DNA from: Flavobacteria bacterium MS024-2A
Lineage (GTDB): Bacteria; Bacteroidota; Bacteroidia; Flavobacteriales; Flavobacteriaceae
Length of the DNA stretch: 64,000 bases
Assembly: GCA_905182305.1 (NCBI GenBank)
Contig: CAJJBB010000006.1
Coordinates: 186,001-250,000, forward strand
Direction: 5' to 3'
Each line of letters opens with the position of its first letter. Within the stretch, counting starts at the first letter, position 1. Position numbers and translations under genes: made by a program. Below the pieces are notes generated by a model. It saw only the letters and a program-made list of their open reading frames with translations, did no database searches and was not told where the DNA came from. This document shows, piece after piece, positions 1 to 64,000 of this stretch.

Positions 1-1239
1 AATAAAGGATACAATATCAGCATCTTGTTCAATAGCACCAGATTCTCTTAAATCAGAAAGCATAGGACGTTTAGTCCCTCCTCTAGTTTCTACTGCTCGT
101 GAAAGTTGTGAAAGTGCGATTACAGGGATATTTAATTCTTTGGCTAATGCTTTTAAATTTCTTGAAATTGTTGAAATTTCTTGTTCTCTATTCCCTGATT
201 TAGTACTCGTTCCAGCGGTCATTAGTTGAAGATAATCCACTACAATTAATTTAATTCCATGTTGGGAAGATAGTCTTCGTGATTTTGCCCGCAAGTCAAA
301 AATAGATAAAGAGGGAGTGTCATCAATGAAAAGGGGAGCCTTTTCAAGATCGGTTACTTTAACATTTAATTGCTGCCATTCATGATCAGCTAATTTTCCG
401 GTTCTTAATTTTTCAGAAGACAGGCCTGTTTCTGCTGAAATTAAACGTGTAATTAGCTGTACAGACGACATTTCAAGAGAAAAGAAAGCAACGGGTATTT
501 GTTTAGTTACGGCTATGTTTCTGGCCATTGATAATGTCAAAGCTGTTTTACCCATACCTGGTCGTGCTGCAATAATAATTAAATCGCTAGGCTGCCAGCC
601 AGAGGTTAGCTTGTCAAGTTTTTCAAAACCAGTGCTCACACCACTTAATCCATCGCGTTTTGAAATTTCCTCAATGCGCTTTTTAGCTTCTATAACAAGG
701 TTTTGAGCTGATTCTGATGATCTCTTGATGTTCCCTTGGTTAACTTCATATAATTTAGACTCTGCTTCATCTAAAAGGTCAAATACATCAGTTGATTCTT
801 TATAAGAGCTTTCAATAATTTCATTTGAAATTTTTATCAAACTTCTTTGAATAAATTTCTGAAGGATAATTCTAGCATGAAATTCAATATGTGCTGAAGA
901 AGCTACTCGCTGAGAAAGTTGTACTAAATAAAACTCACCTCCAACAGTCTCTAATTTACCTTTTTTACGAAGTTCTGAAGAAACTGTAAGTAAATCTACG
1001 GGTTGTGAATCTTGAAAAAGTTGATAAATTGCCTCAAAAATATGTTGGTGAGCTGTTTTATAAAAGGCATCAGGCTGAAGAATATCGATTACTTCATCTA
1101 CTCCTTTTTTATCAATTAACATAGCACCCAAAACAGCCTCTTCTAATTCTAAAGCTTGTGGAGGAATTCTACCCTGTTGAAGATTTATTACAGCTGGATT
1201 TGGTGTTTTTTTATATTCAAGTGCCTGCTTTTTTTCCAT
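1..1239 (-). CDS. dnaB: Replicative DNA helicase DnaB (3' end cut by window edge)
   Basis: This is the hexameric helicase that unwinds DNA at the replication fork and loads primase. The reading frame starts at ATG 1239 and stays open to base 1, giving 413 codons. It begins MEKKQALEYKK. The N-terminal DnaB domain covers about residues 25-130. The RecA-like ATPase core carries the Walker A sequence ARPGMGKT near residue 228. The visible end contains the DnaB motif SDLRESGAIEQDAD. The last 80-100 residues, with the arginine finger, lie outside the window. It is downstream of accA on the same strand with about 95 bp between them. The visible part shows no lesion. Confidence 0.96.
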   Translation of the reverse strand, partial: MEKKQALEYKKTPNPAVINLQQGRIPPQALELEEAVLGAMLIDKKGVDEVIDILQPDAFYKTAHQHIFEAIYQLFQDSQPVDLLTVSSELRKKGKLETVGGEFYLVQLSQRVASSAHIEFHARIILQKFIQRSLIKISNEIIESSYKESTDVFDLLDEAESKLYEVNQGNIKRSSESAQNLVIEAKKRIEEISKRDGLSGVSTGFEKLDKLTSGWQPSDLIIIAARPGMGKTALTLSMARNIAVTKQIPVAFFSLEMSSVQLITRLISAETGLSSEKLRTGKLADHEWQQLNVKVTDLEKAPLFIDDTPSLSIFDLRAKSRRLSSQHGIKLIVVDYLQLMTAGTSTKSGNREQEISTISRNLKALAKELNIPVIALSQLSRAVETRGGTKRPMLSDLRESGAIEQDADIVSFI

Positions 1240-1335
1240 GATACTAATCTACATCCTTTTCTGATTTCATGATAAAACAAACTATAAAGAATTTAATGTT
1301 TATAAGTTTATAAAAATGTTGATAAGCTAAGAAAG

Positions 1336-2289
1336 CTAATCTAAAAAATTCCCCATTTCAAGGAACTTATTCCTTCTTTTATCGATTCGCTCTTTTGAAG
1401 AATCTTTCTCCATTTTTTTAAATGCTGTCAATAGCTCTTTACGGACTGTCTTGAATGTCGTTTCACGATCAAAATGTGCTCCTCCTAGGGGTTCTTTGAT
1501 TATTTTATCAATTAATTTATTCTTAAGCATATCTTTAGAAGTAAGTTTTAAGGCTTCTGCAGCTTGTTCTTTATGTTCCCAGCTTCGCCACAAAATAGAG
1601 GAACAAGACTCAGGAGAAATAACAGAATACCAAGTATTTTCAAGCATAAAAACTTTGTCACCAACACCTATTCCCAGAGCACCTCCAGAAGCTCCTTCAC
1701 CGATAATTACAACAATTATGGGGACAGTAAGAGACATCATTTCAAAAATATTACGCGCAATTGCTTCTCCTTGGCCACGTTCTTCAGCTTCTAAGCCCGG
1801 AAAAGCTCCTGGGGTATCAATAAATGTAATAATTGGAATACCAAATTTATCTGCAGACTTCATTAAGCGTAAAGCCTTACGATAACCTTCAGGATTTGCC
1901 ATTCCAAAGTTTCTATACTGTCTTGTTTTAGTATTATATCCTTTTTGAGTCCCTACAAACATAAAAGATTGATCATCAATTTTTCCTAATCCTCCAACCA
2001 TTGCCTTATCATCTAAAACATTCCTGTCTCCATGAAGCTCTAAAAATGACTCTCCACAAAGTGCTCTTATATAGTCTAAAGTAAAAGGACGTGAAGGATG
2101 ACGTGAAAGTTGTACTCGTTGCCATGCTGAAAGATTAGCATAAATTTCTTCTTTAGTGTTTTTTAATTTTTTTTCAATCTGATCACATGTTTCAGTAACA
2201 TCAATATTACTCTTTTTTCCAATTAATTTACATTTATTAAGTTGATCATGTAACTCTTTAATTGGTAATTCAAAATCTAAATATTCCAT
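1336..2289 (-). CDS. accA: Acetyl-CoA carboxylase carboxyltransferase subunit alpha
   Basis: AccA pairs with AccD to move the carboxyl group from carboxybiotin to acetyl-CoA, making malonyl-CoA for fatty acid synthesis in the cytoplasm. The 317-residue product has the normal family length. It shows an N-terminal helical segment, then the crotonase-like core with [14 protein letters not shown] around residue 130, [10 protein letters not shown] and the oxyanion-forming [10 protein letters not shown]. The start is ATG 2289 ([13 protein letters not shown]). It lies upstream of dnaB and downstream of an EamA transporter on the same strand, so it may be part of a leftward transcription block. Confidence 0.97.
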
Positions 2290-2342
2290 AAAAAAATTGT
2301 CTGTGACAAATGTAAAAATTCTTTATAATTCAGGTTTGTTTT

Positions 2343-3224
2343 TTAAGATTCTTTCTTGTGTTTATATATACCATTCATCAAGATTGATACTAAAACTATG
2401 CAAAAACCAAGGTAAAACATTGGACTCAGATATTCTTTCTCATTCCAAATAGCAAGAGATAATAATATTCCATAGATAGGCTCTAGATTAATAATCATCA
2501 TAATGGTAAAAGATGATAAATGCTTCATGACCTTGATTGAAACATTGAACGCGTAAGAAGTACAGATAAAGGCTAAAATAAAAATCCATACAAAATCCCA
2601 GTCTTCAAATTGAAAATCATTTAGATTGTAATTACCAAAAAAAAGCACGTAGAGTATCCCTACTAATGCACCTATCAGTAATTCATAAAATGAAAGTGTT
2701 ATTGGGTGAGCTTTTTTTACCATTTGATTATTTAAAATTGTAAAAAGAGCAGAAAGAAATGCAGAGAATAAAGCAATTAATATACTTTGAAATTCTTCAA
2801 ATTCAGCATTGAATATTAGCCCTACTCCAAGGGCTGTAAATCCACCAAAAAAAATTTCGTAAACTAAAACTTTTCTTTTAATTAAAATTGGTTCCAACAT
2901 TGCTGTCATAAATGCGCCCGTGGCCATCATACTTAATGTTAAAGAAACCCCTGCAATTTTAATTGCATAAAAAAAAGTAGCCCAATGAATTGCAATAATG
3001 ACACCACCCATAAATACAGAGCTCCACATAGAAGTTTTAAGAATAAAGTATTTAGGGTTATATAAAATAAAATAAATGGCTAAACCTAAAGCAGCTAGAC
3101 CCATACGATAGATTACTAAGGGAATTGCATCAAGAGAAATTAAAGCTCCTAACACGGAGGAAAATCCAAAAATAACTACCACAAAGTGATACAGCAGAAG
3201 GCTTTTTGATCTATCGCTTTGCAT
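2343..3224 (-). CDS. EamA-family (drug/metabolite superfamily) membrane transporter
   Basis: A 293-residue inner-membrane protein with about ten predicted transmembrane helices arranged as two EamA halves (roughly residues 8-135 and 145-288). Families of this type export amino acids, purines or other small metabolites; the substrate cannot be read from the sequence. The start at 3224 overlaps the end of the neighbouring lptG-like gene by 14 bp, which points to translational coupling in one operon with the lptG-like and tgt genes. Nothing is unusual in length or composition. Confidence 0.85.
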   Translation of the reverse strand: MQSDRSKSLLLYHFVVVIFGFSSVLGALISLDAIPLVIYRMGLAALGLAIYFILYNPKYFILKTSMWSSVFMGGVIIAIHWATFFYAIKIAGVSLTLSMMATGAFMTAMLEPILIKRKVLVYEIFFGGFTALGVGLIFNAEFEEFQSILIALFSAFLSALFTILNNQMVKKAHPITLSFYELLIGALVGILYVLFFGNYNLNDFQFEDWDFVWIFILAFICTSYAFNVSIKVMKHLSSFTIMMIINLEPIYGILLSLAIWNEKEYLSPMFYLGFCIVLVSILMNGIYKHKKES

Positions 3225-4284
3225 GTCGTAAAAGAAAGAATGCTAATAAACCAAATAAAAACAAAGGTAACCAAGCAGCAATGAATGGTGGGAAAGTAGA
3301 TTTACTTACTAAAACACCAAAAATTTTATCAAAGAAAATAAATAGGAAACCTAAACTAATTCCAAAAGCTAAGTTCACCCCCATTCCTCCTCTTCTTTTA
3401 AATGAAGAAACAGCTACTGCTATAATCGTTAATATAAAAGCAGAAATAGGAATACTCCAGCGCTTATGTCTAACTAGTAAATGGCTATTTATTAGTTTAG
3501 ACCCTCGTTCTCGTTCCTCATCAATAAATTGATTCAGTTCAGAAAAAGTAAGCGTTTCAGCCATATAATTTACAGGAGCTAAATCATCAATTTCAAAGTC
3601 AAATATAGTGTCTTTTCTTGCATTAGCTTGGTAGCGTTCACTATCACCAAAAAAAGATCGTTTAGTGTAATTCGATAAACGGAAAATACTATCTTTTTCT
3701 ATCCAACGAATTCTATTTGCTTTAATTTTAAATTCTAGTTTATTTCCTTCAAAATGTTCCAAGGTGAAATTTGTTGCCCTCTTTCTTATTGGATCATAAC
3801 TACTGATATAAATAAACTCATTTTCATTAATTTGTTGAAAAACCTTTGATGTATTCCTCGCTTTTTTTGTAATAAGGTATTTATATCTAAAATCATTAAA
3901 TCCAAGGTTTGATTTTGGAACAATAAACATACCTGCAAAAAATGCAAATACTGCAATGAACATTGCAGCTAGCAAGAATGGTTTTAAAAACCTGAAAAAT
4001 GAAATTCCTGAACTTAAAATTGCAATTACCTCAGTATTATTTGCCAGTTTTGAAGTAAACCAGATTACGGATAAAAAAAGAAAAATTGGAAATAATAGAT
4101 TCGCAAAATACCAGGTGAAATCAACATAGTATTCCAATATGGTCATAAATGGAATTTCTTTTTCTTTAAATTTATCAATCTTTTCAGCAACATCTACCAT
4201 TATTCCTATAGGAATAAAAAGTAATATCATCACTGAAAAAGTGCCTATATAGCGCTTAATAATGTATAAATCAATGAGTTTCAT
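3211..4284 (-). CDS. LptF/LptG family permease of the lipopolysaccharide export ABC system
   Basis: This is a YjgP/YjgQ-type permease. Family members form the inner-membrane LptFG part of the machine that pulls lipopolysaccharide out of the membrane and passes it to LptC/LptA. The 357-residue product has N-terminal transmembrane segments (residues about 12-35, 50-75, 95-120), a periplasmic beta-jellyroll-like middle (about 125-265) and a C-terminal helical bundle. I chose ATG 4284 (MKLIDLYIIKRYIG) because the longer frame to 4332 runs into tgt and adds a polar stretch not typical of the family. The start is 1 bp from the tgt stop. LptF and LptG cannot be separated here; LptG is the likelier name from gene order. 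Confidence 0.9.
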   Translation of the reverse strand: MKLIDLYIIKRYIGTFSVMILLFIPIGIMVDVAEKIDKFKEKEIPFMTILEYYVDFTWYFANLLFPIFLFLSVIWFTSKLANNTEVIAILSSGISFFRFLKPFLLAAMFIAVFAFFAGMFIVPKSNLGFNDFRYKYLITKKARNTSKVFQQINENEFIYISSYDPIRKRATNFTLEHFEGNKLEFKIKANRIRWIEKDSIFRLSNYTKRSFFGDSERYQANARKDTIFDFEIDDLAPVNYMAETLTFSELNQFIDEERERGSKLINSHLLVRHKRWSIPISAFILTIIAVAVSSFKRRGGMGVNLAFGISLGFLFIFFDKIFGVLVSKSTFPPFIAAWLPLFLFGLLAFFLLRHAKR

Positions 4285-4285
4285 T

Positions 4286-5416
4286 CTACAACCGTGGTTC
4301 CATTTGTAGTACCATTTTACTTTTCCAAGCACTAAAAGTTCCTGCTAAGATATGTTTTCTGGCCTCACGAACCAACCAGAGATAAAAACTCAAATTATGA
4401 AGGGTTGCAATTTGCTTCCCAAGCATTTCATTAACAGTAAATAAATGGCGTAAATAAGCTTTACTATAGTCTAAATCAGCAAAACAATAGCCTGCAGTAT
4501 CAATAGGAGAAAAATCATTTTCCCATTTTTTATTTTTAATATTAATTGTCCCTTCAGCTGTGAAAAGCATACCATTTCTTGCATTTCTTGATGGTAAAAC
4601 ACAGTCAAACATATCAATACCCAATGCAATATTCTCAAGTAAATTAATTGGAGTTCCTACGCCCATTAAATATCGTGGCTTATCTTTAGGAAGTACTTGA
4701 CATACAACATCCGTCATGGCATACATTTCCTCTGCTGGTTCACCAACGGAAAGACCACCAATTGCATTGGCAGGCAAATCTTGTTCAGCAATAAATTCAG
4801 CTGATATTTTACGTAAATCCTTATATGTACTTCCCTGAACAATTGGAAACAAAGTTTGCTCATAATTATAAGGCATGGGTAATTTTTTGTGAGTTTCAAT
4901 ACAACGCATTAACCAACGATGGGTTCGCTCCATAGAGTTTTTAGCGTAATTATAATCGCATGGGTAAGGGGTACATTCATCAAAAGCCATTATAATGTCT
5001 GCACCAATGGATCGCTGGATTTCTATGGCACGTTCGGGAGTAAAAAAATGGTATGAACCATCGATGTGTGATTTAAATTTTACTCCTTCTTCTTTTATTT
5101 TTCTATTGGCAGATAAGGAGTATACTTGGTATCCGCCTGAATCAGTTAAAATGGGCTTTTCCCATCCCATAAATTTATGAAGACCACCTGCTTGCTCTAA
5201 AATTCCTGTTCCAGGACGTAAGAATAAATGATAGGTGTTTCCTAAAATTATATCCGGTTTAATGTCGTTTTTTAATTCTCTCTGGTGAACTCCTTTTACG
5301 GTTGCCGATGTACCAACCGGCATAAAAATTGGTGTTTCAATCGTTCCGTGGTCAGTAATGAGAGATCCAGCACGTGCTTGTGAGCTAGGGTCGTTTGCGA
5401 AAAGTGTAAAATCCAT
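4286..5416 (-). CDS. tgt: Queuine tRNA-ribosyltransferase (tRNA-guanine transglycosylase)
   Basis: Tgt exchanges guanine 34 of GUN-anticodon tRNAs for preQ1 or queuine. The 376-residue product has the catalytic LTDSGGYQVYSL segment, the MAFDECTPYP segment, GGLSVGEP and the C-terminal DCVLPSRNARNG motif with the nucleophile region. I use ATG 5416 (MDFTLFANDP); the upstream start at 5446 only adds ten residues. The zinc knuckle usually written CxCxxC is reduced to a single Cys (AGYCFADLDYSK), with the later HNL histidine kept; see findings. It is immediately upstream of the lptG-like gene. Confidence 0.95.
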   Translation of the reverse strand: MDFTLFANDPSSQARAGSLITDHGTIETPIFMPVGTSATVKGVHQRELKNDIKPDIILGNTYHLFLRPGTGILEQAGGLHKFMGWEKPILTDSGGYQVYSLSANRKIKEEGVKFKSHIDGSYHFFTPERAIEIQRSIGADIIMAFDECTPYPCDYNYAKNSMERTHRWLMRCIETHKKLPMPYNYEQTLFPIVQGSTYKDLRKISAEFIAEQDLPANAIGGLSVGEPAEEMYAMTDVVCQVLPKDKPRYLMGVGTPINLLENIALGIDMFDCVLPSRNARNGMLFTAEGTINIKNKKWENDFSPIDTAGYCFADLDYSKAYLRHLFTVNEMLGKQIATLHNLSFYLWLVREARKHILAGTFSAWKSKMVLQMEPRL

Positions 5417-5556
5417 TGAGTACAAAGATAGTATTCTACAAGCCAATCAATGAGTCATAATCATTGTTAATTACTTTGAAAATAACTTTACGAAAATATC
5501 TGTTATCCTTTTTTATAATGTAGTTAATGGATTACTTTTACCTCAAATAAAATTTT

Positions 5557-6402
5557 ATGTCAGATATTAAATTACTTGAAAATATAAGCACTCAAGTTCG
5601 ACGAGACATTCTTCGCATGGTTCATAAAGTTAACTCAGGTCATCCAGGAGGTTCTTTGGGATGCGTAGAATTTTTTGTTTCGCTCTATTTCAGTGTAATG
5701 GAAATAAAAATTCCATTTTCTATGAATGGAAAGAATGAGGATATTTTTTTTCTTTCAAATGGTCATATTTCACCAGTATTTTATAGTGTTTTAGCACGTA
5801 AAGGATATTTTCCTTTAGAAGAACTAAATACTTTCAGATTAATAAATTCTCGATTACAAGGACATCCAACCACTCATGAGGGTCTTCCTGGAATAAGAGT
5901 TGCCTCCGGTTCACTTGGTCAAGGACTTTCTGTTGCAATTGGTGCAGCTTTGACAAAAAAATTAAATAATGATCCTAAAACTGTCTTTGTACTCCTAGGA
6001 GATGGAGAACTTCAAGAAGGTCAAAATTGGGAAGCCTTAATGTATGCAGCAGGTAAAGGAGTTGATAATATTATTGCAACCATAGATTTAAACGGAAAAC
6101 AAATTGATGGGAGTACGAATGAAGTATTACCAATGGGAGATATTGCTCAAAAATTTAAAGCCTTTGGATGGGAAGTTTTAGCTGTAAAAGAAGGAAATAA
6201 TATTAAAAAAATAATTGACACAATAAAATTAGCCAAAGATAAATTAGGACAAAAAAGGCCTATTGCCATCCTTTTACATACAGAAATGGGTAATGGTGTA
6301 GATTTTATGATGCATACCCACGCTTGGCATGGTAAAGCGCCTAATGATGAACAATTAAAAGACGCATTAACACAAAACAAAGAAACTCTAGGGGATTATT
6401 AA
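5557..6402 (+). CDS. Transketolase, N-terminal (thiamine pyrophosphate) subunit
   Basis: First half of a split transketolase, a thiamine-diphosphate enzyme of the pentose phosphate pathway that moves two-carbon ketol units between sugars. The 281-residue subunit begins SDIKLLENIS and holds the TPP/Mg motif that opens GDGELQEGQNWEA and ends near DLNGKQIDG (about residues 148-190), plus SGHPGGSLG near residue 30. It is followed 14 bp later by the C-terminal subunit on the same strand, so the two are co-transcribed. Split transketolases are common in Bacteroidota, archaea and some Firmicutes; this is a normal arrangement rather than a broken gene. Confidence 0.95.
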   Translation: MSDIKLLENISTQVRRDILRMVHKVNSGHPGGSLGCVEFFVSLYFSVMEIKIPFSMNGKNEDIFFLSNGHISPVFYSVLARKGYFPLEELNTFRLINSRLQGHPTTHEGLPGIRVASGSLGQGLSVAIGAALTKKLNNDPKTVFVLLGDGELQEGQNWEALMYAAGKGVDNIIATIDLNGKQIDGSTNEVLPMGDIAQKFKAFGWEVLAVKEGNNIKKIIDTIKLAKDKLGQKRPIAILLHTEMGNGVDFMMHTHAWHGKAPNDEQLKDALTQNKETLGDY

Positions 6403-6416
6403 CACTTACGAATACT

Positions 6417-7370
6417 ATGAAACAATATACCAATCAAGGAAGTAATGATACCCGTTCAGGTTTTGGAGACGGATTAACTGAATTAGGAAGGACCAACCCA
6501 AATGTTGTAGCCTTATGTGCTGACTTAATTGGCTCTTTAAAAATGCAAAACTTCATAGATGAAAACCCAGAACGTTTTTTTCAAATTGGAATAGCAGAAG
6601 CTAATATGATAGGAATAGCGGCAGGTCTTACCATTGGGGGAAAAATACCGTTTACGGGAACTTTTGCTAATTTTTCTACTGGACGTGTTTATGATCAAAT
6701 TAGACAATCTATAGCATATTCAGGGAAAAATGTCAAAATATGTGCCTCACATGCTGGAGTAACCCTTGGAGAGGATGGCGCAACCCACCAAATACTAGAG
6801 GATATTGGAATGATGAAAATGCTGCCCGGCATGACCGTTATAAATCCTTGTGACTATAACCAAACAAAAGCAGCTACTATAGCTATTGCTGATTTTAATG
6901 GCCCTGTTTATTTACGTTTTGGTCGTCCAAAAGTTCCCAATTTTACAACACCTGAAACTGGATTTGAAGTTGGAAAAGGAATTTTATTAAATCCAGGTAC
7001 TGATGTTACTATTATTGCTACCGGACATTTAGTTTGGGAAGCTTTAAAAGCTAGTGAAGAATTAGAAAGAGAAGGTATATACGCTGAGGTAATAAACATT
7101 CATACCATAAAACCATTGGACGAGGATATTATTCTTAAATCTGTTCAAAAAACAGGATGTTTAGTAAGTGCAGAAGAACATAACTACCTTGGTGGTATGG
7201 GTGAAAGTATCGCAGGCCTTTTAGCTTTAAAAAGCCCATGCCCAATTGAGTTTGTAGCTACTCAAGACACTTTTGGTGAATCTGGAACCCCAGCACAACT
7301 AATGAGTAAATACGGTTTAGATAAAAAAGCAATTATGGCTAAGGTTACTAGTGTGCTAAAACGAAAATAA
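6417..7370 (+). CDS. Transketolase, C-terminal subunit
   Basis: Second half of the split transketolase. The 317-residue protein carries the pyrimidine-binding domain (residues about 10-175, with the catalytic-Glu region GIAEANMIGIAAG and HAGVTLGEDGATHQ) and the transketolase C-terminal domain (about 185-310, with SAEEHNYLGGMGE). It would assemble with the product of the upstream gene into an alpha2beta2 enzyme. The start at 6417 lies 14 bp after the stop of the first subunit. Length and motifs are as expected. A 1-deoxyxylulose-5-phosphate synthase half is a less likely alternative because the partner is clearly transketolase-type. Confidence 0.94.
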   Translation: MKQYTNQGSNDTRSGFGDGLTELGRTNPNVVALCADLIGSLKMQNFIDENPERFFQIGIAEANMIGIAAGLTIGGKIPFTGTFANFSTGRVYDQIRQSIAYSGKNVKICASHAGVTLGEDGATHQILEDIGMMKMLPGMTVINPCDYNQTKAATIAIADFNGPVYLRFGRPKVPNFTTPETGFEVGKGILLNPGTDVTIIATGHLVWEALKASEELEREGIYAEVINIHTIKPLDEDIILKSVQKTGCLVSAEEHNYLGGMGESIAGLLALKSPCPIEFVATQDTFGESGTPAQLMSKYGLDKKAIMAKVTSVLKRK

Positions 7371-7448
7371 TTCTGGAATAATGAATGTGAAATTTTATGT
7401 ATTTTAAATAACAATGTTAAAACTAAAGAATGATAAGAATCTTATCTA

Positions 7449-8231
7449 TTAGTCTGTATCCAAATAATCGTTTAATCCATCTTCGTCCGTGTCATCAGCT
7501 ATACCATCTCCGTCAACATCAAACTCTTGAGAAGTTGGGATTCCATCACCATCATGGTCAGATACATTAAAAGTGTAGAGCTTAATTTTGAAGATTAAAG
7601 GAGAATAGGCAGGAATTGAACCTGCTGGACTACTAAAGTAACCAAGTCCTGAAGGAAGAAACATGGCTCCCTGGCCAAATGATTCGAAATCTACAGTATT
7701 ATCGTTATTAACTTGATAAGTACCACTTTTAAAAGCAGGCATAGCTTCTCTAAAACCACGAACAACTTGGGTTAAATCAAACCAAACTGGGCTTGTAGAC
7801 TGATCAAAAACATTTCCATTTAATAACGAGCCTTCATAAGATAAATAGGTGGAATCAACTGAGGAAGGACTTTGGCCTATCCCCTCTCTAGCTACTAAGT
7901 AATATAAATCATGGTTTACAAAAGAACCATTTGATATTTTCACACGAATGCTATTTTTCTTAACCTGACCAATTAAAGGTATTTTAGAACTATTTTCACC
8001 TGCTATAGTATCAATTTTGAGAAAATTATAACCCCCAGTGATGGATTCATTAAAAGATAAATTCTCATAATCCTCATAATTATAAAAATGAGTGGATAAA
8101 TAATCTTTTAAGATTTGATCATCAGCAATGGCCTGTTCTGCTATATCGCGAGGTAATTCAACCTGTTCTTCTTTTTTACAAGAAATAATTAGAATTGAAA
8201 ATAGTAAAATAAATGTTATTTTTTTTGTCAA
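7449..8231 (-). CDS. FKBP-type peptidyl-prolyl isomerase lipoprotein with calcium-repeat tail
   Basis: A 260-residue secreted protein. The N-terminus has a lipoprotein signal ending ILIISC, with Cys near residue 18. The middle (about 95-225) fits an FKBP domain (YLSYEGSLLNGNVFDQS, then GFREAMPAFKSG and a GLGYF segment). FKBPs catalyse cis-trans isomerisation of proline bonds and assist folding, here probably at the periplasmic membrane face. The C-terminus has three acidic DxDxDG-type units (DHDGDGIPTSQEFDVDGDGI) resembling thrombospondin-3/EF-hand loops. The gene is convergent with the transketolase pair. Catalytic activity is inferred from the fold only. Confidence 0.82.
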   Translation of the reverse strand: MTKKITFILLFSILIISCKKEEQVELPRDIAEQAIADDQILKDYLSTHFYNYEDYENLSFNESITGGYNFLKIDTIAGENSSKIPLIGQVKKNSIRVKISNGSFVNHDLYYLVAREGIGQSPSSVDSTYLSYEGSLLNGNVFDQSTSPVWFDLTQVVRGFREAMPAFKSGTYQVNNDNTVDFESFGQGAMFLPSGLGYFSSPAGSIPAYSPLIFKIKLYTFNVSDHDGDGIPTSQEFDVDGDGIADDTDEDGLNDYLDTD

Positions 8232-8250
8232 GATTACTTTATTTTAAGCA

Positions 8251-8279
8251 TTGCAAGATACAATTTTACTTTATTTTTG
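8251..8279 (+). promoter_or_regulatory. Predicted promoter of the Hsp15 gene
   Basis: TTG at 8251-8253 and TATTTTTG at 8272-8279 match the Bacteroidota -33/-7 pattern with an 18-bp gap. The -7 box ends 26 bp before the ATG at 8306. It would drive the Hsp15 and phosphoribosyltransferase pair. Prediction from sequence only. Confidence 0.5.
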
Positions 8280-8305
8280 TTTAAATCTCTTAACGAAATT
8301 TAAGT

Positions 8306-8683
8306 ATGAGGATTGATCAGTATTTATGGTGTGTGCGCTTGTATAAATCTAGAAATATAGCTAATTCAGTATGTAAAAAAGGGATGATTAAATTAAACGG
8401 ACAAAAGGTAAAGCCTTCGAGAGACATATTACCTTTAGATTACATTGAAATTAGAAAAGACCAAATATGGCGGAAATTCCAAATTTTAGACATTCCGAAG
8501 ACTAGAATGGGAGCAAAATTAGTGCCTCTTTATATTTTTGAAAAAACAGATCCATCTGTTTTTGAGATTAAAGAATTACAACAATTATCTGGGAGTAAAT
8601 CCAGAGATGAAGGAACTGGAAGGCCAACTAAAAAAGACAGAAGAGAGATTGATGATTTATTTATAGAACAATCAGAAACATGA
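8306..8683 (+). CDS. hslR: S4-domain RNA-binding protein, Hsp15 family
   Basis: Hsp15 binds stalled 50S subunits that carry nascent chain-tRNA and helps recycle them. The 125-residue product is an S4 domain (MRIDQYLWCVRLYKSRN to about residue 60) plus a basic tail with RDEGTGRPTKKDRRE, typical of Bacteroidota Hsp15. The length fits the family (E. coli about 133). It is followed 24 bp later by a phosphoribosyltransferase gene on the same strand, probably one transcript. Confidence 0.88.
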   Translation: MRIDQYLWCVRLYKSRNIANSVCKKGMIKLNGQKVKPSRDILPLDYIEIRKDQIWRKFQILDIPKTRMGAKLVPLYIFEKTDPSVFEIKELQQLSGSKSRDEGTGRPTKKDRREIDDLFIEQSET

Positions 8684-8707
8684 GATTTGTAAGTAATAAA
8701 CTATACT

Positions 8708-9211
8708 ATGGATTTAAAAAAAAATAAAATAAAATCAGCAATAGATATTCAATCTAGCATTAGGCGTATTGCATACCAATTATATGAAACTAACATTGAT
8801 GAAACTACTTTAGTGCTTGTTGGCATTGAAAAAAAAGGAGCCTATTTATCAAAATTAATTGGATTAGAACTCTGTGAAATTAGTAATATTAAGTTAATTC
8901 ATGTAACCTTAGAATTAAACAAAAAAAAACCGCAAAACACCATCCAAAGTTCATTACCAATATCTCAAATGGAAAATCATTCCATTGTAATTGTTGATGA
9001 TGTCCTAAATACTGGGAGTACATTAATTTATGCTGTAAATCACTTTTTACAAATTTCTGTAAAACAAATTAAAACTGTGGTAATGGTAAATAGAAACCAT
9101 AAAAAATACCCTATTAAAGCCGATTTTAAAGGTCTTTCCTTATCCACTTCGTTAAATGACCATGTGACAGTAGTTTTAGAAGGTAATGAAAGCGGAATAT
9201 ACTTAAGCTAA
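8708..9211 (+). CDS. Type I phosphoribosyltransferase (PyrR-like)
   Basis: The 167-residue protein has the PRPP-binding signature VIVDDVLNTGSTLIYA near residues 95-110, the hallmark of type I phosphoribosyltransferases. The fold and length resemble PyrR, which can have uracil phosphoribosyltransferase and pyrimidine-operon attenuator activity, but the substrate cannot be settled here and no pyrimidine gene is adjacent. Its stop overlaps the end of the convergent shikimate kinase gene by 9 bp. Confidence 0.8.
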   Translation: MDLKKNKIKSAIDIQSSIRRIAYQLYETNIDETTLVLVGIEKKGAYLSKLIGLELCEISNIKLIHVTLELNKKKPQNTIQSSLPISQMENHSIVIVDDVLNTGSTLIYAVNHFLQISVKQIKTVVMVNRNHKKYPIKADFKGLSLSTSLNDHVTVVLEGNESGIYLS

Positions 9212-9733
9212 TTCTGCTTTGATTAATTCAGACACTTCACTTATTGTTTTTTTATCAGTTTTAATTGAAACATTTGCCTGGTTATAAAAAAAACTTCGTT
9301 CAAACATATGCTTTCCTACAAACTCTTGAAAATCTTCTAAAGATTTAAGATATTTTAATAATGGACGGCTAGATTGTGCCTCAAATAATCTTTTGCTAAG
9401 CTCTAAAACACTTGTGTTTAAATAGATAGTTTTAGAATTTTGCATGGAATTAAGATATTGCATGGTATCATAATAACAAGGCGTTCCTCCACCTATGGAA
9501 AGAATTAGAGAGGAGTCAGTATTTAACACTTTTTCTAAGTAGTGACGTTCCATTTTTCTAAAATAAATTTCTCCTTTGGTTTTAAAGATTGAATCAATTG
9601 ATTCTTGTAATTGTTTTTCAATGTAATGATCTAAGTCACAATACGTAACGTTAATTTCTTTATTTAGTTGTGAACCCACAGCACTCTTGCCACTTCCCAT
9701 GTACCCCAATAATATGATTTTATTTATTTTCAT
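9203..9733 (-). CDS. aroK: Shikimate kinase
   Basis: Catalyses ATP-dependent phosphorylation of shikimate in the chorismate pathway. The 176-residue protein has Walker A GYMGSGKSAVG at residues 10-20, the shikimate-binding DLDHYIE and FRKMERHYLE segments, the GGGTPCY glycine-rich motif near residue 80 and the LID-region SSRPLLKY. Length is normal for AroK. It is convergent with the phosphoribosyltransferase gene, and its start faces the tRNA cluster. Confidence 0.95.
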   Translation of the reverse strand: MKINKIILLGYMGSGKSAVGSQLNKEINVTYCDLDHYIEKQLQESIDSIFKTKGEIYFRKMERHYLEKVLNTDSSLILSIGGGTPCYYDTMQYLNSMQNSKTIYLNTSVLELSKRLFEAQSSRPLLKYLKSLEDFQEFVGKHMFERSFFYNQANVSIKTDKKTISEVSELIKAELA

Positions 9734-9792
9734 GATTTAAAATACTCTTACAAATTTATATGAAATCAAGGGGATAAATTCATATTTGATAT

Positions 9793-9800
9793 TATATTTG
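9793..9800 (+). promoter_or_regulatory. -7 promoter box for the tRNA cluster
   Basis: TATATTTG, a perfect Bacteroidota -7 element, ends 11 bp before the first tRNA. No convincing -33 TTG was found at the usual distance, so the promoter call rests on the -7 box and its position. Confidence 0.45.
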
Positions 9801-9811
9801 CAGCCTCAAAA

Positions 9812-9884
9812 GATTCGGTAGCTCAGTTGGTAGAGCATCTCCCTTTTAAGGAGAGGGTCCTGGGTTCGAGCCCCAGCCGAATCA
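9812..9884 (+). tRNA. tRNA-Lys (anticodon TTT)
   Basis: A 73-nt cloverleaf: acceptor stem GATTCGG pairs with CCGAATC plus discriminator A. The D-loop holds AGCTCAGTTGGTAGAGC, the anticodon stem-loop is CTCCCTTTTAAGGAGAG with anticodon TTT, and the T-arm has GGGTTCGAGCCCC. CCA is not encoded. It is followed 6 bp later by a second tRNA-Lys that differs mainly in the acceptor stem. Confidence 0.97.
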
Positions 9885-9890
9885 CTAACT

Positions 9891-9963
9891 GACTTGGTAG
9901 CTCAGCTGGTAGAGCATCTCCCTTTTAAGGAGAGGGTCCTGGGTTCGAACCCCAGCCAAGTCA
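9891..9963 (+). tRNA. tRNA-Lys (anticodon TTT), second copy
   Basis: A 73-nt cloverleaf with acceptor stem GACTTGG/CCAAGTC, the same anticodon arm as the upstream copy (anticodon TTT) and T-arm GGGTTCGAACCCC. The acceptor stems differ by compensatory changes, so both copies look functional rather than one being a recent exact duplicate. Confidence 0.97.
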
Positions 9964-9972
9964 CTTAATCTA

Positions 9973-10056
9973 GCGCACGTGGCGGAATTGGTAGACGCGC
10001 CAGCTTGAGGGGCTGGTGGGAGCAATCTCGTGGAAGTTCGAGTCTTCTCGTGCGCA
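9973..10056 (+). tRNA. tRNA-Leu (anticodon GAG)
   Basis: An 84-nt class II tRNA with a long variable arm. The acceptor stem is GCGCACG/CGTGCGC plus A. The anticodon stem CCAGC/GCTGG encloses the loop TTGAGGG, giving anticodon GAG. The T-arm has AGTTCGAGTCT. It closes the three-tRNA cluster and lies 46 bp before the MerR-type regulator gene. Confidence 0.96.
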
Positions 10057-10066
10057 CTTTTTTCCT

Positions 10067-10074
10067 TATATTTG
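10067..10074 (+). promoter_or_regulatory. -7 promoter box upstream of the MerR-type regulator
   Basis: TATATTTG lies 28 bp before the ATG at 10103, just after the tRNA-Leu. No good -33 box is visible because that position falls in the tRNA end, so the regulator may be partly transcribed from the tRNA promoter. Confidence 0.4.
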
Positions 10075-10102
10075 TTTAAGCTTTTAAATGAATTAATAGA
10101 CA

Positions 10103-11026
10103 ATGAATAACATAAAAAGCACTTTTAGTATAAAAAATCTTGAGACCTTTTCGGGAATTAAAGCACACACTATAAGAATTTGGGAAAAAAGATATAATCT
10201 ACTTGAGCCTGAAAGAACAGAGACTAATATTAGACGTTACAGCCTTGATAATCTTAGAAAACTTTTAAATATCACTCTGCTTTATAACCACGGTTTTAAA
10301 ATTTCAAAAATTTCTAGCCTAAGCTTAGAAGAAATTTCAGGTTCAGTTAGTAACATTGCTTTAAAAGAAAACTCAGAGCAAATAGCTATTAACGCTCTTA
10401 AATTAGCCATGATTAATTTTGATTGTGAATTGTTTAATAAAACTTATGATGAATTTCTTTCACATAGTAAGTTTGAATTTATTTTCATGGATGTATTTAT
10501 GCCGCTAATGAAAGAACTAGGAATTTTATGGCAAACTGCAGCTATTTCTTCTACCCATGAGCATTTTATCACTAATTTAATTAAACAAAAAATTCATATT
10601 CAAACGGAAAGAGTACAACTAAACATTAAAAAAAATACAAATTATCCTATTTTTGTGTTATTTCTTCCTGAAAATGAAATTCATGAACTTGGAATTCTTT
10701 ATTTAAATTATTTAACATTGTCTAAAGGATTAAGAACAATTTTATTGGGTCAATCAATACAAATCTCAAGTTTAGAAAACCTATACACCTATAAAGATTC
10801 TTTTAATTTTGTCACATACTTAACAGTAGAGCCAAATGAAAAAGAAATTATGCCTTATTTAAAACTTTTTAACGAAAAATTACTTTTAAACACCAACTCA
10901 AAATTGATTGTTTTTGGGCCACAACAATCAAAAATTGATTTAAATAACTTACCTAATAAAATTGAACTATACCGTTCTGTTGAATCGTTTATTAATAATT
11001 ATTTAGAAGAAAAAATATCTGCTTAA
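10103..11026 (+). CDS. MerR-family regulator with cobalamin-binding-type C-terminus (CarH/LitR-like)
   Basis: The 307-residue protein has an N-terminal MerR winged helix (residues about 9-75, with HTIRIWEKRYNLLEP) and a C-terminal B12-binding-type module. In the helical part Trp143, Glu153 and His154 reproduce the W-x9-E-H spacing used by CarH for adenosylcobalamin. His194 sits in an E-x-H-x-x-G motif (ENEIHELG), where CarH-type proteins place the lower-face cobalt ligand. CarH family proteins repress carotenoid genes in the dark and release DNA on B12 photolysis. The next genes are crtB and crtZ, which fits that role. Light control is an inference. Confidence 0.85.
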   Translation: MNNIKSTFSIKNLETFSGIKAHTIRIWEKRYNLLEPERTETNIRRYSLDNLRKLLNITLLYNHGFKISKISSLSLEEISGSVSNIALKENSEQIAINALKLAMINFDCELFNKTYDEFLSHSKFEFIFMDVFMPLMKELGILWQTAAISSTHEHFITNLIKQKIHIQTERVQLNIKKNTNYPIFVLFLPENEIHELGILYLNYLTLSKGLRTILLGQSIQISSLENLYTYKDSFNFVTYLTVEPNEKEIMPYLKLFNEKLLLNTNSKLIVFGPQQSKIDLNNLPNKIELYRSVESFINNYLEEKISA

Positions 11027-11046
11027 ACCTTAAATAATTTAAGGTT
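11026..11046. promoter_or_regulatory. Palindrome between the regulator and crtB (possible operator)
   Basis: ACCTTAAAT at 11027-11035 and ATTTAAGGT at 11037-11045 form a perfect inverted repeat around one central base, extended by one A/T pair on each side. It starts at the regulator's stop codon and ends 24 bp before the crtB ATG. It could be a regulator binding site or an RNA hairpin; no T-run follows, so a terminator is less likely. Confidence 0.45.
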
Positions 11047-11070
11047 ATTGAAATCGATTGTGTTAATACT

Positions 11071-11910
11071 ATGAAAAAGTTATTTGATACCGTAAGTCAA
11101 GATTGTAGCCGATTAGTTACCCATGCATATAGTACTTCTTTTTCATTAGCTACTAAAATGCTTGATGCATCTATTAGAAGTCACATCTACAATATATATG
11201 GGTTTGTTCGATTTGCAGATGAAATTGTTGACAGCTTTCATAATCACAATAAAAAATATTTGTTAGATAATTTTGAAGCTGATCTATTCATTAGCATTAA
11301 AGATGAAATAAGTCTGAATCCAATATTAAACTCTTTTCAGCTAACTGTAAATACATTTGAAATCGATCATGATCTCATAAAGGCTTTTATGAAGAGTATG
11401 AGGTTAGATCTAGAAAAAAGCACCTATAAAACACAAGCTGAATATGAAGAATATATCTATGGTTCTGCTGATGTCGTTGGACTTATGTGCTTAAAGGTAT
11501 TTGTCAAGGGAGATCAGGAAATTTATGATAAACTCCAAAAACCAGCAATGGCATTGGGTTCAGCTTTTCAAAAAGTTAATTTTTTACGTGATTTAAAAGA
11601 TGACTTTCAGGAATTAGAAAGAAATTATTTCCCCAATGTAGATTTTAAAAATTTTAATGAAAATTCAAAAATAAGAATCATTAATGAAATTGAAACTGAC
11701 TTTGAAACATCCCTTAATGGTATTTACAGACTCCCTAAAGAAGCTCGTTTTGGAGTTTATACAGCCTATAAATATTATTCTAAATTATTAGACATATTAA
11801 AACGAACACCTTCAATAAACATCCAAAGCACAAGGATTCGCGTTGCTAGTTATCAAAAAATGATTGTTTTTGTTCGTTGTTATCTAAAATACAAATTAAA
11901 CTTAATTTAA
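11071..11910 (+). CDS. crtB: Phytoene synthase
   Basis: Joins two geranylgeranyl diphosphates head to head into phytoene, the first committed carotenoid step. The 279-residue protein has the squalene/phytoene synthase fold with the first Asp-rich motif in RFADEIVDSFH (about residue 50) and the second in LRDLKDDFQELERNYFP (about residue 170). Length is normal. crtZ follows after 4 bp. The desaturase crtI, which usually accompanies crtB, is not present anywhere in the window. Confidence 0.94.
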   Translation: MKKLFDTVSQDCSRLVTHAYSTSFSLATKMLDASIRSHIYNIYGFVRFADEIVDSFHNHNKKYLLDNFEADLFISIKDEISLNPILNSFQLTVNTFEIDHDLIKAFMKSMRLDLEKSTYKTQAEYEEYIYGSADVVGLMCLKVFVKGDQEIYDKLQKPAMALGSAFQKVNFLRDLKDDFQELERNYFPNVDFKNFNENSKIRIINEIETDFETSLNGIYRLPKEARFGVYTAYKYYSKLLDILKRTPSINIQSTRIRVASYQKMIVFVRCYLKYKLNLI

Positions 11911-11914
11911 GCTA

Positions 11915-12364
11915 TTGCTCATGATATTACTTTGGATAGTCGTTCTTTTTACTACTTTTTGTTTTATGGAATTTATGGCTTGGTTTTCTCATAAATACAT
12001 CATGCATGGCTTTCTATGGTCACTCCATAAAGGTCACCACATTAAGAATCACAAGTCATGGTTTGAACGAAATGATTTATTTTTTATTTTTTATGCACTT
12101 GTTAGCTCTGGATTTGTAATACTTTGGGGAGAAGTGGGGTTTTGGCCAGGATTACCTATAGCAATTGGAATCTTTCTCTATGGGCTTTCTTATTTTATTG
12201 TGCATGATATTTTTATTCATCAGCGCTTTAAGCTTTTTAGAAATATTGAAAGCAAATATGCAAAAGGGATTAGAAGAGCTCACAAAATACACCATAAGAA
12301 CATCAATAAAGGTAAAGGCGAATGTTTTGGAATGCTATGGGTACCTATTAAGTATTTAAAATAA
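11915..12364 (+). CDS. crtZ: Beta-carotene hydroxylase
   Basis: A 149-residue membrane di-iron hydroxylase that adds 3-hydroxyl groups to beta-ionone rings, giving zeaxanthin. The histidine clusters of the fatty-acid-hydroxylase superfamily are present: HKYIMH, HKGHH, HDIFIH and HKIHH. About four transmembrane helices are predicted. It starts 4 bp after crtB and ends just before the convergent surA-like gene. The cluster suggests yellow zeaxanthin-type pigment, provided crtI and crtY lie elsewhere. Confidence 0.93.
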   Translation: MLMILLWIVVLFTTFCFMEFMAWFSHKYIMHGFLWSLHKGHHIKNHKSWFERNDLFFIFYALVSSGFVILWGEVGFWPGLPIAIGIFLYGLSYFIVHDIFIHQRFKLFRNIESKYAKGIRRAHKIHHKNINKGKGECFGMLWVPIKYLK

Positions 12365-13729
12365 TTAATTCTTTATCCACTTATTTTTAAATTCACAAAG
12401 CTTGTTTTCCCTATTAACATTAACATATGTACTTTCAATTTTTTCTTTCATCCAATCTTGAATTAAATCTAATTGTTTTTGCTTTAGAGCTAATGCTTTA
12501 ATTCGAGAATAATCTTTAGAGTATTCAGCTGTATGTTCATCAAAGCGATTACTTACTTTTAGAATTTTATACTTTTTTAATCCAGAACGGTCTTCCTCCA
12601 TAATAGTAGAAGAAATTGATTGATCTTTTAAATTTCTAATTTGACTATATAGGGTGGGGTCAAGATTAGTTAATTCAAAACGTGTATCACCTGTTTGAGG
12701 ATTAATTAGTACACCTCCATTATATTTTGTTTCTTTTTCGCTTGAAAACTGAAGGGCAGCATCTGTAAAAGTTAATTCATCTTCTACAATGCGCTTTTTT
12801 ATTAAATCTAATTTGTCTTTAGCTTCAAGTAATTGCAAGGGCTCAATTTTTGGAGTTAAAAGAATATGACGCACGTCTACTTCTTGACCGCGTATTTTAT
12901 CAACTTTTAATATATGCCATCCAAAATCAGATTTGAAAGGCTTTGAAATTTCTCCTTCTTCTAAACTAAACGCTTCATCTCTAAATTCTTTTACCATTTG
13001 GGGGCGTTTACGGTGAAGTGTATATTTACCTCCTGTTGAACGTGAACCAGGATCTTGAGAATATAAAATGGCTTTTGAGGCGAAGCTAGAACCACGCTCT
13101 AAAATATCCTCTCTAAAAGTTTTAAGCTGATTAATAATCCGCATTTTTTCATTTTCACTTACTTCTGGTTCAATAACTATTTGGGAAATTTCAAGTTCTG
13201 TTCCGAAGGTAGGTAATTCATTAGGCGGAATAGACTCAAAAAAAATCCTAACTTCTTCAGGAGTAACTTCTACATCTTCAATAATCTGACCCTGCATCAT
13301 AGATGATAGTTTTTGAGTTTTATTTATCTCAAAAATCTCTTGTCGAAAAATAGCTTCGTCATCTTTATTATAAAACTCTAAGACCTTTTCTATAGTTCCT
13401 AACTGACGTGTAAAATTGTCAATAATTTGGTCTACTGTACTATAAATTTCTTCTACACTGACTTCTAAACTGTCTTGTACTGCATGATGCGCATATAGCT
13501 TATCCTCCATAAGTTTACCTAACAATTGACACCGAGAAATACCTTTAGTATTAACGCCTTGTGACTCCATTTCAACTAAAGTTTTATCAATGTCAGAATT
13601 TAATATTACATAATCGCCTATCACTGCAGAAACACCATCAATTTTAATACGGTAAGATTTATCTGTCCCTTGAGCAGAGACTATGGTAATAAAACATCCA
13701 AATAGACATAAAAAACTAATAAACTTCAT
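12365..13729 (-). CDS. SurA-like periplasmic peptidyl-prolyl isomerase
   Basis: Periplasmic chaperone and isomerase for outer-membrane proteins. From ATG 13729 (MKFISFLCLFGCF) the product is 454 residues with a signal peptide ending near VSAQG, a SurA N-terminal helical domain (about 30-165) and two parvulin-type domains (about 170-275 with GSRSTGGKY, and 280-390 with VRHILLTPK). The longer start at 13771 lies inside the upstream gene and spoils the signal peptide. It overlaps the upstream gene end by 14 bp, so both are co-translated. Convergent with crtZ. Confidence 0.9.
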   Translation of the reverse strand: MKFISFLCLFGCFITIVSAQGTDKSYRIKIDGVSAVIGDYVILNSDIDKTLVEMESQGVNTKGISRCQLLGKLMEDKLYAHHAVQDSLEVSVEEIYSTVDQIIDNFTRQLGTIEKVLEFYNKDDEAIFRQEIFEINKTQKLSSMMQGQIIEDVEVTPEEVRIFFESIPPNELPTFGTELEISQIVIEPEVSENEKMRIINQLKTFREDILERGSSFASKAILYSQDPGSRSTGGKYTLHRKRPQMVKEFRDEAFSLEEGEISKPFKSDFGWHILKVDKIRGQEVDVRHILLTPKIEPLQLLEAKDKLDLIKKRIVEDELTFTDAALQFSSEKETKYNGGVLINPQTGDTRFELTNLDPTLYSQIRNLKDQSISSTIMEEDRSGLKKYKILKVSNRFDEHTAEYSKDYSRIKALALKQKQLDLIQDWMKEKIESTYVNVNRENKLCEFKNKWIKN

Positions 13730-14657
13730 AATACTTTGACTTAATTGCATCTTGTATAATATCTTTTTCAAATTGTTTGTTAAATTTTAATTTACGTTGG
13801 TTTAAAATTATATTTTTAATAGTAGGATAAATGAAATCTCGAGGGGGAATATCTCCCTTTTTAAGATGATTATTTATATAAAACAAATATACCCCCATTG
13901 TATCTTGAATTTCAAAGAATTTAGATTTTTTTATGTACCGTTCTAAATTAGCTTGATTTAAAAATTTAATTTTAGAAAGTAAATCGATTTTATTAAGCCA
14001 AATACTATCCGAAAAAATATGATGACTGAATTGAAATGAAAGAGAATCAAGAAAGGATTGATCTTCTATATTAAAACGTTGAAAACTTCGTTGAATTTTA
14101 TTTTTGTCAACATTATCATGAGGTAATTCAATATAACGAACCTGATAAAGGGGAGCATTAAGTTTGAAAATACTTTTATTTAAGAACATAAAAGAATCTA
14201 TTTCCTCTACAGAAATAAGAGTGTCTAGAGATTCATTTACAATTGATTGTTTATAGGTTATCGAAAATAATTCAGCTTCGTATTGTTTTACAAGTTCTTG
14301 TAACATTTTGATTTTATCTTTATCTAAATTAAGAGCCGCTTGTTGTAAAATAATTTGCTTACTTGCCCAATCATCAATAAAATTCCTGACTTTTAGAATA
14401 CTATCTTCCTTGTTTTTAAAATTCAAAATATTCTTCTCTATGTCTTCACGGTAGAGGTAAATTGATCCTACACGTGCAAATGCTTTTTCATTATTTAGTA
14501 AAACAGATTCACATGAAACAAAAAACAAAGGCGTTAAAAAAAATATAACTCTCAGAAACCAACTGGGTTTAACGTGAAAAATTAATATTATTGCTTTGTT
14601 ATTAACAATTAGAAATTTAATTCTTAATAAAGTTTGTAAAATATTGATTTTGAGCAT
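13716..14657 (-). CDS. SurA-N-like lipoprotein, partner of the downstream isomerase
   Basis: A 313-residue protein whose N-terminus has a hydrophobic stretch ending LFFVSC, a lipobox, but only at about residue 49. No ATG, GTG or TTG start nearer to it is in frame, so the true start is unsure. The mature part (FARVGSIYLYREDIEKNI) resembles the SurA N-terminal chaperone fold, and a parvulin domain is not obvious. In Flavobacteriaceae a run of two or three such genes upstream of surA is common. It overlaps the surA-like gene, so a joint role in outer-membrane protein folding is likely. Confidence 0.75.
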   Translation of the reverse strand: MLKINILQTLLRIKFLIVNNKAIILIFHVKPSWFLRVIFFLTPLFFVSCESVLLNNEKAFARVGSIYLYREDIEKNILNFKNKEDSILKVRNFIDDWASKQIILQQAALNLDKDKIKMLQELVKQYEAELFSITYKQSIVNESLDTLISVEEIDSFMFLNKSIFKLNAPLYQVRYIELPHDNVDKNKIQRSFQRFNIEDQSFLDSLSFQFSHHIFSDSIWLNKIDLLSKIKFLNQANLERYIKKSKFFEIQDTMGVYLFYINNHLKKGDIPPRDFIYPTIKNIILNQRKLKFNKQFEKDIIQDAIKSKYYEVY

Positions 14658-14723
14658 ATTAAAATGTTGAAAAAATTTTAATTTAACGTATAATAGTTGT
14701 AATTTTAATGAAAGTATAAAACA

Positions 14724-15050
14724 TTGATAAAAAATCTACTTATTTTTTTTATTTTACTTTATTCAGAGGCAATATTTCCTATTCTGCCTAAAGAGGCTGC
14801 TATTCAAGCGATTGAAATAACCCAAAACAAAACCGCAGTCATTTTTCGTGATGGTTCTTTATATTTTAAAGGCTTCATTGGTCAAGGTAGCTTTCAAATA
14901 TATTCAATTATTGGAAATATGATTTCAGAAAAGGATGTGCAAAATTTCTCGCAATTTAAAATTAATACTTCCCTTGAAATGGGTAATATGTATATTATCC
15001 GTGTTATCATTAAGGGTAAATCAAAAACCTTTAAGATAATAGCTTCATAA
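14724..15050 (+). CDS. Small secreted protein resembling a free T9SS C-terminal sorting domain
   Basis: A 108-residue product starting at TTG 14724. Residues 1-17 form a signal peptide. Residues about 40-108 have the layout of a type A sorting domain: SLYFKGFIGQGSFQIYSIIG, then a polar segment, FKINTSLEMGNMYIIRVII and a lysine-rich end KGKSKTFKIIAS. Sorting domains normally sit at the end of large cargo proteins; here almost nothing precedes it. It is divergent from the SurA-like pair (66 bp apart) and convergent with guaB (2 bp apart). I see the similarity by eye only and the function is unknown. Confidence 0.65.
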   Translation: MIKNLLIFFILLYSEAIFPILPKEAAIQAIEITQNKTAVIFRDGSLYFKGFIGQGSFQIYSIIGNMISEKDVQNFSQFKINTSLEMGNMYIIRVIIKGKSKTFKIIAS

Positions 15051-15052
15051 AT

Positions 15053-16519
15053 TTAGGGACTATAGTTTGGAGACTCCTTAGTTACGCTTATATTGTGTGG
15101 ATGACTTTCACGCACTCCTGCGGAAGTAATGGTTACAAATTGACCAGTTTCTTTCAATGTTTCAATATCCTTAGAACCACAATAACCCATTCCAGCTCTT
15201 AAACCTCCGATAAACTGGTGAATACTTTCGTCTAGGTCACCTTTATAGGGTACTCTACCTACAATTCCTTCAGGAACAAGTTTTTTTAAGTCATCTTCAA
15301 CATCTTGAAAGTAACGATCCTTACTCCCCATTTTCATAGCTTCAACAGAGCCCATTCCTCTGTAAGTTTTGTATTTTCTGCCCTCAAATATAACCGTTTC
15401 TCCTGGTGATTCTTTCGTTCCAGCTAATAAAGAACCTAACATAACTGAATCAGCTCCAGCAGCAATAGCTTTGGGAATATCACCGGTATATCTAATTCCG
15501 CCATCTGCAATTATTGGAATCCCTGTTCCTTTAAGTGCTTTTTTTACTTCAATGATGGCAGAAAGTTGAGGATACCCAACTCCAGCTATAACACGAGTTG
15601 TACAAATTGATCCTGGACCAATACCTACCTTGACAGCATCTGCCCCAATATCTGCTAGATATTTAGCTGCTTTACCTGTAGCTATATTACCAACTATAAC
15701 ATCAAGTAAATTGAATTTTTCTTTTACTTTTTTAACAACATCAGCAACTCCTCTTGTGTGTCCATGAGCAGTGTCAATAACAATTGCATCTACTCCAGCA
15801 TTATGTAGTGCTTCAACACGATCCAAAACATCTGGTGTAACACCTACTGCAGCAGCTACTCGTAGTCGACCAAATTTATCTTTATTAGAATTAGGTTTTG
15901 TCGTGTGTTTTGTAATATCACGAAATGTAATTAAACCAACTAGTGTATTATCACTGGCCACTACAGGAAGTTTTTCAATTTTATGTTCTTGTAATATTAA
16001 TTCTGCATCTTTTAAAGATGTTCCTTCTTTTGCGGTTATTAAATTTTGTGATGTCATCACTTCTTTAATAGGTCGGATACTGTTTTTTTCAAAGCGTAAG
16101 TCACGATTTGTAACAATTCCTAATAATTTATTATTGTCATCAACAACAGGAATACCTCCAATTTTATAACGTTGCATATTCATATTAGCATCCGATACAA
16201 TTGCAGAAATAGGAAGTGTTACAGGATCTATAATCATTCCCGATTCTGATCGCTTTACAGCTCTAACTTTAGCTGCCTGCTCATCTATTGTCATGTTTTT
16301 ATGCAAGACTCCAATACCTCCCTCACTAGCAATTGCTATTGCCATTCTGCTTTCAGTGACAGTATCCATAGCAGCAGATATTATAGGAATATTCAAGGGA
16401 ATATTTCTGCTAAATTTTGATTTGATAGATACATCTCGTGGTAATGTGTCTGAATAGCTGGGAACTAATAAAACGTCATCATAAGTAAGGCCTTGTCCTA
16501 TAAATTTAGTGGAAGTCAT
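15053..16519 (-). CDS. guaB: Inosine-5'-monophosphate dehydrogenase
   Basis: Oxidises IMP to XMP with NAD, the first step to GTP. I use ATG 16519 ([18 protein letters not shown]), giving 488 residues; an in-frame TTG two codons earlier is also possible. The TIM-barrel is interrupted by two CBS domains (about residues 95-205). The catalytic Cys is in [15 protein letters not shown] and the flap region in RYFQDVEDD. Length and motifs are those of a normal bacterial enzyme. Confidence 0.97.
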
Positions 16520-16616
16520 AAGCAACTAATCTTAAATTAATTGCATACAAATATAGGGATTAAATATCCTAAGCCATTAATCTATCTTAATTTAATTAAA
16601 AAGAGAAAATATATTA

Positions 16617-17483
16617 TTAGTTTAAAATTTTCTGAGAAAAATTATAAGAACTCTCAAACGAAAGTAAATCTAAATTTTTTGGAAGTAATTTGCGTGAAGT
16701 AAAAAAAGAAATTAATTTTTCTGAAGGCATATTTCCAACCAAATTATCTTGTGCCATTGGACATCCTCCCATTCCTTTTATAGTTCCATCAAATCGCAAA
16801 CATCCTGCAGAAAATGCTGCATTTACTTTTTCATACCAAAAATCAGGATGGGTATGAAAATGTGCTCCAAAAGTAATAGCTGGATAAGATGGTACAATGG
16901 TTGAATATAATTTAATTACATCAGCGGGAATGGCCGTTCCTATGGTGTCTGATATAGAAATAATTGAAATCCCCATTACCGCCATTTTAGAGACCCATTC
17001 TGCTATAATATCAGCATTCCAGGGATCTCCATATGGATTCCCAAAGCCCATGGATAAATAAACAACCATTTCTTTATTATAATTTGAAGCAATATCAGTT
17101 ATTCGTTTTAAGACGGAGAGAGACTCTGAAATCGTTTTTCTTGTATTCCGGATTTGAAAATTTTCAGAAATAGAAAAAGGATAACCCAAATATGATATTT
17201 TTTCATACTTAATTGCCTCTAACGCACCACGTTCATTAGCAACAATTGTCAATAATTTTGTATGGGTCTTTGAGACATCCAAACCTTCAATAACTTCTGC
17301 AGTATCTGCCATTTGGGGTATTGCCTTTGAAGAAACAAAGCTACCGCAATCTAACGTGTGAAATCCAACTTTAAGTAGACTTTGATAATACGCGATTTTG
17401 TCAGATGTGTTAACCCATTTTGAAAACCCTTGGAGAGCGTCTCTAGGGCATTCAACTAATGTAATGGATTGATGAGCAGTCAT
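16617..17483 (-). CDS. Hydroxymethylglutaryl-CoA lyase
   Basis: Splits HMG-CoA into acetyl-CoA and acetoacetate, the last step of leucine breakdown. The 288-residue TIM-barrel protein starts TAHQSITLVECPRDALQG, carries HFHTHPDFW with metal-binding histidines, and the signature GMGGCPMAQDNLVGN containing the active-site Cys. It lies between guaB and a LysE exporter on the same strand and ends 97 bp before the guaB start. Confidence 0.93.
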   Translation of the reverse strand: MTAHQSITLVECPRDALQGFSKWVNTSDKIAYYQSLLKVGFHTLDCGSFVSSKAIPQMADTAEVIEGLDVSKTHTKLLTIVANERGALEAIKYEKISYLGYPFSISENFQIRNTRKTISESLSVLKRITDIASNYNKEMVVYLSMGFGNPYGDPWNADIIAEWVSKMAVMGISIISISDTIGTAIPADVIKLYSTIVPSYPAITFGAHFHTHPDFWYEKVNAAFSAGCLRFDGTIKGMGGCPMAQDNLVGNMPSEKLISFFTSRKLLPKNLDLLSFESSYNFSQKILN

Positions 17484-17492
17484 ATTGAATTA

Positions 17493-18137
17493 CTAAGGAT
17501 AGAGTAAGATTAACGCAATGATAAATAAAATAAGTGATTGGATTTTGTCCCATTTCGAAAAACGATGGCTTAATTTAAATTTCTCGCCTAATCGGGCAGC
17601 CAAAATAGAACAGCTAGCAAAAATAAATAATGCTTGAACAAAAAATATACTGCCTAATATAAAAAACTGTAGTGAATACGACAATTCATGATGGAATAAA
17701 AATCCCGGAAAAAAACTTAAAAAAAATAAACTCACTTTTGGATTACTTAAATTCATGATAAATCCTGTTAAGAATAGATTTTGATTCTTAGAAGGTTTAG
17801 GTGAATTATTTTGGTTTTTGATAGAATTTACCCATGTTTGAGTTGCTAAATAAATCAAATAGGTAGCTCCTGAAATTTCAATAATTCGAATAACATTAGG
17901 CTCATGTTTCAATAAAGTTCCAAGACCCAATACCACTACCAGGGTATGGATGATAATTCCTGAGGTCAATCCTAAACTTAATTTCATTCCCTTTTTCCAT
18001 CCTTTTTGCACACTAGTACTGATCACAAAAAGAATATCAGGTCCAGGAAATAATGTTAACGAAATAGACGTAAAAAAAAACAATAAAAGGGTATTTAACT
18101 CCAATAGAAAAAACTTATAAATTAATATATTTGTCAT
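17493..18137 (-). CDS. LysE/RhtB-family exporter
   Basis: A 214-residue inner-membrane protein with about six helices and the family motif FPGPDILFVISTSVQKGWKK near residue 30. LysE/RhtB proteins export amino acids such as lysine, threonine or homoserine lactone; the substrate here is not determinable. It is 9 bp upstream of the HMG-CoA lyase gene, so the two may be co-transcribed. Its start faces the divergent DUF3050 gene with about 20 bp between them, so the promoters must overlap the coding starts. Confidence 0.88.
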   Translation of the reverse strand: MTNILIYKFFLLELNTLLLFFFTSISLTLFPGPDILFVISTSVQKGWKKGMKLSLGLTSGIIIHTLVVVLGLGTLLKHEPNVIRIIEISGATYLIYLATQTWVNSIKNQNNSPKPSKNQNLFLTGFIMNLSNPKVSLFFLSFFPGFLFHHELSYSLQFFILGSIFFVQALFIFASCSILAARLGEKFKLSHRFSKWDKIQSLILFIIALILLYP

Positions 18138-18157
18138 CGAATATAATATTTTTGAAA

Positions 18158-18934
18158 ATGATGATAGTTGATATTAAGCCTAAACTACTTCCCTTGAGGA
18201 AAAAACTACAAGAACATAAAATTTATAAATCAATAAAAAGCATTGAAGATATTCGCTTCTTCATGGAGCAACATGTTTTTGCAGTGTGGGATTTTATGTC
18301 ACTTTTAAAACAATTGCAAAATCAATTAAGCTGTACTAAAGTACCTTGGCTTCCTTCAGGAAATCCTGAAGACGCACGTCTTATAAATGAAATTGTTTGG
18401 GGAGAAGAATCTGATCTCAATCGCAAGGGAATTGCTATGAGTCATTTTGAGATGTATTTAGAGTCAATGCAATCATTAGGTGCAAGTACAGAAACTATTA
18501 ATGAGCTTCAACATCGATTAGAAAAAGGTCAAACTATAGATCAAGCTCTAGAGGAGATTAATTTACCCCAACATATTTTATCTTTTTTAAGATTCACATT
18601 TGAAGTTATAAGCACTAAAAAAAATCACATTATAGCAGCTGTTTTTACCTTTGGAAGGGAAGATTTAATTCCAGATATGTTTGTTGAAATAATTAAAAAT
18701 CTGATGATTCCTGAAGAAGTTGATTTAAGTGATTTAATATATTATTTTGAAAGACATATTGAAGTAGATGCAGATGAACACGGCCCCATGGCCTTAAAAA
18801 TGGTATCAAACCTTTGTGAGAATGATGTAGATAAGATTTCTGAAGCCCTTGCCTACTCTAAAGAGGCGTTAGAATTGAGAATTGGTTTATGGGACGGAAT
18901 TTTAAAAGATTTAGAAAAACCCATACTTGCTTAA
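18158..18934 (+). CDS. DUF3050 protein (heme-oxygenase-like fold)
   Basis: A 258-residue protein beginning at tandem ATGs (18158 and 18161; either may be used). The segment RFFMEQHVFAVWDFMSLL and the later HGPMALKM match DUF3050, a family with a heme-oxygenase/TenA-like all-helical fold and no settled function. It has no signal peptide, so it is probably cytoplasmic. An upstream TTG at 18131 would overlap the LysE gene and is less likely. The M28 peptidase gene follows 45 bp later. Confidence 0.85.
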   Translation: MMIVDIKPKLLPLRKKLQEHKIYKSIKSIEDIRFFMEQHVFAVWDFMSLLKQLQNQLSCTKVPWLPSGNPEDARLINEIVWGEESDLNRKGIAMSHFEMYLESMQSLGASTETINELQHRLEKGQTIDQALEEINLPQHILSFLRFTFEVISTKKNHIIAAVFTFGREDLIPDMFVEIIKNLMIPEEVDLSDLIYYFERHIEVDADEHGPMALKMVSNLCENDVDKISEALAYSKEALELRIGLWDGILKDLEKPILA

Positions 18935-18979
18935 TATCTCAAAAACATTTTGATACATTGCGGTGTGAAACAAAATGTT

Positions 18980-19963
18980 ATGAGATATTTCCTATTTTTT
19001 TTATTTTTTATTAGTCAATTTGTTTTTTGTCAATATGCAAAAGACGTTACTGAATATGCTGAAACGATAACATCAAAAGAGCTTAAAAAACTTTTATATG
19101 TTTACGCATCCGATTATTTTGAAGGGCGTGAAACAGGTAAACCTGGTCAACGAAAAGCAGTAGATTTTATTCGTCAATTTTATATTAAGCGCAATATTAC
19201 TCCCGCAAAAGGAACTGAATATTACTTCCAACCCATGACACTAAATATCAAAGGGGAGGATGTGAAAACTGAAAATGTTGTAGCTATTATTGAAGGAAGT
19301 GAATATCCAGATGAATATATTATACTTTCTTCACATCTAGATCACATTGGTATAGAAAATGGAATCATTAATAACGGTGCAGATGATGACGGTTCCGGAA
19401 CTGTGGCCATGCTTGAAATAGCAGAAGCATTTCAAAAAGCTGTAACAGAAGGTTTAGGTCCTAAGAGGTCTATTATCTTTTTACATGTTACAGGTGAAGA
19501 AAAAGGATTATTAGGCTCAGAATACTATTCAAAAAATCCTTTATATCCATTAGCACAAACAATGACCGATTTAAATATCGACATGATTGGGCGATTAGAT
19601 CCAAAAAGAATAGATAAAGACCCTAATTATATTTATTTGATTGGCTCAGACAGAATTAGCCAAGAACTTCATGAAATATCGGAAAAAATTAATGAAAAAT
19701 ATACGCAAATTAAATTAGATTACACTTTTAATGATGAAAATGATCCCAATCGTTTTTATGAAAGAAGTGATCATTATAACTTTGCTAAAAAAAATATTCC
19801 AGTTATTTTTTATTTTAATGGTACCCACAAAGATTATCATCAGCCAACTGACACACCCGATAAAATAAATTATGAAATGCTTGAAAAAAGAACTCATCTT
19901 ATTTTTTATACTGCTTGGGAACTAGCCAATAGAGAAGAACGAATTAAACTGAAATTAAACTGA
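18980..19963 (+). CDS. Secreted M28-family zinc metallopeptidase
   Basis: A 327-residue product from ATG 18980 with a signal peptide ending at VFCQ. The M28 fold shows the zinc ligands and catalytic residues: SSHLDHIG, NGADDDGSGT, GEEKGLLGS, NIDMIGR and the final HKDYHQPTDT. M28 enzymes are usually aminopeptidases acting on peptides in the periplasm or outside. The start at TTG 18950 was rejected because it puts a polar tail before the signal peptide. The 3' end carries an 11-bp tandem duplication that runs into the next gene. Confidence 0.93.
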   Translation: MRYFLFFLFFISQFVFCQYAKDVTEYAETITSKELKKLLYVYASDYFEGRETGKPGQRKAVDFIRQFYIKRNITPAKGTEYYFQPMTLNIKGEDVKTENVVAIIEGSEYPDEYIILSSHLDHIGIENGIINNGADDDGSGTVAMLEIAEAFQKAVTEGLGPKRSIIFLHVTGEEKGLLGSEYYSKNPLYPLAQTMTDLNIDMIGRLDPKRIDKDPNYIYLIGSDRISQELHEISEKINEKYTQIKLDYTFNDENDPNRFYERSDHYNFAKKNIPVIFYFNGTHKDYHQPTDTPDKINYEMLEKRTHLIFYTAWELANREERIKLKLN

Positions 19964-19970
19964 AATTAAA
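19949..19970 (+). repeat. 11-bp tandem duplication at a gene junction
   Basis: CTGAAATTAAA occurs twice back to back (19949-19959 and 19960-19970). It spans the stop codon of the M28 peptidase and the expected start of the next gene, whose frame has no ATG, GTG or TTG here. Confidence 0.85.
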
Positions 19971-20625
19971 CTTTATTATTAAAATAATCTCAAGACATAC
20001 AACCTTATTATTTTTATTATTTTTCTCGATATCATTAAGTGCACAATCTGATGAAGAAGAACAAAATCTTAATGTTTCGGATTCATTAAAAGTTAAAAGA
20101 ATTTCAATTGGTATTAAATTAGGAATACCTAATATCGCTGGTGGGTCTGGTGAACTTATTCTACCAATATTAAACAATCATTTTGCACCCTATATAGATT
20201 ACTCTAGTTCTAATTTACCTACTGGAGATATAGAAACCAAATTCTCGTTTATTGAGTATGGTATAAAATATTATTTTGGTGAAAAAGGACATGGTCTTTT
20301 TGCTAGTTTAGGACAAAGTAAATTAGATGCTAATTTTACATTTAAGGAACTCTTTTTTAGTGATAACACTATGAGCACTTTGGGATCAGCTAAAGTCCCC
20401 CTAGAATTAAACACTACCAATCTAAAATTAGGTGTAAAAACAGGAGATGCTTTTTTCTTCCGCTTTGAGATAGGATATGGAATTGGAGATATTCCAAGTG
20501 AATTGAAATTCAATGCAAATGCTAATGGAATAAATAAATCCTTTACAGAAGAAAGACCTGCAATCCCTGGTCTAAGTTCTGGGGGAATACTTTTAGCAAA
20601 TTTTGGTTTTGGTTTTGCTTTTTAA
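19960..20625 (+). CDS. Secreted outer-membrane beta-barrel-like protein lacking a standard start codon
   Basis: A continuous frame runs from about 19948 (after a TAA at 19945) to the stop at 20625, about 221 residues. Its first part is a clear signal peptide (HTTLLFLLFFSISLSAQ). The rest has many alternating hydrophobic/aromatic strands and glycines (ISIGIKLGIPNIAGGSGE, YGIKYYFGEKGHGLFASLG) and ends in an aromatic residue (GFGFAF), as in outer-membrane barrels. The first in-frame ATG is at 20371, far too late. The likely start is CTG 19960 or ATT 19954/19975, or translation is coupled to the peptidase gene ending at 19963. Function unknown. Confidence 0.7.
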   Translation: MKLNFIIKIISRHTTLLFLLFFSISLSAQSDEEEQNLNVSDSLKVKRISIGIKLGIPNIAGGSGELILPILNNHFAPYIDYSSSNLPTGDIETKFSFIEYGIKYYFGEKGHGLFASLGQSKLDANFTFKELFFSDNTMSTLGSAKVPLELNTTNLKLGVKTGDAFFFRFEIGYGIGDIPSELKFNANANGINKSFTEERPAIPGLSSGGILLANFGFGFAF

Positions 20626-20690
20626 ATTTGATTAGAAAATTAAATTAATGTTAAATCAATTACGGAAATCATTCGACTAATTTTTAAAAC

Positions 20691-20698
20691 TATATTTG
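20691..20698 (+). promoter_or_regulatory. -7 promoter box of the TonB receptor gene
   Basis: TATATTTG lies 15 bp before ATG 20714. A TTG at 20696 falls inside this box, which supports ATG 20714 as the real start. No clear -33 element was seen. Confidence 0.45.
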
Positions 20699-20713
20699 CT
20701 CGAAATATTTTTT

Positions 20714-23113
20714 ATGCAAACCATTAAATTGAATTATTATATCCAACTACATAGTTTTTTTGTTTTTATTTTTTTATTATTTGGGTCGTTTTTAATAGGT
20801 CAAGAAAGAGTAACATTAAGCGGATATATTACTGACAATCAAAGTAATGAAACTCTTTTTGGCGTTAATGTTATTTTTCCAGAACTACAATTTGGTACTA
20901 CAACTAATGAATATGGTTTTTATTCCATTTCATTACCCAAAGGCATTCATGAAATTAGAATATCCTATTTAGGTTTTAATGGAAGTCAACAAGAAATAAA
21001 CATTGAACAACAACTTACTCAAAACTTCAAGTTAGCACCTGCATTCGAATTACTTGATGAAGTAATTGTTGAGGATGATGTTGAAAAACTAAACATTAGA
21101 AGTCCTCAAATGAGCGTAAATAAGCTTGCAATAAACACCATAAAAAGTATTCCTGCCGCATTAGGAGAGGTTGACATCATCAAATCTATCACCCTACTCC
21201 CTGGAGTAACTAGTGGTGGTGAAGGAGCTTCTGGATTTAATGTTAGAGGAGGAGCTGCTGATCAAAATTTGATTTTATTAGATGAAGCCATAATCTTTAA
21301 TTCATCTCACCTTTTTGGTTTTTTCTCTGTCTTTAATCCAGATGCAATTAAAGACATTAGACTTTACAAAGGAGGAATTCCTGCCAACTATGGTGGTCGT
21401 GTTTCCTCTGTACTAAACATTTATCAAAAAGATGGAAACAGTAATAAAATTCGAGCTCAAGGAGGTATCGGGTTAATATCAAGCAGGCTTTTAGTAGAAG
21501 GTCCAATAAAGAAAGACAAAGGTTCCTTTTTAATTGCAGGAAGAAGCAGCTATGCGCACCTCTTTTTACCCCTAGTTGAGAGTATCGATAATAATATTGC
21601 CTATTTCTATGACTTAAATACCAAATTGAGCTACAAAATTAATGAAAACAATAATATATATCTCTCTGGTTATTTTGGACGAGATGTCTTTGATATTTCA
21701 AATCTTTTTGATGTTCGCTTTGGTAATTCAGTTGCTAATTTTAGATGGAACCATCTATTTACGAAAAAGTTATTTTCAAACCTTTCATTAATTTATTCTA
21801 ATTATGATTACACCTTAGACTTTGGACTTGCCAATTTTGACTGGAACTTAGGTATCAATAATTTTAACTTAAAATATGACTTCAAGTATTATCTAAGTGA
21901 TAAATTAACCTTGGAATATGGTATAAATAGTATTTATTATAAATTTGATCCAGGCTTAATTAGTCCTACCAGTGAGACTAGTGGTATAATAAAAAATAAA
22001 TTAACGGATAAGTTTGCTTTTGAAAATGCTTTATATGGAAGTGTTAAATTTCAATTAAATCCAAAAATAAATGTTCAAGTAGGAACACGCTTTAGTAGTT
22101 TTTTAAGGTTGGGGCAAGAACTAAATTTATATCAAAACGATACGCCTTTACTTTATAATAGTGGTTTAAAAATATATGAAACTGCAAATCCAATAGGAAT
22201 TACTAACTATAACAAAAGAGAAGTCATTAAGCCCTTTTATAATATTGAACCAAGAGTTGCGGTTTCCTTTCAGCTGAGTCAAGACCAATCTATTAAAACA
22301 AGTTATAATCGAATGGCACAATACCTGCATTTGATTTCAAACACTAACTCCCCTACTCCAATTGATGTATGGGCTCCTAGTGGAACATTTATTAAACCAC
22401 AGCTTTTAAATCAAATTGCTTTAGGATATTTTAAAACCTTTAAGAACAACCGCTATAATTTGGAAATCGAAGGTTTTTACAAAGACATTCAAAACCGTTT
22501 AGATTATATTGATGGAGCTCAATTAATTGCCAATAACGCAATTGAACAAGTGCTTTTAAATGGAGAAGCTAGAGCAAAAGGGATTGAGCTATTATTCAAG
22601 AAAAATGATGGAAAATTAACAGGATGGATTGCTTATACTCTTTCTGAATCTGAACAAAGAACCCAAGGAAGAACACCTAAAGAGGCAGGAATTAACAATG
22701 GTGACTGGTATTACACGCCCTATGACAAAACGCATGATTTGTCAATAACTACAAATTATCAAGTCAACAAAAAATGGGATATAAATGCTAATTTCATTTA
22801 CCAAACAGGTCAGCCTGTTACCTACCCAAATGCACAATATCAGTTTTCTGATTTTTCAGTTGCTAATTATGCCCCAAGAAACAGTAGTAGGCTAGATGCA
22901 TACCATCGTTTTGATCTTTCAGCAGTATTCACTCCTCAAAAAGAAAATAGAGCTTACAATGGACAATGGGTTTTTGGAATATACAATCTGTATAACCGCC
23001 AAAATTCAGCTTCCGTAAGGTTTCAGAAAAATAATGATACAGGCCTTAATGAAGCTATAAGGTTATCCATTTTTGGAATCATACCTTCTGTAACCTATAA
23101 TTTTAAATTTTGA
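20714..23113 (+). CDS. TonB-dependent outer-membrane receptor with carboxypeptidase-like N-domain
   Basis: A 799-residue receptor. After a signal peptide ending near IGQERV comes a carboxypeptidase-D-regulatory-like beta-sandwich (about 30-115, with GFYSISLPKGIHEIRISYLG), the plug (about 130-240, with ITLLPGVTSGGEGASGFNVR) and a 22-strand-type barrel ending in ...TYNFKF, the usual terminal aromatic. It would take up a ligand across the outer membrane using TonB energy. The ligand is not known. It is followed after 3 bp by a DUF4249 lipoprotein, the usual partner of this receptor type in Bacteroidota. Confidence 0.93.
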   Translation: MQTIKLNYYIQLHSFFVFIFLLFGSFLIGQERVTLSGYITDNQSNETLFGVNVIFPELQFGTTTNEYGFYSISLPKGIHEIRISYLGFNGSQQEINIEQQLTQNFKLAPAFELLDEVIVEDDVEKLNIRSPQMSVNKLAINTIKSIPAALGEVDIIKSITLLPGVTSGGEGASGFNVRGGAADQNLILLDEAIIFNSSHLFGFFSVFNPDAIKDIRLYKGGIPANYGGRVSSVLNIYQKDGNSNKIRAQGGIGLISSRLLVEGPIKKDKGSFLIAGRSSYAHLFLPLVESIDNNIAYFYDLNTKLSYKINENNNIYLSGYFGRDVFDISNLFDVRFGNSVANFRWNHLFTKKLFSNLSLIYSNYDYTLDFGLANFDWNLGINNFNLKYDFKYYLSDKLTLEYGINSIYYKFDPGLISPTSETSGIIKNKLTDKFAFENALYGSVKFQLNPKINVQVGTRFSSFLRLGQELNLYQNDTPLLYNSGLKIYETANPIGITNYNKREVIKPFYNIEPRVAVSFQLSQDQSIKTSYNRMAQYLHLISNTNSPTPIDVWAPSGTFIKPQLLNQIALGYFKTFKNNRYNLEIEGFYKDIQNRLDYIDGAQLIANNAIEQVLLNGEARAKGIELLFKKNDGKLTGWIAYTLSESEQRTQGRTPKEAGINNGDWYYTPYDKTHDLSITTNYQVNKKWDINANFIYQTGQPVTYPNAQYQFSDFSVANYAPRNSSRLDAYHRFDLSAVFTPQKENRAYNGQWVFGIYNLYNRQNSASVRFQKNNDTGLNEAIRLSIFGIIPSVTYNFKF

Positions 23114-23116
23114 TTT

Positions 23117-23932
23117 ATGAGAAATAATTTTTATTTATTAATTTGTGTTTTTCTGTTATTAAAATGTGAAGATTCCATTGAAGTAAACGTATTTGACTCA
23201 GAACCACTCCTGGTTGTTGAGGCTCAAATAAACTGGATTAAAGAAACTCAAAAAACAGAACAAGAAGTTATTTTATCACTAAGTTCTTCTTATTTTTCAG
23301 ACACTTACTTACCTGCTATAGGTGCTGAAGTTAATATATTAGATTCAGACGAAAATACGTATACTTTTTCTGAGGATTTAGAAGACCCAGGTCATTATTT
23401 CCCTTTAGACACTATTCCTTATCTTCTTAACCAGGAACTTAAGCTAAACATAACCTATAAAGGCCAAAAATTTACTGGTACTGAATCACTGATTTCTGTT
23501 TCAACTATTGATAGTATCTCTCAAAAACCAATATTCTTTTTTGGGGAAGAAAGAATACAACTCGATGCTTTTTGTATAGACCCAAAAAATGAAAAAAATT
23601 ATACATTCTTTGAATTTACAGGAGAATCAATAGAAATTACTGAATTCAATGTTTTTAGAGATGATTTTGTTGACGGTTTTATTTATAATGGTTTCTTATT
23701 CGGAAGTGATTTTGAAATAGGTAATAAAATACGTTTTCGCCAGTATGGATTATCAAAAAGAGGTTTTAATTACTGGAACTTATTAATTAATCAAAACACT
23801 CAAGGGAGTCCTTTTGCCACAGTGCCTGTTAATCTTAATGGAAATGTAATAAACCTTACGAATCCAAACGCGAATCCTTTAGGGTATTTTAGAGCTTCTG
23901 AAGTTTCTGAAGTAATATATATAGTGAAATAA
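23117..23932 (+). CDS. DUF4249 lipoprotein, partner of the TonB receptor
   Basis: A 271-residue protein with a short lipoprotein signal (LLLKC at about residue 16) and then EDSIEVNVFDSEPLLVVEAQ, the start typical of DUF4249. These proteins are encoded just behind certain TonB receptors and are thought to be surface lipoproteins, perhaps with a SusD-like role. It lies 3 bp after the receptor gene, clearly one operon. Function beyond the pairing is unknown. Confidence 0.86.
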   Translation: MRNNFYLLICVFLLLKCEDSIEVNVFDSEPLLVVEAQINWIKETQKTEQEVILSLSSSYFSDTYLPAIGAEVNILDSDENTYTFSEDLEDPGHYFPLDTIPYLLNQELKLNITYKGQKFTGTESLISVSTIDSISQKPIFFFGEERIQLDAFCIDPKNEKNYTFFEFTGESIEITEFNVFRDDFVDGFIYNGFLFGSDFEIGNKIRFRQYGLSKRGFNYWNLLINQNTQGSPFATVPVNLNGNVINLTNPNANPLGYFRASEVSEVIYIVK

Positions 23933-23951
23933 TTTAGTTAAAGAGAAATCT

Positions 23952-24395
23952 TTAGATATTTTTCAATGTTGATTCTTTGAAATTTTCATAAGTTTTTACA
24001 TCATCCACAATAGTTTGACTGGGAGTTTTATCAAAATTTTCTTTAAACCAATCAAAAGCTATATTATTATATTCTATATCAAGATGTTTTTTAGACCAAA
24101 TAGAAATATTATAAATAAGCGGATATAAGTCAATTCCTGCCGCTGTTAAAAAATATTTTTTAACTTTTTTATCTTTATGATCTCTGTGAAACTCAATTAA
24201 ATTAAAATTTAATAATTTTTTTAGACGGTTAGTTAAAATATTTGATGAGATTTTTTCTGGAGAATTCATGAATTCAGAAAATGTAGTGCGTTGAAGGAAC
24301 AAATCTCGAATTATCAAAAGAGACCATGTATCTCCAATGATCTCAAGCGAAGAACTTATGGGACATCCTGATCTGTTTTGTGTTATTTTAATCAT
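23952..24395 (-). CDS. HxlR-family winged-helix regulator
   Basis: A 147-residue DNA-binding protein from ATG 24395 (MIKITQNRSGCPISSS). It has the HxlR features: an N-terminal Cys (residue 9), then GDTWSLLIIRDL, the recognition segment ISSNILTNRLKKL and the wing DHKDKKVKKYFLT. HxlR proteins often sense electrophiles, oxidants or disulfide stress through this Cys. It is convergent with the DUF4249 gene. The RidA-type and NTF2-like genes to the right share its strand and could be its targets, but that is only positional. Confidence 0.88.
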   Translation of the reverse strand: MIKITQNRSGCPISSSLEIIGDTWSLLIIRDLFLQRTTFSEFMNSPEKISSNILTNRLKKLLNFNLIEFHRDHKDKKVKKYFLTAAGIDLYPLIYNISIWSKKHLDIEYNNIAFDWFKENFDKTPSQTIVDDVKTYENFKESTLKNI

Positions 24396-24452
24396 ATTTA
24401 TCAATTAAAATTTAAGTGAATTAAAAAATCATCATCCAAATGATTATTGGTA

Positions 24453-24896
24453 TTATTGTTTTAATGTCGCCATGCACTCTATCTCAATCTTTGCCTTCAA
24501 GGCTAATCCACTACCTGCAAAAGCACTTCTAGAGGGTAACTTTTCTTTTTTGAAGAAAGTTTTATATGCTTTAGACATTTCTGGCCAGTCCATAATATCA
24601 GCTAGCATACAGGTACATTTAAAAACGTTATCAATAGAGCTTCCCATGCGTTCAAGTTTATTCGAGATATTAGATAGTGCTTGAATTGTCTCAGGCACAA
24701 TACCACCATCTATAACTTTATTATTAGGCAATGTTCCTATTTCTCCTGATAAATAAATTATTCCATTTACAATAGTAGCTTCAGAAAATGGAGCATCATT
24801 TTCAAGGTGTAATTCACTATTTACAAAAATTATATCTTGACAAAAAATAGCTGTAATAGAGAATATTAATGAGAATATTAAATATAAATTTTTCAT
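24453..24896 (-). CDS. Exported RidA-family protein
   Basis: RidA proteins hydrolyse reactive enamine/imine intermediates. The 147-residue product begins with a signal peptide (LYLIFSLIFSITAIFCQ), unusual for a family that is mostly cytoplasmic. The family core is clear: ATIVNGIIYLSGEIG, VPETIQALSNISNKLE, and SRSAFAGSGLALKAKIEIE with the active-site Arg. It lies between the HxlR regulator and an NTF2-like protein gene, all leftward. Confidence 0.87.
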   Translation of the reverse strand: MKNLYLIFSLIFSITAIFCQDIIFVNSELHLENDAPFSEATIVNGIIYLSGEIGTLPNNKVIDGGIVPETIQALSNISNKLERMGSSIDNVFKCTCMLADIMDWPEMSKAYKTFFKKEKLPSRSAFAGSGLALKAKIEIECMATLKQ

Positions 24897-24944
24897 GTTA
24901 TGTTGTAAAATACTTATTAAAAATAATCTAATTAATTTTAATTT

Positions 24945-25877
24945 TTATATTGGTAGATGTGCTGCATTGTAATAATACATTTCACGAACAATTAAACCGT
25001 CTGCATTTACAACAATTTGCGAATGTTGTGAATGTTTTTTAATCTTTCCGGATTTTTTGTTTTTAACAGTAAAATCCCACCACGAGATAATCGTTTTTGT
25101 GTTTGCACCTGCATAATCCAAAAGATCAGGATATCCACTTTCAGTAATATTAAGAATCTCATATTCTTTTAAAAATTCATTTAAGTTAGCAATTTCTTTA
25201 TCTGGAGAAATAAAACTATCGAACTCAGAGTTCATTACATCGGATATTCTAGCGTTATCTGCATATAGAGCACGAATAGCGTCTAGATCTCCCGTAAGAA
25301 TATGTGCGTATAATAATCGGGCTTTAGCTATATGTGGATGGTCTATATAAATTTCACCATTCTTTTTGGTTCCATTAGCATTCATTGCTTTCTCCCATTT
25401 CAATTGGCTATCAGATATCCCTACATTCATAATTTTCTTTCCATCCTTAGTTACTCTAAAAATAGAATTTCTAGGAATTTGTAGAATTAACCCCGTGTTT
25501 TTAACAACTCCTGAAAGGAATTTATAGGTATAAACATCTACTCTGTTTGCACCTTTAAATTCAATCGCATCAGAATAAGCTTGGCCTCTATTTTTGATTG
25601 CTAAATTGAGTACGTTTTTACTTAAAGTTTTTGACATACTCACCATATTATCGATGGTCCGTGGTTTTGGTTCCATTGAATTCATTGTCCAAAATTTAAA
25701 GTCGTCGGTAACCATTGAACGTAATTTAGCTTCATCTCCTGCAACAAAAGCTGCGTTAAATTGATCAACAAGGTCAATGGCTGGATGTTTTTCAAAAATT
25801 TTACCTCCACTCTTTTTTTCTTGAGCTTGCGAGATAAATGCAACAAATAAGATTAGTGTTAAAAAATTCTTTTTCAT
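24945..25877 (-). CDS. Secreted protein with two NTF2/SnoaL-like domains
   Basis: A 310-residue protein with a signal peptide ending ISQAQ. Two alpha+beta cone domains are suggested: residues about 35-155 (LVDQFNAAFVAGDEAKLRSM, DFKFWTM) and about 185-305 (ARLLYAHILTGDLDAIRALY). SnoaL-like domains may be enzymes or ligand-binding modules; no catalytic residues can be assigned. It is the first of several NTF2-like exported proteins in the accessory region. Confidence 0.75.
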   Translation of the reverse strand: MKKNFLTLILFVAFISQAQEKKSGGKIFEKHPAIDLVDQFNAAFVAGDEAKLRSMVTDDFKFWTMNSMEPKPRTIDNMVSMSKTLSKNVLNLAIKNRGQAYSDAIEFKGANRVDVYTYKFLSGVVKNTGLILQIPRNSIFRVTKDGKKIMNVGISDSQLKWEKAMNANGTKKNGEIYIDHPHIAKARLLYAHILTGDLDAIRALYADNARISDVMNSEFDSFISPDKEIANLNEFLKEYEILNITESGYPDLLDYAGANTKTIISWWDFTVKNKKSGKIKKHSQHSQIVVNADGLIVREMYYYNAAHLPI

Positions 25878-26206
25878 TTTAAATTAATATCAAGCAATAT
25901 AAAACATAAAAAGATCTACTAACCTTAAAGGGTTGAAAAATTGAAGTAAAACGTATAATACTTTATAAAATATACTCGTACTTATTTCACATTAATGACA
26001 TTAAGTTAAAAGCAAAAGGAATAATTAAATTTTGAATACATGCTATTAATTTTTGTTTAACAGATTATAAATTTAAAGATGAAAAATCAATTCTAGATCC
26101 ATTTTGAATACTACCTGTAAATCTTATTAATCTTTTTAAAATAATTTAGATTGGGAATCATAACTTCTAAGATTAAATGAATTAATATTTTAAAACATTT
26201 TTAAGA
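25878..26206. other. Gene-free gap
   Basis: About 330 bp of AT-rich sequence with no open frame of note and no repeat shared with the rest of the window that I could find. It contains the promoter region of the leftward NTF2-like gene. I see nothing else in it. Confidence 0.5.
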
Positions 26207-26431
26207 TTAATCAATCACTTCATAATCAATGTTTAATTTTCTTAAAGTTCTTAAAGCTGAACCAGAACTTTTATTTTCTATTTCTATTTCAATTGAATCT
26301 CCTTCTAAAAGAATCAAAGTAAGTTCATTTGATAAAGATACATTCATATTATAAGAAATATCAGAAATACATTTACTTATAACCTTTCTATCGGGACGTT
26401 CAGTTTCACAAGACAATAAGTTTAATTTCAT
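26207..26431 (-). CDS. Small hypothetical protein, 74 residues
   Basis: An acidic-to-neutral soluble protein starting at ATG 26431 (MKLNLLSCETERPDRK) and ending NIDYEVID, with no signal peptide or membrane helix. It has good alternation of hydrophobic strands (LTLILLEGDSIEIEIEN) and a short helix (ALRTLRKL). I do not recognise a family. It stands alone on the left edge of the cassette-like region. Confidence 0.5.
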   Translation of the reverse strand: MKLNLLSCETERPDRKVISKCISDISYNMNVSLSNELTLILLEGDSIEIEIENKSSGSALRTLRKLNIDYEVID

Positions 26432-26645
26432 AATGACATCAATTATATACTAATGTATGAAAAACTCTTCGCTTTCATGGGTTCAATGTAAAATGCTTTC
26501 AAAAGTCATTTAATGATTTCAAGTTGTCAGAAATGAGTATTTGAAAGATTTAGAAATAGTTTATTAATTAAAGTATCTGCACATAATATTAACTAATTTT
26601 TAAAATTAGTGTGTTTAATGATTAATAATCATAAATCAATTAAAA

Positions 26646-27174
26646 ATCAAAAAATTAGTAAGTATAGCTTTTATTTCTATTATGATGGTATCGTGTGTTC
26701 AATCACCAAAAGAAAATACTACTTTAAAAAGTGGTAATCCATTAAGTGGTGTGTTTACTTCCCGAGATAGCAAAGCAGAAATTTTATTTAAAAATATGAC
26801 CCTTTTTACAAAAGCAGATTTTTCATATGTAGATACCCTTTTTAGTAAAAGATTTTATATTAAGAACTTCTGGAGATACATAAGTTAAAGCAACTGGAGG
26901 AGAAGAAAAAATCAAATATTGGAATAATATTCACGTAATTTATGAAGATATTTCATTTTCAGAAGGTAGGCTTCAAACCTTTGAGTTGAATAACGATGAA
27001 GTGTGGTCTGCTTACATTGGAGAACTTTATGCTGTGGGAAAATTCTCAAAAGAAAATTATGCAATACCAATAAATCATTAAATTCAATGGGAAAATGATA
27101 AAATAATACAACAAGTTGATATGTTAGATTCTAAATTTATAACAGCTGAATTAGTAGCGGTAAATTTGAACTAA
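26646..27174 (+). pseudogene. Broken NTF2-like lipoprotein gene with lost start codon
   Basis: The frame from 26646 reads as a lipoprotein signal (KLVSIAFISIMMVSC) followed by an NTF2-like body, but its first codon is ATC where sister genes have ATG after the same leader (AATCATAAATCAATTAAA). A one-base frameshift near 26850 is followed by in-frame TAA codons at 26881 and 27079. After the shift the frame still reads as protein (EEKIKYWNNIHVIYEDI, NNDEVWSAYIGELYAVGKF) to a stop at 27174. It is therefore a decayed member of the exported NTF2-like group seen at 35.5 and 36.1 kb. Confidence 0.8.
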
Positions 27175-27267
27175 AAACTCTTCTGAATTAACAAAAGGGT
27201 TCTCTTCTTAACCATAAGCCAAAATGAAGGCCTAAAGTATTATAGACAATTATATTAAGAATTGGTT

Positions 27268-27302
27268 TAAAAAAAACGTCACTAAATTTAATTAGTGACG
27301 TT
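27268..27302 (-). terminator. Rho-independent terminator
   Basis: On the minus strand an 11-bp perfect stem, AACGTCACTAA with its complement, is followed by a run of eight or more T. It lies 64 bp after the stop of the gene at 27366. Nearly the same stem recurs at 36.04 kb on the plus strand. Confidence 0.8.
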
Positions 27303-27365
27303 AGAATTATTTTAAAACAATTTGTTATTTAAGAAAACCGAAAGTTTAGAGAGTTTTATTAAATT

Positions 27366-28106
27366 CTATTTATTTAAGAAAATGAATTTTTCAAGTACGA
27401 TTCGGTTTGTCAAATCACGAAGTTTCATCATATTTTGATAGTTTTTATCTGCATTTGAAGACGGTCTTGCGCTTAGTTTTAAAAAGTCAGAGTATTTGTC
27501 AAACCAATCAATTGTAAAGTGAGTCCAAGAAATATCAGTTCCAATTCTATCAATTCGTTTTCCTAAGCTCCATCCTTTTCTTGGAGAACCTTTAGCAATT
27601 GTTTTAGTGGTTGCTTTTTCAATGTCTTCATAAGCTTTGTATTTTCCGTGCTTAACTTTCATCAAGTTCATCACAGCAATATCTGGATAATCTGTAACAC
27701 CTTCTTGAAGCACTTCTGCAACATTCACAAATTGAGTTTCAAATACAATTTTTCTATTTTCGCTATTCTTTTTACCCCAATCCCTTAGTTCTGCTTGTGT
27801 CATATCGGTAAACTCTTCTGTCCATTTTTTAGGAGTATAATCTTCGTCCATTTTATCCATATCATAGACTGTAACAGCTAAATGTGAAAATGGGCTTTGT
27901 GCACCATTAATTACTTTCCAAACGTGCCATCCTAAAATTCTTCCATCATCAATATAGTTTTGATTTAATCTTTGGTATTTTGTTTTCAAATTCTGGTCAT
28001 ACGCCTGGATATTTTCAGCATCTACAAATGCTAAATCAAAGGCAATGTTTTGTGAAAACACTTGAATTGATATAAATAAAGCGACAAATAATAATAATTT
28101 TTTCAT
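27366..28106 (-). CDS. Secreted protein of unknown function, 246 residues
   Basis: From ATG 28106 the product has a signal peptide (LLLFVALFISIQVFSQ) and a body with two similar halves of aromatic-rich alpha+beta sequence (GRILGWHVWKVINGA, KGWSLGKRIDRIGTDISW), suggestive of a duplicated ferredoxin-like or dimeric barrel fold. I cannot name the family. The frame stays open to 28199, but that part only translates the promoter and the 36-bp repeat. The leader ends AATCAATTAAA-ATG, shared with other genes in the region. It resembles the secreted protein at 36974 in size and style. Confidence 0.72.
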   Translation of the reverse strand: MKKLLLFVALFISIQVFSQNIAFDLAFVDAENIQAYDQNLKTKYQRLNQNYIDDGRILGWHVWKVINGAQSPFSHLAVTVYDMDKMDEDYTPKKWTEEFTDMTQAELRDWGKKNSENRKIVFETQFVNVAEVLQEGVTDYPDIAVMNLMKVKHGKYKAYEDIEKATTKTIAKGSPRKGWSLGKRIDRIGTDISWTHFTIDWFDKYSDFLKLSARPSSNADKNYQNMMKLRDLTNRIVLEKFIFLNK

Positions 28107-28148
28107 TTTAATTGATTTATGGTTAATAATAATCAAATATAACAAATT

Positions 28149-28184
28149 CCAGAACTTACTGAAGATGATATGCCTGTGGTTTAA
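28149..28184 (+). repeat. 36-bp repeat, copy 1
   Basis: Reads on the plus strand as P-E-L-T-E-D-D-M-P-V-V-stop. It ends 42 bp upstream of the start of the leftward gene at 28106 and abuts a terminator on its other side. Confidence 0.9.
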
Positions 28185-28209
28185 AAGAAAACCCTCCACT
28201 TGGGAGGTT
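28184..28209 (-). terminator. Rho-independent terminator
   Basis: Minus-strand stem AACCTCCC/GGGAGGTT-type hairpin (loop around AAGT) followed by TTTTCTTTT. It lies after the NTF2-like gene fragment and directly before repeat copy 1. Confidence 0.7.
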
Positions 28210-28234
28210 ATTATATACGTTGTTTAATTGGTTT

Positions 28235-28459
28235 TTAAAATTGATTCATATAAATAATTTTCTCTTCTTCAAAATTAAATATTTCCACCCAACTATAAGT
28301 CGATTCTTTCTAATCTGATGTAACGATTTTATCATTATCCCACAATAAAACACATTCGTCACCATTTTCTTTTGTTACTGCAAGATTTCCTGCTACTTGA
28401 TAGTCCTCAATCTCTATCGAAGAGTATCCAGATGATACATTTGTCAGGAATTTAATTCG
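28235..28459 (-). pseudogene. C-terminal remnant of an NTF2-like protein gene
   Basis: The frame from about 28459 to the TAA at 28235 reads SSGYSSIEIEDYQVAGN, then GDECVLLWDNDKIVTSD, an in-frame TAG at 28310-28312, and STYSWVEIFNFEEEKIIYMN. The pattern is that of the C-terminal half of a SnoaL-like protein. The N-terminal half and start are missing. It sits between two cassette-like units. Confidence 0.65.
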
Positions 28460-28489
28460 TTAAATTAATTATTTATAATTTCTTAAATC

Positions 28490-28945
28490 TTATATTTTCT
28501 TTTTTTCGCTCTTAAATCTTCGACTCTTATCTACTAAATCATTTAATATACCTATATGGCCCTCCTTTAGAGAGGTTTCGTTTAGTATTAACTTAGCAGA
28601 CTTAATGTCTTTTTCACTTAATATAGCTGACTTTAAAAACTCTTTATATTTATTTCGCATATTGTCAGTTACATTCATACTAGTAATTATAGAATGTTTT
28701 CTGAATAATTTAGCTCTATTATCTGCTTGAGTTTTTCTGTATTTAGATACATAATTACTATCATTTCTTTTCTTATTAAATACTCTATAATCTTTATCCT
28801 TATAAGTATATTGAACATCTCTAAATAAACTATCTCCATTTGTAATGAAGCTGATATGTTTATCTAAATCTGTTTTATCTTTAAATTCTTTTAAGTATTC
28901 TTTTTTTCCGCCTAAGAAAGTGTATGCTAATATCTTTATCTTCAT
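28490..28945 (-). CDS. Hypothetical basic protein, 151 residues
   Basis: Starts at ATG 28945 (MKIKILAYTFLGGKKEYLKE); an upstream in-frame start at 28981 is less likely. The protein is rich in Lys and Asp, has no signal peptide and no membrane helix, and looks mainly helical in its second half (KYKEFLKSAILSEKDIKSAK). I do not recognise a family. It follows repeat copy 2 in the leftward direction. Confidence 0.55.
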   Translation of the reverse strand: MKIKILAYTFLGGKKEYLKEFKDKTDLDKHISFITNGDSLFRDVQYTYKDKDYRVFNKKRNDSNYVSKYRKTQADNRAKLFRKHSIITSMNVTDNMRNKYKEFLKSAILSEKDIKSAKLILNETSLKEGHIGILNDLVDKSRRFKSEKKKI

Positions 28946-29095
28946 AGTTCTATTAAAAGTTAATTGCCAATGATATAACATTGATAATAACGCAAACTAA
29001 AATAATCTTACCTGGCAAACTATTCTTTACCCAAAAGGCTATCAGTTTACTAATAATGTTTTTTATGGTTAACAAGCTGTAAATATAATATAATC

Positions 29096-29128
29096 CCTCA
29101 ACTTACTGAAGATGATATGCCAACAATA
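29096..29128 (+). repeat. 36-bp repeat, copy 2 (diverged end)
   Basis: Reads P-Q-L-T-E-D-D-M-P-T-I-K with no stop at the usual place. It lies 7 bp from the stop of the gene at 29135 and upstream of the leftward gene at 28945. Confidence 0.8.
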
Positions 29129-29134
29129 AAAAGT

Positions 29135-30385
29135 TTAGTCTGGAGTATATCCCGATTCTCCTTGGTCATTATCTTGAAACATTGTTCTTAATACTTCCTT
29201 GTTTGGTATAGAGATTACTGGCTTGAAATATGTATTGTAAAGCTGGTAGCCCAAGGGATTATTTGCTAAAACACCTTCTGGGGTTCTGGCGTTGTCATTC
29301 CATTCTGGAGAAAGACTCCCTCCTTCCCAAAACTCACTAAATTCCCACATTCCATAAGTCAATAAGTACTGATATTCTTTTAGCATAACTGGCCAGGCAT
29401 CTCGATTGTTAATATCACCTCCATACCCTTCAATATCAAAAACACCATTATTGTGGGCTTCTTTCATTGCAAGAAAAACATCTGTATTGCTAACATCTTC
29501 TTCTTCAGCTTCTATATTTAATACTTCAGTTGAGCCTTCAACTCCACCTCTTACTCCAAAACGATGAAGAGTGTGAAGAGTATGCTCAATAATTTCATTG
29601 ATGTCATCATCACCTGTACCCCTGCTATCTATGTTTTTATACCAAACCATATCATCTAAAGTAAATTCATCTTCAAAAGCCTCTATACCGGGATAAAATT
29701 GATTGCGAGAATCTCCTAAAAAACCAGGAGAATATTCATTTCCACCACCCCTTGCAATTCGTTGACCAGAAGGATAACCTTGATGCCAACCAATTTCACC
29801 TTTAAGAGTTTTAATCATATTTAACTGTGCATCAGAATCAATTCCTTCTGAATCTTTGTCCATAAGCAATTTAAATAATTGTGCAGTTTTATATATCCAA
29901 ATATCAGGCACAGCTTGTTGACCTCCAATTTCACCTGCAGTTATTAATTTAATTCCATTAACATCTAATTCTCTATCATAAAAAATAACAGCCTCGATAG
30001 GTATTATATCTCCACTTGAATAATAGTTTTCAGATGAAACTACTAATTGAAAAAGAGCCTGAATTGTTTGATTTGAGTTTAGTGTAATTGTGATTGCTTC
30101 ATTTGTTGAGTCATTCCCATCCCATCCAACAAATTCATATCCTTCATTGGCATTAGCAGTGACTGAAACGGAAGTCCCATCATCAAATGTTCCACCATTA
30201 GTTACACTTCCACCATTTCCTGCTGTTACCGTTAAAGTATATTGAACAACTACTGGTTCTGGAGTTTCAGCTTCAGGCTCTGGAGTTATAGTTTGAACAG
30301 TATTAGTTGCTGCTTGTGTTTCTTCATCTGGTGAACAGCTAAAAAGAACTAATAAAAGGATAGGTATTAAAAATAGATTTTTCAT
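29135..30385 (-). CDS. Surface lipoprotein with a bacterial (InlB-type) repeat domain
   Basis: From ATG 30385 the product is 416 residues. A lipobox ends VLFSC. A Glu/Pro/Thr-rich linker follows, then one InlB B-repeat-like domain (about residues 45-115: TLTVTAGNGGSVTNGG, EGYEFVGWDG, NQTIQALF). The C-terminal 290 residues contain the His-rich segment EIIEHTLHTLHRFG and many Trp, which suggests a metal-binding or enzymatic domain I cannot name. It is likely a surface-exposed protein. An earlier start at 30418 adds residues before the lipobox and is rejected. Confidence 0.75.
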   Translation of the reverse strand: MKNLFLIPILLLVLFSCSPDEETQAATNTVQTITPEPEAETPEPVVVQYTLTVTAGNGGSVTNGGTFDDGTSVSVTANANEGYEFVGWDGNDSTNEAITITLNSNQTIQALFQLVVSSENYYSSGDIIPIEAVIFYDRELDVNGIKLITAGEIGGQQAVPDIWIYKTAQLFKLLMDKDSEGIDSDAQLNMIKTLKGEIGWHQGYPSGQRIARGGGNEYSPGFLGDSRNQFYPGIEAFEDEFTLDDMVWYKNIDSRGTGDDDINEIIEHTLHTLHRFGVRGGVEGSTEVLNIEAEEEDVSNTDVFLAMKEAHNNGVFDIEGYGGDINNRDAWPVMLKEYQYLLTYGMWEFSEFWEGGSLSPEWNDNARTPEGVLANNPLGYQLYNTYFKPVISIPNKEVLRTMFQDNDQGESGYTPD

Positions 30386-30434
30386 TTTATTGATTTTCAG
30401 ATAGTTAAATATAGCCATAATTTCTTAACTCAAT

Positions 30435-30506
30435 TTAACGCAAAAACAAAGGCAAGTCTAAACTTACTTTATTAGTAGCTCGTTTCGTTCTTGATAAAGT
30501 ATGTTG
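30435..30506 (-). pseudogene. 3' relic of a small mobile-element-type gene
   Basis: On the minus strand the codons read QHTLSRTKRATNKVSLDLPL and end FLR-stop. The pattern matches the end of the relic at 32668-32882 (QYTLPRMKQATNELSEGLPL, FV-stop). It is thus a truncated third copy of that small gene, lodged between repeat copy 3 and the lipoprotein gene. Confidence 0.6.
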
Positions 30507-30511
30507 TAATC

Positions 30512-30547
30512 CAAGACCTTAGAGAAGATGCTATGCCTGTGTTTTAG
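30512..30547 (+). repeat. 36-bp repeat, copy 3 (most diverged full copy)
   Basis: Reads Q-D-L-R-E-D-A-M-P-V-F-stop. Several bases differ from the consensus but length, frame and stop are kept. Confidence 0.75.
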
Positions 30548-30709
30548 TTATTCGTCTTGACTCCATTTTCTTACGCCAGCATACTTTTCAGGTATTCTAA
30601 AAGGTGAACCAGCGTCTACCCACTGTTGCTTATAATCACATTCTTCAGCATCACACTTACAGGGGTATACTTTGGTATATTTAGTATCTGTAAAGGTTAA
30701 TTGGAGATT
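30548..30709 (-). pseudogene. Cysteine-containing gene fragment
   Basis: A minus-strand frame without a start codon, ending at TAA 30548, reads TDTKYTKVYPCKCDAEECDY, then KQQWVDAGSPFRIPEKYAGV and RKWSQDE. It has coding character (three Cys, two Trp, good codon choice). I do not know the parent family. It directly follows the Lacal_2735-type gene. Confidence 0.45.
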
Positions 30710-30881
30710 ATTTTTTTTTCTTTAGTATTTCTATTTGTTTAGATACTTCCTCCGCTTCAAACGTTTTTTGGTCGCTCTTGCTTCTACTCGTTTTTGACAA
30801 GTCATATGCTTCCTTCAATAAGACTTTATATTTAATTTCAAGTTTTTCTGTTTCTGTTTTCTTTTTAAATATTCCTAACAT
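30708..30881 (-). CDS. Lacal_2735-type small protein, 57 residues
   Basis: MLGIFKKKTETEKLEIKYK followed by LLKEAYDLSKTSRSKSDQKT and FEAEEVSKQIEILKKKK. This matches the pattern of the Lacal_2735 family, small charged coiled-coil-like proteins found in Flavobacteriaceae whose function is not known. Start ATG 30881, stop TAA 30708. It is below common length cut-offs and lies in the accessory region. Confidence 0.75.
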   Translation of the reverse strand: MLGIFKKKTETEKLEIKYKVLLKEAYDLSKTSRSKSDQKTFEAEEVSKQIEILKKKK

Positions 30882-30961
30882 ATAGTTTATTATATTGAGT
30901 TTTAAATTATCGCCAAAACTACTAATTACATCTCAAAGTATAATAGATGGAGTTGAAGGGT

Positions 30962-31069
30962 TTAGTCTCCACCCCAACTATCTTGAAAAAAAATTCCCAC
31001 TCCTAATTCTGCCCACAGATAAAGAAAGAAAAAAATAATTAGAATGATTAGGATGTGTTTTTTTTTCAT
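30962..31069 (-). CDS. Small single-helix membrane protein, 35 residues
   Basis: From ATG 31069: a lysine-rich start (MKKKH), one transmembrane helix (ILIILIIFFFLYLW) and a short tail AELGVGIFFQDSWGGD. The motif WAELxVGIF at the helix end is familiar from tiny flavobacterial membrane proteins of unknown role. Stop TAA 30962. The frame crosses a run of eight T that would be prone to slippage. Confidence 0.6.
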   Translation of the reverse strand: MKKKHILIILIIFFFLYLWAELGVGIFFQDSWGGD

Positions 31070-31134
31070 TGTTTCAAATTATATTAAAAGGTAATAATTC
31101 TAAATCAAATTTTCAAGAAGGGAGTTAGGTGAGT

Positions 31135-31356
31135 TTAATCCACACAGAAAGTATATCCAATATTGTATTCATTAAAAGTTTTTTCACTCACAAGTGTTGA
31201 TGGATTTGCGCCATATTCAGATTCACTATATCTATCTCTATCTTTAAATTCAAAATAGTAAATTCAGTTTCCTCCATATTTATTAGAAATTTCAATGCAG
31301 TCAGGTTTTCCAGAGCTAAAAGTAAAACAAGTGATTAAATAGAGAAACTTTCTCAT
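31135..31356 (-). pseudogene. Small secreted Cys-rich protein gene with in-frame stop
   Basis: From ATG 31356 the frame reads a short signal-like start (RKFLYLITCFTFSSG), then DCIEISNKYGGN, an in-frame TGA at 31264-31266, and IYYFEFKDRDRYSESEYG to EYNIGYTFCVD-stop. A single base change (TGG to TGA) would explain the stop. The gene is a paralogue of the remnant at 51872-52062, which ends VDIYCVD. Confidence 0.65.
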
Positions 31357-31772
31357 TGATTTAAGGTTTACTCAAATATATAAATTCTATCACAAAGTTT
31401 TAGTGAATCCTCATTCCTTATACTACCTTGTGTTTAAAACTTAAAAGTATACCCTGTTACTTGGTTTAGAATTATAGTTACAGTAGAATAATAATGCAGG
31501 GATTTGGGGGGAGTAACACCAAAACAAGGTTGCTCACGGTTCCTTACCCCATTTCTCTGCAAAACTTTAGGTTAGGGTGGGCTTTGGTTTCATATCTATA
31601 AGTATTTATCCCACCTGATACCCTTTTATAGTTTTGCTTTAAAAGCAAACACAACCAGAAGAACGACAAGTATTACAAATAAAAATTTAACATATACCAT
31701 CTTGACAAGATTTAAAAATTACAATTACATATATCTTATTGATTTTGAATTGTTTATAAGGTAGTTAAAAAA
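31357..31772. other. Intergenic stretch with one possible micropeptide
   Basis: About 415 bp without a clear gene. The only item found is a minus-strand frame at 31626-31700 encoding a 24-residue hydrophobic peptide (MVYVKFLFVILVVLLVVFAF, then KAKL). Around 31500 there is a GC-richer patch (GGGGGGAGT) of no recognised function. Confidence 0.4.
31626..31700 (-). CDS. Possible 24-residue membrane peptide
   Basis: ATG 31700 to TAA 31626. The peptide is one hydrophobic helix with a Lys near each end. Such peptides can be membrane toxins or protein partners, but there is no independent support for expression here, so confidence is low. Confidence 0.3.
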   Translation of the reverse strand: MVYVKFLFVILVVLLVVFAFKAKL

Positions 31773-32194
31773 ATGAAGATAGAATTAGAGTTAAAGCAGT
31801 ACGAAGCTGAAAAACTAAGGAAAATGATAGGTATTCAGACAAACACCAAACCAGATATAGTAGTTAAATCTTTAATCAAGATGCTACTAAAAGAGTCTTC
31901 AACAAAGATGATTCTATTTATAATGGCAACTATTGCAGAGTGGGAACTTAAAAACACCAAAGAACTTAAAGCTGGAGGTATAGAACGTGCAAGGAAGAAT
32001 GGTAGGCATAAGAATAACGGTGGCAATAAACCTAAAGAAACAATAGAACAGTTTTCAATAAATCTAATGTACAGATGTGCTTAAAAGAACTAAAGAATGG
32101 CGAATCTATTAACCGTGCTTCAAAGATTGCAAGTGTATCGAACCCTACTGCTCAAAAGGTTTTAAAATTAGCAATTGCAGAAGGTTTAATATAA
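31773..32194 (+). pseudogene. Serine recombinase (resolvase) relic
   Basis: Residues from about 30 of the frame at 31773 read STKMILFIMATIAEWELKNT then KELKAGGIERARKNGR, the pattern of the long helix and the end of a resolvase catalytic domain. After a one-base frameshift near 32065 the HTH part follows (GESINRASKIASVSNPTAQK to GLI-stop at 32194). The N-terminal catalytic Ser region is absent; the first 40 residues (KIELELKQYEAEKLRK) look unrelated. So this is a fused and frameshifted remnant of a mobile-element recombinase, probably inactive. Confidence 0.7.
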
Positions 32195-32667
32195 CTCCGT
32201 GTTTTTCTTTATAGGCACTAAACTTATCTAACTTGTCTTTTTCTTCTAATCTCACTCCTTGTTTTGGCAGATGAAAAACTTAAAATTTTTGCAAGTGAAT
32301 CCAACAAGCTAATTGAATTTCTTGAAACGCTAAATAGCTTTTTCATTGTGTTGGTTTTAAGATGTTTAAACATAGCTAAAATCTTATAATTGTATTCTAA
32401 AATTAACAAATGAATATATCACTTAAAGAATTAAGAAAACTGCCGTTTAGAAATAATTATGAAGTTCTCTAAAAAATAGAGTACTACATTTTATTATTGT
32501 TTCATTGAAAGACCCAACCAAATGACACCAAAACCACCAATCATCATTAATACTGCGATTGATTTTAATAACATTATATTTTTCATAGTCCAAAAATAAT
32601 TTAAACAGCAGAGAAACAAAAATAAATCCTACTGCAATACTACCGCATTGAATTTATAATAACAGTT
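32195..32667. other. Intergenic stretch with gene scraps
   Basis: About 470 bp. It holds a 20-codon plus-strand frame at 32410-32472 (MNISLKELRKLPFRNNYEVL) that looks like a gene start cut short, a minus-strand frame at 32224-32409 with weak coding character, and the small membrane protein listed separately at 32494. Nothing else was recognised. Confidence 0.4.
32494..32586 (-). CDS. Small membrane protein, 30 residues
   Basis: ATG 32586 to TAA 32494. The sequence is one transmembrane helix with an amphipathic start: MKNIMLLKSIAVLMMIGGFG then VIWLGLSMKQ. Similar tiny proteins occur in flavobacterial genomes; role unknown. Its short length keeps confidence modest. Confidence 0.45.
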   Translation of the reverse strand: MKNIMLLKSIAVLMMIGGFGVIWLGLSMKQ

Positions 32668-32882
32668 ATGCCATGACCAAAAGGAAGCCCAAACAAAATA
32701 ACATCCGAAGTAAAAGAGAAACTACAACTACTTATAAACGATTTAATAGCTTCTTTAGATGTAAATGAGTATGTAACGCTAATCAGCGTATTAAGATGCT
32801 TCAAATAGCCTTACAATACACTTTACCAAGAATGAAACAAGCTACTAATGAATTAAGTGAAGGCTTGCCTTTGTTTGTGTGA
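32668..32882 (+). pseudogene. Relic of a small mobile-element-type gene (stop and frameshift)
   Basis: ATG 32668 reads MP, an in-frame TGA, then PKGSPNKITSEVKEKLQLLI and NDLIASLDVNEY. A frameshift near 32780 leads into NQRIKMLQIALQYTLPRMKQ and ATNELSEGLPLFV-stop at 32882. The restored protein would be a small basic DNA-packaging or mobile-element-type protein common in Bacteroidota mobile regions. Partial copies lie at 30435-30506 and 47101-47232. Confidence 0.65.
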
Positions 32883-32928
32883 TAAGATTTAAGGTATATT
32901 TATAAATAATCACTAATAATTTTTGATT

Positions 32929-33102
32929 ATGGATGATGATAAAAACAAATTAACATTTGAAAAACAGTTTCTTGATAATATTTCTAATTGGTTTTATGGA
33001 AGATTATATAGACGTCTTAAAAGTATGGGGTTAGTTTTATTTGGTATATAGATATTTTTAGAAGGCGTCTTTTTAACTGTAGTAGTTTACTATTTACTTT
33101 AG
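32929..33102 (+). pseudogene. Small membrane protein gene interrupted by TAG
   Basis: ATG 32929 encodes MDDDKNKLTFEKQFLDNISN then WFYGRLYRRLKSMGLVLFGI, a TAG at 33049-33051, and continues in frame IFLEGVFLTVVVYYLL-stop (33102). The second part completes a transmembrane helix, so the intact gene was probably 57 codons. The 40-residue form could still be made. Repeat copy 4 follows 13 bp later. Confidence 0.5.
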
Positions 33103-33114
33103 GGGCGTTTTCTT

Positions 33115-33150
33115 TTATACCACAGGCATATCACCTTCAGTAAGTTCTGG
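33115..33150 (-). repeat. 36-bp repeat, copy 4
   Basis: Minus-strand reading P-E-L-T-E-G-D-M-P-V-V-stop. It is preceded (plus strand) by GGGGCGTTTTCTTTTA, a terminator end also seen at 36.06 kb, and lies 87 bp before the Cys-rich gene at 33238. Confidence 0.88.
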
Positions 33151-33237
33151 GATTTATTTATCCAACAGATTAATTATAAATTAATTTAACAACTTGTCTC
33201 CAAGTTCAAGTGAAATATTTTTTTTATATTACTGATT

Positions 33238-33375
33238 ATGAATAATTTAATGCCTAAATGTAGCTGCGGATGTTCATCTTGTGCAATCTATGGGCGGTGT
33301 GAAAAATGCAGTTGCTACCCTTGTAATTGTTCAAATTGTGATTGTGACAAAAATTATTTTAACATTTTTGCTTGA
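33238..33375 (+). CDS. Metallothionein-like protein with 11 cysteines in 45 residues
   Basis: ATG 33238 to TGA 33375. The product begins MNNLMPKCSCGCSSC and continues GRCEKCSCYPCNCSNCDC. Cysteines fall at residues 8, 10, 12, 15, 21, 24, 26, 29, 31, 34 and 36, a string of CxC and CxxC pairs typical of soft-metal thiolate clusters. It has no signal peptide, so it should bind Zn, Cu, Cd or Ag in the cytoplasm, if expressed. It does not carry the His-containing zinc-finger layout of SmtA/BmtA, so it would be a different type. It forms one unit behind repeat copy 4. Function is inferred from composition only. Confidence 0.65.
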   Translation: MNNLMPKCSCGCSSCAIYGRCEKCSCYPCNCSNCDCDKNYFNIFA

Positions 33376-33586
33376 GCTAATTGCATTACGTGAACTTAAT
33401 TTCTATCTCTAAATGTTTCATTTAATAAATGTTTGATTTAGGTGTAGTGTCAAATTATGCCTTTTAGTTACCGCTTCATTTGTCACATTACATCCGTAAT
33501 TTATATCTAAAAACTTTTAATTTCATAAATACAATTTAAGAGCATTTTCATAAACTGCAGTTCAAACCAACTAAAAGTAACATGTG

Positions 33587-34096
33587 CTAAGCAAATGATT
33601 CTATTGATTTAACAGTATCTAAAAACAGTTTTTCTAAACTAATTGGCTTCCAATAGAATGTTTTCAATGTTGAGGAAACATCACCATCGTATGCTTTACC
33701 AATAAAAGCTTTCATACTCCGAGCTTCTCTATCAAAATTACGAATAAAATTTAGTAAAAAGTTTGGAGCTAATCTTTTACTTACCTTATCATAACCATTG
33801 GATTTTATATGCTGGGCAATCTCTTGAAATTTTTGGGCTTTCTCAGTTGCTACAATAAAACGTTTTCCATTGGCATTTTCGTTTTCAAGTGCTAAAACAT
33901 CGATTTTAGTAATGTCTCGAACATCAGACATGTTAATTGCAGACTAAGGAACCATTGGCATTTTCTCTAACATTATTTGCTTAAACATATCCATAGAAGT
34001 AACTGTTAAATCACCCGAAAGAGTTGGGCCATTAACAGGACCAGGATTCACAACAGAGAGTTCCATTGGTTCAGCTCTTTTAGTTTCATATAGCTG
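33587..34096 (-). pseudogene. Short-chain dehydrogenase/epimerase C-terminal relic
   Basis: The minus-strand frame from 34096 reads LYETKRAEPMELSVVNPGPV then NGPTLSGDLTVTS and KQIMLEKMPMVP, an in-frame TAG at 33954-33956, and continues SAINMSDVRDITKIDVLALE, ANGKRFIVATEKAQKFQE to the stop at 33587. This is the substrate-binding half of an extended SDR (dihydroflavonol-reductase-like). The NAD-binding Rossmann half is gone. A later ATG could yield a 114-residue fragment with no active site. Confidence 0.75.
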
Positions 34097-34103
34097 AAAA
34101 CAC

Positions 34104-34139
34104 TAACAAAAACAACCCCTTCAATAAGAAGGGGGGGGG
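34104..34139 (-). terminator. Rho-independent terminator with a nine-base G/C run
   Basis: Minus-strand stem CCCCTTC/GAAGGGG with TTGTTTTTGTT after it, downstream of the lipoprotein gene at 34157. Its outer stem side sits in a run of nine G (34131-34139, plus strand), a length prone to slippage. Confidence 0.7.
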
Positions 34140-34156
34140 TATTAAACAATATTCAT

Positions 34157-34852
34157 TTATTGTTTTGGATCTGGTACAACAGGTACTTCAGGAACAACAG
34201 GTACTTCAGGAACAACGGGTGTCTGATAATCAAAATAGTTTTCCACGGGAATCATAAGATGATCGTAACCAGTTCCTTTAAACATAATATAAGGAGCACC
34301 AGACATAAAGTCGGTAGTGTTACCTTCTAGACTAGCTGGATCTTTTGGAAATAGCATTAAGTGAGGTCCTGATTCTATCCACTGACCTTCAGCAGCATCC
34401 TCTTTATTAAAAACTAAATGTTTAGTGTTATCTTCTCCCATGTCGCCGTGAAGCATCCATGCCCATCCATCGTGGTCTATCTGAGGTATTTTCCCCCCCA
34501 TGTATGCCATAGCCCATTTCATGGCTTGGGCATCACCTACCATAGGCATAGCCTCGTGTGGGTTATTCCATCCATTTTCAGGATTAGCCATTCCTCTTGG
34601 ATTAGCTGCCATAGCTGTCCATCCATTTGTTCCCTCTCTCAGTACAGTTCCATCAACATCAACTACCGAACAATCTGAAGCAATATATGAAGGTGCAGCT
34701 GTACTGTAAGCCCATATTTTCCATTCAGAAGAAGTATGAGGTCCATCAGGCTCACCATTGTTTTTTACCGCATCCATTATAGGAGCTTCTGTAACAACAT
34801 TGTTACAAGCACTTATGCTTAAAGCCAAAATAAATAATAATAGTTTTTTCAT
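34157..34852 (-). CDS. Lipoprotein of unknown function with proline-rich repeat tail
   Basis: A 231-residue protein with lipobox LSISAC (Cys 16). The body is rich in Trp, Met and Gly (WKIWAYSTAAPSYIASDCSV, DHDGWAWMLHGDMGEDNT) and looks like a compact periplasmic or surface domain; I do not recognise it. The C-terminus has three copies of V-P-E/D-x-P-V units (TPVVPEVPVVPEVPVVPDP), encoded by 18-bp tandem DNA repeats at about 34173-34226 that can change copy number. It has its own terminator. Confidence 0.7.
   Translation of the reverse strand: MKKLLLFILALSISACNNVVTEAPIMDAVKNNGEPDGPHTSSEWKIWAYSTAAPSYIASDCSVVDVDGTVLREGTNGWTAMAANPRGMANPENGWNNPHEAMPMVGDAQAMKWAMAYMGGKIPQIDHDGWAWMLHGDMGEDNTKHLVFNKEDAAEGQWIESGPHLMLFPKDPASLEGNTTDFMSGAPYIMFKGTGYDHLMIPVENYFDYQTPVVPEVPVVPEVPVVPDPKQ
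34173..34226 (-). repeat. 18-bp tandem repeat, three units, inside a lipoprotein gene
   Basis: Units of the form GGAACAACAGGTACTTCA (plus strand) repeat three times with small changes. They encode the Pro/Val-rich tail of the lipoprotein gene. Confidence 0.8.
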
Positions 34853-35029
34853 TTTAAATTATTTTAAATTATTAGTAAATATAATAAAAGCTATTATATC
34901 AGTTATGAAGTTTTGAGGTTAATAGATTTTTTGGAGGTGTTAATAATGTAGTCTTAGAAAAATACTAATCATAAATTCAGTTTAGCCATTTACGATGATT
35001 TTTGAACGTTTCTTGATCATTTTTGGCCT

Positions 35030-35345
35030 TTTTTGATCAATTTTTAGTTATTTTCACTAAACCACTTATTCAATATTTTCCTTCTCAACAATAAGCTCAA
35101 ACCTATAATCTTTTTGGTTTTTAATCTTTGACCAAGGTGATTTTGCATAAGCCTGCTCAACGCATCTATGCTTAATTATTGCTGAGGTCATACCATAACC
35201 AACTGCAACTTGAATGTCTTTGAATTTTACTGTGATTGTTATTTCTCATGAAAAAATAGCCATAATAGTTTTTTTAATTAAACGTCATTTATGACCAAGA
35301 TGAATATGATTTCTCGATTGTTTTAGACGAGCGTCTCGTATTTTA
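35030..35345 (-). repeat. About 300-bp inverted repeat, left copy
   Basis: Reverse complement of the segment at about 50018-50320. Shared upstream sequence includes CGCTCGTCTAAAACAATCGA and CATATTCATCTTGGTCATAA on the minus strand; the shared 3' flank includes GAATAAGTGGTTTAGTG. Exact ends need alignment. Confidence 0.85.
35066..35263 (-). pseudogene. Inverted copy of the small gene at 50105, with early stop
   Basis: From ATG 35263 the frame reads MAIFS, TGA, then EITITVKFKDIQVAVGYGMT and SAIIKHRCVEQAYAKSPWSK to KENIE-stop at 35066. It matches the product of 50105-50290 closely, has four extra codons (ITIT region) and a nonsense codon where the other copy has GGA. The flanks on both sides are also shared. 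Product function unknown. Confidence 0.8.
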
Positions 35346-35373
35346 AACCATAGCTAAATTTTTAAGTAAGAAC

Positions 35374-35402
35374 CCTCTAATTAGTTTCAGAGAGTTTTCT
35401 TT
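35374..35402 (+). terminator. Orphan terminator before repeat copy 5
   Basis: CTCT...AGAG stem followed by TTTTCTTTT. No intact plus-strand gene ends here, so it is probably left from a lost unit. Confidence 0.5.
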
Positions 35403-35437
35403 TAAACTACAGGCATATCATCTTCAGTAAGTTCAGG
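35402..35437 (-). repeat. 36-bp repeat, copy 5
   Basis: Minus-strand reading P-E-L-T-E-D-D-M-P-V-V-stop with one silent change (GTA for GTG). It lies 71 bp before the ATG at 35509. Confidence 0.9.
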
Positions 35438-35508
35438 AAGAAAAACACGTAGTAGAGATATTGTAGAGTTTCTTATATTAGTAACTTATTAATCATAAAT
35501 CAATTAAA

Positions 35509-36016
35509 ATGAAAAAACTATTATTATTCAGCTTTATACTTTTTGTTGTTGCATCTTGTCAAGAGCCCGTTAAAGAAACGACACATCGGATTTCATCCAA
35601 ATCAAGACGAAGATGTTAAAAATACAGGGTGGTATTTAGGAACACAAGAAGCGGTTGATGTAGTCGTAGCTCTTGATAAAGTATGGAAAGAACGTAAATA
35701 TGATGAGGCTGTAAAATTCTTTTCCGATTCAGTTAGAATTACACCTCCAAATGGTAAAAGAGTTTTTTCTGCATCTGAATTTATGAATGGATTTAAAGAA
35801 AATGAAAATTCAAAACGAATTACTTGGGATATAACTTCAATCAATTCAATTGATATTTCTCCAAATACTGGAGGGGAACACGTTGGTGCTTGGTTCAATA
35901 TGAAGTATACTGATTCTGTTGGTAAAATTACTGAATGGCAAGGCTATGAAAGTTATTATGTAGTAGATGGGAAAGTTGTTTGGCTTGACCAGTTTAGACA
36001 GAATCCAATTCAATAA
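35509..36016 (+). pseudogene. NTF2-like lipoprotein gene with a frameshift after the signal peptide
   Basis: ATG 35509 follows the shared leader AATCATAAATCAATTAAA and encodes a lipoprotein signal (KKLLLFSFILFVVASC). The frame then closes after about 25 more codons. From about 35590 the body continues in another frame (TQEAVDVVVALDKVWKERKY, DEAVKFFSDSVRITPPNGKR, to NPIQ-stop at 36016), a good SnoaL-like domain. A 1-2 base indel near 35570-35600 explains it. The body could be translated from an internal TTG at 35543 but would lack a signal. A terminator follows. A sequencing error is also possible. Confidence 0.75.
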
Positions 36017-36037
36017 AGACTAATCATTTATAATTTT

Positions 36038-36072
36038 AACGTCACTAATTAACTTTAGTGGCGTTTTCTTTT
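36038..36072 (+). terminator. Rho-independent terminator
   Basis: Stem CGTCACTAA/TTAGTGGCG followed by TTTTCTTTT. It has almost the same stem as the terminator at 27.28 kb on the other strand, and the TTTTCTTTTAAAC tail seen at the edge of most 36-bp repeats, but here the repeat itself is missing. Confidence 0.8.
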
Positions 36073-36136
36073 AAACCCCCTTGATTAAAAGAGTGGCATC
36101 CAAATAGCATAATTAATAAAAATTAGAAAGTAAATT

Positions 36137-36661
36137 TTATCTTTTATAAGTTCCTTCAATTTGACTAGGAATACTACTTACATCAAACCAGTCTGCAAAA
36201 TCAAAAACTTTTCCGTCCTCGTTAAATCTTAAAACTCCCATCCATTTATAAGCTATATCAGCTCCTGACTCAGGATCGGTTAAAGACCAATTTCCATAAA
36301 CTCTAAGTGCATCAGGGGATGATGATGTTTGATCAGTAGAATAAAGACTTCCTCCATAATAATCATCTTTAGTAAATGTAATATTATCAAAATTATTTAT
36401 GTAGAAATTAACTGCTGCAGTAAGATCTGCCTTGGTTTTAGTAACTTCTATTAAGGCTTCAGGATTATTCCATTTTAAAGAATCAGCAAAAATGCTCATT
36501 ACTTTTTCAGGATCTTCTGAAGTAAAGCCATTAGCTGCCATTTTCCAAGTTTCTACATTTTTATTAAAAGTTGCTACATCCTCTTCTGAAGGACCAACAT
36601 TACTATTTGTACAGCTAGTAAATATTGGAATTGATAATAAGAAAATAAAGATTTTTTTCAT
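36137..36661 (-). CDS. NTF2/SnoaL-like lipoprotein
   Basis: A 174-residue protein with lipobox PIFTSC (Cys 17) and one SnoaL-like domain (NVETWKMAANGFTSEDPEKV, MSIFADSLKWNNPEALIE, RVYGNWSLTD). Such exported NTF2-like proteins may bind small hydrophobic ligands or act as isomerases or hydrolases; no catalytic set is evident. Its leader matches that of several other genes here, and repeat copy 6 ends 42 bp before its start. It is convergent with the frameshifted relative at 35509. Confidence 0.8.
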   Translation of the reverse strand: MKKIFIFLLSIPIFTSCTNSNVGPSEEDVATFNKNVETWKMAANGFTSEDPEKVMSIFADSLKWNNPEALIEVTKTKADLTAAVNFYINNFDNITFTKDDYYGGSLYSTDQTSSSPDALRVYGNWSLTDPESGADIAYKWMGVLRFNEDGKVFDFADWFDVSSIPSQIEGTYKR

Positions 36662-36703
36662 TTTAATTGATTTATGGTTAATAATACTCTAATATAATAA
36701 ATT

Positions 36704-36739
36704 CCTGAACTTACTGAAGATGATATGCCTGTGGTTTAA
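36704..36739 (+). repeat. 36-bp repeat, copy 6
   Basis: Reads P-E-L-T-E-D-D-M-P-V-V-stop. It lies 42 bp upstream of the leftward gene start at 36661 and abuts a terminator-like hairpin (36740-36766). Confidence 0.92.
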
Positions 36740-36766
36740 AAGAAAGTCCTCTGACTAGGAGAGTTT
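36740..36766 (-). terminator. Terminator-like hairpin next to repeat copy 6
   Basis: Minus-strand stem CTCTCCTAGTCAGAGGA-type with a TTTCTTTT tail. No gene ends immediately before it, because a separate terminator at 36941 serves the next gene; it may belong to a lost unit. Confidence 0.5.
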
Positions 36767-36837
36767 GGGTTACACCTCTCTATGCCAGTTAACCCCTTAG
36801 GAAAACCCATACTCAATAAATTTCTAATACTATGATT

Positions 36838-36906
36838 GTCATTATATTAGATAGGACATTTGGGGTTCAATGAATGTAGTGTCTTATATGCTAAGGTTTG
36901 GGGTTA
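36838..36906 (+). repeat. About 70-bp inverted repeat, left copy
   Basis: Contains GGGTTCAATGAATGTAGTGT and AAGGTTTGGGGTTAC. Its reverse complement recurs at 44282-44350 with roughly ten to twelve mismatches over 70 bp. Confidence 0.85.
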
Positions 36907-36940
36907 CAAGGAAATTGAAATAAGGGCATTGGTGTAATAG

Positions 36941-36966
36941 AAAAACCCTCCGCTTAGGAGGGTTTA
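36941..36966 (-). terminator. Rho-independent terminator
   Basis: Minus-strand stem AAACCCTCC/GGAGGGTTT followed by T-rich sequence, 8 bp past the stop of the gene at 36974. Confidence 0.85.
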
Positions 36967-36973
36967 TGTATAA

Positions 36974-37651
36974 TTAGTTAAATCTTGCCAAAGTATTTAT
37001 GTAGTAGTTTTGGATATATTCAACTTTACCTCTGTCTTTTATATAATCACCGAAGCCTTTGGAGTTTCTGAATTTCCTCTCTAAGAGCACTAAGTCATTT
37101 AAACCTTTCCCATAAACTACAATACTGTGTGTCGCTCCCAGAGTTCCACCAGCATCAATTGAAAGTAACCCCATTCTTCTATCTCCAAGTATTGATTTGT
37201 TCTGTTTTACTATTTTATCAAAAGCTAATTTAAACTTAGCAGGTTCATGAACTTTTAAATCAAAAATTTTAGCAGATTTATTTTTACTTGCATCACCTTC
37301 GGAGAATCCAAGAGATGTTATTACACTACTATCGTTTGCAAAACTTAAATGATTATTTAATTGTTCTAGATAAGCAGTCCATTCAGAATCAGTTTTTTCT
37401 TGTTTTGCACCAAAATTTTCAGGATCTCCCCATGCAAGTACTCTATGAGTTACTCCATTTTTAAACTGAACAGATTGTAACATGACACCACTACCTTCAT
37501 TCCATTCATGACCTTCAGCAAAATCAGTGAATAAGTTCAATACAGAAGGCGCATGACCAGGCATAACCTTCATATTGTATATACGCCCTGAAGTTTGGGC
37601 ATTTACAAATACAAATAATAGTAAAAATACTATTGATAAAACATTTTTCAT
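36974..37651 (-). CDS. Secreted protein of unknown function, 225 residues
   Basis: A signal peptide ends FVNAQ. The body has two alpha+beta halves (RIYNMKVMPGHAPSVLNLFT, KIFDLKVHEPAKFKLAFDKI), each opening with a strand and followed by a long helix, like a tandem dimeric alpha/beta barrel. I do not recognise the family. The layout is close to the secreted protein at 27366. Repeat copy 7 lies 43 bp before its start, with the shared leader. Confidence 0.72.
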   Translation of the reverse strand: MKNVLSIVFLLLFVFVNAQTSGRIYNMKVMPGHAPSVLNLFTDFAEGHEWNEGSGVMLQSVQFKNGVTHRVLAWGDPENFGAKQEKTDSEWTAYLEQLNNHLSFANDSSVITSLGFSEGDASKNKSAKIFDLKVHEPAKFKLAFDKIVKQNKSILGDRRMGLLSIDAGGTLGATHSIVVYGKGLNDLVLLERKFRNSKGFGDYIKDRGKVEYIQNYYINTLARFN

Positions 37652-37694
37652 TTTAATTAATTTATGATTAATAATATTCTAATATAAACAAATC

Positions 37695-37731
37695 CCAGAA
37701 CTTACTAGAAGATGATATGCCTGTGGTTTAA
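37695..37731 (+). repeat. 36-bp repeat, copy 7 (one-base insertion)
   Basis: Same sequence as the consensus except for an extra A after ACT, which breaks the reading P-E-L-T... . It lies 43 bp upstream of the leftward gene at 37651. Confidence 0.88.
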
Positions 37732-37745
37732 ATGAAAATACTTTT

Positions 37746-38303
37746 TTAATGCCATTCCCAAATGATTATAACAGCTTCACTATTTTCCATTTTAATTGAA
37801 TCTATTATCTTAAATCCTACATTTAAGTGAGCTCTAATTGATCTCTTATTTTCTAAATCAACAACCGTTAAACAAAATGGATATATGGATGAATATTTAT
37901 TTTTAAAGAGCGTGTACATTTTTTTAACTATGCCCTGAGCTCTATGACTTGATGCTACACAAAGTTGTGCTACAATAATAAAATCAAATTTAGAGAGTTG
38001 TTTTGACTTATAAAATTTTCGATTAATTTTCATTATTAAATTTTTCAAAAACTCATTTCCTTCTGTCAATTTTTTTGTAGATGCTAATAGATAACCAACA
38101 ATTTCTCCTTCCACCACAGCAATAATTGAAGGAGATTTTTTAGTTATACTTTTTAAAAATGAAATTGAATAGCTAGCGGTTAAAAAACCATCATTAGATT
38201 TGATCGTTGAGGAAAGATTGTCTTTTAAGTTTTTTGACTGAAGATTTTTTACTTCTTTAAGCTGATTAAATGTTGTTATTATTTTTATTTCTGGGATATT
38301 CAC
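37746..38303 (-). CDS. GNAT-family N-acetyltransferase
   Basis: A 185-residue protein with the GNAT core: a strand with IIAVVEGEIVGYLLAS, then FIIVAQLCVASSHRAQGIVK, where the acetyl-CoA loop (Q/RxxGxG/A type) is in SSHRAQGIVKKM, and a final LNVGFKIID segment. It would transfer an acetyl group to an unknown small molecule or protein. No signal peptide. It stands alone between two cassette-type repeats. Confidence 0.8.
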   Translation of the reverse strand: MNIPEIKIITTFNQLKEVKNLQSKNLKDNLSSTIKSNDGFLTASYSISFLKSITKKSPSIIAVVEGEIVGYLLASTKKLTEGNEFLKNLIMKINRKFYKSKQLSKFDFIIVAQLCVASSHRAQGIVKKMYTLFKNKYSSIYPFCLTVVDLENKRSIRAHLNVGFKIIDSIKMENSEAVIIIWEWH

Positions 38304-38434
38304 TATGAAATATTTGAAATTTATGAGACTGAATAAAACATATTTCCTAAATTAAAGTACTTTTTTGATTTTAGTCGTTTTTAGTTTTTTTTAAATCTAG
38401 CTAAAAGGTTATTATTCAAAATAAAGTTATCGTT

Positions 38435-38470
38435 TTAGAACTTACTGAAGAAGATATGCCTGCGGTTTAG
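38435..38470 (+). repeat. 36-bp repeat, copy 8
   Basis: Reads L-E-L-T-E-E-D-M-P-A-V-stop. Changes against the consensus are conservative at the peptide level. Confidence 0.85.
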
Positions 38471-38484
38471 TTAGTTGGTCTTTC

Positions 38485-38502
38485 AGGCATATCATCTTCA
38501 GT
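38485..38502 (-). repeat. 36-bp repeat, copy 9 (partial, inverted against copy 8)
   Basis: Minus-strand reading T-E-D-D-M-P, then E-R-P-T-N-stop. With copy 8 it makes an 18-bp stem with one mismatch and a loop of about 21 bases. Confidence 0.8.
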
Positions 38503-38643
38503 CTTTATCCAATTAAACTCTATTTGATTTTGAGTAGCAACTTCTTTAGAAACATTAAAAAAGTAACGCCCTCTATATTATCTTTTTCAATTACCCCTTC
38601 CATTATTCACAAAACGGGTTTGACTTTATGATACTAAAACTAT

Positions 38644-39663
38644 TTATGGCAATGAATTAATGAATGCTGTTAAACCATTAAAATAAGTCTCTTGATCATC
38701 ATACATACTCCAATGGCTTCCATTTGGACAGTGAAGATATGTTCCGTTTTGGACTTCAGTACTCATCCATTCCATTTGCTTTGGATCCATCGTATCATGT
38801 TTCCCCCCAATAGTTAATATGGGAATTGTTAATTTTGATAAATCAGCTTTTCTATCCCAATCTTTTAAAATTGCATTACCCACAACACCAAATTCACTAG
38901 GTCCTTGCATTTTCAAATAAAGATCATAGTTTATTCCTGCCATGCTTCTGTTTACAGGATCAGGCCATTCATTTAAGGGCATTCTTAAAACATGTTTTGG
39001 ATAATAATTTTCCTGAACTAACCTTAAATATTCAGGATTTGTATAATCCTCTGCAGCTTCATAAATTCTTATTTTTTTCAAAACTTCTTGATCAAGCTTT
39101 GGAGCTAGAACATCGTTTGCATATTTCACATAATCCGGAATAGAAGGAACCATATTAGATATGATTAAAGCCTTCATATTTTTCTGATATTTAAGGGCAT
39201 ATTCTATTCCTAATATCCCTCCCCAAGAATGTCCTAAAATTATTAGATTAGATGAATCTAAATCTAGGGCTAATCGAACTTGCTCAACCTCATCAACAAA
39301 CCGCTCTATTGTCCACAGAGACTCTTTTTTTGGCTTATCACTAAAAGCTGATCCTAATTGATCGTAATAATAATATTCTATGGATTCGTTAGGAAAATAT
39401 GAATCAAAAGCTTGAAAATATTCGTGATTTGCTCCTGGACCACCATGAAGTAAAAGAACTTTTTTAGTTGGATTGTTTCCCACTCTCTTAGTCCATACAT
39501 TAAATGTGCCTTCTGGAGTTTTAACGGGAATTACTTTTACACCTCCTGATAGTTTGTCTAAACGATTAGAATAATCTAAATAAGTTGATTTAGATTCTTT
39601 CTGATTTTGTGAACAAGAAAAAATAATTAAAAAACTTAATGTTATAATTAATGATTTTCTCAT
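38644..39663 (-). CDS. Proline-iminopeptidase-like alpha/beta hydrolase lipoprotein
   Basis: A 339-residue S33-type peptidase with lipobox LIIFSC, the oxyanion loop LLHGGPGANHEYF, the nucleophile elbow GHSWGG (Ser about 149), an acid in GGKHDTMD and the final His in PNGSHWSMYD. Family enzymes remove N-terminal proline from peptides. The lipoprotein signal places it on a membrane surface. It lies downstream of the SusD and SusC genes on the same strand, so the three form a likely peptide uptake and degradation unit. Confidence 0.88.
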   Translation of the reverse strand: MRKSLIITLSFLIIFSCSQNQKESKSTYLDYSNRLDKLSGGVKVIPVKTPEGTFNVWTKRVGNNPTKKVLLLHGGPGANHEYFQAFDSYFPNESIEYYYYDQLGSAFSDKPKKESLWTIERFVDEVEQVRLALDLDSSNLIILGHSWGGILGIEYALKYQKNMKALIISNMVPSIPDYVKYANDVLAPKLDQEVLKKIRIYEAAEDYTNPEYLRLVQENYYPKHVLRMPLNEWPDPVNRSMAGINYDLYLKMQGPSEFGVVGNAILKDWDRKADLSKLTIPILTIGGKHDTMDPKQMEWMSTEVQNGTYLHCPNGSHWSMYDDQETYFNGLTAFINSLP

Positions 39664-39707
39664 ATTTTTAAGTCAAAGTCTAAACGATTTATAATTGATT
39701 AAGTTGA

Positions 39708-41024
39708 TTATTCATTCTCAGTTAAAGGAACAGGGAATTGATTAAAAACTTGATCGCCAGGCCTATCTATTGGCAATGTACTAGATAAATCATATCTTCT
39801 CAGATCATACATTCTATGATTTTCACACCATAAAGAATAACGTCTTTGACGAAGTAATTCCTTAGTTAGAGCTGACGTAGAAGGCAATCCATTATAACTA
39901 GCTAACCCTGAGGAAGCCCTAATAATATTTATCGCATTTTCTGCTTCACTAGGATCTGAAAAAATCTTAGCTTCAGCATATATTAAAACTAATTCCTCAT
40001 TTCTTATTATATCGATTGAAGAAACATTCGTTACATATAATGCAGTTTGATGAGATCCTGATAAATCATCTTGACCTGTTGGATTACTTCTAATTACTGT
40101 TTTATTATTTACTCTTAAATCTCCAGCTTCAGCATCATTTATAAAACTATCATGAACTATAATTTGATCACCATTATTATCAATAATCTTGTAAAGTCCA
40201 TTGGTTTGATCTCCACTTCCAAGACTAAAAACATGTTTTGGTCCAATTGAAAGGTCTCCATTTAAATTTAAAAAGGATTCAGAAAGTGCTGATAAACATT
40301 TAGCCATATCTCCACTGTATAGGGCTACTTTCGCTTTGAGAGCTTTATTGAATTTTAAGAAATCGGAAGGTGAATCAAAGCCATCGAAACCTGCTAATGG
40401 AAAAGCAAAACTTCCCCCAGCAATACTTAAATCACTTGCAGCCTCATCCAAAATTGAGTCAACAGCAGAAAAAGCTTCGTTTTCATTTAAAATTGCACCA
40501 AGATTACTAGGATCCGAAACGTCAACTCTTGCTTTTCCAAAAGACTTAACTACATCTATTAATTCATGAGCTATAATTGTTTTTGCAAAACCACTATATC
40601 CAGCCTTTTGTCTTGAAGTAATGGCATCTGTATTATTTATTGCCTCCAATAGAATATTAGCATTCTTAATAGCTAAATACCTTGATCGCCATGGAGAAGA
40701 TGAATAAAAAGAATTATTGTCTAAAACTGCCCCATTAGCTCCTAAAAGGTCTCCAGTATTTCTTGGATCAGCATCAAAGAGATACAACTCTCGTGCCATT
40801 GTTCCAGAACCTGTGGTTTGACCAGCTTTGCCAGCGCGCATTGTTGCCTCAACACCAACAACTAGGTTATTTAACTGATTAACTGTAGCCTCTGAAAGCA
40901 CTCCTTCAAGACTTGGTCTATTTGGATCCGATTCGTCATCGAATGTACATGCTATAAAAGCTAATCCTGTAAATAAAAAAGCTATACTTTTTATATTTTG
41001 TTTTTGTTTATTGAAAAAATTCAT
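39708..41024 (-). CDS. SusD/RagB-family surface lipoprotein
   Basis: A 438-residue protein with a lipobox-like FIAC near residue 26, TPR-like helices in the N-terminal half and the C-terminal SusD motif with LRQRRYSLWCENHRMYDLRR. SusD-type proteins cap the SusC channel and bind the incoming glycan or peptide. The SusC gene is 11 bp upstream. The peptidase next door points to peptides as the substrate, rather than polysaccharide; this is an inference from context. Confidence 0.9.
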   Translation of the reverse strand: MNFFNKQKQNIKSIAFLFTGLAFIACTFDDESDPNRPSLEGVLSEATVNQLNNLVVGVEATMRAGKAGQTTGSGTMARELYLFDADPRNTGDLLGANGAVLDNNSFYSSSPWRSRYLAIKNANILLEAINNTDAITSRQKAGYSGFAKTIIAHELIDVVKSFGKARVDVSDPSNLGAILNENEAFSAVDSILDEAASDLSIAGGSFAFPLAGFDGFDSPSDFLKFNKALKAKVALYSGDMAKCLSALSESFLNLNGDLSIGPKHVFSLGSGDQTNGLYKIIDNNGDQIIVHDSFINDAEAGDLRVNNKTVIRSNPTGQDDLSGSHQTALYVTNVSSIDIIRNEELVLIYAEAKIFSDPSEAENAINIIRASSGLASYNGLPSTSALTKELLRQRRYSLWCENHRMYDLRRYDLSSTLPIDRPGDQVFNQFPVPLTENE

Positions 41025-41035
41025 GTTGTTTTTTT

Positions 41036-43957
41036 TTAAAATTTAACATTAAGATTAAACATGTATTGTTTAGATGTAGGGAATGGAGTTACTTCTATCC
41101 CACTAGAGAGTCCTGAACCACCATTTGTAGAAGTTTCAGGATCATAACTTGAATAATCAGTTACTGTGATTAAATTTCTACCTGAAAGCCCTATTCTAAC
41201 ACTAGAAATATCTTTTGATATCCAACTTAGACTATTTACAGGAAGCGTATAATAAATTGCTGCCTCTCTTAAACGCATGTAGCTAGAGGGTTCAATGAAC
41301 CGCTCTGCAACAAAACCTAAGCCAGAACGGGTGGATCCCTCAGGAGTATCAAGATCAGGTGAAACACCTCCTAAATCAGTGAGCAGTCTAGATAAATTAA
41401 TGTTTTCACCTCCTTCTTTCCAATGAATAAGGAAACTTAATTCTAAATTTTTACCAATTGAAAATTGATTATTAAATGACATTTGAAAATCTGGCTCTAC
41501 ATCACCTATTTGAGTTGGAGTTCCATTAACATTACCCACTAATTGAGTAACAGGTTGACCTTCTTGAATGTAAAAAGTACCTAATCCCAAGCCAAATCCA
41601 GCTCCTGGCTGAGGAAAAGCAGGCACACCGAGACGTGTAACTTCAGATCTATTAAACCAAAACTGAACACCAGAATTCCAAGAAAAACTATTATTATTAA
41701 TTGCATCAATATTAATTCCTAATTCAATTCCAGAATTTTTTAAATCTGCAAGGTTCGTTGTCTCAGTTCCAAAACCGCTCGAGGTAGGGAGAGTTCTGCT
41801 AAGTATTAAATCTTTTACGTTTCTATCGTAGAAAGAGAGTTGAACGCCAATTTTATTAATTAAGCGAAAATCAATTCCAGCTTCAAATTCTTTTGAGGTT
41901 TCAGGTTCAATATCTTTATCTCCCTTAAGAGATGCAATGGTAGAACCACCAACACCACCAATAGATATCTGGTTTAAACTGGTAAAAACCGATCCAAAAG
42001 AAGCAGAGGAACCAGTTTCACCATAGGCAGCTCTTAATTTAAATTGATCAATTTTAGAAAAATTCCACCAATCAAAATTTTGTAAATTTATAGCTAGAGA
42101 TGCCTTTGGAAATCCATAAAATTTATTTGGATCACCATTTAGATTTGATTTATCAACACGATATCCTGCAGTTCCAATAAATTGATCTTTATAATTTCCT
42201 TCAATTTGACCAAAATATCCAAATTCTTTAATTAGAGATTGGGTCTGACTTATCGATTGAGCAGAACCCTGTCCAAGTGTAGTTTGACCAGGAATTAACT
42301 GGGTAGCTTGGTTAAATATTAAGTCAGTATCTTTTATTAAGTTTGAAATTCCTGCCTGAGTTGTTAATGCAAGGTCTCCACTAAAAGCATCGCGATTCCA
42401 AACTGCAATACCCATAAAATTGTAATTTTTAAAATTGTTTTTACCAACACCAATAAATCCATTATCAGCTCCGTTTTGAGCTTGATGTGATTCAGGCACA
42501 TATACATAGGTTTCATTAGCAAGAAAATCAATCCCTCCATTCCAAATCATACGAACTCTGTCTTTTTCACCATCATACAATTTAGTGGTTAGTTTAGCGC
42601 TTTGAATAAAACGATTATTATTGTTGTCATTTATTGCCTTATCTCTTACAAAAACAGGATTTCCAGAATAGTTAGGGTTATTGGGATATGTTCCAGTCGA
42701 ATCAGGATTTAAATTAATCCAAGGACGAGTGAAGGCAAGTGTATATCCATAACTTAAACCACCTTCGTTTTCATTACCTGTAAAACTTCTTCTTGATTCA
42801 CTTTGGGTAAAGTTTGAGGAAATAGATAGGTCAAAAGTATCTGAAATTTCATAGTCAATATTTGCTCTAATAGAGAACCTATCAAAACCAGTATTTTTAA
42901 TTATTCCATCTTCATCTCTGTATGAAGTACCAATAAAAAATTTAGTTTTTTCATTTCCCCCAGAGGCACTAATTTTAGAATCTGTAACTAAACCTTGCTC
43001 TCCATATATTAAGTCTTCATAATCAATTAGACCCGTTGGGCTGTTAACAGCTTGATTAAAAAGTTCAGCTTCAGTAGCGCCAAAAGCATCTGTAACACTG
43101 GCAGCAGTCCATGGTCGCATACCGATTTTCTTTAATATTGTATTAAACCCTACACTTTGGTTAAAATTAATTAAAGTTTTTCCTTCTTTTCCTCTTTTTG
43201 TTGTGATTATTACCACTCCAGCATTAGCCCTTGTTCCATATATCGCAGCTGCGGATGCTCCTTTTAGAACTTCTATATTTTCAATATCACTTGGATCTAT
43301 ATCGGCAAGACTGTTGGGAGCATTTTCTTCATTTCCTCTATTTGCTCCTGAAGCAAAACGAAGTCCTGAAGGTATTTCAGCATTATTTAAGTAAACTCCA
43401 TCAATAATATACAAGGGTTGGTTATTTCCGTTAATAGATGATATTCCACGAAGACGTAATGCAAATCCTCCTCCTGGTGCTCCTGACGAAGATGTAATAT
43501 TAACTCCTGTAACCTTACCGTATAATGCACCATCAATTGTACTCTGATTTGTCTTACCAACTAATTCCTCACTTGAAACTGTTCCAACTGCATTAGCAAG
43601 ATTACTTCTTTTAACACTAGTTCCTAAACCAGTAATTACAATTTCATCTAACTGAGTGTTAGATACGGACATGATTATAGAGAGATCACTATTCGAAATC
43701 TCTTGTCTAATGGTAGCATATCCGATGTAAGAAAAGATTAAGATGTCTCCTTGGTTAGCATTAACTTTAAAATTACCATCAAAATCTGTTATAGAACCTT
43801 CATTTGTCTTTTCAACAATAACTGTGACTCCAGGTATAGGATTTGAGTCTTCATCCATAACCATTCCAGATATTTGTTGAGCATTTAATTGACTGAAAAA
43901 AGTGAAAGTTAGAGTTAAAAATAAAGCTCCAAAAAATGATTTTTGAAATTTTTTCAT
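41036..43957 (-). CDS. SusC/RagA-family TonB-linked outer-membrane transporter
   Basis: A 973-residue transporter. Signal peptide ending LNAQQ, carboxypeptidase-like domain (about 27-105, with GMVMDEDSNPIPGVTVIVEK), plug (about 110-240, with LRGISSINGNNQPLYIIDG, the usual SusC signature, and EVLKGASAAAIYGTRANAGV), then a barrel ending NLNVKF. It imports a ligand delivered by the SusD partner. With the peptidase and SusD it makes a three-gene operon read leftward. No lesion is seen in this large gene, unlike many neighbours. Confidence 0.94.
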   Translation of the reverse strand: MKKFQKSFFGALFLTLTFTFFSQLNAQQISGMVMDEDSNPIPGVTVIVEKTNEGSITDFDGNFKVNANQGDILIFSYIGYATIRQEISNSDLSIIMSVSNTQLDEIVITGLGTSVKRSNLANAVGTVSSEELVGKTNQSTIDGALYGKVTGVNITSSSGAPGGGFALRLRGISSINGNNQPLYIIDGVYLNNAEIPSGLRFASGANRGNEENAPNSLADIDPSDIENIEVLKGASAAAIYGTRANAGVVIITTKRGKEGKTLINFNQSVGFNTILKKIGMRPWTAASVTDAFGATEAELFNQAVNSPTGLIDYEDLIYGEQGLVTDSKISASGGNEKTKFFIGTSYRDEDGIIKNTGFDRFSIRANIDYEISDTFDLSISSNFTQSESRRSFTGNENEGGLSYGYTLAFTRPWINLNPDSTGTYPNNPNYSGNPVFVRDKAINDNNNNRFIQSAKLTTKLYDGEKDRVRMIWNGGIDFLANETYVYVPESHQAQNGADNGFIGVGKNNFKNYNFMGIAVWNRDAFSGDLALTTQAGISNLIKDTDLIFNQATQLIPGQTTLGQGSAQSISQTQSLIKEFGYFGQIEGNYKDQFIGTAGYRVDKSNLNGDPNKFYGFPKASLAINLQNFDWWNFSKIDQFKLRAAYGETGSSASFGSVFTSLNQISIGGVGGSTIASLKGDKDIEPETSKEFEAGIDFRLINKIGVQLSFYDRNVKDLILSRTLPTSSGFGTETTNLADLKNSGIELGINIDAINNNSFSWNSGVQFWFNRSEVTRLGVPAFPQPGAGFGLGLGTFYIQEGQPVTQLVGNVNGTPTQIGDVEPDFQMSFNNQFSIGKNLELSFLIHWKEGGENINLSRLLTDLGGVSPDLDTPEGSTRSGLGFVAERFIEPSSYMRLREAAIYYTLPVNSLSWISKDISSVRIGLSGRNLITVTDYSSYDPETSTNGGSGLSSGIEVTPFPTSKQYMFNLNVKF

Positions 43958-44281
43958 AATTTTTTTGTTTTGTTATTACATTGAAGATGTCGAAACTAGT
44001 GATTTTTTTTTTTGTTAAAAACAATATTGGATAAAAAAGAAATAAAAGATAGAGTTTTTAAAAATATTAGCTTTAATAAAATTAATATTGGTACAGAATA
44101 AAAAACCTTTTAAAATTATAATAAAACACTCCCTAATAAATCATTTATTTACTAATCTTATTTTTAAGTGTTCAGAGAATAACTTTTCGTCTTTTTCAAA
44201 GAGGGATTGTATGATCTTTTCAATGATTATGGGTTTTCAGAATCGTTTTTTATATAGATACTAGTTCTTGAATCTAGTATA

Positions 44282-44350
44282 TAACCCCAAACCTCAGTAT
44301 ATAAGACACTACATACATTGAACCCTAAATATTATATCTAATGTATTGAC
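44282..44350 (-). repeat. About 70-bp inverted repeat, right copy
   Basis: Reverse complement of 36838-36906. The minus strand reads GGGTTCAATGTATGTAGTGT and GAGGTTTGGGGTTAT. Confidence 0.85.
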
Positions 44351-44382
44351 AGAAAGAGCATTATGGATTTATTGAGTAATAA

Positions 44383-44418
44383 TTAAACCACAGGCATATC
44401 ATCTTCAGTAAGTTTAGG
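44383..44418 (-). repeat. 36-bp repeat, copy 10
   Basis: Minus-strand reading P-K-L-T-E-D-D-M-P-V-V-stop. The plus strand then has the shared leader (TATTATTAATCATAAA), an ATG and only four more codons before a stop (44474-44491). Confidence 0.9.
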
Positions 44419-44473
44419 GTTTTACGTTTTTTTAACAATAGTTTTATGTTTGAGTATTATTAATCATAAAACA

Positions 44474-44491
44474 ATGAAAATAATTGAATAA
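44474..44491 (+). pseudogene. Empty cassette: leader and start codon with no gene
   Basis: The standard leader ends in ATG AAA ATA ATT GAA TAA. After it comes TTTTAGTGGCG, like the second half of the terminators at 36.05 kb. It looks as if the gene body was deleted between start and terminator. Confidence 0.5.
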
Positions 44492-44542
44492 AAGGCCTCT
44501 GTTTTAGTGGCGACCCTCTAGTTAACTCTCGGTGGTTTTTAT

Positions 44543-44722
44543 TTAGTCGCTTTTCTTAAAGTAGTATTTACGAATAAGCATATAAGCACCAAGACCAAAA
44601 ATAAAAGCACCTGTAGGATAGCCATTAAACTTGAAGCCATTACTTAAAAAATAATGTAATATGAGAAGTAATCCAATTGATGTATAAACTTCAGCTTCTT
44701 TTTTTTTAAAAAATCTCTTCAT
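44543..44722 (-). CDS. Small membrane protein, 59 residues
   Basis: From ATG 44722 (MKRFFKKKEAEVYTSIG). Two membrane helices (YTSIGLLLILHYFLSNG and GAFIFGLGAYMLIRKYYF) with a charged start. No family recognised. An upstream in-frame TTG at 44752 would add ten residues. It lies next to three further small membrane protein genes on the same strand. Confidence 0.6.
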   Translation of the reverse strand: MKRFFKKKEAEVYTSIGLLLILHYFLSNGFKFNGYPTGAFIFGLGAYMLIRKYYFKKSD

Positions 44723-44757
44723 ATCCCAAACATATTGGTCATTTTCTTTCAAATTAA

Positions 44758-44982
44758 TTACTGGATTTTATCAGTTTGAGCAGGATTATTAAGTTCTGGA
44801 GCAGAAATATTTTTATGAATATCAGTTAAGTTATTGCCCTGTATATCGTAAATGTCGCCAGTCCAAGAATCTATTATAAAAGATTCATTAACTGGAGATG
44901 GCAGAAACCTATTCGAAAATGATATTATAAGTGCTGAAATAATAATAGTGGTAGCAATTAAAAGAGTGGATTTATAATTCAT
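44758..44982 (-). CDS. Small membrane-anchored protein, 74 residues
   Basis: From ATG 44982 (MNYKSTLLIATTIIISAL), or ATG 45006 with eight more residues. One N-terminal helix, then an exported tail (ESFIIDSWTGDIYDIQGNNL) that includes a W-T-G-D motif reminiscent of short sequences about printed gene context but without a known family. Function unknown. Confidence 0.55.
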   Translation of the reverse strand: MNYKSTLLIATTIIISALIISFSNRFLPSPVNESFIIDSWTGDIYDIQGNNLTDIHKNISAPELNNPAQTDKIQ

Positions 44983-45060
44983 CAAGTAAAAATAGAACAA
45001 AGTCATAATACTACCTATAAATAAAGTAAATCGTTACTACAGATTATTTAGCACCCCCTT

Positions 45061-45450
45061 TTAATCAAGGGGTTTTTTTATAAACTCTCGGGTAGTCAAA
45101 ATCCAAGCAATTATTAAAGTAGTTCCAGCAAGAGGAGTAATAGGTCCGATCCAAGCTAATGAAAAAGAAAAATTACTTTTAAATGAAAGAATAAAAATAC
45201 TTCCTGAAAATGCAATTGTTCCCCATAGTATTAAATGGAAAATATACTTTTTTATTTTTGAAGTAGTAAAATCAATTGATGAAAGAACTAACAAACCTAA
45301 TCCTTGATAAATCAAATACCGTAACCCCACTTCGAAACTACTTAGTGATTCTGCACTGAGGATTTTTTTTAAATAATGACTCCCTAAAGCTCCAAGCAAC
45401 ATTCCCAAAACCATGAACAAACTTCCGAAAAAACGCATTTTTGTTTTCAT
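45061..45450 (-). CDS. DUF423 membrane protein
   Basis: A 129-residue protein with four predicted helices and the N-terminal pattern LGMLLGALGSHYLKK typical of DUF423 (YwdK-like) proteins, followed by FEVGLRYLIYQGLGLLVLS. Widespread family, function not established. The stop codon lies in a strong hairpin (45055-45077, CCCCTT/AAGGGG) whose T-run is on the plus strand. It is 5 bp downstream of a small membrane protein gene. Confidence 0.88.
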   Translation of the reverse strand: MKTKMRFFGSLFMVLGMLLGALGSHYLKKILSAESLSSFEVGLRYLIYQGLGLLVLSSIDFTTSKIKKYIFHLILWGTIAFSGSIFILSFKSNFSFSLAWIGPITPLAGTTLIIAWILTTREFIKKPLD

Positions 45451-45455
45451 TAAAA

Positions 45456-45644
45456 CTATTTGTTTTTTGTAAAGTAATTATTTTTCCAAAGGAAAAACAT
45501 TATTAAAAAAGTTGCTGTAAAAAAGTATTGAGAAGTTTCATTAAACGGGTCTAGGAAGTCAGTTTTATAGTCAACATCCGAAATTCCGATAAGAAACAAA
45601 ATGATTGCTGTGATAAAAGGGAAATGCTTTAAATGCTTTTTCAT
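45456..45644 (-). CDS. Small membrane protein, 62 residues
   Basis: MKKHLKHFPFITAIILFLIG, an exported loop with DVDYKTDFLDPF, and a second helix (YFFTATFLIMFFLW) with a lysine-rich end. Two helices, no known family. Co-directional with and 5 bp upstream of the DUF423 gene. Confidence 0.6.
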   Translation of the reverse strand: MKKHLKHFPFITAIILFLIGISDVDYKTDFLDPFNETSQYFFTATFLIMFFLWKNNYFTKNK

Positions 45645-45962
45645 ACCCCAAAGCTAAAAAAATGTTTTAAGGTTATCTAACTCTTTGTCTCCATATGTCT
45701 TACTGGCTTTAAAACTAGACCCTTAATAGGTTTCTTAAGAGTATATATATATTGGGAACCCTTAACATCACCCTATGGAATATTTAGACGGACTAATAAA
45801 CACCAGATTGAAGCCTTCAGATAAGGTCAAAGGGAGCTTTTAATAAATTAACTGAGACCATTTGTGACTTTTAAAATACGATTGTTTACTATTCCATGTT
45901 ATTTCGTATTATTTTAACGTGAAAACAGAACCTGTAGCTTCGATTTATTTTAACTTTGGGGC
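45645..45962. other. Intergenic stretch between divergent small membrane protein genes
   Basis: About 318 bp. Both flanking genes start from it, so it should hold two promoters. TTTATTTTAACTTTGGGG at 45946-45962 is close to the plus-strand start. I see no gene, repeat or hairpin that is convincing. Confidence 0.45.
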
Positions 45963-46151
45963 ATGGAAAAATACACAAATAGAGCTGCAATAATTTTGTA
46001 TATAAATATGTTGATTGGTCTTACTCATGGACTACATGAATTAGAGGTGATAAATTTTGTTCCAGATTCTTATTATTTTATAATTCCAGTATCTTTCTTA
46101 CTTACTTTCGCTATCTGGAATGCTTTATTGGTATTCGATAAAAAGAAATGA
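45963..46151 (+). CDS. Small membrane protein, 62 residues
   Basis: MEKYTNRAAIILYINMLIGL with two helices and the sequence THGLHELEVINFVPDSYYF between them, ending VFDKKK. It overlaps the DUF983 gene by 4 bp (ATGA), indicating translational coupling. No family known to me. Confidence 0.65.
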   Translation: MEKYTNRAAIILYINMLIGLTHGLHELEVINFVPDSYYFIIPVSFLLTFAIWNALLVFDKKK

Positions 46152-46537
46152 GAAAAATACAATCCATTCTCTTTTTAAAGTGCCCAAGGTGTCGAAAGGG
46201 GAGACTATTGGTTGGACACCCCTATCAACTGAGAAACCTTAATAAAGTTAATGAAAGCTGTACCGCTTGTCAACTCAACTTTAAAATTGAAACAGGTTTT
46301 TTCTATGGGTCAATGTACGTTTCCTATGGCCTAGGAGTGGCTTTAAGTATTAAAGTTTATATATTTCTTTCACTTTTAGGAATGGTGGATAAACCCCTCA
46401 ATATCTTTTTTATCATTTGTGGAACCCTGATTGCTTTAATGCCTTATATCAACGCCTTATCCAAGGTGATTTGGGCAGGATTATTTCTTAAATACGACCC
46501 TAACTCTCTGAGAAAAAAACCTCTAATAAATAAATGA
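46148..46537 (+). CDS. DUF983 membrane protein with zinc ribbon
   Basis: A 129-residue protein with an N-terminal CPRCRKG and a later CTAC pair that form a zinc-ribbon-like head, followed by FKIETGFFYGSMYVSYG and two membrane helices. DUF983 is widespread in Bacteroidota and alphaproteobacteria; its role is not settled. Start ATG 46148 overlaps the upstream stop. Confidence 0.9.
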   Translation: MRKIQSILFLKCPRCRKGRLLVGHPYQLRNLNKVNESCTACQLNFKIETGFFYGSMYVSYGLGVALSIKVYIFLSLLGMVDKPLNIFFIICGTLIALMPYINALSKVIWAGLFLKYDPNSLRKKPLINK

Positions 46538-46566
46538 GAAAACAAATCTGTTAGGTTGACTTGTTA

Positions 46567-46602
46567 CTAAACCACAGGCATATCAACTTCAGTAAGTTCT
46601 GG
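46567..46602 (-). repeat. 36-bp repeat, copy 11
   Basis: Minus-strand reading P-E-L-T-E-V-D-M-P-V-V-stop (TAG). No leader or gene follows in the expected direction; the end of the DUF411 gene begins 34 bp on. Confidence 0.88.
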
Positions 46603-46635
46603 GATGAAGATACAAGTAAATTAGTGGGGATTCAA

Positions 46636-47079
46636 TTATTCATAGTGCGCCCAAACACTAGATTTTCCATTAATGTCAATGGCCAAGACATCAAAATTAG
46701 CCTTTTCGTTGCTAACCTCCATCCCAGGAACATTTATTCCAGCTGGCATTCCAGGGACAGTTAAGCCTATTATATTATCAGGATTTTCTTTTATTAATTT
46801 TTTGACATCATTTGCAGGAACATGTCCTTCTATGAAGTAACCATTAATTATAGCTGTGTGGCAAGAAGCTAAATCAATTGGAAGACCAGCATTTATTTTT
46901 ATATCATACATATTAGAATCTGTATTCTTTTCTAGAATAAAATTATTGCTTTCCATATGCAGAATCCACTCATGACAACATCCACAATCAGGAGATAAAT
47001 AAACAATATCATTTTTTTTTGCTTCTTCGTTGCATGAAACAAGAATAAAGAATATAATAAGTAGTGAATATTTTTTCAT
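46636..47079 (-). CDS. DUF411 lipoprotein (copper/metal-binding type)
   Basis: A 147-residue lipoprotein (lipobox FILVSC) with the DUF411 features: SPDCGCCHEWILHM (C-x-C-C), an internal LASCHTAIINGYFIEGHVPA and the end PGMPAGINVPGMEV, rich in Met/Pro/Gly. Family members occur near copper-resistance genes and probably bind Cu or Ag in the periplasm. It lies 3' of the TonB receptor and DtxR-type regulator, which adds to a metal context. Confidence 0.85.
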   Translation of the reverse strand: MKKYSLLIIFFILVSCNEEAKKNDIVYLSPDCGCCHEWILHMESNNFILEKNTDSNMYDIKINAGLPIDLASCHTAIINGYFIEGHVPANDVKKLIKENPDNIIGLTVPGMPAGINVPGMEVSNEKANFDVLAIDINGKSSVWAHYE

Positions 47080-47100
47080 AATCTAAATTTAATAAAATAT

Positions 47101-47232
47101 ATGCCAAGACCTATAGAAAATCGAAACAAAATAACATCAGAAGTAAAAGAAAAACTACAACTACTTATAGACGATTTAATAGCTTCTTTAGACTTAAATG
47201 ACTTTATACTACATCAGTTATATAATAGATAA
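47101..47232 (+). pseudogene. Truncated copy of the small mobile-element-type gene
   Basis: An intact 43-codon frame: MPRPIENRNKITSEVKEKLQ then LLIDDLIASLDLNDFILHQL. It is nearly the same as the first half of the relic at 32668 but diverges after DLND and stops early, so the C-terminal half is lost. A short functional product cannot be excluded. Confidence 0.55.
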
Positions 47233-47256
47233 GAGGCTTGTTTTGGCTTGATATTG

Positions 47257-49500
47257 TTAATCGTATTTCCAGCGTAAACCAAAGAAAAAACGAACACCTT
47301 GATTTGATGCGTAGACATAAGATGGATCAAAAGTCAAAGCATATGGGTTGTTGGGTGTTGAGATTGCAATTCCTTGATTATCATAAATAACCTGTTTATC
47401 AAAAGGATCAAAAGAACGAGCAATACTATTTGCTGAAGGTGTAAAGTTCAGAATATTCTTTATTCCACCATAAGATTCAAAAACACCTTTCCAAACCTTG
47501 GTAAGCTGCATATTAATAATATTAAAACTTTTAGAATTAATAGGCCTTGGATCAAGACTACTTAAAGTAGGCAATTTTAGAGGTCCAGTTATAGTTCCAG
47601 TAAAATCAAGTACTAGATTGTTTGAATTCCATTTTTTTTGAATTTTCCAAACACCTTGAAATCGTTCAGTGAGATAAGGTCTTATTTTTACTCCTTTTTC
47701 TTCAATATTTGAATCTATAAATGTCATCCCTAAATTAATTCTTAATCCATCATATGCAAGTAAGTTAACGTTTGAAGAAATACCATTTGATGTTGATTTT
47801 CCAGAAAGATTACCATAAATAATCTTATTGGGATCAGTGTCGTAATCTGGGATTATTTTGTTTGAAAATTGAGTGCTAAATACGCTAAAATCTAAATCAA
47901 AGATAATTCCTTGACTTAAATAAAATTTTTTAACATAGTTGAGGTTTACATTCCAAGATTTTTCAGGATTTAAGTCCTCTAAAAATATAACTTCACGAGC
48001 CCCCGTAAGTGATGCATGATCTTCTGTAAAAACTTGGGCTACACGATATCCAGTTCCTGCACTTATTCTTAAAATAGATGTTTTATCATTGTTATTTATT
48101 TTATAATTAAGTCGCGGTGTTAATATATTTCCATGAATAGAGTTATAATCATAACGAAGACCAAGTAGTAAAGTATTATTTGTATTTATATTAGTTTGAT
48201 TCTGAATAAAGACTCCCGGAAGATGTGTAATTGACGGACTGTTACTTCTTGTGTTTTCTTCAAACGTAGCGGTTGTGTTATCGTCATAATATGTATATCT
48301 ATATGCAAGACCCAACATGAAGTCGTTATTCTTCAAAGTTTTATCCCATTTTATTTGTCCAAAACCTATTGTTTGATCGGCATTAAAAAGAGTTGTTCCG
48401 TAAACTGAGTTTTGATTGTGATCATTAAAACTAAACTCAAAAGATACATCCTGGTTTAATTGATAATTACCAAAAATCTCGTATCGTGAAGTATAAATGC
48501 TCTCTCCATAAATAATATCACCACCTCTGTATTTTGGCATCCATTTCATCTCACCTCCCCATCTATCTTCATAGACAAAGCGAGTTGCTAGGGAAAAATT
48601 ATTTCCAAAAGAAAGTTTATTAAAAACTGAAAATCTGTCCTGAAGGGTCAAATCCGTGAAACCATCTTCATTGTTGTCAATAGGGTTTGAATAGTTGAAA
48701 TAATTTATACCCAACAGACCGGTAGTCTTTTTTGATAAAGTATATTTAAAACCTAAATCTGTGTTTGATTCTCCCCAACCCGACGTGAAAGAATCTAATG
48801 AGAGTTTTGAAGTGTTTTCAGGGAGTTTTGTAATTAAGTTAATAACCCCGCCAATTGCTTCAGACCCATAAAGTGTAGACGCAGGTCCTTTTACAATTTC
48901 TATACGCTCAATTAAAGATTGAGGAATTCCTGATAAACCGTAAACAGTTGATAATCCACTAACAATAGGGAGTCCATCAATAAGAATCATCGTATAGCTT
49001 CCTTCTTGACCATTTATGTGAATATCGCCGGTATTGCAAACACTACAGTTGAGCTGAGGACGGACACCATTTACATTTTCAAGCGCTTCAAAAACCGAAG
49101 GCGTAGGATTTGCTTTAAAGAAAGATTGACTGTAAACATCAACTGGCACTGGGCTATCGACTTTAAATACTGGCCTTAAAGTCCCTGAAATAACAACTTC
49201 TTCCAGGGAACTATCTATTTCCATTTCTATGATTCCAAAGTCTGTTATTGTTGAATGAATTTTTTTTATAATTGTTTTATTACCCAAATATGAAATAAAA
49301 AGTTTTGGATTTTTTATCTTAGTAAAGTTAAATGAAAATTGACCATAGGAATCGGTAATAACCCCTTTGTTCGTGCCTTTAATCATAACAGAAGCACTCT
49401 CAAGAGGTTGTCCCTCAGAAAAGACTTTACCTTTTACGAAAATGTCTTGACCTATTGCAATTTGAATACTAAAAAAAATAAAAAAGAGAATAAAGCGCAT
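47257..49500 (-). CDS. TonB-dependent receptor, probably for a metal or metal complex
   Basis: A 747-residue receptor. Signal peptide ending IAIGQ, carboxypeptidase-like domain (22-95), plug (about 115-225) and barrel ending FFGLRWKYD. The plug carries a C-x-x-C pair (LNCSVCNTGDIHINGQEG) and the usual IERIEIVKGPASTLYGSEAI. It is divergent from a DtxR-type metal regulator, with two palindromes between them, so regulation by iron or manganese is likely. The ligand is not known. Confidence 0.92.
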   Translation of the reverse strand: MRFILFFIFFSIQIAIGQDIFVKGKVFSEGQPLESASVMIKGTNKGVITDSYGQFSFNFTKIKNPKLFISYLGNKTIIKKIHSTITDFGIIEMEIDSSLEEVVISGTLRPVFKVDSPVPVDVYSQSFFKANPTPSVFEALENVNGVRPQLNCSVCNTGDIHINGQEGSYTMILIDGLPIVSGLSTVYGLSGIPQSLIERIEIVKGPASTLYGSEAIGGVINLITKLPENTSKLSLDSFTSGWGESNTDLGFKYTLSKKTTGLLGINYFNYSNPIDNNEDGFTDLTLQDRFSVFNKLSFGNNFSLATRFVYEDRWGGEMKWMPKYRGGDIIYGESIYTSRYEIFGNYQLNQDVSFEFSFNDHNQNSVYGTTLFNADQTIGFGQIKWDKTLKNNDFMLGLAYRYTYYDDNTTATFEENTRSNSPSITHLPGVFIQNQTNINTNNTLLLGLRYDYNSIHGNILTPRLNYKINNNDKTSILRISAGTGYRVAQVFTEDHASLTGAREVIFLEDLNPEKSWNVNLNYVKKFYLSQGIIFDLDFSVFSTQFSNKIIPDYDTDPNKIIYGNLSGKSTSNGISSNVNLLAYDGLRINLGMTFIDSNIEEKGVKIRPYLTERFQGVWKIQKKWNSNNLVLDFTGTITGPLKLPTLSSLDPRPINSKSFNIINMQLTKVWKGVFESYGGIKNILNFTPSANSIARSFDPFDKQVIYDNQGIAISTPNNPYALTFDPSYVYASNQGVRFFFGLRWKYD

Positions 49501-49505
49501 TAAAA

Positions 49506-49551
49506 TAGTTTTACACTACAAAACTATTTCATTAGTTTTACACTACAAAAC
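49506..49551. promoter_or_regulatory. Two tandem palindromic boxes between the TonB receptor and the DtxR-type regulator
   Basis: TAGTTTTACACTACAAAAC occurs at 49506-49524 and again at 49533-49551, 27 bp apart. Each contains AGTTTT/AAAAC(T) half-sites around ACACTAC. The spacing and position in the 57-bp divergent gap fit an operator bound by the regulator's dimers and shared by both genes. Confidence 0.7.
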
Positions 49552-49557
49552 ATTTCT

Positions 49558-49968
49558 ATGAGAAAAACTATAGAAAAAGAGAATTATCTTAAAGCCATCT
49601 ATAAGATGGAAGAAAAATTCGATCAGGTCACTGTAACGGCATTAAGTCATAGTTTTAATGTAAGTAAGTCTACCGTATCCAACATGATTAAGAAGTTAGT
49701 GGTCATGGGATTTATCGACAGCAAGCCATACAAATCAATTCTTTTAAGTTCCTTAGGACGAGAAAAAGCGACAGAAATTATTTCTAAACATCGATTGATT
49801 GAGCTTTTTTTGGTTCAAAAAATGAATTTTGATTTAGATGAAGTACATGACATTGCAGAGGAGATAGAACACATAAAAAGCTCTAGCTTCTTTAGGAGAA
49901 TGAGAAAAATTTTAGGTGATAATTATATTGATCCTCATGGATCGATAATTCCTAAATGCGATTATTAA
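49558..49968 (+). CDS. DtxR/MntR-family metal-dependent regulator
   Basis: A 136-residue repressor. Winged helix at residues about 5-70 (FNVSKSTVSNMIKKL) and dimerisation/metal domain at 72-130. Candidate metal ligands are His78, Glu82, His97, Glu101, Glu104 and His105. The positions matching MntR Asp8 and Glu11 are Asn9 and Lys12, so the site is not the standard manganese one and looks closer to the iron-type layout. The end DPHGSIIP is conserved in the family; the SH3 domain is missing. It probably controls the divergent TonB receptor. Confidence 0.9.
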   Translation: MRKTIEKENYLKAIYKMEEKFDQVTVTALSHSFNVSKSTVSNMIKKLVVMGFIDSKPYKSILLSSLGREKATEIISKHRLIELFLVQKMNFDLDEVHDIAEEIEHIKSSSFFRRMRKILGDNYIDPHGSIIPKCDY

Positions 49969-50017
49969 TTCTATCAAGAACGCATTATGCGTAACAAACT
50001 ATCTTCTCTAGTCACAG

Positions 50018-50320
50018 TGGTTTAGAATAAGAAACGCTCGTCTAAAACAATCGAGAAATCATATTCATCTTGGTCATAAATGACGTTTAACTAAAAAAAC
50101 TATTATGACTATTTTTTCAGGAGAAGTAAAATTAAAAGACATTCAAGTTGCAGTTGGTTATGGTATGACCTTAGCAATAATTAAGCATAGATGTATTGAG
50201 CAAGCTTTTGCAAAATCACCTTGGTCAAAGATTAAAAACCAAAAAGATGATAGGTTTGAGGTTATTGTTGAGAAAGAAAATATTGAATAAGTGTTTTAGT
50301 GAAAATCACTCAAAAATGAC
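50018..50320 (+). repeat. About 300-bp inverted repeat, right copy
   Basis: Matches the reverse complement of about 35030-35345, including non-coding flanks (CGCTCGTCTAAAACAATCGA upstream of the small gene). It brackets about 15 kb together with the left copy. Confidence 0.85.
50105..50290 (+). CDS. Small protein of unknown function, 61 residues (duplicated gene)
   Basis: ATG 50105 encodes MTIFSGEVKLKDIQVAVGYG, MTLAIIKHRCIEQAFAKSPW and a polar end VIVEKENIE. It has no signal peptide. Compared with the inverted copy at 35066 it lacks four codons near the start, inside a predicted strand, so it may itself be slightly damaged. The conserved Trp/Pro/Lys patch (KSPWSKIKNQK) suggests nucleic-acid or ribosome contact, but this is a guess. 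Confidence 0.55.
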   Translation: MTIFSGEVKLKDIQVAVGYGMTLAIIKHRCIEQAFAKSPWSKIKNQKDDRFEVIVEKENIE

Positions 50321-50523
50321 CGAAAATGATAAAAAATAGAAAACAATAGTTTTTTATTCGTCTTCAGTTGATCTGAAATACAATTCAACGATAGCAGTGC
50401 AAATGGGAATGTTAATCTATGTACAACGTTAGTTACGAATATGGGTCGATTTATTTCCAATCTTTTTGTTCGGTCTAATTCTTTGGTTCGATTACAATTC
50501 TTAATTCAGTCTGGCATTAATAT

Positions 50524-51810
50524 TTATTTTAACCGCAGTTGTCCATTTCGAACCCTTTGAGGATGGTTCCCAACTAGAACTTCGGCAACTACTTTTCCAG
50601 TAGCGTAATCCAATATAGAAACCTTGTCAAGACCGCTTATAGATACATAAGCCTTTTTACCATCTTTGCTTGAAGTTGCCCAGTATGGCTTTGCTTCTTT
50701 TGGATCATCAGAAAGTTTAATCGTGCTATATTTGAAGGTTTCCCTGTCCACTATGGCGATATAGCCATCCATAGTACCCGCTACACATATAGTTTTATCA
50801 TCTCCGCTGAGAGAAATACCATGATGTCCTGCGTTTAAAAGGTGGCCTCCAAGTGATAGACTTTTATTTGTTTTAGGAATTGGTAAATCTAATTTTCGGG
50901 TGATTTTATCATTCTCTATATCGTATTCAAAAAAACCATGGAACAATGAAATTTGCAAATAAGCAAATTTTTCATCTTTGGTAATGGCCATTGGACGAAT
51001 TGCTCGGTCAATCCAATCAAAACCAGCTTCTTCCAATTTTTGCTTCATATCAACACGGCGTATCACTTCATAGGTGTTAGCATCAACAATCTGAAACCAA
51101 CGATCCCCCTTTAAAAAGTCGAGATTTGGCGACGCAAAAAAGACTTTGCCGATACTGGTATGGTATATTTTTTTACCATCTTCAGAGTATATATTTTCAT
51201 GGGGTTGATCTCCAGATTCAAAACTACCAATGATTTCACCCGTTGAAACATCAATTGCATGTACTTTTCTTGCTGTCGAGGCTGAAACCAAAAAGATTTT
51301 TCCATCTGGGGATATGGCCGAATGGTCAGCTCGAAGGCCTTCAACCCGTGTTCGCCAAAAAATTTCACCAGAATTAACATCAATGGCAACAACGTCTGCA
51401 AAACTTGGTCTTGATGCATAAATATACCTACCATCATTTGACGTAAACATGTCGTCAACCAATTGATCATTGCCTTCACCGATATATTCCCTGATAAAAC
51501 CTGAAGCAAGACTTCTTTTTAGGCCTGAATAGATTTCTTCAAATCTTTCTTCTCGGTCGGGCATGGCACTTACTTTTTTTATGATTTTAAAAGTATTTGG
51601 ATCAAAAATGGTAATGACCCCGTCCCAGTTATTACCTGCTAGCACAACATCCTGTAAAGGAATACTGTCATGAACTGTTGCGGCTTTTTTTTCAGGGTGA
51701 AGTGGAAACGACGGATATTTTCTATCTGGTCTCTGCCCCAAATTATAAAGATAGATTCCCAAAAGAATTAACCCTATAAGAAGTGTGCCTAAAATTATTT
51801 TTTTCCTCAT
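50524..51810 (-). CDS. Membrane-anchored YncE-like beta-propeller protein
   Basis: From ATG 51810 (MRKKIILGTLLIGLILLG) the product is 428 residues: one N-terminal membrane anchor, then seven-blade-type repeats with YIYASRPSFADVVAIDVNSG, KVHAIDVSTGEIIGSFESG, GYIAIVDRETFKY and VSILDYATGKVVAEVLVG. These are YVTN/YncE-type blades. Such proteins act as binding scaffolds or as quinoprotein-like enzymes; no PQQ-binding set can be defined. Upstream in-frame starts reach into a pseudogene and are rejected. Confidence 0.82.
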   Translation of the reverse strand: MRKKIILGTLLIGLILLGIYLYNLGQRPDRKYPSFPLHPEKKAATVHDSIPLQDVVLAGNNWDGVITIFDPNTFKIIKKVSAMPDREERFEEIYSGLKRSLASGFIREYIGEGNDQLVDDMFTSNDGRYIYASRPSFADVVAIDVNSGEIFWRTRVEGLRADHSAISPDGKIFLVSASTARKVHAIDVSTGEIIGSFESGDQPHENIYSEDGKKIYHTSIGKVFFASPNLDFLKGDRWFQIVDANTYEVIRRVDMKQKLEEAGFDWIDRAIRPMAITKDEKFAYLQISLFHGFFEYDIENDKITRKLDLPIPKTNKSLSLGGHLLNAGHHGISLSGDDKTICVAGTMDGYIAIVDRETFKYSTIKLSDDPKEAKPYWATSSKDGKKAYVSISGLDKVSILDYATGKVVAEVLVGNHPQRVRNGQLRLK

Positions 51811-51871
51811 GTGTAAGTTCATTAATACATTATTGTTGCTAACGTGTTTGTGTATGATCTCGTTGCGTGGT

Positions 51872-52062
51872 TTAATCAACACAATAAATGTCTACAACTT
51901 TATATTTATTATATATTTCTTTAGTTTCAGCTCCAGATGGGACAGCTCTAAAACTATATTCGTCTTCAACATTACTATTGGCTGTAATACCTTTACCCCA
52001 ATAAAACAAATAGGTACTGCCGTTATTCTCTTTCTTATTTCAACACACCCAGTTTCTTTAGA
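51872..52062 (-). pseudogene. Remnant of a small secreted Cys-rich protein gene
   Basis: Minus-strand frames read KETGCVEIRK and, after a one-base shift, ENNGSTYLFYWGKGITANSN then EDEYSFRAVPSGAETKEIYN and YKVVDIYCVD-stop at 51872. The pattern C-I/V-E-I ... Y-x-F/W ... CVD matches the gene at 31135-31356, so the two are broken paralogues. The N-terminal signal is lost. Confidence 0.6.
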
Positions 52063-52189
52063 GTAATAAAAATAACTAAATAAAGGAATTTATTCATTGG
52101 TTTATGGTTTACTCGAATATAAAAAGGTCTTCTACTTGGAAGGGTATGTTCTATAATTTAATTAAGGGTTAACTTTAATTTTAACTTTT

Positions 52190-53581
52190 CTAAAATATGA
52201 TATTAAGAGGTTGAGTATTTTGCCACTGATTTCTAGTGAAGTCTGGAAATTTTTGTGGCATTCCACCCTGCGCAACAGAAGCTTCACTTAAGGGAGAAAC
52301 TGCGCTCCATAAACAACCTTCGTAAACATTCTGATCTATTGGACTTCCACTGCGTAAACATTCTATTATCCTGTATAGCATCATGAAGTCCATTCCGCCA
52401 TGGCCTCCCATTTTAGTTGCTAAAGCCCCGAGTCGTTTGTACATTGGGTGCTCATATTTGTTATAAAGCCCTTCTAACTGTTCTCCTTGCGCCCATCGGT
52501 GATGACTGTCTGTAGCTCCTTCAACCCCGCCCTCAAGTGCTACTCGAATTGGATAACCTGCTAAGATCCCTTTTGTTCCTTGCACCAAATTAAGTCTTGT
52601 ATAAGGCCTTGGACTGGTTTCATCCCACTGAATCATAACCGTTTTACCCAAGGTTGTTTTAATAATAGAAGTGTTGATATCACCTCCAGTATACTCAAGT
52701 GCATTCCACTTATGGTCTGTTGTAAAATTCTTTTCGGCATAGGCCTTTCTACCTCGTGCCAGTGAAGAAAATGAAACCAGTGTATTAAACTGATCCTCTC
52801 CTCTTCCTAAGTTCATATACTGAGCAACAGGTCCCAGGCCATGGGTAGGATATAGATTTCCGTTACGTTCAGCATAATGTTGCGTTCGCCATGAACCTGT
52901 ACCGCGTTCTTGTTCCTCCATCTGAAAACGTAACTCATGAATGTATGCTGCTTCGGCATGAAGAATTTCTCCAATAAGACCCTGTCTACACAAATTCAAA
53001 TACAGTAATTCCTCTCGTCCATAATTAACGTTTTCCATCATCATGCAATGCTTTTGCGTTTGCTCTGAAGTATCAACAATTTCCCACATTTCTTCGAGGG
53101 TAACTGCAATCGGTACTTCAACAAAAGCATGGGCTCCTTGCCTCATGGTTTCTATGGCCATAGGAGCGTGATTCCTCCAATTAGTGGCTATAAAAACAGC
53201 ATCCGGCTTCACCTCTGAAAGCATTTTTTTCCAAGCGTTTTCATCTCCAAAATAACGTGCAATATCAGTATGTCTTTCGTTTCCTATGGCTTTACAGTGA
53301 CCAACTGAGCGGTCAACTAGATCTTCATATACATCTGAAATGGCAACAATTTGAGTCCCTTCAATACTTGCCAACTGTTTTGCGTGGCCACTCCCCCTTG
53401 CACCAACTCCTATTAATGCAATTCGAACAGTGTCTAGCTTGGGTGCTGAAAAATCTCCCATGTAGGTTCCTCCAGAAGGATTATTTTCTTTTTCAGAACA
53501 GCCTACGCTACTTGCTAAATAGAAAGAAGCCGCAGAAAGTGAAGTCTTTTTTAAAAAATTTCTTCGATCTATATTTTTCAT
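52190..53581 (-). CDS. Gfo/Idh/MocA-family enzyme, glycoside hydrolase family 109 type
   Basis: A 463-residue protein with a Tat-type signal (RRNFLKKTSLSAASFYLASS) and a lipobox-like VGC. The Rossmann domain follows (IALIGVGARGSGHAKQLASI), then the substrate domain with ENVNYGREELLYLNLCRQG, THGLGPVAQYMNLGRGED and KMGGHGGMDFMMLYRIIECL. This pattern fits GH109 enzymes, which use bound NAD to cleave alpha-N-acetylgalactosamine by an oxidation-elimination route. It would act in the periplasm. Assignment to GH109 rather than a general oxidoreductase is by motif recall. Confidence 0.8.
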   Translation of the reverse strand: MKNIDRRNFLKKTSLSAASFYLASSVGCSEKENNPSGGTYMGDFSAPKLDTVRIALIGVGARGSGHAKQLASIEGTQIVAISDVYEDLVDRSVGHCKAIGNERHTDIARYFGDENAWKKMLSEVKPDAVFIATNWRNHAPMAIETMRQGAHAFVEVPIAVTLEEMWEIVDTSEQTQKHCMMMENVNYGREELLYLNLCRQGLIGEILHAEAAYIHELRFQMEEQERGTGSWRTQHYAERNGNLYPTHGLGPVAQYMNLGRGEDQFNTLVSFSSLARGRKAYAEKNFTTDHKWNALEYTGGDINTSIIKTTLGKTVMIQWDETSPRPYTRLNLVQGTKGILAGYPIRVALEGGVEGATDSHHRWAQGEQLEGLYNKYEHPMYKRLGALATKMGGHGGMDFMMLYRIIECLRSGSPIDQNVYEGCLWSAVSPLSEASVAQGGMPQKFPDFTRNQWQNTQPLNIIF

Positions 53582-53692
53582 GGAACGAGTTTTATTACTT
53601 TACTAAAGTATTAAATTTCATTTTAATCACAATCCATAATGCAATTCTTCGAAACCATCTTATCTATGGTTACATTTACACAAAACTATGCT

Positions 53693-55033
53693 ATGTCAAA
53701 GACCTTTGCTGAATTAGGAATAAATCTTTCCTTTCGAGAAAGTTTAACTAAACTAAAAATATTAGTACCTACTGACATTCAATCCAAAACAATTCCAGCA
53801 ATTCTTACTCAAAAAGACGATGTAGTGGCATTAGCAAAAACTGGGACTGGTAAAACTCTTGCTTTTGGATTGCCATTACTTCAGTTAATAAATACAGAAA
53901 ACAGTGAAGTTCAAGCTTTAATACTTGCCCCAACAAGAGAATTGAGTCAACAAATTTATTCAAATTTAACTGAATATGGCTCACAAAATCCAGCAACAAA
54001 AGTTACTGTTTTATCTGGGGGCATTCCAATTAAACCTCAAATAGAGCGCTTAAAAACCGCATCTCATATTGTAGTGGCTACACCAGGTCGGATATTAGAT
54101 TTAATAAGCCGTGGTGCAATTTCTCTTAAAAATGTATCCTCACTAGTTCTAGATGAAGCTGATGAGATGATCAGTAATTTTAAAGATGATTTAGAACGTA
54201 TTATTAAAGAAATTCCAGCGTCACACAGAACACTATTATTCACCGCAACACTTTCTGGTCAAGTCAAGCAATTGATTCAAAATTTCATGTCAAAACATGT
54301 TATTCAATTAGAAGCAGACATGTTAACAGTTGGAAACCAAGGAATTGAGCATCAATATATAGTGGTCGAACCTATAGAAAAACTTGAGGTATTATTACAC
54401 TTTTTAAGTTCCAAACAAGGGCAAAGAGGAGTTATTTTCTGTAAAACAAAAGCGGCAGTAAATAAGTTGGGTAAAAATTTAGCTATTAATAAATTCTCTT
54501 CTGGTGCTATTCATGGAAGTTTAACCCAGGGTATTAGAGATCGAATTATGGATCAATTTAGAGAGGGATATATAGATATTTTAGTGGCAACAGATTTAGC
54601 TGCTCGTGGGATTGATGTTAAAGAAATATCATATGTTGTTAATTATCATTTACCCGATACTTATGAGGCATATGTTCACAGAAGTGGAAGAACATCAAGA
54701 GCAGGCTTCAAAGGACTTTCATTAACTGTTTTGCAAGAAGAGGAAGTTAAAGAGCTTCTAAATTTCGAAAATGAACTAGGAATTAATTTCAATGCTTTAG
54801 TTAAAGCAGATCCTGTTGAAATTGAAAAAAATAATGGATTGCTGTGGGCCAAAAAAATATTTAAAACAAAGCCAAATAGAAGTATTTCTGAAAAATTCAG
54901 ACAAGAAATAGTTACTATTTTTCATCATCTTACAAAAGAAGAGCTAATAGATAAGGTTCTTGCTAATTATTTGATTAACAAAAACACGAATACTTCAAAA
55001 GAATCATCTTCAAAAAACAGAAACAAGAACTAG
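53693..55033 (+). CDS. DEAD-box RNA helicase
   Basis: A 446-residue helicase from ATG 53693 (MSKTFAELGINLSF). Motifs: Q motif PTDIQSKTIP, Walker A AKTGTGKT, PTREL, TPGR, DEAD, SAT-like FTATLSG, and in the second domain ATDLAARGID and HRSGRTSRAG. It would remodel RNA in ribosome assembly or mRNA decay. Earlier starts to 53639 add a stretch unlike the family. It is followed 5 bp later by a second helicase gene, so the pair forms an operon. Confidence 0.94.
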   Translation: MSKTFAELGINLSFRESLTKLKILVPTDIQSKTIPAILTQKDDVVALAKTGTGKTLAFGLPLLQLINTENSEVQALILAPTRELSQQIYSNLTEYGSQNPATKVTVLSGGIPIKPQIERLKTASHIVVATPGRILDLISRGAISLKNVSSLVLDEADEMISNFKDDLERIIKEIPASHRTLLFTATLSGQVKQLIQNFMSKHVIQLEADMLTVGNQGIEHQYIVVEPIEKLEVLLHFLSSKQGQRGVIFCKTKAAVNKLGKNLAINKFSSGAIHGSLTQGIRDRIMDQFREGYIDILVATDLAARGIDVKEISYVVNYHLPDTYEAYVHRSGRTSRAGFKGLSLTVLQEEEVKELLNFENELGINFNALVKADPVEIEKNNGLLWAKKIFKTKPNRSISEKFRQEIVTIFHHLTKEELIDKVLANYLINKNTNTSKESSSKNRNKN

Positions 55034-55038
55034 TTAAT

Positions 55039-56352
55039 ATGGCAAATACCACAAAAGATCAACAGGATATATTACGTAAGTTGAATATTCATGTGCTTAA
55101 CCCAATGCAAATAGAGGCTATTTCTGTGATTGAAAATACCACCAATACTATTCTTCTTTCACCAACAGGAACTGGTAAAACATTAGCTTTCTTATTGCCA
55201 ATTATCAAAATCCTTGATCCGAATTGTACTGATGTTCAGGCCCTAATAATTGTGCCTTCTAGAGAATTAGCGATTCAAATTGAACAAGTTGTTCGAAATA
55301 TGGGGTCTGGTTTTAAAGTAAATGCAGTTTATGGCGGCAGACCAATGTCTAAAGACAAAATAGAAATAAAGCATACACCCGCTATTTTAATTGGAACACC
55401 AGGAAGAATTGCTGATCATTTCAGTAACAATCGATTTTCTTTAAAAAATATAAAATCTTTAATTTTAGATGAATTCGACAAATCACTAGAAGATGGCTTT
55501 GAAGTTGAAATGAGAGATATAATCAATCAACTACCTCATATCAATAAACGAGTACTCACTTCTGCAACCAAAACATTAAAAATACCAGATTTTGTTCGTT
55601 TAAACCTGCCAACTACTATAAACTATTTACAAGAAAAAATAGCTTCTAAACTAGATGTTAAAACTGTATTATCTACCTCTAAAACCAAATTGCCTAGTCT
55701 TTTAGAGCTCCTCCAATTTCTAGGAAATCAAAACGGAATTATATTCTGTAATTTAAGAGAGAGTATTGAACAGGTGAGTGATTTTTTAAATCGAAATAAG
55801 ATAAACCACAGCTGTTTTTCTGGAGGAATGGATCAAAAAGAAAGAGAGCGTGCTTTAATTAAATTCCGAAATGGAACCCATCGAGTTTTAATTGCTACTG
55901 ATCTGGCTTCTAGAGGTCTTGATATTCCAGAATTACGATTCATCATTCATTATGAAATGCCTAGAGCTGAAGAAGAATTCACACACAGAAACGGAAGAGC
56001 TGCTAGAGTCGATTCTAAAGGAACGGCCTATATTTTAAAAAAGGAAAATGAAGAATTAGCCTTGTATGTGAAAAACGCGAAAGGTATTGATATTTCAAAA
56101 AAGCCAATTCATAAACCACAATTTTGGGAAACATTATTTATCTCTGGCGGGAGAAAAGATAAAATCTCAAAAGGTGATATTGCAGGATTATTTTTTAAAC
56201 AAGGGATGATTACTAAAGATCAACTTGGATATATTGAGTTAAAACAAGATTGTGCGTTTATTGCTGTTCCTAAAGTAATTGCTTTGGAACTAATTAATAA
56301 ACTAAACAATACTCGCCTTAAAAAGAAAAAAATTAGAGTAACCTTATTGTGA
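55039..56352 (+). CDS. DEAD-box-type RNA helicase with DbpA-like RNA-binding C-terminus
   Basis: A 437-residue protein directly behind another helicase gene. Motif I is SPTGTGKT, PSREL and TPGR follow, and the DEAD box is replaced by DEFD (LILDEFDKS). SAT is present (TSATK), as are ATDLASRGLD and HRNGRAARV. The last 75 residues (GDIAGLFFKQGMITKDQLGY, then CAFIAVPKV) fit the DbpA/CsdA RNA-binding domain that in DbpA recognises hairpin 92 of 23S rRNA. The change in the DEAD box is uncommon but keeps the key D-E pair. Confidence 0.92.
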   Translation: MANTTKDQQDILRKLNIHVLNPMQIEAISVIENTTNTILLSPTGTGKTLAFLLPIIKILDPNCTDVQALIIVPSRELAIQIEQVVRNMGSGFKVNAVYGGRPMSKDKIEIKHTPAILIGTPGRIADHFSNNRFSLKNIKSLILDEFDKSLEDGFEVEMRDIINQLPHINKRVLTSATKTLKIPDFVRLNLPTTINYLQEKIASKLDVKTVLSTSKTKLPSLLELLQFLGNQNGIIFCNLRESIEQVSDFLNRNKINHSCFSGGMDQKERERALIKFRNGTHRVLIATDLASRGLDIPELRFIIHYEMPRAEEEFTHRNGRAARVDSKGTAYILKKENEELALYVKNAKGIDISKKPIHKPQFWETLFISGGRKDKISKGDIAGLFFKQGMITKDQLGYIELKQDCAFIAVPKVIALELINKLNNTRLKKKKIRVTLL

Positions 56353-56419
56353 AAACTATTTTAGTTTTCACAATACCTTCCTACTGTTTTTGTTGAAACC
56401 ATTAATTCCTGGTAAAATT

Positions 56420-57922
56420 TTAAAATGAACTTGTTAGAATCGCTATAAACGATTCTATTCCCATAAAATAATTACCTAAACGTAAGTTTTCATTCGGACT
56501 GTGCTGGTTATTATCTAAATTAACCGTTGGAACTCCAATAGCTGGAACTCCAAGCTGAGAAACAAACGGAGAAATAGGTACAGAGCCTCCACTGGTTCTT
56601 ATAATAACAGGTGATTTTTGATAATAATCATTTAAAATTTTAGTTAGCCACTGCCCTTCTTTTGCCTTAGAGTCTGTTCTAAAAGCTGGATAATGAACTT
56701 TAGCCTTCATTTGAATTATTTTATCATACCGAAGCCTCTCATCACTTGTGGGGGTGTGATCTAAAACAGTATAGCCTAATCCCTCTATATGGCTTTTAAT
56801 ACTACTTAAAAGAATTTCTGGTTTACTCTCCAATACTAAACGAATATCCATTTCAGCAGTTGCTGAAGAAGGAATAATCGTTCTTGCTTCTTTTCCTACC
56901 CAACCACTTTGCATGCCCCTAATATTTAAAGAAGGATACTGAAGTGATTCCTGATAGGTTGAACCTACCAAATCATTTAATTTAGTTTGTGTTCGTGCTT
57001 TAATTGATGATTCCTCTGATGGAACTCCTTCTAAAATTTCTTTGACAGTATCACTTAAAAAAATATCTGAATAAAATCCTGGAATCAGCACCCTTCCTTT
57101 ATCATCTTTCATAGAACTTAAAACCTTTGATAAGGCTAAAGCAGGATTAGGAAGATAGTTGCCATAATGTCCACTGTGTTGAGATGTTAAAGGACCATAT
57201 GTTGTAAGTGTTAATGTAGCAATTCCACGATTTCCAAAAACTAACGTAGGCAATCCACTAGAGTGCATAGGTCCATCCAAAATCAATAATACATCTGCTA
57301 AAAGCTCTTCTTTGTATTCCTTTACAGCCTGAGGAAGTCCTGGTGAACTTTGTTCTTCTTCAAAGTCAATGATCAGTTTTATATTGAAAGCAGGACTTTT
57401 GTTATTGTTCTTTAAATACTCCAAAGCAATTAAGAACATCACAAAAGGTCCTTTATCATCTGCACTGGAACGAGCGAAAATACGGAGATCCTCATTATCA
57501 GCATTGGTGATATTTTCCCAGCCAATTGATTCAAACCCTTGATTGGTTTTTTGCATTAACTCAGCCGAGTAGGGATCATCTTGATTCCATTTAGAAAGGT
57601 CGACTGCTTGTCCATCTAAATGTAAATAAAAAGCAACTGTTGGTAGGTTTTTCTTAACAATCTTATTGGCTAATAAAAGAGGTAAATGAGAAGTGCTTAA
57701 CGTTTTTACTTCAAAATCTAATGCTATTAACTCTTGTGTTGCCCAATCTATATTTGCGCTAATTTGTTCTTTTTGAGCTGCATCATTTGGAAGAGCTAAA
57801 AAAGATTTAAACTTTTCTATATTTTCAATCCCCATAGCACGTGCTTGTTCTTGATAATCACGTTGCGCCATTAATTGAAGAGAACCCACTGCAAAAATAA
57901 AAATACTTATAATTATTTTCAT
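56420..57922 (-). CDS. Secreted M20-family metallopeptidase
   Basis: A 500-residue protein with a signal peptide ending QLMAQ. M20 features: the first metal ligand region FYLHLDGQAVDL, ARSSADDKGPFVMFLIALE with the bridging Asp, DFEEEQSSPGL with the catalytic Glu pair, and a dimerisation domain around 260-390. Near the end NNQHSPNENLRLG carries the last His. Members are dipeptidases, deacylases or carboxypeptidases; the substrate is not resolved. It faces away from the DUF5916 gene and is convergent with the helicase pair. Confidence 0.88.
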   Translation of the reverse strand: MKIIISIFIFAVGSLQLMAQRDYQEQARAMGIENIEKFKSFLALPNDAAQKEQISANIDWATQELIALDFEVKTLSTSHLPLLLANKIVKKNLPTVAFYLHLDGQAVDLSKWNQDDPYSAELMQKTNQGFESIGWENITNADNEDLRIFARSSADDKGPFVMFLIALEYLKNNNKSPAFNIKLIIDFEEEQSSPGLPQAVKEYKEELLADVLLILDGPMHSSGLPTLVFGNRGIATLTLTTYGPLTSQHSGHYGNYLPNPALALSKVLSSMKDDKGRVLIPGFYSDIFLSDTVKEILEGVPSEESSIKARTQTKLNDLVGSTYQESLQYPSLNIRGMQSGWVGKEARTIIPSSATAEMDIRLVLESKPEILLSSIKSHIEGLGYTVLDHTPTSDERLRYDKIIQMKAKVHYPAFRTDSKAKEGQWLTKILNDYYQKSPVIIRTSGGSVPISPFVSQLGVPAIGVPTVNLDNNQHSPNENLRLGNYFMGIESFIAILTSSF

Positions 57923-58053
57923 ATAATTTAATTTATTGGCTTGAATGAAAAATACACCTACTCAAATATATAAATTTGAAGAGGGAGAATCTGATTTATT
58001 ATAAAAGAAATAGATTTGTACTTTGGAATAATTATTATTATAAAAATAATCTC

Positions 58054-60249
58054 TTGAGAAAAATACTCCTAGCAATAAATTTACTCTTAGTTTCAGTTGT
58101 TTTTGCACAAAATTCAAATCCAAACCCCTCTCTAAATTTCAATATTACTCTCTTAGATATTGATCCGGTAATTGATGGTAATATTCTTGGAGAATCAATC
58201 TGGAATGAAGTTCCCGTTATTAGTAATTTAAAGCAAATAAAACCTAACTATGGAATGGCTGCTTCTGAAAAAACAGCTATACGTATTGCTTATACTGCAA
58301 AAACACTTTATGTCGCTGTAGTCTGCTATGATACTTCACCTGAAAATATTGTGGTCTCAGATTCTAGAAGGGATGCGGATCTTAATGATGATGATAGTTT
58401 TCTTTTTATACTAGATACATATAATGACCAGCAAAACGGATTCTTATTTGGCACTAATGCTAATGGTATGGAGTATGATGCACAAATTGACCGAGAAGGT
58501 GAAGGAAATTTTAGTGCTAATAGACAGCAGGGAGGAGTTGTGGGCGGAACTAATATTAATTGGGATGCCTCATGGGAAGTAAAAACAGAAACAGGGGATT
58601 ATGGTTGGAGCGCAGAATTTGCAATCCCCCTTCGATCCATAAGATTTAATAGTGGAACTAATAAAACCTGGGGGATTAATTTTCAACGCAACATAAGTAA
58701 AAGATCAGAAACCGCATATTGGGCAAACTTACCTTTAGGATTTGATATAAAACGCTTATCCTTAGCAGGAAAGATGAACGGATTAAATTTAAAATCTCCC
58801 AAAAATTTAAAAATAATTCCTTATGGATTAACACAAGGCATTAATGATAAAAGCGCTACTAATAAAACTTCATCTGCTGCAGTTGGAGGAGACATTAAAT
58901 ATAGTCTTACACCTGGACTAACACTAGACGTTACCTATAACACAGATTTTGCCCAAGTTGAAGTAGATGAGCAACAAGTGAATTTAGATCGATTTAATTT
59001 ATTTTTTCCTGAAAAAAGACCATTCTTCCTTGAAAATGCTGGTCAATTTAGTGTAGGAAGTGCCGGGGAAATTGATCTTTTCTTTAGTCGTCGAATCGGA
59101 ATAAGTGACGATGGGCAGCTTGTCCCTATTATAGGAGGCTCTAGGGTTTCGGGAAAAGTAGGACAAACAAATATTGGCCTTCTAAGTATGTTTACCGATG
59201 AAATAGAAGGGAATGATTTAGTCAAAAATAGTTTTTCTGTTGCTAGAGTTAATCATGATTTTGCAAGTAGTAGATCTTCTTTAGGTGGGGTGTTTGTAAA
59301 TCGTTCTGGGATTGGAGTTCCAGATAATTATAACCGAGTTTTTGCAATGGATGGTAAATTAGGATTGGGTAAAAAAGCACAACTTACGGGCTTTATCTCA
59401 AAAAGTACTACTCCTGGGATAACTTCAAATGATCATGCTTTTAAATTTTTGGGTGTTTATAACTGGAATGGTTGGAACCTTAGGGCTGGCTATACTGAGG
59501 TTGGAGAGGGTTTTAATCCAGAGGTTGGATTTTTATTGAGATCCGCTTTTAAAAAACCTGAATTTTTAATTTTCAAGCAGTGGCGTCCTAAAAATACTGG
59601 AAAATTATTAGAAGTACGCCCACATGTTTCTTACAGAAGTTATTGGGATTTTGATAATACCTTGGTTACAGGATTTTTGCATGTTGATAATCACTGGGTA
59701 TGGGAAAGTGGCTTTGAAATTCATACCGGAATTAATTTTACAACAGAAGGGGTCTTAAATCCTTTTTCTATTTCAGATGTAACGATTCCAATCGGTGAAT
59801 ACAATCACAGTGAATTCCAATTTGTACTGATGACTAACGCTAATAAAAAAATTTACTTTCAAACAAGGACAGTTATAGGGGGGTATTTTGGAGGAGATCG
59901 TGTATCAAGTAATAATAAAGTCACCTTACGTTTAGGAGATAAATTTAACGCTTCTGGAACTCTAAATTACAACCACTTAGAATTAGCAAATGGTAATGTT
60001 GACGCTGTTATTAGTGGTGCTCGTTTTGCCTACTCCTTTACACCTCGAATGTTTTTACAAAGTTTGGTTCAGTATAACAATGTGTCTAATATAACCTCGG
60101 TGAATGCTAGATTTGGCTGGTTACAAAATGCAAATACTGGCCTTTTTGTGGTTTTTAATATCATTCAGGATACTAGTTTTATGGACCGGTATAATAATCA
60201 AAGTATTACCATCAAATACAGTTATCAATTTGATTTACTTGGGAGGTAG
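58054..60249 (+). CDS. DUF5916 outer-membrane protein with CBM9-like N-domain
   Basis: A 731-residue product from TTG 58054 (MRKILLAINLLLVSVVFAQ as signal peptide). The first ~200 residues resemble a carbohydrate-binding family 9 domain (DPVIDGNILGESIWNEVPV, RDADLNDDDSFLFILDTYND). The rest is DUF5916, a predicted beta-barrel (FFPEKRPFFLENAGQF, AGYTEVGEGFNPEVGFLLR). The TTG start is chosen because it places the signal peptide first, while the frame back to 57976 overlaps a promoter-like TAAATTTG at 57971-57978. Function is not established; often near secreted hydrolases. Confidence 0.83.
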   Translation: MRKILLAINLLLVSVVFAQNSNPNPSLNFNITLLDIDPVIDGNILGESIWNEVPVISNLKQIKPNYGMAASEKTAIRIAYTAKTLYVAVVCYDTSPENIVVSDSRRDADLNDDDSFLFILDTYNDQQNGFLFGTNANGMEYDAQIDREGEGNFSANRQQGGVVGGTNINWDASWEVKTETGDYGWSAEFAIPLRSIRFNSGTNKTWGINFQRNISKRSETAYWANLPLGFDIKRLSLAGKMNGLNLKSPKNLKIIPYGLTQGINDKSATNKTSSAAVGGDIKYSLTPGLTLDVTYNTDFAQVEVDEQQVNLDRFNLFFPEKRPFFLENAGQFSVGSAGEIDLFFSRRIGISDDGQLVPIIGGSRVSGKVGQTNIGLLSMFTDEIEGNDLVKNSFSVARVNHDFASSRSSLGGVFVNRSGIGVPDNYNRVFAMDGKLGLGKKAQLTGFISKSTTPGITSNDHAFKFLGVYNWNGWNLRAGYTEVGEGFNPEVGFLLRSAFKKPEFLIFKQWRPKNTGKLLEVRPHVSYRSYWDFDNTLVTGFLHVDNHWVWESGFEIHTGINFTTEGVLNPFSISDVTIPIGEYNHSEFQFVLMTNANKKIYFQTRTVIGGYFGGDRVSSNNKVTLRLGDKFNASGTLNYNHLELANGNVDAVISGARFAYSFTPRMFLQSLVQYNNVSNITSVNARFGWLQNANTGLFVVFNIIQDTSFMDRYNNQSITIKYSYQFDLLGR

Positions 60250-60267
60250 TTTCTTTGCTAAATGGAT

Positions 60268-61152
60268 TTAAAATCTGAACTTCACAAAGATTTCATTTCC
60301 ACTCCTAGTAACTGCAGACTCCCCATTTGGAATACCAAAGTCATACGCATACGCCGCCGAGAGTCCAAACTTAGTTTTAATAATTATTAAAATATTAGAA
60401 TAACCTATACTCTTATATCCTCCTCCTATCTCTAAAGTATCTTTAAAATCAAAAGTTCCTCCAATATGAGTTTGATTTTGTCCGTCTGGTATAAGCTTGG
60501 CGCTTATAAAAGGCTTTAGTTTTGAACCAAATACGCCTGTGTCTATTGAAGTTCCAGCTAATAAATATATAGGTGGTTTTTCAGAGCTTATAAAAGCATT
60601 GTCTTTTACAAACTTAACTGGATTTAAAAAATTAGGAATGGAAGCAGATATGTAAAATTTTTCGGATTTAAGAAGTGCTCCAAAGCCAAAGACTGGAAAA
60701 ATTGCATTACCATCAGTTGAAATAGCAGGATTAGCAACTTCTGTAATTCTACTAAGTCCTTCAATATCTGTTTTCTTATTAGTTGCTCCTGCCTTTACCC
60801 CTAAAAATAAATTAGTCCCACCACCCATTTCTAATTGATAACTTGCATCGACAGCATATTGTGTTCGACTATCAATAAAAACTTTATTTGATATAACTGA
60901 AGCTCCAAGGGATAGATTATTTTTAGGATTCCCACTATAAAAGAAATAACTCATTTTGGGAGAACCGGAAACTCCTTGCCACGAGGAACGAGTGGTAAAG
61001 GAAACCTCTCTGCCTTCACTTCCCACATAAGCTGGGTTAAAAGCATTCATATTAAAACGTTCCATCAGAAGATTCTCTTGAACCTGAGCTTGACTGGTAT
61101 ATCCTATAACAATAAATAAAACAGAAATTAAAGGTCTTTTAATATTAAACAT
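60268..61152 (-). CDS. PorP/SprF-family type IX secretion protein
   Basis: A 294-residue outer-membrane protein from ATG 61152 (MFNIKRPLISVLFIVIG). After the signal peptide comes the family pattern ENLLMERFNMNAFNPAYVG and SFTTRSSWQGVSGSPKMS, and it ends in FVKFRF. SprF-like proteins are needed to secrete or anchor the T9SS type B cargo encoded next to them; in gliding flavobacteria SprF serves SprB. It lies 7 bp downstream of the large repeat protein gene on the same strand, the classic cargo-SprF pair. Confidence 0.92.
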   Translation of the reverse strand: MFNIKRPLISVLFIVIGYTSQAQVQENLLMERFNMNAFNPAYVGSEGREVSFTTRSSWQGVSGSPKMSYFFYSGNPKNNLSLGASVISNKVFIDSRTQYAVDASYQLEMGGGTNLFLGVKAGATNKKTDIEGLSRITEVANPAISTDGNAIFPVFGFGALLKSEKFYISASIPNFLNPVKFVKDNAFISSEKPPIYLLAGTSIDTGVFGSKLKPFISAKLIPDGQNQTHIGGTFDFKDTLEIGGGYKSIGYSNILIIIKTKFGLSAAYAYDFGIPNGESAVTRSGNEIFVKFRF

Positions 61153-61159
61153 ATTCCAA

Positions 61160-64000
61160 TTAATTAAATATGTATAACCATCCCTCTTTGACCTCAGATG
61201 AGGTTCCACCAAGGGATATTCTATAATAATAGGGGCCCGTAGGAAGTGCGTTACCTGTTCTTATGTTTGTCCCTGTCCAATCATTCTGATAGTTTGCTGA
61301 TTCATACACTAAACTTCCATCTGCTGCATATACCCTAACACTAGTAAAAGGATAATCTTCAAGGTTTATAATTTTCCAGGTAGATTCTAATCCAGGTTGA
61401 TTCGGAGTCAGTGCAGTTGAAATTATAGATGTATCATCCGGAAAGCCATCATTATTGTCGTCCTCATCTATGCTATCAGCGATCCCATCGCCGTCTGAAT
61501 CTTCACTAACATTAGGGTCTAGAGGAAATGCATCTTCGCTATCTGGGATACCATCATTATCACTATCAAAATCAAATACATCTTCAATACCATCTCCGTC
61601 AATATCTCTACAAAATGCTGGATCAAAAGGGAAGTCATCTACTATATCTAAACAATCATCATTGTCATCATCTAGATCGGCATTGTCTCCAATTCCATCA
61701 TTATCATTATCTGACCATTCGTTTCTATCTAATGGGAAACTATCCTCTGTATCGAGATAAGTATCATTATCATCATCGGCATCAGTACTATCTGGATCTC
61801 CATCAAGATCCGTGTCTATTGGGAAATCATTATTATCTTTTGGATCGGTTCCAGAAGCATCTTCAAGAGTATCTAACCATCCATCATTATCATCATCCGT
61901 GTCAGCATTATCTCCTGTGCCGTCAGCATCATTATCTGCCCATTCTAAGCTGTTTAATGGAAAACGATCATTAACGTCGTAGAACTCATCATTATCATCG
62001 TCTTGATCAACACAATCGGCAATTAAATCTCCATCAGTATCTAATGGAATACTATTAGCATCATAATCACTAGTCCCACAAGATGCTTCATTGTAATAAG
62101 TGTAACCATCTCCATCAGCATCAGTATCACAAACATCTCCTAATCCATCACCATCCATATCTGTTTGACTTACATTGGCAATGGTAATACAATTGTCATT
62201 TTCATTTGCTATTCCGTCATTATCAGCATCTGGATCAGCCTGGTCTCCTATTCCATCTCCATCAGTATCAAAACTTTCTGAAGCATTTGTTGGAAAAGCA
62301 TCTAAAGTATCAGGAACTCCATCATTGTCGTCATCAGTATCTTCAGCATCTCCTACTCCATCACCATCAGAATCGGTTTGATTTGAATTCGCAGTATTCG
62401 GAGCATTATCACATGCATCACCTATTCCATCATTATCAGCATCTGCTTGATTTGCATTAGCAGTAGTTGGACAGTTATCTGATTGATCGACTATACCATC
62501 TGAATCTGAATCTATAGTCGTATTACTTGACTGCCCTGAATCATTGTCTTGATTATTGTTATCTGAAGGATCTTGCTGATTATTTTGACTTAAAGAACAC
62601 CCATTTGCACTCACATCGGTTCCCAACGGTGTATTGAGACAATAATCTTGACTGTCAGGTACTCCATCGTAATCTGCATCCTTTTGATTATCAGAACAAC
62701 CATTTTGATCGACCACGGCCCCTGAAGGAGTATTTGGACAAGCATCTGAGGCGTCATTTATCCCATCAGAATCACTATCACAGTTTACACAAGTCGTATT
62801 GTAAGACTGTAGATGACTCGCTGCAAATCCCTGTAGATCAAATATTTGATTGTATACAGGAGTTACTCTAAAGATTTCATTTCCATTGGGAGTTCCTTGA
62901 AGAGTAAATTGAAGTTTATACGTATCAACACTTCCAGATATACTATTAGCAAGAGGGGTGGCAAGGGTCGAGTTTCCTCCTGAGACAGATATATGAAATG
63001 CATTGTATCTAATTGCTGAACTGTATGGAATTTGATCTGATCCATTTACGGGTTCAGAGAAAACTACAGTTAGCTCATTGAGGGCAGAATTAACAGAAAC
63101 ACCATCAATAATTGGAGGGTTGAAATTTAAAGTAACCGTATTATTAGATTGATTTTGATAAGATCTGAGTCCCTGACTATCATAAATATTATAATCACCA
63201 TTTGGTTTTACTGTGATGACCTCTTGCCCATTTAACTTTCCATTAAGTCCAAAGGTGAGTTTATAATACGCTCCCTCTTTTAGGATTGATGTTGGGTAAC
63301 TATTTGAGAGAGTTGCAACACCGCCGTTTATATATAGTCTGAAATCATTCGTCGTAAGTTCACCAGTACTGTTACTGTTTGTGAAGACAGCCTCACTAAA
63401 CTTAACCTTTATAAATTTATTGTCGGAGGTGATAATTGTTTCTCTTATTATAGGATTTGTAGAAACGTTCATATTAATTGTATTACTCTTACCCTTCACT
63501 GAGAATGAACAAGATCCTGTTGAACCAGAATAAGGAATGGCAATGGCACACTCAATATCGTAGTTTTGGGTTATTACACCTGCAGAGAACGTTTTTGATG
63601 TTCCAGACTGAATAAGTTGTTTGTTTACATACCAATTAAGAGTTGCATTTGAGGGAATTTCAGAAGTAGAGGTAGCTGTAAATGTGGCGGATTGGAAATC
63701 TGCAATTGAAGTTCCTATATCTGAGATGATACTAATTCCTTGAAGGGTAATACTACTGTCTGAATAAAATTCTATCCCTGAATTATTCCCCTCATCATTA
63801 CTATTTGGACCTGCAGTGATCGTAGCTGTTGAACTAAAGTTTATGTCTTTTACAGAGATATAGTCAACACAAGGTGCTGAATTTAAAATTGTAATATCAG
63901 TTTGTGAACCTGAGGAAGACGATTTTATCGTAGATACCTGCCCAAGGGGACTGTTAAGCTCAAAAGTTTCAGATACCGAATAGCTGTAATTAGACCCAAA
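61160..64000 (-). CDS. Large T9SS-secreted protein with thrombospondin-3 repeats (5' end outside window)
   Basis: The frame is open from 64000 to the stop at 61160 (946 residues visible), so the N-terminus is missing. The visible N-part consists of Ig-like or cadherin-like beta domains (SSSSGSQTDITILNSAPC-type and KGKSNTINMNVSTNPIIRET). From about residue 405 come some twenty calcium-binding DxDxDG units (DSDSDGINDASDACPNTPSG). The C-terminus (VRVYAADGSLVYESANYQND, then GPYYYRISLGG) is a gliding-motility-type (type B) T9SS sorting domain. It is probably a surface adhesin or calcium-rigidified stalk, exported with its PorP/SprF partner. Confidence 0.92.
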   Translation of the reverse strand, partial: FGSNYSYSVSETFELNSPLGQVSTIKSSSSGSQTDITILNSAPCVDYISVKDINFSSTATITAGPNSNDEGNNSGIEFYSDSSITLQGISIISDIGTSIADFQSATFTATSTSEIPSNATLNWYVNKQLIQSGTSKTFSAGVITQNYDIECAIAIPYSGSTGSCSFSVKGKSNTINMNVSTNPIIRETIITSDNKFIKVKFSEAVFTNSNSTGELTTNDFRLYINGGVATLSNSYPTSILKEGAYYKLTFGLNGKLNGQEVITVKPNGDYNIYDSQGLRSYQNQSNNTVTLNFNPPIIDGVSVNSALNELTVVFSEPVNGSDQIPYSSAIRYNAFHISVSGGNSTLATPLANSISGSVDTYKLQFTLQGTPNGNEIFRVTPVYNQIFDLQGFAASHLQSYNTTCVNCDSDSDGINDASDACPNTPSGAVVDQNGCSDNQKDADYDGVPDSQDYCLNTPLGTDVSANGCSLSQNNQQDPSDNNNQDNDSGQSSNTTIDSDSDGIVDQSDNCPTTANANQADADNDGIGDACDNAPNTANSNQTDSDGDGVGDAEDTDDDNDGVPDTLDAFPTNASESFDTDGDGIGDQADPDADNDGIANENDNCITIANVSQTDMDGDGLGDVCDTDADGDGYTYYNEASCGTSDYDANSIPLDTDGDLIADCVDQDDDNDEFYDVNDRFPLNSLEWADNDADGTGDNADTDDDNDGWLDTLEDASGTDPKDNNDFPIDTDLDGDPDSTDADDDNDTYLDTEDSFPLDRNEWSDNDNDGIGDNADLDDDNDDCLDIVDDFPFDPAFCRDIDGDGIEDVFDFDSDNDGIPDSEDAFPLDPNVSEDSDGDGIADSIDEDDNNDGFPDDTSIISTALTPNQPGLESTWKIINLEDYPFTSVRVYAADGSLVYESANYQNDWTGTNIRTGNALPTGPYYYRISLGGTSSEVKEGWLYIFN

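Follow-up and report, generated by a model that had tools for sequence, protein, structure and literature searches.

The element and its cassettes in the window

The window, a 64-kb stretch of flavobacterial DNA analysed over its whole length, carries eleven copies of a short element, a site of about 33 bp that lies with a terminator-like hairpin on one side and the promoter and 5′UTR of the next gene on the other. The copies are arranged as follows, where "stop" marks a stop codon in register:

28152..28184, + strand: site copy in the frame PELTEDDMPVV-stop, upstream of a − strand gene starting at about 28106
29099..29131, + strand: site copy without a stop in register (LTEDDMPTIK)
30515..30547, + strand: site copy (LREDAMPVF-stop), the A-piece coming next in the sense of the gene
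33115..33147, − strand: site copy (LTEGDMPVV-stop)
35402..35434, − strand: site copy (LTEDDMPVV-stop), upstream of a + strand gene starting at about 35510
36707..36739, + strand: site copy (LTEDDMPVV-stop)
37695..37731, + strand: site copy with a one-base shift (LLEDDMPVV-stop)
38438..38470, + strand: site copy (LTEEDMPAV-stop)
38476..38508, − strand: partial copy without a stop in register (KTEDDMPERP)
44383..44415, − strand: site copy (LTEDDMPVV-stop)
46567..46599, − strand: site copy (LTEVDMPVV-stop)

The clustering reported by the first-pass annotation is real, since ten matches to CTTACTGAAGANGATATGCC at no more than 3 mismatches lie in the range 28155-46596 and 100 shuffles gave a mean of 0.03; the copy at 37695, with its shifted base, is the eleventh. 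A recount also confirmed that nine of the eleven keep the proposed frame with its stop (the exceptions being 29096 and 38485) and that both orientations occur, usually that of the adjacent gene. The statement that no copy exists outside the 18.5-kb stretch holds for the window and fails for the genome, where a sequence profile detects 58 copies at E≤0.01, on contigs C1, C3-C8 and C10, and the pattern itself gives 50 matches at up to 3 mismatches (2 for the reversed-pattern control). Copies are present in 33 of the 38 genomes of the genus at E≤0.001. Variation in copy number, which the first-pass annotation advised looking for between strains, was found as strong differences between related species, the sample comprising one genome per species.

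Sites are separated by small gene cassettes, including the following:

37732..38437, − strand: closed cassette with two bounding sites; GNAT-like gene 37746-38303 (Pfam E 0.0024, just below the cut-off)
29132..30514, − strand: closed cassette; gene 29135-30385 with an InlB-type repeat domain
36740..37694, − strand: closed cassette; gene 36974-37651, no match in Pfam
28185..29098, − strand: closed cassette; gene 28490-28981, no match in Pfam
36137..36661, − strand: SnoaL-like cassette gene, with its promoter side at the site at 36707
35510..36016, + strand: SnoaL-like cassette gene with a weak Pfam match, its frame interrupted near the start

The first of these is found again as a whole in genome G007 at 90% identity, and the second in the same genome (locus L080) at 93% over 1370 bp; locus L072 has about 580 bp of homology to the cassette at 28185..29098. 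A promoter and 5′UTR sequence, TATTAACCATAAATCAATTAAAATGA, is common to cassettes (four occurrences in the window, each beside a site), as are terminators. Site-to-promoter spacing falls into three classes: in one the two are directly adjacent, in another they lie about 30 bp further apart, and in the class with the A-piece about 70 bp further. The core of the site is the most conserved block, and the promoter is less so.

An integrase family that ends in the element

Over 213 distinct sites, private changes number 168, 124 and 201 at codon positions 1, 2 and 3, for which 10, 10 and 9 positions are available. The frame and its stop are in register in 166 of these sites, and a premature stop occurs in eight; the coding-like bias of the element is real but modest. 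The first-pass annotation would have been refuted by a chromosome-wide repeat with random disruption of the frame, and only the first half of that outcome was met, in that the copies occupy several islands.

The peptide encoded by the element is the C-terminal tail of a tyrosine recombinase, and the element comprises the last codons and the stop just past the catalytic tyrosine. Integrase genes elsewhere end, before the stop codon, in GHSSINVSLTYLRGLEIPELTEEDMPVV or in ELNEEDMPMI; the latter is the end of L168, L106, L170 and L171, and L169 ends in QLNEEDMPIL. The integrase L273:7294-8352 (− strand) ends in ELTEEDMPVV and has four more tail copies downstream. This gene and those ending in ELNEEDMPMI supply the intact reading frame, ending like LTEDDMPVV, that the annotation had called for. 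Its separate proposals of a mobile module with the 3′ end of a gene and of a recombination site are supported as one and the same thing, the gene being the integrase whose tail matches. A micropeptide receives no support, since the site spans only about 33 bp, integrase codons are absent to the left of the core in 199 of the 213 sites (one wrong-frame control, 0) and most copies have no upstream reading frame.

The catalytic domain PF00589 was recognised in 5 of 5 integrases (E 1e-10 to 7.2e-13), which meets the criterion for a tyrosine recombinase. The Arg, His and Tyr columns are invariant across 28 aligned members of the family, as are Y335, D348 and P350, and a Tyr stands where HxxRH usually has its first His (YSFRH). 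The structure model is of a three-domain, lambda-Int-like protein (pLDDT 86.2; an earlier model, from 6 sequences, was poor at 58.8), and its best Foldseek matches were 1z1b of lambda (E 1.6e-9) and the Tn1549 integrase 6emy (E 7.2e-9), with IntI4, 2a3v, at rank 8. The window's genome, which is 86.5% complete, yielded no member of this integrase family, so that its arrays look orphan; G001 has 29 sites and likewise no such integrase. No relative of the integrase was found among 72 pattern matches in viral_contigs that might have indicated a viral carrier. As a separate observation, a degenerate form of the site pattern is present in 7 viral contigs.

Arrays, recurring cassettes and competing explanations

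A search of 36 integrase loci with the integrase tails revealed tail copies downstream and in the same orientation at 12 of them (30 copies), compared to one copy upstream and seven in opposite orientation; the reversed-tail control produced a single match over 33 of the 36 loci. Locus L245 has six copies in opposite orientation. The remaining 24 loci lack a downstream copy; a contig end is close by in several, and an altered tail weakens the test in about five. The integrases that head arrays have frames open to the end, and thus are not split there. Adjacent sites no more than 3 kb apart share their orientation in 138 of 154 pairs. Of the 136 closed cassettes with an ORF of at least 50 aa, 121 have their longest ORF running against the direction of the integrase frame. 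Closed cassettes have a median length of 853 bp and hold one or a few small genes and no integrase. In L248 and most other arrays examined, the sites best match the tails of their own lineage.

Arrays of this kind could in principle arise by tandem accretion, whereby complete integrative elements with this integrase insert repeatedly at one attachment site and decay to integrase 3′ ends that remain as direct repeats. Longer integrase remnants at about eight sites (14 of 213 if the integrase genes themselves are counted), several further integrase 3′ fragments seen genome-wide, and the tRNA genes or fragments that adjoin integrases are all in keeping with such a history. Nevertheless, accretion is improbable in our estimation, because the great majority of sites retain nothing of the integrase left of the core, the closed cassettes are short and contain small genes only, and a cassette without integrase recurs nearly unchanged between species.

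That last cassette is shared by two species at 99.6% identity over 567 bp, and the identity starts inside the core. Twelve end-to-end cassette pairs, representing 7 distinct cassettes, recur beside unrelated neighbours: upstream, no homology of the neighbours was seen in 9 of 9 assessable pairs, and downstream it extends over at most 38 bp in 11 of 11. The ends of BLAST blocks fall near a site in 479 of 1790 cases, within 4.4% of the bases. Unrelated integrase bodies within the genus have one tail type in common, and in other genera near-identical bodies can differ sharply at the tail. As aligned, bodies and tails are mosaic, a pattern against which one case counts: L106 and L239 match in the body across genera, yet have the same tail.

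Crossover mapping over all sites was noisy, and species membership confounds the linkage of positions within the site too strongly for the crossover to be placed. Some shared-block ends lie outside sites, and in L067/L072 and L061/L072 they are away from any recognised site. Among the pairs compared, no clean pair of empty and filled sites was found; the flanks of G000 and G023 are 98.5% alike around arrays of 5.6 kb and 1.2 kb with breakpoints that are not simple, and L103/L106 looks like site loss.

The repeats may alternatively have spread together with the shared promoters and terminators, exchange of the cassettes then being due to homologous recombination or natural transformation, with no dedicated recombinase involved. 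The shared TATTAACCATAAATCAATTAAAATGA and terminators, as well as the lack of the integrase in the window's genome, agree with this explanation. It gives no account of the identity between the repeat and an integrase's coding end, of the fact that arrays begin at that end or of the correspondence between tail type and host genus, and the most conserved block is the core rather than the promoter; we consider it very improbable. An operator controlling a regulon of secreted-protein genes, which the position upstream of many promoters and the common 5′UTR might suggest, is hardly tenable, given that its distance to the promoter varies by class and that the copy at the array end is integrase coding sequence.

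Other recombinases were considered and rejected. XerC/XerD scored at most 33.6 bits on TIGR02224 (cut-off 335); both Xer-like genes occur generally, and the XerC-like gene beside one array is the rpsU-linked chromosomal copy, a linkage that is presumably standard for this gene. An intact serine resolvase lies in one array (L063), but PF00239 occurs in only 2 of 38 genomes.

A putative cassette platform and its relatives

Comparison of the sequences establishes that the site coincides with the 3′ end of the predicted integrase gene, that arrays follow integrases, that cassettes recur as units and that tails are mosaic. The element very probably serves an integron-like platform for gene cassettes in the Flavobacteriales as its recombination site, although recombination itself is inferred from sequence alone. 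According to this proposal, the gene of a three-domain tyrosine recombinase would have the site for its final codons and stop, after the catalytic tyrosine, and cassettes with their bounding site copies would stack at this 3′ end in a uniform orientation. Each cassette would come with a promoter, a gene and a terminator of its own, most of the genes being read in the direction of the integrase. Two sites would be brought together by the recombinase, with strand exchange inside the core, such that a cassette may enter or leave as a unit; the crossover is predicted to lie within the central GATATGCC block. Any cassette that inserts at the integrase end would bring with it the enzyme's final codons and stop, and this may be why the copies keep the frame PxLTExDMPxV-stop. 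That the enzyme acts at the site, that intermediates are circular, that the crossover falls in the core and that cassettes rewrite the tail are all inferences; neither excision, nor a circle, nor insertion has been observed in a sample of one genome per species, which limits the platform reading. The genome of the window would hold orphan arrays over several islands, or its integrase would lie in the missing part.

Integrons are the textbook system of gene-cassette capture. With the end of a recombinase gene apparently re-used as a cassette join, an integron-like capture system built from different parts appears to exist in these ocean bacteria. Whether it constitutes a second, independently built class of gene capture beside integrons in the Flavobacteriales, in which each captured cassette gives the capturing enzyme a new C-terminal tail, is a question on which the odds seem to us evenly balanced. 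If so, small-genome marine flavobacteria would have a functional counterpart of the integron of non-homologous design, with a short site of double-strand type in the recombinase coding end and cassettes that have promoters of their own and the opposite polarity. A hypervariable part of these genomes would be explained, and cassette pools in metagenomes would gain a marker. It would also be a clean example of a substrate that supplies an enzyme's last residues: the integrase-adjacent cassette would code for part of the protein and could adjust the reaction that follows, and integrase bodies of a given lineage would acquire the tail found in a new host's cassette pool.

The proposed platform resembles integrons in its layout, a tandem row of small cassettes headed by a tyrosine recombinase gene, with one short site in constant orientation (the 138 of 154 pairs above meet this criterion), and its orphan arrays resemble CALIN. 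It differs in the recombinase, which by model score is not IntI (five integrases score 17-28.3 bits on TIGR02249, cut-off 265, and one scores 14.1 on NF011946, cut-off 435) and is modelled as a three-domain, lambda-Int-like protein. It differs also in the site, which has about 33 bp, no hairpin signal near the core and the status of an integrase coding end, and in the cassettes, which possess promoters of their own and for the most part face the integrase. In a test of general folding without an attC model (60 sampled sites per setting), mean z was −0.02 to 0.26 for the core ±8 and ±20, and −0.37 and −0.60 for ±40, which includes terminator hairpins; the R″ and R′ boxes of attC, sought by eye from recall, were not seen. 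An IntI-type attC site was thus rejected for want of a hairpin signal near the core and of an IntI score. Integrons are rare in Bacteroidetes, a complete one being reported in Salinibacter ruber (PMC9024848). The authors who described integron-like elements in Pseudomonas rulB did not find an attI-like site there and, in the part of their report available, arrays of a repeated site are not described, in contrast to the arrays found here.

The integrases of lambda and Tn1549 are the closest by modelled structure. To our knowledge, they serve single mobile elements, and their int genes are not followed at the 3′ end by arrays of cassettes. Archaeal suicidal (SSV-type) integrases share with the present family an attachment site inside their own gene, here confined to the last codons and stop. 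Integration splits the gene in the SSV type, whereas the hosts here are bacteria and the cassettes are stacked; since the site comprises only the end of the gene, an insertion would swap the tail and leave the gene complete.

The repeated element and the ends of integrase genes

With CTTACTGAAGANGATATGCC at up to 3 mismatches, the repeated element (site or core, about 33 bp, reading PxLTExDMPxV and a stop) has 10 matches in the window, all within 28155-46596, against 0.03 expected; a further copy, at 37695, has a one-base shift and makes eleven. The reading frame proposed in the first-pass annotation is upheld, the stop being in register in nine of the eleven copies. Across the whole genome (G000), a pattern search gave 50 matches, compared to 2 for the reversed control pattern, and a sequence profile gave 58 (E<=0.01). 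The matches are clustered, and several clusters are of a single orientation throughout, such as that at 150-163 kb of contig C1, where all ten pattern matches lie on the + strand. A 97-nt inverted repeat (82%) lies near two sites of the window (36810-36906 and 44282-44378). The profile detects the site in 33 of 38 genomes of the genus, and the pattern of one variant matches 21 of 100 relatives. An exact degenerate pattern occurs in 49 stretches of named genomes, chiefly marine MAGs and records of single-cell type, all titled Flavobacteriaceae, Flavobacteriales, Cryomorphaceae or Bacteroidetes, and one titled Flavobacteria bacterium MS024-2A isolate FRAM18_bin210. Seven viral contigs (L160-L166, viral_contigs) also match a degenerate 20-nt site pattern exactly, possibly by chance.

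The site is the 3' end of an integrase gene. A search for tyrosine recombinases across the genus located several beside sites, and the translated integrase genes of five loci (L168, L106, L169, L170 and L171) end in the site peptide, ...GHSSINVSLTYLRGLEIPELNEEDMPMI and a stop, with close variants, as does a broken gene in L172. An intact frame ending like LTEDDMPVV, which the first-pass annotation had suggested looking for, was found in L273, whose integrase ends ELTEEDMPVV before its stop; the L273 contig and a Cryomorphaceae MAG record are identical. The catalytic Tyr and the Asp and Pro of the tail are invariant in 28 aligned relatives. Not all tails are exact: the integrases of L236 and L238 continue beyond the tail, and those of L243 and L244 depart from it before its completion. 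A second tyrosine recombinase lineage, different from the tail-bearing integrases, directly adjoins sites in L093 (region 433-906), where its stop falls about ten bases ahead of the site, and in L167, where it is interrupted by a stop. If sites pass through the first position, the coding-like bias seen among the copies would be expected, although shared ancestry and protein binding may also play a part.

Integrase family, tails and arrays

Five of the integrase proteins match PF00589, and their scores fall far short of the cut-offs of the IntI and Xer models. A structure model (28 sequences; pLDDT 86.2, pTM 0.58) predicts a three-stranded sheet and a helix at the N-terminus, together with a helical and a catalytic domain; confidence is low for the tail after the Tyr. 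Its closest folds are the lambda and Tn1549 integrases, with IntI4 at rank 8, whereas a search by sequence profile gave an archaeal Xer-like protein as the best chain (E 3.2e-9). In a sample of the taxonomic family, 19 of 397 genomes (14 of 237 genera) carry a member of the integrase family at E<=1e-20, and so do 23 of 395 genomes from a sample of the order (families f7, f8, f11 and f15). It was absent from searches of G000 and of a second genome, G001; their arrays thus look orphan, a reading qualified by the 86.5% completeness of G000.

In an Rfam search of ten loci, a tRNA gene or truncated tRNA was found about 15-75 bp upstream of the integrase start in seven. Several isotypes and both strands are represented, and related pieces also lie upstream of further integrases.

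tRNA genes or pieces upstream of integrases
L106, 6323-6390
L168, 1110-1183
L170, 1211-1286
L169, 7592-7650
L239, 18841-18910
L247, 11725-11797
L248, 10009-10078

Short near-direct repeats such as ACTGACAGTAATAACTGACAGT, seen by inspection only, stand just ahead of the start codon in L247, L248, L169 and L240, and are possible arm or operator sites.

The tails are mosaic relative to the integrase bodies, as compared in 90-nt windows. L171, from the genus of the window, and L240, from another genus, are 86-99% identical over the first ten windows, then 78 and 75%; L168 and L238 (another genus) fall from 83-96% to 78% at the end. Conversely, L170 and L171, of the same genus, have bodies 34-72% identical over the first ten windows and ends of 92 and 97%, and L168 reaches 94% with L171 in the last window only. 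As a counter-case, similar bodies go with the same tail (91%) in L106 and L239, which come from different genera. For most array sites the closest tail is that of the lineage they belong to; L247 is an exception, two of its three downstream sites being equally near or nearer to other tails.

Arrays found with an integrase mostly lie downstream of it and in its orientation. Thirty-six loci were searched with integrase tails (sets of 15, 18 and 3), a nineteenth of the second set being open at the contig end; L168 and L170, whose contigs stop 19 and 99 bases beyond the stop codon, were left out. Same-orientation copies occur downstream in 12 of the 36 (30 copies), compared to a single upstream copy (L240) and seven in opposite orientation, of which L245 has six and L241 the other. 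With reversed tails as the control, a single match was obtained in 33 loci, the third set not included. The other 24 loci have no downstream same-orientation copy; in several of them little contig remains beyond the integrase, and about five have an altered tail.

Same-orientation copies downstream of the integrase
L106: six
L171: five
L248: four
L273: four
L247: three
L287: two
L169, L276, L279, L284, L286, L289: one each

Cassettes and their probable shuffling

In 68 regions of the genus, picked for holding sites, 229 sites were counted at up to 8 mismatches, and adjacent pairs within 3 kb share orientation in 138 cases and oppose in 16. The closed cassettes (both bounding sites present; n=142) have a median length of 853 bp, and in 121 of 136 the longest ORF is antiparallel to the integrase frame. 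The cassette genes listed in L247 are directed toward the integrase, as are most in L273, where the three nearest run along with it. Every cassette comes with a promoter of its own; all 4 window matches to the 5'UTR TATTAACCATAAATCAATTAAAATGA adjoin sites.

An extra piece of about 70 bp separates core and promoter in 41 of 152 listed sites, for example:
L090, 79
L061, 15805
window, 30450-30510

It matches a small gene at that gene's 3' end; the intact copy is L061:13784-13993 (70 aa), for which no Pfam or PHROGs match was found. Several copies of the piece have AGTAAGTTC on both sides, and the 5' part of the small gene is present twice in the window (32657-32775 and 47090-47208, 85%). One array of the window's genome (L063:6018-15510) holds other mobile genes: an intact serine resolvase (14884-15510), resembled by eye by a window fragment (31773-32200), and a 435-aa protein and a frameshifted ORF pair, tyrosine recombinase-like by eye, the former without a match in Pfam.

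Cassettes recur as units. Among the ends of BLAST blocks of at least 150 bp, reciprocal hits being counted twice, 479 of 1790 lie in the interval from -60 to +90 around a site, which makes up 4.4% of the bases. Closed cassettes matching end to end form 12 pairs from 7 distinct cassettes, one with four copies; their upstream neighbours lack homology in all nine assessable cases, and their downstream neighbours in 9 of 11, with 38 and 29 bp in the other two. A two-gene unit is common to L273 (family f11) and L247 (family f1), with 83% and 86% protein identity. One cassette is shared by G030 and G001, genomes of different species, at 99.6% identity over 567 bp, with nothing in common outside. Its identity begins within the core, with agreement from CATATCC onward, and the outer core halves differ at two adjacent bases. 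Over all sites, pairs with no more than the promoter-side flank in common resemble each other from about position 24 onward, and those with no more than the terminator-side flank in common do so up to about position 0, with a mixed signal in between. Since this pattern is noisier than that of the single pair, we place the putative crossover, from sequence comparison, within the core without fixing the exact base.

Comparison with integrons and related systems

The arrays are very probably a cassette platform worked by an integrase acting on the site in its own tail. The sequences themselves show that site and tail are identical, where the arrays lie and how they are oriented, that cassettes behave as units in comparisons, and that tails are mosaic. 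Catalysis at the site is inferred, as are cassette circles and the origin of the integrase's tail in the adjoining cassette.

No description of such a system was found in open-access PMC text, subscription papers and preprints being outside that scope. In flavobacteria related to MS024-2A, a variable region adjoining tRNA-Arg has been described as a putative genomic island (PMC4164334), in a text without the word integrase. The portion available of PMC8371274 describes integrases whose site lies within the integrase gene itself as exclusively archaeal. According to the available part of PMC9024848, integrons had been regarded as almost lacking in Bacteroidetes, and Salinibacter is named as the one complete case; the accessible part of PMC8618304 includes Bacteroidota in its list of phyla with integrons. 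The platform resembles an integron in how it works, yet by the features tested it is not itself an integron.
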